Shown here: positions 1 through 20,564 of the stretch, piece by piece
Layout of the letters: each line of letters opens with the position of its first letter
Position numbering within the stretch: the first letter of the stretch is position 1
IMG/VR virus record: IMGVR_UViG_3300044641_005765
Span: 1-20,564 of that record
DNA length: 20,564 nt
DNA from: a virus
Strand: one strand, 5' to 3'
The notes under the pieces: model-generated
Database searches by the model: none
Told to the model about the DNA's origin: nothing
Seen by the model: the letters and a program-made list of their open reading frames with translations, nothing else
Made by a program: the position numbers and the translations under genes

Positions 1-173
1 TCAACATGTGTTATAAAGTAATCTGGCTTAATTATGTCAAATATATCATACGCACTTATTTGTTGTGGATGCCAAATAATAGAAGATATACCATCTATTA
101 AATTAAGACCAGCATTAAAATATAGGGCTTCTGTTTGATTGTGTGAGCTATAATTATTAATCAAAAATTTCAT
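1..173 (-). CDS. Partial gene, probable glycosyltransferase N-terminus (cut by window edge)
   Basis: Reading the minus strand from an ATG at 173 gives 57 codons that stay open to the window edge. The peptide begins MKFLINNYSSHNQTEALYF and continues with a WHP...SAYDIFDIIKPDYFITH segment. The start overlaps the stop of the upstream gene as ATGA, and AAGGG six bases upstream is a good ribosome binding site. The order 'short hydrophobic strand, then aspartate/proline-rich PDY-(I/F)-ITH strand' resembles the first Rossmann half of GT-B glycosyltransferases encoded by phages, and the four genes upstream also look glycan-related. The catalytic half lies outside the window, so the family call is an inference from a short fragment and its neighbours. 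Confidence 0.55.
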   Translation of the reverse strand, partial: MKFLINNYSSHNQTEALYFNAGLNLIDGISSIIWHPQQISAYDIFDIIKPDYFITHV

Positions 174-904
174 TTCTTTCCCTTTATTGCATGATATGTT
201 TTTATGTTACTAATTTTTTGTAAAGAATATTTATTATAAATACATTTAATTTTATATTTGATTTTAATAATTTCATTAATTGCTTCAAAGATAAATTTAT
301 TCTTGTTATCTGAACATGATATTATTTTTCTAAGCGTTTCTATTATGTCTTTATTATCAAGATATATCATTTCAGACCAAGTTTTACAAGCACCAAATGA
401 AAAATATTGAGCCTCATTATTTTCATCTATATTTATTCCTATTTCTAAATTTTCTGACGCTTGTGGCTCAACTAACACGCAAGTTTGATTTGTATTAAAA
501 AGAGATAATATTTTATCGTTAAATAATAAGTTGCCATCACATAATAATATTCTGTCATTAAATGTATTATTTAAAGATATTCTTACGCTTTCACATGAGT
601 TAGAAGAATTAAATAGTTGATTTTCCACTACCCTTATATTAAGATTGCTATATTTTTGTCTAATATATTTACATATCTTCTCAGCATCAAAGCCAACACA
701 TATAATAATTTCAAAATTACTAAATGTTTTTTGTATGGCTTGTATTTGTAAATCTATAAGTTTCTGGTTATTTATTGTTATTAAAGGCAATGGTCCGTAT
801 GACTTCATTCTATATCCCGGCGTATCACACAATATTATTACAGTTATTAATTCATTTGTAATCTTTATTGTTTTTTTTGCTTGTTGTACACATCTAGTTT
901 TCAT
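170..904 (-). CDS. Nucleotidyltransferase-like (sugar-phosphate NTP transferase fold) protein
   Basis: The protein has 244 residues from the ATG at 904; an upstream in-frame TTG at 919 has no usable ribosome binding site, whereas GAGA lies 9 bases before 904. Residues 20-52 (beta strand TVIIL, then a TPGYRMKSYGPLPL turn, then INNQKLIDLQIQAI) match the start of GlmU/RmlA-type NTP transferases: a glycine/arginine loop, a Pro-Leu segment, then a helix. A second strand ends in LLCDGN (about 121-125), where family members place their metal-binding Asp. The usual GxGxR signature is altered to TPGYR and the conserved lysine is not obvious, so catalysis is uncertain. It lies in the glycan block, overlaps the partial gene downstream (ATGA) and may supply or sense activated sugars. 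Confidence 0.6.
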   Translation of the reverse strand: MKTRCVQQAKKTIKITNELITVIILCDTPGYRMKSYGPLPLITINNQKLIDLQIQAIQKTFSNFEIIICVGFDAEKICKYIRQKYSNLNIRVVENQLFNSSNSCESVRISLNNTFNDRILLCDGNLLFNDKILSLFNTNQTCVLVEPQASENLEIGINIDENNEAQYFSFGACKTWSEMIYLDNKDIIETLRKIISCSDNKNKFIFEAINEIIKIKYKIKCIYNKYSLQKISNIKTYHAIKGKK

Positions 905-908
905 ATTA

Positions 909-1664
909 TCATATCTCAAGATATAATTGTAGTCTCTGAGCTTCTTTAATTAGTAAGTCAGTGCATTTACCATAATCATAGGCACACTCATCATAATTAT
1001 TTAAATAATTTATTCTGTACGCAATATTGGATATTATATTATTATTACTATTATGAGCAATTAAAAACTTTGCCAAATTATCATTTACTTTATCGTTGAG
1101 ACATTTTACAAAATTTGTTGCAGGAATATTTTCTTTATTTATAATGATATGACACATTGTTTTTTCCAAAGCAATAGTTTCATGTAAATATGTAGACCTA
1201 TTAATGTATTTTGTTATACTTACGTTGTATGAATTTTCAGACAACCACTTGTATATTTTTACTATATTTTTTATATTTATTTGATCTATATTGTATCTAC
1301 TAAATAATATTATTTTTATTTTAGATTTTATATAGTCTAAAGACTTGATATAATCTAATATATTATATGAATCATTTTCTGAAATATCGTCACAATCAAA
1401 AAGTAAAGTTATATCAATTGAGCTTTCACTTTTAACAAGATTAATATCAACTATCCCATTATTCCAAGTATTATTTCTATAATAGTTACAAAATGACTTT
1501 ACAATATAAAATTCTTTATCTTTATCATAAGCTTCAATAATTAAATCGCCAAACTTTTCTATTCTATTAACTAAACACCCAGTTTGTGTTTTATTATTAT
1601 AGACTGCAAATATACAATTTTTGCAACTAGTTTTTGCTGATTGGTCTTGTGGCAATGATTTCAT
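909..1664 (-). CDS. Cysteine-motif protein of unknown function in the glycan block
   Basis: The protein has 251 residues and I do not recognise a named family. The N-terminal 65 residues hold four cysteines (C14, C17, C30, C59: CxxC-x12-C-x28-C) within CKNCIFAVYNNKTQTGC and a later FCNYYR, which suggests a bound metal or iron-sulfur cluster. Residues about 78-170 alternate strands and helices (DITLLFDCDDIS, KIKIILFSRYN, YNVSITKYIN), like a Rossmann or GT-A-type fold with an acidic DCDD patch that could bind a metal. The start at 1664 has AAGGG eight bases upstream and overlaps the previous gene by 38 bases. Position among glycosyltransferases suggests a glycan role. A glycosyltransferase with an added zinc module is one reading, but this is not shown. 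Confidence 0.6.
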   Translation of the reverse strand: MKSLPQDQSAKTSCKNCIFAVYNNKTQTGCLVNRIEKFGDLIIEAYDKDKEFYIVKSFCNYYRNNTWNNGIVDINLVKSESSIDITLLFDCDDISENDSYNILDYIKSLDYIKSKIKIILFSRYNIDQINIKNIVKIYKWLSENSYNVSITKYINRSTYLHETIALEKTMCHIIINKENIPATNFVKCLNDKVNDNLAKFLIAHNSNNNIISNIAYRINYLNNYDECAYDYGKCTDLLIKEAQRLQLYLEI

Positions 1665-2055
1665 AACTATGTCCCTTAAATGTTAAACTATTTACTTCTA
1701 AGTTATAATGATTAAGAACTTCAATAATGTCTTTTGATCCATATACGCCTCTTTTTGAAAAAATTACATTATTAAAATCTTTAATATTCATTTGACCATC
1801 TAAAATCTGCTTACATAATATATTTGTTTCTACCCCACTAAGAACTAGCTCACAATTAAATCTCATCTTTTGACAAACTTGTTCTAAAAAATCTCCAAGC
1901 AAATTATATGGAATATTATCTAAAGCATTGATAGCAATAATTTGATCCGCACCATTATTTGGTATTTCGCTAAGATCTATTTTTCCATATAATATTGGTA
2001 TTGACTTGTAGCCTTCTATAAAATTATCGATTTTATCTGTTATATAAACTTTCAT
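1627..2055 (-). CDS. Degenerate SAM-methyltransferase-like protein
   Basis: The protein has 142 residues and starts with ATG overlapping the previous stop as ATGA. Residues 26-75 (KIDLSEIPNNGADQIIAINA, then helices, then FNCELVLSGVE) follow the second half of class I methyltransferases: the 'DL..LP' strand, the motif after the SAM site, and the strand ending in a 'LvlsvPd'-like turn. The first strand, which should end in a glycine-rich SAM loop, reads VYITDKIDNF and has no GxGxG. At 142 residues it is also shorter than most complete enzymes. I infer a methyltransferase-fold protein that may have lost catalysis or acts with a partner. It lies between a GT-B glycosyltransferase and the cysteine-motif protein. 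Confidence 0.5.
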   Translation of the reverse strand: MKVYITDKIDNFIEGYKSIPILYGKIDLSEIPNNGADQIIAINALDNIPYNLLGDFLEQVCQKMRFNCELVLSGVETNILCKQILDGQMNIKDFNNVIFSKRGVYGSKDIIEVLNHYNLEVNSLTFKGHSYEIIATRPISKN

Positions 2056-3050
2056 ATTCTGGATACCTCGTATGTAATATCAAAAACATTTTGCCAATTT
2101 TTAATAAAATTCTCTTCAGAAAACATTGTTAATATTGTTTGTCTAGCATTATTACCAATTTCTTGTCTTTTATTTTCATCATTTAATAGCATATTAATGT
2201 AATATTTTAATTCATTTTCATCATTAGAGATGTATCCATTTATTCCATTTTGAATGATATCTGGTATCATGCAAGTTGCCGTTGAAACTACGGCACAGCC
2301 ACAGGACATTGCTTCTAATAATGACATTGGTATGGGGCTAAGTGTTGAACTATTAAAATACACATGACACTTATTATATTCTTCTACTAAGTTTTCTATA
2401 GATTTAGCTGGACCATAATCCTCACTATTTTCACCAATTAATCTTATTTTAAAATCTTTTGTTACTCTAGACCAGCCACTATAATTTAAACAGTAATCAC
2501 GATTTTTAAAATCATTAGCAACTGTTAGAACGTGTTGCTCTTTATTTACGCTGAGTGGTTTAAATATGTTTGTATCCAACCCATGATGTATTATGTCTGC
2601 ATTATAGTTTATATCCCAAGCTTTTCTAGAATATTCAGATATGAATATATTAATATCACCAAGCATATTTTTCATCATATGAATATGTTCTTCTGGTATT
2701 GTTTGCGGTGTTGGTATAGTATGTTCTAAACAAATTATTGGTAGATGAACAACTTGGTTTATTTGTTGTGCAACTTGAAATTGCCAAAACTTACTTTGTA
2801 CTAATATGAAATCATAGTTTAAATATTCACAAGCTTGAGATTCTGGCAATATATAATAATTTGATGGAACTGCACATTGTTCTTTATTCCATTTTTTAAG
2901 ATTTGGGAGATGAAATGAATAAAAATCATGACCAGTTTTACAAAGTTGAGATTCATATCTTTCATGTGTTGGGAATGTTAATATACGATACTTCTCTGGC
3001 TTTTGTCTATTAGCAATATGTACTAATCTTTTAGTAGAATTATTAATCAT
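2052..3050 (-). CDS. GT-B glycosyltransferase (GT4-like)
   Basis: The protein has 332 residues. The carboxy-terminal half is GT4-like: a donor-domain strand HVLTVANDF (about 173-181), RLIGEN (203-208), then SPIPMSLLEAMSCGCAVVST (238-257), which is the nucleotide-sugar pocket motif, and a final ENFIKNWQNVF helix. The EX7E motif keeps its second Glu (E246), but the first position is Ser238, so activity or mechanism may be altered. The N-terminal half carries short Rossmann strands (YRILTFP, FILVQSKF, IICLEHT). No membrane segment or signal peptide is visible, so it acts in the cytoplasm. The ATG at 3050 overlaps the preceding glycosyltransferase by 8 bases without a clear ribosome binding site, suggesting coupled translation. 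The sugar and acceptor cannot be read from sequence. Confidence 0.85.
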   Translation of the reverse strand: MINNSTKRLVHIANRQKPEKYRILTFPTHERYESQLCKTGHDFYSFHLPNLKKWNKEQCAVPSNYYILPESQACEYLNYDFILVQSKFWQFQVAQQINQVVHLPIICLEHTIPTPQTIPEEHIHMMKNMLGDINIFISEYSRKAWDINYNADIIHHGLDTNIFKPLSVNKEQHVLTVANDFKNRDYCLNYSGWSRVTKDFKIRLIGENSEDYGPAKSIENLVEEYNKCHVYFNSSTLSPIPMSLLEAMSCGCAVVSTATCMIPDIIQNGINGYISNDENELKYYINMLLNDENKRQEIGNNARQTILTMFSEENFIKNWQNVFDITYEVSRI

Positions 3051-4164
3051 TCAATGTATCCTTTATAATTTTACCAATATTTTCATGTGAAAATTGTTCG
3101 GCATATTTTATTCCAATAGATCTATCAATGATATTTCTATTATCATAATAGTATCTCATAGCCTTTTTAATTTCTGATTCGTCTGGTTGAAACCACTCTT
3201 CTCTACCAGTAAATATGTGCGGAAAAGCTGGATCAGAGTGATTACAAATTGACTGTGAGCCATTAATCAACCATCCAGTTGCCTTGTTGTTTTTGTCAAT
3301 AAATTCTTTTGTTCCACCTTCATTGCTACAGATTGGCGTTTTTCCATAGCACATAGCTTCAAATGCTGGTATTGACCAGCCCTCTCCGTGAGATGGGCCA
3401 ACAAAACAATCGCAAGATTGATGCAGTGAGTGAATTTGATCAAATGTCATATCATTAGATATAACTATCTCTGAATGATAATCATTAATATTTGCATATA
3501 GTCTCATTTCTTTTTTTATTTGAGAACACATGTTATTTACATGTTTTGCCAAATCATTTGGATTAACTCCAGTTTTCTTAACCTTTAGAACTAAGCATAC
3601 TGGCTCATAATTATTAAATTCGGCATGAAAAGATCTTATAATAGATTCTATATTTTTTCTATCGTTCAATTCACCAACATAATAAAATTTAAACTTATGA
3701 TTGTTTGATCCAAAATTTAATCTTCCGAACGGGGTTTTGTACTTGTTAATATCAAATGCGTGTGGTATGACTTCTAATTTACTTTCTGATATTCCATCAT
3801 TAATAAGATTTGCTTTTAAGTCTGAATTTGGAACCCACACAAAGTCCATAGCATCAAGATAGTCTTTCCAAATATTATATTTTAATGTGTTGGACTCACC
3901 GGCGAAATAAGCAATATTCTTTTTAAACTTTTTGGTAGAAACTAAGTGGTGAGGAAGAACGTGCTGTATACAATAGTCAATATTGTCAAGATTATTTTTT
4001 TCTAAATTTAATATTCTTGTATCTATTTGTGATTCAGTATTTGTTAATTTTATATTTCTACAAGCAATATCAACATTATTACTAGCAATAGACAGTATAT
4101 TATTAATTGCAGCATTTGACCATCCACTTGCTTCTTTATAATGACCTATATATAAAACTTTCAT
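3043..4164 (-). CDS. GT-B glycosyltransferase (GT1/GT4 family)
   Basis: The protein has 373 residues from the ATG at 4164, which overlaps the previous stop as ATGA; the frame is open to 4218, but the extra 18 residues (QQKKLLGTKE...) are poor sequence and GGAGG sits 13 bases before 4164. It begins KVLYIGHYKEASGWSNAA, a typical GT-B first strand and acceptor loop. A linker VWVPNSDLKANLINDGI (109-125) and LEVIPHAFD (130-138) precede the donor domain FKFYYVGELNDRKNIESII. The EX7E motif is complete (E261, GWSIPAF, E269), followed by YGKTPICSNEGG. The enzyme should be an active retaining glycosyltransferase in the cytoplasm. Substrate is unknown. It belongs to a run of three GT-B genes. Confidence 0.9.
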   Translation of the reverse strand: MKVLYIGHYKEASGWSNAAINNILSIASNNVDIACRNIKLTNTESQIDTRILNLEKNNLDNIDYCIQHVLPHHLVSTKKFKKNIAYFAGESNTLKYNIWKDYLDAMDFVWVPNSDLKANLINDGISESKLEVIPHAFDINKYKTPFGRLNFGSNNHKFKFYYVGELNDRKNIESIIRSFHAEFNNYEPVCLVLKVKKTGVNPNDLAKHVNNMCSQIKKEMRLYANINDYHSEIVISNDMTFDQIHSLHQSCDCFVGPSHGEGWSIPAFEAMCYGKTPICSNEGGTKEFIDKNNKATGWLINGSQSICNHSDPAFPHIFTGREEWFQPDESEIKKAMRYYYDNRNIIDRSIGIKYAEQFSHENIGKIIKDTLND

Positions 4165-5822
4165 CTTATTTTTAATACCTCCGCTCTCTTTTGTTCCCAA
4201 TAGTTTCTTCTGTTGCATAGATTAATCATATTATCATATGCTATATCAAAATTAAACGGATTTCTAGATAAAACACCATCAAAAGCGGCAGAGCTTTCGT
4301 TAAAATACATACCACCAGTTACTGACGTTGTTGTTTTATAAGTTAAATCTCTAATGAGTCTAGCTTCTATAAAAGAATTAATTTTTTCTGGTTCACACAA
4401 AACATCTGTTATTAACCATCTGGCAATATCCTTAATTGGTGTATTTGGTGGTAAATTTTCTGGCTTTTGTTTTGGTGATCTAATTCTTGGCTTAGATTTC
4501 CATCCAATATCATCTGGAATTATATCAATACTATCAAAATAATTTTCCCAAGCTTTTCCACTTTTATCCCACTGATAATGATGTAAAAATAATTCTCTCG
4601 TTTCTTTAGATAATTTTAACCTTTGATCGCTTGTAAGATTAAAAAATTCTATTAATTTTGCTGCTGCTAATTTGTTATCTGGAACAGCCCTATAACATCC
4701 AGTTTCTAGTTCTTTGTATAAGGCTTTTGGCTTAATTGGTATTCCATTTAAATTTTTAATAACACTTTCCATCGCAGAATAATCTGTTGACATTACCGGA
4801 ATACCACAGGCGGCAGCTTCAACTTGAGGCAAACCAAACCCTTCGCAGTTCGCATATTGAACATATATATCAAAGAGATTTATAATATTTGATAGATCGT
4901 TATAGCTAGCACCCTTTTTAACATTTGAAAGAGTTGCACCGTACTGTTTCGTATATGGTGATTGAGTTATAGCACCACGAAATAATGATGGGAATGGTTT
5001 TCCAGTTTGACCACATATATAGGTAAATAATACTTTTGATGACAATTGATATTGTTGTAATAATTCTGGAATATCCCAACCTAAGTCTGGATAACTAGTA
5101 TGGCAGTATAGAAAATATTTAGAACTATCTTCTACAGTGTCTAGTAGCAATCTAAATGCTTCAAATAGATCTGGATATAATTTTCTTCTTTGATTTCTCA
5201 TTACTGTGCCAATTATTTTAGCATCTGGATCTATTCCCATAGTAATTCTATGTTCTTTTTTATTTTCAACTGGAGCATATGCTGCATGTGCTGATGGCGG
5301 TGATATTCCTATGTAGTTTATTTTTCCACCAGACTGCTGCTTTAATACTTCACCAGCCCATTCTGAATATGTTAAACAAGCATCAGCAGATTGATAAGTT
5401 GAAACCCATTGTCTTGCTTGCGGCCTAGCATCAACGGTTGGCATTATGCACCATTTATAAAACTGTCTAAATGGTGATCTTTCTTCAAAATCCAACATCC
5501 AAAAATCACGAATATCACACACAACATCTGGCATAAAATCTAAACACACGGATTCAAACATTAACTCTCCAAACGCGGCAGTTGGAACACTTGCATATTG
5601 TCTCTTTTCTTCTTCGCTTGCATTTTCACTTGGAACAACGCCATAAAATTTCCACGGTGTCCCATATGCCCTCTTATCATTTTTTTCTCCATAAGAAGCC
5701 ATTTCTGCTAATTCATATTTATTAGTACTATGTAAATAGTTTAATATTTCTCTTGTATATGTAGCATATCCAGTATTTAAGAAAGTTGCTTCACTGCAAA
5801 ACAATATGCGCTTTTTTCTCAT
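4161..5822 (-). CDS. GT-B glycosyltransferase with C-terminal extension
   Basis: The protein has 553 residues. I place the start at the ATG at 5822 (MRKKRILFCSEATF) rather than the TTG at 5831, because TTGAGGAT, the ribosome binding site, overlaps the TTG but is well spaced for the ATG. The N-domain opens with RILFCSEATFLNTGYATY, a GT-B acceptor loop. The donor domain carries IIGTVMRNQRRKLYPDLFEA (about 204-223) and the EX7E motif CEGFGLPQVEAAACGIPV (E327, E335). An unusually long loop of about 40 residues (about 268-308) precedes the motif. A final region of about 110 residues (about 440-553) is not part of the glycosyltransferase fold and is unrecognised. It follows ssb directly, so sugar and replication genes share a transcript here. 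Confidence 0.88.
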   Translation of the reverse strand: MRKKRILFCSEATFLNTGYATYTREILNYLHSTNKYELAEMASYGEKNDKRAYGTPWKFYGVVPSENASEEEKRQYASVPTAAFGELMFESVCLDFMPDVVCDIRDFWMLDFEERSPFRQFYKWCIMPTVDARPQARQWVSTYQSADACLTYSEWAGEVLKQQSGGKINYIGISPPSAHAAYAPVENKKEHRITMGIDPDAKIIGTVMRNQRRKLYPDLFEAFRLLLDTVEDSSKYFLYCHTSYPDLGWDIPELLQQYQLSSKVLFTYICGQTGKPFPSLFRGAITQSPYTKQYGATLSNVKKGASYNDLSNIINLFDIYVQYANCEGFGLPQVEAAACGIPVMSTDYSAMESVIKNLNGIPIKPKALYKELETGCYRAVPDNKLAAAKLIEFFNLTSDQRLKLSKETRELFLHHYQWDKSGKAWENYFDSIDIIPDDIGWKSKPRIRSPKQKPENLPPNTPIKDIARWLITDVLCEPEKINSFIEARLIRDLTYKTTTSVTGGMYFNESSAAFDGVLSRNPFNFDIAYDNMINLCNRRNYWEQKRAEVLKIR

Positions 5823-5827
5823 TATTA

Positions 5828-6139
5828 TCAATCCTCAAAATCTTGTTGACAGAAATCAAATTCGTTAATTCTAAATATAATGGAACTATTTTCTTTGGAC
5901 ACATTTCTTGCTGAAGCGTGAACATTTATTTTTGTTCCTTTGATAGCATATTTTTCTAGCGTTTCTGCACCAGTATGCCAAGCTTCGCACTGTAAATATG
6001 TTGGTATTCTACTTTTTTCTCCACTCTTAGTTTTTCTATAAGTGTAGACTACCATCACAAAATCTGCCTTTACAACATCGCCAACCATTGTTATTCTAGG
6101 ATTTTCAACTAGATAACCAGTAAATGAACATATATTCAT
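5828..6139 (-). CDS. ssb: Single-stranded DNA-binding protein
   Basis: The protein has 103 residues, about the size of the OB-fold core plus a very short tail. It starts MNICSFTGYLVENPRI, the SSB pattern of a first strand followed by 'G.L..dP', continues with VVKADFVMVVYT and YLQCEAWHTGAETLEKYAIKG (the conserved 'v.aWg..AE....yl.KG'), and ends in the acidic tail FDFCQQDFED. SSB coats single-stranded DNA at the fork and recruits partners through the acidic tail. Here the tail ends in Glu-Asp instead of the usual Pro-Phe and directly follows the fold, with little linker. A strong ribosome binding site (AAGGAG, six bases before ATG) precedes it. It lies between the DnaE C-half and a glycosyltransferase. 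Confidence 0.88.
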   Translation of the reverse strand: MNICSFTGYLVENPRITMVGDVVKADFVMVVYTYRKTKSGEKSRIPTYLQCEAWHTGAETLEKYAIKGTKINVHASARNVSKENSSIIFRINEFDFCQQDFED

Positions 6140-6190
6140 CCATATCTCCTTATCTTAATATATTAGCAGCTACAAAACAAAAAAACACAA
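6140..6190 (-). promoter_or_regulatory. Gap before ssb with strong ribosome binding site
   Basis: This 51-base gap holds AAGGAGA (6145-6151), a near-perfect ribosome binding site for ssb. Upstream of it lie a T-rich stretch and TAATAT/TAAGAT hexamers that could serve as weak -10 elements, but no good -35 is seen. The gap gives ssb independent translation. A separate promoter is possible but weakly supported. Confidence 0.35.
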
Positions 6191-7768
6191 TCAAATTTCA
6201 TGAATCTTGTTTACAATAAAAGAATTATCGTGTTCGCTAATAGATCCACAAAAAATTAAATTATTACCTTCATATAAGACATACTTATATTTATCTTTTA
6301 CTTTTGGAAAAATAATAACACTATCAAGAACGCATGTATCATCTTCTATTGTTAGAAATGACATTGTTTGTCCTTTAGATTCACCCTTTGTTATTTTATA
6401 GTCTGAAACTCTTTGAACATTTGCTACAATACATAAATCTTTACCCCTTTTTCCATTAACAACTTCTTTGCACGTTGTATTTGCGGCAGATGTATCAGAC
6501 GTTTCAACTCTTGTCATACTAACTGGACAACCTAAGAATTTTACTTCTTGATCTATAATCCAACTAACATCATCTTGAAGGTCATATGGAGGATTAATAA
6601 GTAGTTGTATTTCATTTTCTATCACTTGTTTTCTATCTGTTTTACTTGTGCCGCCACCCTCTTTTTTAGTTGGTGCTAAATCTTTCAAGCAGTCTACAAA
6701 AGTTAACCATTTTCTAGTTTGATAGTTTGAGTGTAGCCAAACTTGTTCTGATTTGGTAAGCACTCTATATATATCATAATCATAAAGAGCCTTATTTCTG
6801 GTTATTGTGTCTGCAAAATCTCTAAAAAATCCAATAGACGCTAATGCCTTAAATGCTGCTGAATTTACTTTTGGGCTAAGATATAATAATATTTCCACCC
6901 AATTACATTTATTTATATCTTTACCTAATTCTGATTCAACTTCTTTTATAGCCTCTATTAATTTATCGCCAGTTTTACCAGTTAAACACTTAATGTCCTT
7001 AATACCAAAATATATTTTACCATTCTTAAAGTTAAACTTATCGCTATAATTAGCTAATGATGGAGTTTTAGCCTGTATATCAAATAACTTAGCCTCTGAA
7101 ATTAATTCATAAGTTTCTTGTTGAGGATCTTGCTTTTCTGACGCATGGTACAAATATGATAAGAAAAAATCTTTTGTGTTATGCGCTTTAAAATAAGCAC
7201 TCCAATATGAACAGGCGGCATATGAAACACTGTGAGATTTATTAAAAGCATATCTAGCAGATTTTTCTATCCAGCCAAAGATTTGTTCAGCTTCATCTTT
7301 TGTAACAAGATTAACCTTACTGGCACCCTCTATAAATGATTTTTTAACTTCATTCATTAGGGCAGCATTTTTCTTTCCAATGGCCTTACGGAGAACGTCA
7401 GCCTCCTGTAAATTGAATCCTGCTATCTTCTGTGCTATACGCATGGATTGTTCTTGGTAGACCAGAATACCATAGGTTGGCTTTAAAATTTCTTCTAACG
7501 CTTGATGCAAATATGTTACTTCCTCCCTACCATGCTTTCTGTCAACATAGTGCTGTGTCATGCTTTTCCCATCAACAAAAGCTTTCAAAGTTCCCGGCCT
7601 AATAATGGCAATTAAGGCAGACAATTCTTCAAGATTAATAGGTGCTAATTTCTTTGACCAAGATTTACCAAGATTACTTTCTAGCTGAAAGATTCCTTTA
7701 GTCTTTCCTTCCGCAAATAGTTTCCAAGTCTTATCACAGTTATAATCTATAATAAAATTATTTAACAT
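6191..7768 (-). CDS. dnaE (C-half): DNA polymerase III alpha, C-terminal half (fingers to OB fold)
   Basis: From the ATG at 7768 the protein has 525 residues. Starts at TTG 7798 or ATG 7780 are possible, but GGTGG five bases before 7768 favours that ATG. It picks up DnaE where the upstream half stops: LLxxGKTxGIFQLES (FQLES 27-31), RPGTLK, then YGILVYQEQSM (99-109), ADVLRKAIGKK (123-133) and FNKSHSVSYA (175-184), all fingers-domain landmarks. An OB fold occupies about 444-525. It contains none of the catalytic aspartates, which are in the other half, so it must assemble with that protein to make a polymerase. Combined length is about 1,061 residues against about 1,160 for bacterial DnaE. It overlaps the exonuclease gene by 11 bases, so translation is probably coupled. 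Confidence 0.93.
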   Translation of the reverse strand: MLNNFIIDYNCDKTWKLFAEGKTKGIFQLESNLGKSWSKKLAPINLEELSALIAIIRPGTLKAFVDGKSMTQHYVDRKHGREEVTYLHQALEEILKPTYGILVYQEQSMRIAQKIAGFNLQEADVLRKAIGKKNAALMNEVKKSFIEGASKVNLVTKDEAEQIFGWIEKSARYAFNKSHSVSYAACSYWSAYFKAHNTKDFFLSYLYHASEKQDPQQETYELISEAKLFDIQAKTPSLANYSDKFNFKNGKIYFGIKDIKCLTGKTGDKLIEAIKEVESELGKDINKCNWVEILLYLSPKVNSAAFKALASIGFFRDFADTITRNKALYDYDIYRVLTKSEQVWLHSNYQTRKWLTFVDCLKDLAPTKKEGGGTSKTDRKQVIENEIQLLINPPYDLQDDVSWIIDQEVKFLGCPVSMTRVETSDTSAANTTCKEVVNGKRGKDLCIVANVQRVSDYKITKGESKGQTMSFLTIEDDTCVLDSVIIFPKVKDKYKYVLYEGNNLIFCGSISEHDNSFIVNKIHEI

Positions 7769-8438
7769 ATAATCCACCATTGGCAAACGCTTTATCAAAT
7801 GTTATATTCTGATAGACTGATCTATGGGTTTTTAATAGTTTAATAAATATATTAGCAGAATCCTTAACATCTTGAAGGGCATCGTGAGCATTTTCTGTAC
7901 TTAAGCCCATTCTTTCTCTTAACGAGTCCATACTAATAGACTTTATAGTTGGATCACCCTCCGTCCACGCAAATACATTATCCATAATATCTATCTTATA
8001 TACTTTACTAAACAGTTTTTGCTGTTCACGTTCAGTGTCCCAAGGTCCAAATTCCTTACACAGTCTATTTATAATATGCATATCGAATCCAATAATATTA
8101 AAACCAACAGGGATTGGTGCAAAGAATGGTTCACCCTTCCAATTATATTGATCAACAAACTTAATAAACTTATTCCACACTGACTTTAAAGATGGGGCTA
8201 GCTCTAGTTGTTCTCTAGTCTTACCAGTTATTTTTAGTGCTTCATCTTGAACTGGATCAAATCCTGCATCAATAGCTTTTTGCTCATCAAATATTGGCTT
8301 AATTTCGCTATTAAATTGTCCCTTCATTGTTAAGCTTCTACCATCTAATGCTATGGCAGCAATTTGAGTTGGTTGAGTCTTATGAGGATTACGTGAGCCA
8401 GTTTCAAAGTCAAATATAATATAATCTCTATTAGCCAT
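7758..8438 (-). CDS. DEDDh 3'-5' exonuclease (DnaQ-like proofreader)
   Basis: The protein has 226 residues. The DEDDh signature is complete: IIFDFETGS (D10, E12), GFNIIGFDMHII (D119) and HDALQD (H185, D190). Such enzymes remove mispaired 3' ends and in bacteria bind the PHP domain of DnaE. Residues about 45-75 (EIKPI...AIDAGFDPVQDEALKITGKT) match the substrate-side strand and 'A..itGit' helix typical of the family. The ATG shares 8 bases with the end of the DnaE N-half (ATGGCTAA), and AAGGA lies about 8-10 bases upstream, inside that gene. Its own end overlaps the DnaE C-half. Position and overlap suggest it is the dedicated proofreading subunit of the split polymerase, although binding has not been shown. 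Confidence 0.93.
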   Translation of the reverse strand: MANRDYIIFDFETGSRNPHKTQPTQIAAIALDGRSLTMKGQFNSEIKPIFDEQKAIDAGFDPVQDEALKITGKTREQLELAPSLKSVWNKFIKFVDQYNWKGEPFFAPIPVGFNIIGFDMHIINRLCKEFGPWDTEREQQKLFSKVYKIDIMDNVFAWTEGDPTIKSISMDSLRERMGLSTENAHDALQDVKDSANIFIKLLKTHRSVYQNITFDKAFANGGLYVK

Positions 8439-10041
8439 GTATAGTTTCCTTATTTTGTATAAACATTAATTTATCTAAAAGCGATAGGCCCAATACGTCA
8501 AATTTAACATGACCTAAACTTTCAAGATCTGACATTTCTAGTCCAGCAATTTTTTCAGATGAGTCACGCTGACTAACCATCGGGCATACATCTTTTAGTT
8601 TGTGTTTTGATATAACCACGCCAGCAGCATGTTTTCCCTGTGTTTTAAACGTTCCTTCAATCTTAATTGCTTGATCAAAATATTCAGCATAATCACCCTC
8701 AAGTTTTCCATCATTATTAATATGGCAAAAATCTCTTAATTCATTAGGATTATTGATTAACGCCCACCTAATAATAGATCTATTATCATCATCCATATCT
8801 GCTAGCTGGTCAGATATTTCTGCTTCATTGGGTATATTCTTTGTTATAGTATTCATTTCACCAAAAGAACACGCCTCGTTAATACGCAAAACTTCTTTTA
8901 TAGCACTTCTACCTTGAAGTCTACCAAATGTAATCATTTGACTAACATGATCATGACCATATTTATTCTTTATATATAACAAAACATCATCACGCCTTTT
9001 TGCTGGAACGTCCATATCAATATCTGGCAATGATATGTGGTCAGCACTATTTCGACCAGCATTATAAAATCTTGAAAATAGTAAATCAAATTCTAATGGG
9101 TCAATTTTTGTGATACCAATTAAATAAGAAATCAAACAGCCAGCAGCCGAACCTCTGCCGGGACCAGAAAGCCACCCTTGATCATTTACATATTTGATGA
9201 TATCTTGTACAATAAGAAAATATCCAAACAAATTAGCATCTTTAATCACATTGAATTCTTCATCAAAACGTTCAGCATATTTTTGCTTATCTTCTGGCTT
9301 TGATACTTTGCCAGATTGAATTAATAAATTCTTCCAACCATCCCTACAAAGTTGTTTTAAATATTCTTCTTCTGACTCTCCATTTGGGCAAGGAAATTTT
9401 GGTAAAACTGGCTTGCTTAATATATCATATTCTTCACAAGAATCTATGATATTATTTACGTATTTTAAATCATCTATAGATGAATTTTTACTAATCTCTT
9501 CAACCTTATCTTTAGACCAAACACACAGGTCATTATTAAGAAATTGATACTCTAATTCTTTAGATAGTTCGCCCTTTTGTATTTGCTTATTAATTTTAGG
9601 TAGAGTAGTTTTTAGCTCTGAACATAGTAATACTCTATGTAGTGTAGCATCATCCGAATTCACATAATAGCTTACTGGTATTAATTTTATATTATTATTA
9701 ACACTAATCAAGTTATCCTTGGCTAAAATATTATTCCATATATCATTAGATATATTTCCATCGTTATTTATGGATGACACTAGCTTAATTAAGTCGTGCC
9801 AGCCTTTATTATTTTTAGCAAATAATGTGCAATTATCAAACGAGCATCCAATAATTGGCTTTATGCCATGTTTTTTACAAGCTTTATAGAATGAAACAAC
9901 GCCAGATATTGTTTTATAGTCTGCTATACCGCAAGCAACATAACCATTTTGCTTACATTTTAAAGCTAATTCTTCTGGCTTAGAAAAGCCTTTCAGCAAG
10001 CTATAATGAGTATAATTTTTTAATGGACACCAATTCAACAT
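8431..10041 (-). CDS. dnaE (N-half): DNA polymerase III alpha, N-terminal half (PHP and palm)
   Basis: The protein has 536 residues. The PHP domain (1-about 210) opens THYSLLKGFSKPEELA and has GIADYKTISGVV, where active PHP enzymes carry His residues (HxH; DH), so its metal site looks degenerate. The palm contains GPGRGSAAG (293-301), PDIDMD with catalytic D340 and D342, GRLQGRSAIKEVLRI, KHAAGVVIS (470-478) and the third catalytic Asp, D515, in VKFDVLGL. It ends 21 residues after D515, just before the fingers domain, which is encoded separately 660 bases further on. All three catalytic aspartates are here, whereas nucleotide-binding fingers are not. GAGG precedes the ATG, immediately downstream of a terminator hairpin. 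Confidence 0.94.
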   Translation of the reverse strand: MLNWCPLKNYTHYSLLKGFSKPEELALKCKQNGYVACGIADYKTISGVVSFYKACKKHGIKPIIGCSFDNCTLFAKNNKGWHDLIKLVSSINNDGNISNDIWNNILAKDNLISVNNNIKLIPVSYYVNSDDATLHRVLLCSELKTTLPKINKQIQKGELSKELEYQFLNNDLCVWSKDKVEEISKNSSIDDLKYVNNIIDSCEEYDILSKPVLPKFPCPNGESEEEYLKQLCRDGWKNLLIQSGKVSKPEDKQKYAERFDEEFNVIKDANLFGYFLIVQDIIKYVNDQGWLSGPGRGSAAGCLISYLIGITKIDPLEFDLLFSRFYNAGRNSADHISLPDIDMDVPAKRRDDVLLYIKNKYGHDHVSQMITFGRLQGRSAIKEVLRINEACSFGEMNTITKNIPNEAEISDQLADMDDDNRSIIRWALINNPNELRDFCHINNDGKLEGDYAEYFDQAIKIEGTFKTQGKHAAGVVISKHKLKDVCPMVSQRDSSEKIAGLEMSDLESLGHVKFDVLGLSLLDKLMFIQNKETIHG

Positions 10042-10050
10042 ATAACCTCA

Positions 10051-10081
10051 AATTAAAAATGGGGGAGTAAAATCCTCCCCC
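10051..10081 (-). terminator. Rho-independent terminator after the Ig-like gene
   Basis: On the minus strand GGGGGAG and CTCCCCC form a perfect 7-bp G+C stem (10075-10081 paired with 10061-10067) with a 7-base loop, followed at once by ATTTTTAATT. This is the strongest hairpin noticed in the window and has the T-tract only on the minus side, so it acts on the same direction as the genes. It lies 20 bases after the Ig-like gene stop and ends 9 bases before the dnaE N-half start. Confidence 0.88.
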
Positions 10082-10101
10082 CAAACAAAAAACAAAAATA
10101 A

Positions 10102-10392
10102 TTATTCTTCACGAACTAATTGAATATTTAATCCCGGCACAGATGGGGCAATTGTATCATTGGCTACGAATTCAATAACCGCTGGTTCGCTAACATTTCC
10201 AGCATCATCAACATCAACTAATGATACAGTAACATTGTCACCTTGAGCAAATGTTCTTTCTCCCAATACCGTGACAGTATTTGAGTAACTATCTGTAGCA
10301 ACTACATTACCATTTACTGTTACAGTTAATCTACGCTCTACAACATCAAGGTCTGTTGGGGCCGAACATGTTAATTCATACACTAAACCCAT
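10102..10392 (-). CDS. Small Ig-like/fibronectin-type protein, probable virion surface protein
   Basis: From the ATG at 10392 the protein has 96 residues and starts MGLVYELTCSAPTDLDVV. AAAGGAG six bases upstream is an excellent ribosome binding site, which fixes this start. The sequence is beta-rich with alternating Val/Thr (RRLTVTVNGN, NVTVSLVDVDDAGNVSEPA), a pattern common in Ig-like or fibronectin-like domains that decorate phage capsids and tails. No catalytic motif is present. The frame stays open upstream to a GTG at 10542, adding a 50-residue hydrophobic leader; see the separate entry. A strong terminator follows, consistent with a highly expressed late gene. Function is inferred from composition and context only. 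Confidence 0.7.
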   Translation of the reverse strand: MGLVYELTCSAPTDLDVVERRLTVTVNGNVVATDSYSNTVTVLGERTFAQGDNVTVSLVDVDDAGNVSEPAVIEFVANDTIAPSVPGLNIQLVREE

Positions 10393-10554
10393 GTTAATCT
10401 CCTTTGTAATAAATTTATATCTTATATACCGTGGACGTAATTCTAATCTATATCTTTTTTTTGCTAAGAAAAAAGAGTAAACAACAATACAATTTTGTAA
10501 TATGACCAAAAATAGAACAAAAAATAAAAAGAAACTTTTCACAATATTACCTCG
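10393..10554 (-). promoter_or_regulatory. Largest intergenic gap; candidate promoter and ribosome binding site for Ig-like gene
   Basis: The gap before the Ig-like gene holds AAAGGAG (10399-10405) and, just upstream, TATAAATT (10412-10419), one base off the T4-type late promoter core TATAAATA. An alternative sigma70-like reading is TTACGT with 17 bases to TAAATT. The gap is also open in the Ig-like frame from GTG 10542, encoding a hydrophobic 50-residue leader (KSFFLFFVLFLVILQNCIVV) with GAGG before it. I favour a non-coding promoter region, but an anchored longer form is possible. In so AT-rich a sequence the promoter match alone is weak. Confidence 0.35.
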
Positions 10555-10572
10555 CTATAGTTTATTATAGCG
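10553..10572 (-). other. Hairpin spanning the stop of the DUF6356-like gene
   Basis: CGCTATA and TATAGCG form a perfect 7-bp stem with a 6-base loop (GTTTAT on the plus strand). On the minus strand it covers the last codons and the TAG stop of the small membrane-protein gene, and its last bases run into GAGG. No T-tract follows directly, so it is not a classical terminator. It could stabilise a 3' end or modulate the next start. Confidence 0.5.
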
Positions 10573-10800
10573 TATCAGTCTTGTTGGTGCATTGTATTTT
10601 TTTGCTTTCTTATCAAATGATATATTAAGTTTTCTTACCAACGAAGATCCGGCTTTCTCAAAAAAACAAGGTAAAAACCCATGAATAATTAATAAGAATC
10701 CAGCTTCTAGACATAAAAATCCATGACTTACTGCAAACTTCCAATGTTCGCAGTATGTCATATTATTTTCTATTAAATGTTTTTTACCTAAAACGTTCAT
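10555..10800 (-). CDS. DUF6356-like small membrane protein
   Basis: The protein has 81 residues. The order HLIENNMTYCEHWKFAVSHG, then a hydrophobic helix GFLCLEAGFLLIIHGFLPCFF (about 29-49), then KAGSSLVRKL matches the small proteobacterial family DUF6356 as I recall it (Y..H..FA..fg..ll.aG..al.Hal.P..F...aS..v..L). The one clear membrane segment and positive tail predict an inner-membrane protein. Function of the family is unknown. The start at 10800 overlaps the PAP2 gene by 17 bases and lacks a clear ribosome binding site, so translation probably depends on the PAP2 gene. An internal ATG at 10761 is an alternative, but would remove the conserved HLxE part. Confidence 0.65.
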   Translation of the reverse strand: MNVLGKKHLIENNMTYCEHWKFAVSHGFLCLEAGFLLIIHGFLPCFFEKAGSSLVRKLNISFDKKAKKYNAPTRLIRYNKL

Positions 10801-11416
10801 ATAAAATAGACGCTAATGAAATTCCAGCAGAAGTATCAGACCTATAATGAACCCCTTGATATTCTCTACAATCACTTATTATATCAACCATTTTACTTAA
10901 TTCTGACGATAGGCGAGGATAATACTCTTTACAAAAAAGAAAACATAACATGCCATAAAAAGAATGTCCAGACGGATACGCTGGAGTATGTATAGTTTTT
11001 GTCTCTATTACATTAATTTTTTTATTATACACTTTAGCCAATTGATAAGGTCTAGGTCTATTAAATTGATTTTTAACATTTAACATTACTGGCTTAACTG
11101 TTTCATAAAATTCATTAAATTCTTTTTCTGGAAATACTAAATTTCTAGGTTTTAATATTTCATAGAAAAGCTTTTTTGGCTCTTTATCAATTTGTAAAAT
11201 AAGTTTTTTTTGCTCATCATTAATTATAGAAGTTATTCTTGTTACATAATTTAACTCTGATATTGTTTGCAGGCTATCATTACATGGTGGTGGGTTTAAT
11301 AAGTTTTTCCAATCAAAAGTTAATTTAGTAAATTCTGGAGTACTACTATATTTAATTGAATTAATATTATTAATATTACATTGTATATCTAATTCTTCTA
11401 ATTTTGATATTACCAT
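10784..11416 (-). CDS. PAP2-family acid phosphatase
   Basis: The protein has 210 residues and all three phosphatase motifs of the PAP2/haloperoxidase superfamily: K115-x6-R122-P123 (KNQFNRPRP), PSGH (148-151, in YPSGHS) and R184-x5-H190-x3-D194 (REYQGVHYRSD). His190 is the expected phospho-acceptor and His151 the general acid. It lacks the multiple membrane spans of PgpB/UppP types and has no signal peptide, so it resembles the soluble class A-like phosphatases but would stay in the cytoplasm. Substrates could be lipid-linked or soluble phosphates. It sits between a probable virion protein and a small membrane protein that overlaps it. A PAP2 enzyme is not part of the usual phage replication set. 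Confidence 0.85.
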   Translation of the reverse strand: MVISKLEELDIQCNINNINSIKYSSTPEFTKLTFDWKNLLNPPPCNDSLQTISELNYVTRITSIINDEQKKLILQIDKEPKKLFYEILKPRNLVFPEKEFNEFYETVKPVMLNVKNQFNRPRPYQLAKVYNKKINVIETKTIHTPAYPSGHSFYGMLCFLFCKEYYPRLSSELSKMVDIISDCREYQGVHYRSDTSAGISLASILYERFR

Positions 11417-12411
11417 GATTTACAAGCCCAATATCTAGCTTTCCATTTTGGGCCGGGATTATCACAGTTATGCCTAGCCCTAAAGCTTTTTCTACGTTCT
11501 GGTATATTTTTCTTTATTGTCATATTCGGATCACCAAATCTGACTATAACAACATTTCCACTTTCATTTTTTGTATAAACAGCAAACTTTTTTGGACCAT
11601 TAGAAGTTCTAAATGGTTTATTTAAAGTTACTTTTCTACCTTGATACTCAGCGGCTTTACCAACATATACTAGCTTGTTGCCATTCTTTTCATAGATTCC
11701 CTGCCTGTTATATGTATATATTTCTCCACTTTCTGGATCTTTATATTCATATTTCTTACCTTCTGTTTCTTCCATTTTCATTTCTGAAGGTTCTTCTTCT
11801 GTATATTCATCTTCATATTTTCCCGGCTCGTAATATTTAACAAAGTCATAAACATTTTGCACATATATTTCTGCCTTTGATATCATATCCTTTGTCCAAT
11901 CTTGAAACTCTACTGGAATAGACATAACTTTTAGTTTTGTAACTATTTCCATAAGTTGGTCATGCATTTTTTGTATCTGTTCTAATGCCATCTCATCACC
12001 GCTGTCAGATTGTGCCTTTTTCCAAGATTCTTTATTTGGCCTATCTGGATCTCCCGGTTTGGCTGGCTTATAGTTTTTACCCATTCTTTCTTTCTTTTTT
12101 CTAATGTTTTCCCAAAGGCCGGGTTTTTCTGCTGCAATATCCCACTCCTGTGTTTCCTCTCCAAAATCTTCGTATTCACCTTCTGCTGGAATATAAAAAT
12201 TCTCTTCTGTTAATTCTTCTACATATCCAGCTTCAGCTTGTAATGAATAATCTGCCGCTTCCACACAGTCACAGTCTGCCGTTGCTTGCTGTATACAAAT
12301 AGCAACTCTTTGTTGCTGATCTGGATAATCCTTTTTCATGATCTCATTACTCATACAGCGTGACACGAACGAGTCTTTTTCTTCGTCTTTTCTTCTATTT
12401 GGAATTGGCAT
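11410..12411 (-). CDS. Mosaic phage protein, probable virion/prohead-associated
   Basis: The protein has 333 residues built from separate conserved blocks joined by acidic, low-complexity linkers. Block 1 (1-43) is IPNRRKDEEKDSFVSRCMSN and following, with DYPDQQQRVAICI. Block 2 (97-133) is GLWENIRKKKERMGKNYKP and a Pro/Lys-rich stretch. Block 3 (274-333) is FAVYTKN...VRFGDPNMTIKKN, then FRARHNCDNPGPKWKARYWA and a terminal KSW. I recall similar blocks, singly or together, in proteins of uncultured and T4-like marine phages, often near head genes; that is memory, not a search. Conserved Cys and Trp in block 3 suggest a compact fold. The start follows a good ribosome binding site (GGAGA). No enzyme motif is visible. 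Four of the twelve CCSGG Pro-Gly sites lie here. Confidence 0.7.
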   Translation of the reverse strand: MPIPNRRKDEEKDSFVSRCMSNEIMKKDYPDQQQRVAICIQQATADCDCVEAADYSLQAEAGYVEELTEENFYIPAEGEYEDFGEETQEWDIAAEKPGLWENIRKKKERMGKNYKPAKPGDPDRPNKESWKKAQSDSGDEMALEQIQKMHDQLMEIVTKLKVMSIPVEFQDWTKDMISKAEIYVQNVYDFVKYYEPGKYEDEYTEEEPSEMKMEETEGKKYEYKDPESGEIYTYNRQGIYEKNGNKLVYVGKAAEYQGRKVTLNKPFRTSNGPKKFAVYTKNESGNVVIVRFGDPNMTIKKNIPERRKSFRARHNCDNPGPKWKARYWACKSW

Positions 12412-12421
12412 AATTAATCTC

Positions 12422-13282
12422 CTAATTTAGTATTAAATTCTTAGCGTTATTAAATATTATATCTATACTTCCTTGTGGTATTTTGTTTTTAAAATATTCA
12501 TATATATCTATAATCATTTGGTGGTTTGGATCTTTTGTAATTTCTAGCCAGCCAATGAAATAATTCCAAATTCTATCTTCTAATATTAATGGATATTTTA
12601 CCCCGCTTGGTCTTCCAAATCTATGGTTCCATTTAAGAGAAGGCAAACAAATATTTCTACCGCCATTTTTTCTAAACTTTTCTGCTATATAACCTTCTTC
12701 TCCACCAAAACCCCTAAATGATGGATTAATTCCCATCCAAGCAGATTTTTCAAAAGCACATAAGCCCATTCCTTGCATTGGTATATCAAATGGTTCGCCA
12801 TCGCCAGATTCATATAGTTCACTATTAGTAGCCCATACACCATACATATCTCCGCTCCACCTTGGATCAAAATGTGTAGATACGTTATTTAAATCATCAT
12901 ATAATAATGGTCCTTGAACTAGATTTTTACAGTCGGGATTATTGTTAAAATAAGTAATTAAATTAGCAATACCATCTCTTTGTATTAAAACATGGCAATC
13001 TATAATTAATACGTATTTTCCATCAGAATAATCAACTATTTTATATTTATTGAATGAGCTTGGTTTTTCACCATATTCTATATACTTCATATTACTTTGA
13101 CCACTTACAAACATTTTGCATTCTTGTCCGTAAATGCTAGTTGGATTATTATCTAATACAATAAATTCAACATAGTCAGTATTACATAGCTGGTGATACA
13201 TTCTCAAGGCTTGTATAGAGAAAAATACCCCATCATAATCATCATAGGTAGACATACCTATTGTTAACAATTTTTTATGCAT
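12422..13282 (-). CDS. GT-A glycosyltransferase (GT2/GT27-like)
   Basis: The protein has 286 residues. It opens LLTIGMSTYDDYDGVFFSIQ, a GT2-type first strand, and has VEFIVLDNN (38-46) and YVLIIDCHVLI (90-100), where D95-C-H97 stands in for the DxD metal motif. The second half, GMGLCAFEKSAWMGIN then FGGEEGYIAEKF with NGGRNICLP and KWNHRFGRP, follows the pattern of polypeptide GalNAc-transferases (GT27): a DxH metal motif, 'GM.FAI', 'WGGEN.E...R.W..GG' and a C-terminal H. It lacks their lectin domain and membrane anchor. A cytoplasmic sugar transferase is well supported; donor and acceptor are not known. It stands apart from the glycosyltransferase cluster at the other end of the window. Confidence 0.88.
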   Translation of the reverse strand: MHKKLLTIGMSTYDDYDGVFFSIQALRMYHQLCNTDYVEFIVLDNNPTSIYGQECKMFVSGQSNMKYIEYGEKPSSFNKYKIVDYSDGKYVLIIDCHVLIQRDGIANLITYFNNNPDCKNLVQGPLLYDDLNNVSTHFDPRWSGDMYGVWATNSELYESGDGEPFDIPMQGMGLCAFEKSAWMGINPSFRGFGGEEGYIAEKFRKNGGRNICLPSLKWNHRFGRPSGVKYPLILEDRIWNYFIGWLEITKDPNHQMIIDIYEYFKNKIPQGSIDIIFNNAKNLILN

Positions 13283-13294
13283 ATTTTATCCGTA

Positions 13295-14314
13295 TTAACC
13301 GGGACTAGCGTAAAATCCTATCTGGAAACCTTCTTTTGTACACTCTTTAATGGTGTGGTCCATACCATTGTTTTTGAGGTTATTCTCTATATATATACAC
13401 ATGTTTTGATCTGTTCCCGGCCACTTAGTCTTACAATAATGACATAATTTGGCACATTTCCAGTTATCTCTATTTTGAGATATAGGCTGTGGCTTGGCAT
13501 TATTTTTAATATCTTCAAACTTGTTTTTAAGCATTTTTAGGAACTTTTTTTCATCATCTTTATCAAAACACATAGAAAATGGGCCACCGTCTTTGATAAA
13601 AAAGATAGACATAATTGACTGCTTGTACTGGGGGAATAGCTTAGATATTGCATAATTATATAGCAATAACTGCGGATCAGAACATAGTTTTTCATATGTT
13701 TTTTCTTCGCCAGTAGCCCAATCTAATCTTCTGCCGGTTTTCCAATCTATAACTTCTATTATTCCATCAGATGACTCTGTTACCAAGTCAATAGTACCCT
13801 TGATTGCTAGTTGTCCCTTAATCTTTTGACCATTTACTTCGTATTCAAAAAAAGCCCAATCTTCCTCTATTGGTATGTCAAAATGTGGTTCGGCTTCTAC
13901 TATTTTCCTATATCTTGGATCAAATTGACCATCGTTGTAATTTAGGGTATCCGAAATTAACTTATGACAATTATCATTATCTCCCTTGGTGAAACTGTGT
14001 TTTGAGTCTACTGTATAAAATTTAAAACTTAGTTTTAATATGTCATCCACAGTATCTTTACTAAAGAGTTCTGATTTTTTAATATTTATTTTACCCAAAG
14101 CGTCATCTTCTATGGATAAAGTATTCTTTTTAGGATTATCTTGAGTGTACTTTTTAAGTTTAGCTAAAATTTCTAGAACTTTATGAACAATTGTGCCAAG
14201 TTCTGCCTTTTTCCCGCTATCTGGTTGATGCCCCAAAACATAAGTTATAAAATATTGCATCTGGCAATAAGCATAATTATTATAACTAGAAGATCTTATA
14301 TAAGTTATTAGCAT
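13295..14314 (-). CDS. RecB/Cas4-like PD-(D/E)XK nuclease with cysteine cluster
   Basis: The protein has 339 residues from the ATG at 14314 (TAATG junction with the kinase gene); a TTG four codons earlier lies inside the ribosome binding site TTGGAG and is rejected. Nuclease motifs are H44 (GTIVHKVLE), D176 (GTIDLV), the ExDxK-like EVIDWKTGR (E187, D190, K192) and QLLLYNYA (215-222). Cysteines C17, C291, C294 and C306 are arranged as in Cas4/AddB enzymes, where an early Cys and three late ones hold a 4Fe-4S cluster; C287 is extra. Such nucleases resect DNA ends for recombination. No helicase domain is present. Its place after recA, helicase, primase and kinase genes supports a recombination or replication role. 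Confidence 0.88.
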   Translation of the reverse strand: MLITYIRSSSYNNYAYCQMQYFITYVLGHQPDSGKKAELGTIVHKVLEILAKLKKYTQDNPKKNTLSIEDDALGKINIKKSELFSKDTVDDILKLSFKFYTVDSKHSFTKGDNDNCHKLISDTLNYNDGQFDPRYRKIVEAEPHFDIPIEEDWAFFEYEVNGQKIKGQLAIKGTIDLVTESSDGIIEVIDWKTGRRLDWATGEEKTYEKLCSDPQLLLYNYAISKLFPQYKQSIMSIFFIKDGGPFSMCFDKDDEKKFLKMLKNKFEDIKNNAKPQPISQNRDNWKCAKLCHYCKTKWPGTDQNMCIYIENNLKNNGMDHTIKECTKEGFQIGFYASPG

Positions 14315-15054
14315 TATATGCTCCAAATTGTGTTATTTGATTTCAACTTTTCACATAGCTCTTCAATAGTTAAGTTAGAATTATCTATAACAATATCAAA
14401 ATTTGACCAATCAAAATAGTCTTTATCTAATGCAACCTCTGCTTCTGCGTCACTATCAAAAACATTTCTGGTTAATCTAATTACTATTCCGCCAGCCTTA
14501 TGAATAGCTTCAACCTCATTGGGAAATCTAACATCTGGTAGGATCGCTAAGGACGGTTCCTCTAAAATAATCTTTTTGATTGAATATAAAGCCCAAGCAT
14601 CATCTTTAATTTTTCTAATTATCTTAGTTCCAAAGTGTTCTAGAAATTCTCTAACAGTAGGGTTTCCACTCTTTTTAGTTCCGCTTGGTATATTTTTCCA
14701 CTCTAAAGATGTTGGTTTATTTTTATCGTCATTAGACCCATATACATCATGTTGGCTTATACCAAATAGATTAATAGCCATTTCTTTAAGTGGATCTGCA
14801 AAATGATACACTTTAATATAAGGCCATAATTCTTTGCTGGCATATTCTATAAATACTTTATCTTTTCTAGTAACATCTAGTTCACCATATCCGCTATCGC
14901 CGTTAGAGTCTACCGTCTGAACTATAAGTTTACCATTCTCATCTATATAAAAATCACTAACCATATTCATGTTTTTTAAAACATAGCCATTAATATAGTT
15001 AGCTACTGTATTTTTACCAGACTGTTTTTTGCCAGCTATTCCAATAATTTTCAT
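14314..15054 (-). CDS. Deoxynucleoside monophosphate kinase (T4 gp1-like)
   Basis: The protein has 246 residues and phosphorylates dNMPs to dNDPs for DNA synthesis. It starts MKIIGIAGKKQSGKNTVANY with a Walker A loop (GKKQSGKNT, 8-16). Phage dNMP kinase landmarks follow: VYHFADPLKEMA (82-93), PTVREFLEHFGTKIIR (132-147), LAILPDVRFPNEVEAI (169-184) and VIRLTRN. It resembles T4 gene 1 protein and carries an insertion of about 45 residues after the first helix (about 26-75). The ATG overlaps the primase stop (ATGA), with GGGGATGG upstream. It is in the replication operon between primase and nuclease, so its product is made together with the fork proteins. Confidence 0.9.
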   Translation of the reverse strand: MKIIGIAGKKQSGKNTVANYINGYVLKNMNMVSDFYIDENGKLIVQTVDSNGDSGYGELDVTRKDKVFIEYASKELWPYIKVYHFADPLKEMAINLFGISQHDVYGSNDDKNKPTSLEWKNIPSGTKKSGNPTVREFLEHFGTKIIRKIKDDAWALYSIKKIILEEPSLAILPDVRFPNEVEAIHKAGGIVIRLTRNVFDSDAEAEVALDKDYFDWSNFDIVIDNSNLTIEELCEKLKSNNTIWSI

Positions 15055-16070
15055 AAATATCCATCCCCTAATTGTGATATTATAGTTTTCTTTATTTGAT
15101 CTACTGTCATTTCCCCAACATCCTTAGTTGGTATTTTGGGAAAACTCAACTTATACATTCTATTAAGCTGTCTTTGTATTTGCAGCTTAGACTCTCTTCC
15201 GGCTTGATCATTATCTGTTAAGACAACAACGTGTGTTAAGTGTAACTTATTTAACTTAATTTCTTGGTCTTTACTTATAGATTTACCAAATATGCTCATA
15301 GCATTGGTAATTCCTGCTTCGTACAATTTCCAAACATCTCCTTGACCTTCTACAATGAATATGCATTTACTCTTATTGACTTTATCTACTGCTCTATGAT
15401 AGTTATAAAGAAGCCCAGTTTTCACAAAACCTTTTGGATAAAATAAAAATTTTGGCGACTTATATTCTTTTATAGATCTACCTATTATGGCTACAATATT
15501 TTTTCCAGAATCATCATGAATGGGTATTACTGACCTGTCGAACATTTTTGATTTAGGGTTAGCACAATCGCCAACCCCAAAATACTGTAAAGTTTCTGGT
15601 AAAAATCCCCTATTAATAAAATACTTTGATGGATATGTTAAATCTTCCATAACTATTGGGCTATATTCTATTGCATCGTTAGATTCTTTAAAAGATGCTA
15701 CAAGCTTGGAAAATTCATCAGAATCATTTATTGCTGTATCCTGTATGATGTGATCATGTTTAATTTTAATTAATTCACAAGCCCACCTAAGAGCTTTAGA
15801 GAAGCCAATATCTTCACCCTCAATGTTAGATAAGGCTCCGCGAATTAAACCTATAATATCATTTCTATATTGGTGCTGACAGTCTCTAGTCCAACACTTC
15901 CATATTCCCTTATCTAAGGAGAATGAGAATGCCCTTGGGTTATCGCTATTATTATGAACTGGACAAGTAGAATATACATTATCCCCGAAAACTTCATACT
16001 TCATACCAAGTTTGTTAAAAATCAATTCATATTTTGAATTAAGTTCTTTTTTAGTTATTTGTAAGTTCAT
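15051..16070 (-). CDS. DnaG-type DNA primase (CHC2 zinc finger and TOPRIM)
   Basis: The protein has 339 residues. The zinc-binding domain has C36-P-V-H39 and C59-W-T-R-D-C64, the CHC2 pattern. A short core follows, with YPSKYFINRGFLPETLQYFG (146-165) as in DnaG ('yl..RGl..e.i..F.iG') and VIPIHDDSGKNIVAIIGRSI. TOPRIM metal residues are E241 (IFIVEGQGD), D286 and D288 (LTDNDQAG). It makes RNA primers for the lagging strand. The protein stops after TOPRIM and lacks the C-terminal helicase-binding domain of full-length DnaG (about 580 residues), so its contact with DnaB must differ. The start overlaps the helicase gene by 20 bases. Confidence 0.92.
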   Translation of the reverse strand: MNLQITKKELNSKYELIFNKLGMKYEVFGDNVYSTCPVHNNSDNPRAFSFSLDKGIWKCWTRDCQHQYRNDIIGLIRGALSNIEGEDIGFSKALRWACELIKIKHDHIIQDTAINDSDEFSKLVASFKESNDAIEYSPIVMEDLTYPSKYFINRGFLPETLQYFGVGDCANPKSKMFDRSVIPIHDDSGKNIVAIIGRSIKEYKSPKFLFYPKGFVKTGLLYNYHRAVDKVNKSKCIFIVEGQGDVWKLYEAGITNAMSIFGKSISKDQEIKLNKLHLTHVVVLTDNDQAGRESKLQIQRQLNRMYKLSFPKIPTKDVGEMTVDQIKKTIISQLGDGYL

Positions 16071-17511
16071 CTTGTTTTATTTTATTTAAAGCGTCCGAAT
16101 CAATTAATCCCGTATCGCCAACTGGCTGATTTTTAAATTCGTTCCTAGTTTTAAGTTCCCTTAACTTGGCATGTGATCCGCTCATAATCATATTTATATA
16201 ATCTCCATCATCTAAACCGGCACCGTGCCTAGAAACTATAGGTACTAATTTTCTATTACCAGCATTTGGACCATCTTCTGCTAATTCTTCTGGAGATTTA
16301 ATTTTAAATATTGAGAATGATGTGCATAACCATATCAATCTATCCGATCCAGAAACCGCATCAGTACTTTCTTTAGTTATGCCGTCACGATTAAGCTGAA
16401 CAAATGATAAGCATGGTATATCTAATTTAACGCACAGATTATGCAATGATGTAATTTGGAATCCTAAAGCTTGATATTCCTGTATATTATTAGTTATAGA
16501 ATTAGATGACATTAATTTTAAATAATCATAAATGATAAGACAGTCATTAGTTTTTCCAGTGTCATCACTTTTAACTTCTTGCATCACCCATCTTCTAATT
16601 AAATTTAATATTTGTTCAAAGGGCTTACCGGCAACGCTAATGTAGCTGTATGGTATAGATTCTATCTGTTTAATAGCATCTAATACTTTAGCGTGTTTTT
16701 CTTTATCATCAATGAACTTACCGGTAGCAACTTCATTAATAGGAACACCGCTAATATTAGATATTAATCTATTCAAATGGTCTTCTTTGGACATTTCAGT
16801 ATCTAGCATTAATACTGGAACTCCACGCTTAGACACATTCAGTGCTACATTATCAGCGAATACGCTTTTACCAACCTTGGGCCTAGCTGATACTAGATCA
16901 ACGCACTTGCGTCTTAATCCACCACCTATAGCTTCATCGTATTTATTGAAGCCAGTTGGAATACCTATTATATCGCACTTATTGTTTTCAAGAAATGTTA
17001 CATAATCTTGAATGTTCTTACCAATTTTCTCTGGATTTTCACCACCGTCATCTTCTCTTAAGAAATCTATTACTGGATTTTCTAATATTTGTATAATCTC
17101 ATTGATAGATTCAGTACCAGTAATATCATCAACATCTTTATGTATTTTAGATGTTAACTTTTTGATCTTACGTGCAAATTCAAACTTCTTGATCTGTACT
17201 GCAAAACTGAATATATTATCTTTACTGATTGGGAAATCAAATAATGACTTTATATATTTCAGTTCTTGTGGAGTGTTAAGACTGTCTGACAAATTTAACT
17301 GAGTGGCAGATGATAATATAGATGGTATATCTATCTTTTGATCATTAGCAATAATCTTTTCTATGCACTTATATAGAACTTGATTGTTAATATGACCAAA
17401 AGTTTCACTGCTAATCAAATTAGATACAGCAATATATCCATCTATTCCATGCTGTAGTATGCCAGCTAGCACGGCTCTTTCTGAACCTATGTCAGTTAAT
17501 TTTGTCTCCAT
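16051..17511 (-). CDS. Replicative DnaB-type helicase
   Basis: The protein has 486 residues from the ATG at 17511, which comes one base after the zinc-ribbon stop; the frame is open to 17589, but the extra 26 residues fall inside the upstream gene and DnaB homology begins at GSERAVLAGILQHG. The N-terminal helical domain spans 1-about 150. The RecA-like motor begins GIPTGFNKYDEAIGGG, with Walker A ARPKVGKS (209-216), DTEMS (237-241), Walker B LIIYDYLKL (D329), the QLNRD sensor (Q372) and SRHGAG with the arginine finger (R428). Such helicases form hexamers that unwind the fork. A loader is not evident, although the zinc-ribbon and helical proteins upstream are candidates. Confidence 0.93.
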   Translation of the reverse strand: METKLTDIGSERAVLAGILQHGIDGYIAVSNLISSETFGHINNQVLYKCIEKIIANDQKIDIPSILSSATQLNLSDSLNTPQELKYIKSLFDFPISKDNIFSFAVQIKKFEFARKIKKLTSKIHKDVDDITGTESINEIIQILENPVIDFLREDDGGENPEKIGKNIQDYVTFLENNKCDIIGIPTGFNKYDEAIGGGLRRKCVDLVSARPKVGKSVFADNVALNVSKRGVPVLMLDTEMSKEDHLNRLISNISGVPINEVATGKFIDDKEKHAKVLDAIKQIESIPYSYISVAGKPFEQILNLIRRWVMQEVKSDDTGKTNDCLIIYDYLKLMSSNSITNNIQEYQALGFQITSLHNLCVKLDIPCLSFVQLNRDGITKESTDAVSGSDRLIWLCTSFSIFKIKSPEELAEDGPNAGNRKLVPIVSRHGAGLDDGDYINMIMSGSHAKLRELKTRNEFKNQPVGDTGLIDSDALNKIKQDELTNN

Positions 17512-17512
17512 A

Positions 17513-17935
17513 TTACTTACCAGTACACCTATTGCAACGATGAAATTCTCCATACACAAACTTAGGATCAGCTTTAAATACTTTGCCACAAACGTGACAT
17601 TCTAGATCCACCTTTTTTGCGGCTTCTCTTCGTCTAGGAGTTCGCTCAAACTCTGGAGTTTCTATATCTCTAAACTCGCCGTTATCTACCCAGTTGTTTT
17701 TTCTACCTTTCACGGGTTCGTTTCTCCTATTATTAGTGTTATTATTCTCGACTTTTTTAACTATAAAGTTTTCATCTACTACAACTGAAGATGAATTATT
17801 AATTCTTTTATTTGTTTCTATCTTAGGCTCTGGCTTTGGTTGTAATAGCTGTTCATCCTTCTGATTCATGAGTGCTTCCATTAACTTAGTTTTTTGCTCA
17901 CTTGATAGTGAAGCTAAGAAATCATCAAAACTCAT
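17513..17935 (-). CDS. Zinc-ribbon protein with disordered middle
   Basis: The protein has 140 residues. A short N-terminal helix (SFDDFLASLSSEQKTKLMEA) leads into a charged, Asn-rich and probably disordered middle (about 30-105), then a C-terminal zinc ribbon: C113-H-V-C116 ... C134-N-R-C137. The basic stretch RTPRRREAAKK before the ribbon suits nucleic-acid binding. It is the gene immediately before the helicase, separated by one base, and overlaps the helical protein gene as ATGA. I do not recognise the family. A single-strand DNA or helicase-loading adaptor is plausible from position and layout, but this is inference. A transcription-type zinc ribbon is the main alternative. Confidence 0.75.
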   Translation of the reverse strand: MSFDDFLASLSSEQKTKLMEALMNQKDEQLLQPKPEPKIETNKRINNSSSVVVDENFIVKKVENNNTNNRRNEPVKGRKNNWVDNGEFRDIETPEFERTPRRREAAKKVDLECHVCGKVFKADPKFVYGEFHRCNRCTGK

Positions 17936-18408
17936 TGTCTTTTCCCCTTTTCTAACAGTATATCGGCCTTGCGTTTTAATTCATATACTTTTCCATCTAA
18001 AGATTGCAGTCTAGCTTCCGCTACCTCTCTCATGTTTTCTAAAGATGCCGCATAAGAATTACTTTGTGATAATATATGTTTTTTAGATTCGTGCTTAGTA
18101 TATTGACCAAACTCATCACTATATTTAACAATCAATTTTTCCATTTGATCATTACACCAATTTAATGCAACTTTATTTTTATTAATTTCATCTTGAATAT
18201 ATGTTGCGTATCCATATATTAGATATGCCGCATCAAATAATTCTTGCTGATTATACTTTTTTAATTGATCTAAAGATAAATCAGAAACTAATAAATATTC
18301 TTCTCTAAAAGAAGCAAATTTAGTATTACTAGAGTTAATATAATCATTTATAGATGATATATAATCAGCTAGTTTTTCAGACGCTTTTAATTCTTTTTCG
18401 CCACTCAT
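17932..18408 (-). CDS. Helical protein of unknown function, possible recombination mediator
   Basis: The protein has 158 residues from the ATG at 18408; a GTG two codons earlier is possible. It is almost entirely helical with no enzyme motif. Charged heptad-like stretches occur at about 1-35 and from about 105 to 158 (SLENMREVAEARLQSLDGKV, YELKRKADILLEKG). The middle, DAAYLIYGYATYIQDEINKN, looks amphipathic. Size, helical content and place between recA and helicase genes recall T4 UvsY, the mediator that loads UvsX on SSB-coated DNA, but I see no sequence match that proves it. It overlaps the endonuclease gene by 32 bases and the zinc-ribbon gene by 4, so these three products are probably made in step. 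Confidence 0.65.
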   Translation of the reverse strand: MSGEKELKASEKLADYISSINDYINSSNTKFASFREEYLLVSDLSLDQLKKYNQQELFDAAYLIYGYATYIQDEINKNKVALNWCNDQMEKLIVKYSDEFGQYTKHESKKHILSQSNSYAASLENMREVAEARLQSLDGKVYELKRKADILLEKGKRQ

Positions 18409-18799
18409 CGTCACTTTCTGAATATTTTAGGGTTATCAATTCGATTCCATTCAACTCACACCAGCTTATCTTATCATCGTCACGAACTTGTCCTTTTATG
18501 AAGTCTGCTTTGCTTCTATGAAAGAATGGATTGTACTCATAGTGCTGCTCTCCATGAACCTCAACTCCTAGTTTAATAGAAGGAATGTAAAAGTCAAGGT
18601 ATAGCACAGATTTTCTGTGCAAGGCTGTACTTCCCGGCAACTTTACTTCTTCTAATATTCTATAACTATTGTAGATTTCTTTTAGTAAGTTTCTAGCCCG
18701 TACATGATATTTAGATCGCTTACGCTTGTCATCATCAAAAACATCATATCCTGTTAGATTCCATGTGTATTCTTTGCCATTTATTCCAGTGATTTTCAT
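18377..18799 (-). CDS. Vsr-like / EDxHD-type endonuclease
   Basis: The protein has 140 residues. The core LYLDFYIPSIKLGVEVHGEQHY (D69, E80, H82, H86) followed by QVRDDDKISWCELNGIELITL matches small PD-(D/E)XK-type nucleases of the Vsr and EDxHD homing groups: an Asp, then Glu-x-His(Gly), then a basic or acidic helix with D..K..W...G. A basic N-terminal region (KRKRSKYHVRARNLL, 25-39) could bind DNA. Family members nick mismatched or specific DNA, or act as free-standing homing enzymes. In this place, between recombinase and helicase genes, a junction- or end-processing role is equally likely. The start overlaps the FkbM stop as ATGA. Confidence 0.78.
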   Translation of the reverse strand: MKITGINGKEYTWNLTGYDVFDDDKRKRSKYHVRARNLLKEIYNSYRILEEVKLPGSTALHRKSVLYLDFYIPSIKLGVEVHGEQHYEYNPFFHRSKADFIKGQVRDDDKISWCELNGIELITLKYSESDDEWRKRIKSV

Positions 18800-19404
18800 A
18801 AATTATTTTTAGCGTAAAATGCGTCACCCCAAGTTGTCCCAGCCATATTAGTTTCTAGTCTGTTAAATCCAAAATCTCTTAAAAAAGCGTCAACCTCATG
18901 TAACTTTGCACAGTCTGTATATACGTTATCAATATTGACTTCGGATATTATGTAATCAATATGATTTAATGTCTTCGTAGCACCTTTAAGTACTTCAAGT
19001 TCATAACCTTGAACATCCATATTAATAAGATTGAACTTATCAGTTTCATATGAGTCTAGCGTTGTAACATCAATCTCTTCTTTACCTTCAAATATAATAT
19101 TTGGATATTGCTGCAAATGTAATTCTGGTTCTAATATTGAATTTGATTGACCTAAATTTGCAGTTTCTATGTTCATAAAAGCAGTTCCATGATAGTTCCC
19201 TAAAGCTTTATTGATACATAATTCTTTTGGAACTCTAGATACCAATTGCTGAAAATTAGATTTTGCCGGTTCAAAAAAAAGCATTTCATTAATTTGTAAA
19301 GATTTATATAAATCATACTCTTCTCCAAAATGTGCGCCAATATGCACAACTCCAGAAATTTTAAGATCATATTTTTTTACTAAACTGTGTAAATTTAATA
19401 ACAT
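18796..19404 (-). CDS. FkbM-family methyltransferase
   Basis: The protein has 202 residues. Class I methyltransferase motifs are GVVHIGAHFGEEY (18-30, the SAM loop), LFFEPAKSNFQQL (42-54, with acidic E45), then VTTLDSY (113-119) and INMDVQGYELEVLKGA (127-142), the diagnostic FkbM 'D.(E/Q)G.E..vL.G' segment. The family methylates oxygen on sugars or natural products, and phage copies usually lie near glycosyltransferases. Here it is instead placed between recA and the endonuclease. Its ribosome binding site, AAAGGAGGT (19414-19422), is made from the last codons of recA. Substrate is unknown. Confidence 0.9.
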   Translation of the reverse strand: MLLNLHSLVKKYDLKISGVVHIGAHFGEEYDLYKSLQINEMLFFEPAKSNFQQLVSRVPKELCINKALGNYHGTAFMNIETANLGQSNSILEPELHLQQYPNIIFEGKEEIDVTTLDSYETDKFNLINMDVQGYELEVLKGATKTLNHIDYIISEVNIDNVYTDCAKLHEVDAFLRDFGFNRLETNMAGTTWGDAFYAKNNL

Positions 19405-19410
19405 ATAACA

Positions 19411-20523
19411 TTAACCTCCTTTGTTTAGCTCTTTGATTTTATGATAAATGAATGTAGAAATTGAATTATTACTATTTAAAAATTCAGCTACATTGTTTAC
19501 GCCTTGAAACTTAAAAAATCTTTCTATTTCATCTGGAGTCTTTCCTATTTTATTTTCTTCTAGCACTTTGGAAACAATAGGATTTTCTGGCTCATCTACC
19601 GCACATTGTATAGTATACCAAGCACCAGCGGCTTTAATTAATCTAAACTCACAAGCTATTTGTATAACTTCTTGTATTTCATCTACCCCAATACCATATC
19701 TAATCCAACCTTCCGCTGTACTATTAGGTCTACCGCCAGCATTAGAAGTTTTAATAGACCAATTTGCAATTTGACCAACGTGTTGACCAGTATCCTTTGG
19801 TACTTGCCATTTTCCTCTATGGGTAATAACCATATTAGTTCCAGCTTGATATTGCAACATGTTACCACAGTCTGCCATTTTTTGTGGGGCATATGGAGAA
19901 CCGCCGGTATTAGCTATATTATGTGTTATACAAATGAGGATAGTTTTATTTTTCATTAGTGTGCCACTAATACGCTTAAAAAACATTGATAATAGTCTTG
20001 GTAAAGCGTTTCTAACACCAGTTCTAACTTCGCCCTCAAGTTCAACGGCTGGAACCATGTTAGATAATGAGTCAGCAATTATTAAACAGCCGGGATCATT
20101 ATTGATATAGTATTCAGTAATATTTAAAAAGTCTTCTGCCGAAAGAACTCTCTCATCTGTTGATTCTATTATAATAATATTATCAGAGCTTAAATCCTTA
20201 ATGCCATCAAAGTTTTGTTTGGATAATCTGCCTTCAGTATTAATATAAATAACTCTTTTATTCTTTTTCTGACACTTAGCGGCAAAGTGTAAAGCTGTGG
20301 TTGTTTTACCACTTTTTGGATCACCTGTCATAACAACAACAGAGCCTTCCCTTAAGCCGCCGCCAAGGGCTATATCTAAAGCTGGAGAAATACTAATAAC
20401 ATTAAGATTATTGATATTCTGTAAAACTTCAGTACCACTTCTTACTACATCTCCATATTTGCTAACCACAGAATTACTAACTTCATCTTCGCTAAATTTA
20501 TTAGCCTTCTTGACTTTGCTCAT
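19411..20523 (-). CDS. RecA/UvsX-like recombinase
   Basis: The protein has 370 residues. After a charged 30-residue N-terminus, the ATPase core opens ISISPALDIALGGGLREGSV, with Walker A GDPKSGKTT (67-75), catalytic Glu97 (YINTEG), Walker B CLIIADS (146-152) and the loop-2 region ICITHNIANTGG followed by an ADCGNMLQY stretch. The C-terminal 100 residues are less conserved and may bind DNA or partners. The order of motifs fits the UvsX/RecA group of phages; the short N-terminus and lack of RadA-type zinc finger argue against RadA. It forms filaments on single-stranded DNA for strand exchange. GAGG lies five bases before the ATG, and a TATAAT lies about 36 bases upstream. Confidence 0.92.
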   Translation of the reverse strand: MSKVKKANKFSEDEVSNSVVSKYGDVVRSGTEVLQNINNLNVISISPALDIALGGGLREGSVVVMTGDPKSGKTTTALHFAAKCQKKNKRVIYINTEGRLSKQNFDGIKDLSSDNIIIIESTDERVLSAEDFLNITEYYINNDPGCLIIADSLSNMVPAVELEGEVRTGVRNALPRLLSMFFKRISGTLMKNKTILICITHNIANTGGSPYAPQKMADCGNMLQYQAGTNMVITHRGKWQVPKDTGQHVGQIANWSIKTSNAGGRPNSTAEGWIRYGIGVDEIQEVIQIACEFRLIKAAGAWYTIQCAVDEPENPIVSKVLEENKIGKTPDEIERFFKFQGVNNVAEFLNSNNSISTFIYHKIKELNKGG

Positions 20524-20558
20524 AGATTCCTCAATTGGTTTATGGTTGACTTCTTTGT

Positions 20559-20564
20559 ATTATA
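20559..20564 (-). promoter_or_regulatory. Candidate -10 element (TATAAT) upstream of recA
   Basis: A perfect TATAAT is the first hexamer of the minus strand in this window, 35 bases before the recA-like start codon. The -35 or a phage activator box would lie outside the window, so this may be a promoter for the replication operon but cannot be confirmed here. Confidence 0.35.

Follow-up and report, generated by a model that had tools for sequence, protein, structure and literature searches.

Near-complete loss of CCWGG in an uncultivated phage family, probably through avoidance of host restriction

The locus described here raises the question of why a short palindrome, CCWGG (CCAGG or CCTGG), should be missing from a phage sequence altogether. 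The window, i.e., the whole stretch of 20,564 bp that was analysed, comes from an IMG/VR phage record of 20.6 kb only, and its replication genes are tailed-phage-like. The original prediction offered two causes for the absence, selection against CCWGG in a host with a matching restriction system or mutation away from methylated sites.

RESULTS

CCWGG is absent from the window

Neither CCAGG nor CCTGG occurs in the 20,564 bp of the window, and CCSGG is present in 12 copies. An earlier expectation of about seven CCWGG copies was reproduced with 30% GC and independent bases (7.3); the actual base composition gave 7.8, a first-order Markov model 11.3, and a maximal-order Markov model 6.4. A codon-preserving null, in which synonymous codons were permuted among the window genes, gave an expectation of 14.0 ± 2.3 copies, and zero was reached in 0 of 2,000 permutations. 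The original prediction was correct and fell short of the full extent of the loss. The same permutation gave 3.0 expected copies of CCSGG, compared with the 12 observed. Since a single word had been chosen after reading the sequence, all 512 canonical five-letter words were scanned to account for multiple testing, and CCWGG had the lowest observed-to-expected ratio in the window. Among palindromes in the window alone, under the maximal-order Markov model, it ranked second, behind GCGC. The first 50 kb of T4, the DNA of which carries modified cytosines, contains 25 CCWGG copies against 29 expected and shows no avoidance, which argues that the null model alone does not create avoidance.

CCSGG copies encode Pro-Gly

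All 12 CCSGG copies in the window are in-frame Pro-Gly dipeptides, spread over eight predicted genes:

816 to 820: CCCGG, Pro-Gly CCG-GGA, gene 170 to 919, minus strand
7593 to 7597: CCCGG, Pro-Gly CCG-GGA, DNA polymerase III alpha C-part gene 6191 to 7798, minus strand
9158 to 9162: CCGGG, Pro-Gly CCC-GGC, DNA polymerase III alpha N-part gene 8431 to 10041, minus strand
10133 to 10137: CCCGG, Pro-Gly CCG-GGA, gene 10102 to 10542, minus strand
11453 to 11457: CCGGG, Pro-Gly CCC-GGC, gene 11410 to 12411, minus strand
11822 to 11826: CCCGG, Pro-Gly CCG-GGA, gene 11410 to 12411, minus strand
12053 to 12057: CCCGG, Pro-Gly CCG-GGA, gene 11410 to 12411, minus strand
12119 to 12123: CCGGG, Pro-Gly CCC-GGC, gene 11410 to 12411, minus strand
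13299 to 13303: CCGGG, Pro-Gly CCC-GGT, PD-(D/E)XK gene 13295 to 14326, minus strand
13416 to 13420: CCCGG, Pro-Gly CCG-GGA, PD-(D/E)XK gene 13295 to 14326, minus strand
18633 to 18637: CCCGG, Pro-Gly CCG-GGA, Vsr-fold nuclease gene 18377 to 18799, minus strand
20090 to 20094: CCGGG, Pro-Gly CCC-GGC, RecA/UvsX-like gene 19411 to 20523, minus strand

The proline codon preceding glycine is CCG in seven cases and CCC in five (12 of 12, with no CCA or CCT), compared with 24 CCC or CCG codons among the 221 prolines elsewhere in the window (CCA, 163; CCT, 34; CCC, 10; CCG, 14; Fisher P = 3e-11). This tabulation agrees with the original prediction, according to which twelve Pro-Gly pairs in eight proteins all use CCS-GG and other prolines are mostly CCA or CCT; in the RecA-like gene, the 11 other prolines are indeed CCA or CCT and the Pro-Gly is CCC.

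CCWGG is depleted across the family and in all codon frames

The RecA-like, DnaB, and DNA polymerase III proteins of the window had only distant matches (<60% identity) in 50,697 phage records. Relatives were gathered by DnaB and polymerase protein searches of viral contigs, and most of them have zero or one CCWGG per locus; in relatives of 36 to 159 kb, too, CCWGG is not at normal counts. In the scan of 512 five-letter words, CCWGG was the lowest in eight large relatives (G001, G002, G004, G005, G017, G019, G020, and G023), was tied at zero with GCGC-containing words in G045, and was the second lowest in G039, a weak avoider.

A frame test was carried out on ten large contigs (987 kb in total; genes of at least 300 bp). 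CCWGG was observed 8 times in these genes versus 697 expected, and the observed and expected counts in codon frames 0, 1, and 2 were 5 and 395, 2 and 137, and 1 and 164, respectively. The control word GGWCC was found 532 times versus 672 expected over all frames (0.79), and CCSGG was raised, with 547 copies versus about 207 expected. Because the depletion extends to all three codon frames, the effect is on DNA and not on codon pairs. A Pro-Gly codon bias with no link to CCWGG, which had been named as an observation that would speak against the prediction, is contradicted by the nearly empty frames 1 and 2.

Other palindromes are also purged

CCWGG is one among many purged sites, a point missing from the earlier claim. 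The window lacks 31 of the 64 six-base palindromes, and the following are absent from it:

1 to 20564: no CTGCAG, CCATGG, GGTACC, GWGCWC, GRGCYC, or RGCGCY

In twelve contigs pooled, the observed and expected counts were 0 and 96 for GAGCTC, 0 and 62 for GTGCAC, 0 and 49 for CTCGAG, 0 and 56 for GTCGAC, 1 and 222 for CTGCAG, 1 and 118 for TCCGGA, 1 and 81 for GCATGC, 4 and 129 for GGTACC, and 17 and 169 for CCATGG. Degenerate words are empty as wholes in most lineages, as seen for GWGCWC (0/30, 0/39, 0/38, and 0/37) and GRGCYC (0/13 to 0/26). Other losses are lineage specific: RGATCY in G004 (1/124), GGYRCC in G001 (0/40), GRCGYC in G023 (0/29), and both GCGC (0/72) and GGWCC (2/48) in G045.

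The avoided set is palindromic and Type II-like, degenerate sites included, and some non-palindromic words are low too. CCTGA, ACCTG, and CTCGA are at roughly 0.1 to 0.35 of expectation in several lineages, and CCTG-containing words are generally low (0.2 to 0.4 in many lineages). A handful of six-letter words that are not palindromes are also close to zero, and part of these belong to degenerate sites (AGATCC in RGATCY). We cannot explain the low non-palindromic words outside degenerate sites.

CCWGG is at the chance level in some branches

In the L085/L089 and L079 groups, six contigs together contain 96 CCWGG copies versus 93 expected, and G025/26 contains 36 versus 27; some other branches are intermediate. 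On the DnaB tree, where loci of at least 8 kb were assigned to one of two states (near-none or present) by fixed density cut-offs, the avoidance state changes at least eight times. When larger non-avoiding contigs were sought on the L085 side, L085 and L089 themselves were the only hits. Raw counts of CCWGG versus CCSGG in these two contigs (17 versus 0 and 18 versus 0, respectively) suggested a switch from CCWGG to CCSGG avoidance. This was rejected: against codon-based expectations, few CCSGG copies are missing from the six contigs (3 observed versus 14 expected), and CCGG is low there as well. In our reading, CCWGG is at normal levels in the L085 and L089 branches.

How the sites had changed was read from aligned orthologous genes. 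At positions that are CCWGG in non-avoiders, the avoiders retain none; they have 746 CCSGG and 77 CTWGG or CCWAG, the remainder being other changes, in a tally made site by contig in which related contigs are counted repeatedly. Between non-avoiding clades, 96 CCWGG positions stay CCWGG (53 identical and 43 with the other W) and 15 have changed from W to S. For the control GGWCC, compared between non-avoiders and avoiders, 479 positions are retained and 151 show W to S.

Explanations for the loss of CCWGG

The loss of CCWGG is very likely restriction-site avoidance under host Type II restriction, a reading in which the host and the enzyme are what we infer. The hosts of the family would carry, or would repeatedly have carried, orthodox Type II restriction enzymes, and an enzyme cutting CCWGG would be so widespread that no phage persists with even one CCWGG site. 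Synonymous changes, mainly W to S at the third position of the proline codon in Pro-Gly, would have erased nearly every site, and other enzymes may have purged further palindromes, each lineage having its own set. Once the pressure is gone, perhaps because the host has changed, CCWGG would return to the chance level. Of the two causes originally proposed, selection is the one that stands, being favoured by depletion in all codon frames, genome-wide in the relatives and family-wide, by the reversions, and by the broad set of palindromes. Two points count against host restriction: the avoiding relatives are diverged and come from many metagenomes, so that the enzyme would have to be very widespread, and CCTGA, ACCTG, and CTCGA are low though non-palindromic.

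It is improbable that the cause lies in a phage-encoded nuclease which, with no accompanying methylase, cuts CCWGG in host DNA, the phage genome being purged for self-immunity. Such an enzyme would fit family-wide avoidance, and among the window genes is one for a conserved nuclease-like protein of 140 amino acids (18377 to 18799, minus strand). Its AlphaFold model (pLDDT, 92) has a predicted fold resembling those of Vsr (1cw0; VIA-align Z, 9.6), I-Bth0305I (Z, 9.4), and 3hrl (Z, 9.8); these scores for a predicted structure do not single out Vsr itself, which acts at CCWGG-derived mismatches, and a PDB sequence search with the protein gave no clear relative. However, the protein is 80%, 79%, and 70% identical to that of the window in the non-avoiders L074, G026, and L079, respectively, versus 59% in the avoider G045. 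Being about equally conserved in non-avoiders, the Vsr-fold nuclease was largely rejected as the cause of avoidance. A second nuclease-like gene (255 amino acids), present in 19 of the 21 large contigs that avoid CCWGG, was likewise rejected, since the weak avoiders G039 and G041 have it too. The EcoRII-C domain was absent from 20 phage records, in a search that was positive in 8 of the 301 genomes from the phylum to which a SAR202 MAG (see below) belongs, and a single enzyme would not account for the dozen other palindromes that are lost in a lineage-specific manner. We see only a slim chance that the family encodes a still unrecognised CCWGG-specific nuclease directed against host DNA that was lost or changed in the branches where CCWGG returns. 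As to methylases, the C5 methylase family PF00145 had no match in 38 phage records, and the N6/N4 family PF01555 and the D12 family PF02086 had none in 20.

Mutational loss, in which a host Dcm-like methylase followed by deamination to CTWGG or CCWAG erodes CCWGG, is far less credible. These products are slightly above the maximal-order expectation in avoiders (e.g., 519 versus 473 in G001), but the dominant replacement in the orthologous genes is CCSGG, with Pro-Gly retained, and CCSGG is raised in the ten contigs. Methylation falls on the second C, and since deamination there cannot alter the centre letter, mutation at methylated sites fails as an account of the loss; this half of the original proposal is not upheld.

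A codon-pair or translational bias against CCA-GG and CCU-GG in Pro-Gly, independent of DNA, would explain why every CCSGG in the window is an in-frame Pro-Gly, but it is refuted by the equally empty frames 1 and 2, and the branches with normal CCWGG encode Pro-Gly as CCW-GG at the expected frequency (75 observed versus 69 expected in frame 0), leaving it practically no probability. Chance, compositional effects, or an overall scarcity of CCTG/CAGG has a negligible claim, for although CCTG-containing words are low in many lineages, a factor of about 0.3 cannot yield 0/98, 0/74, and 0/80, and G025/26 combines low CCTGA (7/40) with normal CCWGG.

Host leads

The only cellular records with relatives of the DnaB protein were two contigs binned in the SAR202 MAG, and no DnaB relative was found in other genomes of the phylum of this MAG (301 genomes). 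A Chloroflexota host is a weak lead, drawn from the MAG binning and from the specificities of Herpetosiphon enzymes, for which no supporting paper was found. A Bacteroidota host, suggested by a resemblance in the tmRNA tag, was not retained: in the phages, Shine-Dalgarno sequences are enriched, and the Bacteroidota promoter pattern is not clearly overrepresented.

DISCUSSION

The avoidance of CCWGG is confirmed as real and strong. It is a strategy of a known kind, extreme here in its completeness and breadth, with lineage variation and reversions. For an uncultivated phage family, the genomes may accordingly be read as a record of the restriction enzymes of the hosts, in which one site is near-universal, several are shared, and others are lineage specific, with branches where a site returns. 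Sequence data thereby allow tests of host assignment and of the tempo at which restriction pressure is gained and lost, and relatives differing in a single avoided site are available as ready-made pairs. We found no literature on the use of site avoidance for predicting the hosts of uncultivated phages.

The predicted fold of the 18377-to-18799 protein resembles that of the EDxHD nucleases, such as Escherichia coli Vsr and I-Bth0305I (Z, 9.4 to 9.6), but the protein is conserved irrespective of CCWGG avoidance. In T7, many sites are similarly gone or nearly gone; under the same null, the observed and expected counts are 2 and 52 for CCWGG, 5 and 118 for GATC, 0 and 12 for CTGCAG, and 0 and 15 for AAGCTT. 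T7 is, however, a single 40-kb phage, whereas the present contigs reach 159 kb and represent many lineages with differing sets of avoided sites.

Roughly one viral genome in ten has been described as having lost sites completely or almost completely, in most cases orthodox Type II sites, and no site elimination was detected in phages with hydroxymethylated cytosine (Rusinov et al. 2018, PMC6286503). The present family resembles the dsDNA phages of that study in its near-complete loss of palindromic Type II sites, and the missing avoidance in phages with modified cytosines matches our T4 yardstick. In contrast to those phages, which have known hosts, the present ones are uncultivated, and their avoidance extends over an entire family in which one site is near-universal and other sets are lineage specific, with reversions.

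Second nuclease-like gene and depleted words

The 255-amino-acid protein considered earlier as a possible cause of CCWGG avoidance, which has weak matches to DUF559 and homing endonuclease, was found in 19 of the 21 large avoiding contigs, and the weakly avoiding relatives G039, G041, and G042 likewise carry it.

L109:8431-9198, minus strand, 255-amino-acid protein

CCWGG was also absent from the relative G045 (L243 and L244; 45% G+C), where GCGC was missing (0 observed, 72 expected) and GGWCC nearly gone (2 observed, 48 expected). A SAR202 cluster MAG includes two binned contigs, L250 and L251, that carry related DnaB genes, and neither CCWGG nor CTGCAG occurred in the stretch analyzed of each.

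TCGA was at ~0.2 to 0.65 of expectation in the window (1-20564) and in all relatives, avoiders and non-avoiders alike. The nonpalindromic words CCTGA, ACCTG, and CTCGA, as well as six-letter ones such as CAGCTC and CCAGTC, were strongly depleted in relatives G001, G004, G005, G019, and G039 (L104-L111, L124-L137, L144-L148, and L230-L236).

Other genes of the window and its relatives

Four glycosyltransferase-like genes lie within 2052-5831 and 12422-13282 of the window. DNA polymerase III alpha is encoded by two separate genes (6191-10041), between which sits a DnaQ-like exonuclease gene.

6191-7798, DNA polymerase III alpha, finger part
7758-8438, DnaQ-like exonuclease
8431-10041, DNA polymerase III alpha, PHP/NTPase part

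Relatives G001 and G004 encode tRNAs and also tmRNAs.

L104:4157-4507, minus strand, tmRNA of G001, tag GETRFALAA
L124:9723-10080, plus strand, tmRNA of G004, tag GETQLALAA

What the first reader, a model, noticed from the sequence alone, without database searches (positions are those of the whole stretch)
6191..10041. Replicative polymerase split in two, with its proofreading exonuclease gene in the split
Seen: the DnaE N-half (8431-10041) ends 21 residues after its third catalytic Asp (D515). A complete DEDDh exonuclease (7758-8438) follows with an 8-base overlap, and the DnaE C-half (6191-7768) resumes just before the fingers motif FQLES with an 11-base overlap. Almost nothing of the polymerase is lost, because the break is in the linker between palm and fingers. 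All catalytic aspartates are on one protein, and the fingers and OB fold on another. Known: cyanobacterial DnaE is split at FNKSHS by a trans-splicing intein, and PolC carries an exonuclease inside its PHP domain. Neither describes this: no intein sequence is present and FNKSHS is intact. Inference: a three-subunit N-exo-C polymerase assembled co-translationally, possibly with the exonuclease helping to join the halves.
Basis: partly seen in the sequence, partly recalled or inferred. Interest (0 to 1): 0.8.

Follow-up and report, generated by a model that had tools for sequence, protein, structure and literature searches.

The report
Split phage replicase with exonuclease gene between
A large, uncultivated group of phages makes its only detectable DNA-copying enzyme as two separate half-proteins, with the gene for the error-correcting exonuclease lodged between the two halves, and this layout has been kept in hundreds of different genomes, so it is a real and working arrangement rather than a sequencing artefact.

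Summary
Confirmed. The window encodes a C-family (DnaE) polymerase in two genes, N-half 10041-8431 (PHP, palm, all three catalytic Asp) and C-half 7768-6191 (fingers to OB fold). A complete DEDDh exonuclease gene (8438-7758) lies between them, with 8- and 11-base overlaps. It is not an assembly join. All three genes, in the order N-exo-C, were found in 327 fetched loci (194 distinct exonuclease sequences) from many independent metagenomes. These span at least four lineages whose proteins are only about 35-50% identical. The split sequences form one clade apart from all continuous DnaE tested. Catalytic residues are invariant and dN/dS is about 0.03-0.09. Fourteen of 14 virus contigs of 132-231 kb carry one palm, one fingers and no PolA or PolB. 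The split DnaE is therefore the only replicative polymerase detected. No intein or intron lies at this split. Several relatives add a second break with a split intein. In Alicyclobacillus phage KKP_3916 a group I intron and a homing endonuclease sit at the same palm-fingers junction, which suggests an origin. Most likely the halves assemble non-covalently with the exonuclease as proofreader; a bridging role is untested. I found no prior description in the papers I could search. New variant of a known kind.

The parts
8431..10041 (-). DnaE N-half: PHP (metal motif degenerate), palm with D340, D342, D515; ends 21 aa after D515
   Evidence: alignments A2/A4 with invariant PDIDxDVP and KFDxLG; AlphaFold mean pLDDT 89.8, pTM 0.86; Foldseek to E. 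coli, Taq and M. tuberculosis DnaE, E 1e-27 to 1e-32
8431..8438 (-). 8-base overlap of the N-half end and the exonuclease start
   Evidence: the same 8-base overlap in 37 of 75 close-clade sequences scored
7758..8438 (-). DEDDh 3'-5' exonuclease (proofreading subunit) gene between the polymerase halves
   Evidence: Pfam RNase_T 1e-15; PHROG 192 'DNA polymerase exonuclease subunit' 1.9e-26; D, E, D, H, D invariant in A3
7758..7768 (-). 11-base overlap of the exonuclease end and the C-half start
6191..7768 (-). DnaE C-half: fingers (FQLES, YQEQ, RKAIGKK, FNKSHS) and C-terminal OB fold
   Evidence: Pfam DNA_pol3_finger 1.2e-46; A1/A5; AlphaFold mean pLDDT 85.0, pTM 0.65; Foldseek to DnaE and OB folds
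5828..6139 (-). SSB gene next to the C-half, conserved neighbour
   Evidence: Pfam SSB 5.1e-6; follows the C-half in most relatives of the 25-locus synteny set
13295..20523 (-). Rest of the conserved replication module: RecA/UvsX-like 19411-20523, DnaB-like helicase 16051-17589, primase 15051-16070, dNMP kinase 14314-15054, RecB-type exonuclease 13295-14326
   Evidence: PHROGs; the same order upstream of N-exo-C, as far as each locus reaches, in 25 loci of four lineages

Best explanation
This is the main replicative DNA polymerase of a large uncultivated phage lineage, encoded as three separate proteins from one operon. The N-half carries the PHP domain, the palm and all catalytic aspartates. 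The C-half carries the fingers and OB fold. A DEDDh exonuclease encoded between them supplies proofreading. The two halves most likely fold separately and associate non-covalently through the palm-fingers interface to rebuild one DnaE active site, with the exonuclease bound as the epsilon-like subunit. Shown by sequence: the split, its position, its conservation, purifying selection on all three genes, and that it is the only polymerase detected. Inferred: non-covalent assembly, activity, and the order of events. The split probably began as an intron or homing-endonuclease insertion at the palm-fingers junction in a common ancestor, after which the junction stayed open.
For: The N-exo-C order is present in 327 loci with 194 distinct exonuclease sequences. 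The split sequences form one clade, SH-aLRT 100. Catalytic residues of the polymerase and exonuclease are invariant. Pairwise dN/dS is 0.03-0.09 for N, exo and C in the pairs divergent enough to estimate it. Fourteen of 14 contigs of 132-231 kb have exactly one palm, the fingers, and no PolA or PolB. A fixed replication module surrounds it in all lineages. Both halves model with high confidence and match DnaE. Almost nothing of the chain is missing: the profile match resumes at E. coli residue 584. No intein and no intron is at the junction, while inteins and introns elsewhere were detected by the same methods. Shine-Dalgarno-like sites precede N and exo starts above shuffled background, with a weaker excess for C. 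For the origin: group I intron plus homing endonuclease at the same junction in Alicyclobacillus phage KKP_3916.
Against: No biochemistry and no multi-chain structure prediction was possible. The C-half model is less certain overall (pTM 0.65) and its first 5 residues are low-confidence. One MAG contig (L259) has a free C-half with no N-half or exonuclease in the 4.2 kb upstream, so adjacency is not absolute. The records are metagenomic, and none of the 14 was rated at least 90% complete. No clamp (PF02767) was found in the 14 contigs, so the rest of the holoenzyme is unclear.
Confidence: 0.8

Rival explanations
1. The halves are joined after all, by an unrecognised split intein, an RNA intron containing the exonuclease gene, or ribosomal bypassing, giving one continuous polymerase.
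For: Relatives do carry a bona fide split intein with a free homing endonuclease at GPGRG|SAAG in the same gene, and in-frame inteins in the C-half. A phage outside the clade has a group I intron at the same junction.
Against: The N-half ends 6-30 residues after the palm motif with no IntN, and close-clade C-halves start only a few residues before the fingers with no IntC. No Rfam intron match was found in the window. Inserted genes differ in number and kind between lineages. N and exo have Shine-Dalgarno-like sites above background, the C-half weakly.
Confidence: 0.08
2. The exonuclease is a structural bridge: the polymerase is an obligate heterotrimer in which the exonuclease holds palm and fingers halves together, and gene order has been kept for that reason.
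For: The exonuclease stays between the halves in every lineage that could be checked, although other genes invade both junctions. Within the window clade it is better conserved (77-94% in most relatives) than the N-half (64-82%).
Against: Operon co-expression explains the same order. Across distant clades the exonuclease is the least conserved of the three (about 35% against 45-50%). No interface could be predicted with these tools.
Confidence: 0.3
3. Assembly error or a recently broken, decaying polymerase gene.
For: The window is a metagenome-derived virus record of 20.6 kb.
Against: Identical layout in hundreds of independent assemblies, uniform protein lengths (exo about 224-235 aa) and strong purifying selection.
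Confidence: 0.01

Closest known systems
Split minimal DNA polymerase III alpha of group 2.2 jumbo phages (Iyer et al. 2021, PMC7824862)
   Same: C-family polymerase in two phage proteins
   Different: There a minimal version, encoded by distantly located genes and accompanied by a family B polymerase. Here a full-length DnaE with PHP and OB fold, adjacent genes with the exonuclease between, and no other polymerase found.
Cyanobacterial DnaE split intein
   Same: DnaE encoded in two genes
   Different: Split at the FNKSHS region and rejoined by trans-splicing; here FNKSHS is intact, the break is in the palm-fingers linker and no intein is present (site of the cyanobacterial intein from own knowledge).
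Fractured genes with split inteins and free-standing endonucleases (Dassa et al. 2009, 10.1093/nar/gkp095; not held, known by citation)
   Same: A phage gene broken by an insertion; this arrangement is present in relatives at GPGRG|SAAG
   Different: At the N|exo|C junction there are no intein halves and the resident is the proofreading exonuclease, not a mobile endonuclease.
Phage ribonucleotide reductase gene split by a homing endonuclease into two functional peptides (cited in PMC10448857)
   Same: A gene split without splicing that still works as two peptides
   Different: There the inserted gene is a homing endonuclease; here an ancient split of a polymerase with a functionally related enzyme between the halves.
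PolC of Firmicutes
   Same: DEDDh exonuclease encoded together with a C-family polymerase
   Different: In PolC the exonuclease is inside the PHP domain of one polypeptide; here it is a separate gene between palm and fingers (PolC layout from own knowledge; weaker structural match to PolC than to DnaE).
Cellulophaga phage phiST/phi13:1 DnaE, annotated as two adjacent genes
   Same: Phage DnaE in two adjacent ORFs
   Different: Broken within the palm, before PDID, with no exonuclease gene between; its DEDDh exonuclease is about 4.6 kb upstream.

Membership tests
C-family DNA polymerase (DnaE) | PHP, palm, fingers and OB domains with three palm Asp | tested here: met
   divided over two proteins
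C-family DNA polymerase (DnaE) | One polypeptide | tested here: not met
C-family DNA polymerase (DnaE) | Polymerase activity | not testable with these tools
   Needs purified proteins
DEDDh proofreading exonuclease (DnaQ/epsilon-like) | RNase_T fold with D-E-D-H-D | tested here: met
DEDDh proofreading exonuclease (DnaQ/epsilon-like) | Binds the polymerase and the clamp | not testable with these tools
   No complex prediction; no clamp gene found by PF02767
Cyanobacterial-type split intein DnaE | IntN and IntC flanking the break | tested here: not met
Fractured gene with split intein (Dassa type) | IntN, free endonuclease gene, IntC | tested here: not met
   Not met at the window's split; present at another site in relatives L057, L073, L167, L305
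Gene split by a group I intron | Catalytic intron at the break | tested here: not met
   No intron in the window; positive control in L358
Jumbo-phage split minimal Pol III (Iyer 2021) | Minimal halves at distant loci beside a PolB | tested here: not met
   Adjacent genes, full domains, no PolB
PolC | Exonuclease inserted in the PHP domain of one chain | tested here: not met

The most novel reading that the evidence does not exclude
A three-subunit replicative polymerase in which the proofreading exonuclease is needed to hold the palm and fingers halves together, so that polymerisation depends on the presence of the proofreader.
Probability: 0.25. Interest if true: 0.85.

Novelty: new variant of a known kind. 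Interest (0 to 1): 0.64.

Why it matters
A replicative polymerase broken between palm and fingers is not expected to be tolerated, yet this lineage appears to have relied on one for a long time, with no other polymerase detected. It offers a natural test of how a polymerase active site can be rebuilt from two chains, whether proofreader and polymerase assembly are coupled, and how mobile introns, inteins and homing endonucleases turn one essential gene into permanent multi-subunit machinery. It also gives a clear marker (N-exo-C) for a large uncultivated phage group that standard annotation would call fragments or partial polymerases.

Tried and rejected
Assembly artefact: rejected. Intein or intron joining at this split: no evidence. 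Search for a continuous close relative: none in the clade. The only continuous hit from the later viral scans, L370, is a 1235-aa DnaE whose N part is 24% identical to the L189 query, with a separate downstream exonuclease; it was not placed on the tree. INPHARED isolates: no match at 60% identity or more, so no cultured member was found. The N-half and exonuclease of the L259 MAG were not recovered; that MAG gives only the likely host DnaE. The beta clamp domain was sought in 14 contigs and not found. Literature searches found no description of this layout; the library holds open-licence papers only and Dassa 2009 was not held.
Full report
Observation. The window carries, on the minus strand, a DnaE N-half (10041-8431, 536 aa), a DEDDh exonuclease (8438-7758, 226 aa) and a DnaE C-half (7768-6191, 525 aa), with overlaps of 8 and 11 bases. 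Pfam gives PHP plus the complete palm domain for the N-half, a complete RNase_T domain for the middle protein, and the fingers domain for the C-half. Against the full-length phage DnaE family PHROG 405, N covers the profile to position 607 and C resumes at 626. Profile searches of solved structures place the resumption at E. coli residue 584, and the N-half match ends at Taq residue 634, shortly after its third palm Asp. Almost nothing of the chain is missing. All three catalytic Asp (D340, D342, D515) are in the N-half and are invariant in relatives.

It is not an artefact. Scans of viral contigs with each of the three proteins and with alignments fetched relatives from many independent metagenomes. 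In 327 loci, with 194 distinct exonuclease sequences, all three genes are present in the order N-exo-C (details). Some contigs were fetched by more than one scan. Most exceptions are contig-end truncations; three more only have a longer exo/C overlap than my filter allowed, or a match that starts earlier. The two real exceptions are L259, a free C-half in a Phycisphaerales MAG without N or exo in the upstream 4.2 kb, and L370, which carries a continuous DnaE.

How deep it goes. Four lineages can be told apart: the window clade, a clade about 45-50% identical in the polymerase halves and 35% in the exonuclease (L149-L181, L268-L346), a clade that includes contigs binned with a Lokiarchaeota MAG (L189, L190, L371 and others), and a more distant one (L368, L369). 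In a tree of concatenated halves with 20 continuous bacterial and phage DnaE, the 23 split sequences (first three lineages) form one group with SH-aLRT 100, consistent with one origin. The surrounding module RecA - DnaB - primase - dNMP kinase - RecB-type exonuclease - [N-exo-C] - SSB - glycosyltransferases recurs in 25 loci drawn from all four lineages, as far as each locus reaches; the SSB was not detected in the Loki-bin and L369 lineages with the window's SSB as query, though L369 has an SSB-like gene upstream of N.

It is under selection and is the only polymerase seen. dN/dS is about 0.03-0.09 for N, exo and C in the pairs divergent enough to estimate it. Fingers motifs and exonuclease D-E-D-H-D are invariant. 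In 14 virus contigs of 132-231 kb there is one palm domain each, the fingers domain each (interrupted by an intein in one), and no family A or B polymerase, while the controls rang as expected. No beta clamp was found with PF02767. None of these records was rated at least 90% complete, so absence is not proof.

What the junctions tell. In about half of the window clade the N stop and exo start overlap by 8 bases. In others, HNH or endonuclease VII-type genes (PF02945), FkbM-type methyltransferases or other genes sit between N and exo or between exo and C. In other lineages a 60-70 aa gene of unknown function lies between N and exo. The junctions are therefore hot spots for mobile genes, yet the exonuclease is retained between the halves throughout the clade. 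N and exo are preceded by Shine-Dalgarno-like sites above background; the excess is weaker for C.

Inteins and introns. The window's junction has neither: no IntN after the N-half, no IntC before the C-half, and no Rfam intron match. The same methods do find such elements nearby. L057, L073, L167 and L305 have a split intein (CFLPD... IntN...HN IntC) with a free-standing endonuclease gene between its halves at GPGRG|SAAG, the arrangement described as fractured genes; in those phages the polymerase comes as three pieces plus the exonuclease. L327 has an in-frame intein in its C-half. In Alicyclobacillus phage KKP_3916 the DnaE gene is cut by group I introns; one of them (41.7 bits, E 2e-8, below Rfam's gathering score), followed by a gene with homing-endonuclease-associated repeats, sits at the palm-fingers junction. 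This is outside the clade but shows how the break could have started.

Structure. AlphaFold models of the two window halves are confident (mean pLDDT 89.8 and 85.0; pTM 0.86 and 0.65) and match DnaE structures from E. coli, Thermus and M. tuberculosis. The N-half ends in a helix right after the strand that carries D515, and the C-half begins with a short low-confidence tail, so the break leaves both domains whole.

Mechanism. The best-supported reading is non-covalent assembly of palm and fingers halves into one active site, with the exonuclease as proofreading subunit. In the window clade the PHP metal motif is degenerate (LKNYTHYSLLKG in place of HxH; DY in place of DH), while the distant clade keeps LHCHS and TDHG, so the separate exonuclease is the likely proofreader in the window's phage. 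Whether the exonuclease also holds the halves together is open: conserved position fits, but operon co-expression explains it as well.

Prior work. Iyer et al. 2021 (PMC7824862) describe a split minimal Pol III alpha in some jumbo phages, encoded at distant loci beside a family B polymerase; it differs in the tested respects except being split. MIJ3 has a PolB split by an intein (PMC6892783). A phage reductase split by a homing endonuclease into two functional peptides is cited in PMC10448857. I found no description of the N-exo-C layout in the searchable library; subscription papers and Dassa 2009 could not be read.

Verdict. A real, ancient and widespread split of a replicative polymerase with its proofreader's gene in the break; new as an arrangement, but a variant of known split phage genes. 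Interest 0.64.

Noticed in passing
L057:4581-7345, L073:5350-7315, L167:3987-7063, L305:1-2813: Second break of the same polymerase at GPGRG|SAAG by a split intein with a free-standing Phage_endo_I/TnsA-like endonuclease gene between the intein halves.
   Followed up: partly
L358 (OQ846916.1, Alicyclobacillus phage KKP_3916) 1-5992: DnaE gene in several pieces with two group I introns (RF00028 at 1715-2048 and, below gathering score, 2512-2740) and two homing endonuclease genes; the pieces are annotated only as hypothetical proteins.
   Followed up: partly
L182 (KC821625.1, Cellulophaga phage phi13:1) 4680-8280: DnaE split in two adjacent genes at another place (before PDID in the palm), with extra tails at the break that are not clear intein sequences.
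   Followed up: no
L259:4293-6584: Free C-half in a Phycisphaerales MAG with an in-frame mini-intein near FNKSH and an SSB gene downstream, without N-half or exonuclease upstream.
   Followed up: partly
L170:7038-7217, L369:4996-5208 and similar: A conserved 60-70 aa protein with an SCC...NA-like motif encoded between N-half and exonuclease in lineages other than the window clade; no Pfam match.
   Followed up: partly
C-half N-termini of L149-L181 and L369: C-halves of distant clades begin with a conserved (F/Y)xCGCxF segment before the fingers that the window clade lacks.
   Followed up: no
L157 and L171, between exonuclease and C-half: DUF1559-like prepilin genes and a ThyX-like gene, which from general knowledge hints at planctomycete-type hosts for part of the distant clade.
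   Followed up: no
L327:7680-10076: In-frame intein within the fingers region of the C-half (PF14890).
   Followed up: partly
L365 (exonuclease in a Flavobacteriales MAG): An in-frame TGA was reported inside the match to this exonuclease.
   Followed up: no
window 170-5831 and 12422-13282: Several glycosyltransferase-like genes flank the replication module and recur next to it in relatives.
   Followed up: partly
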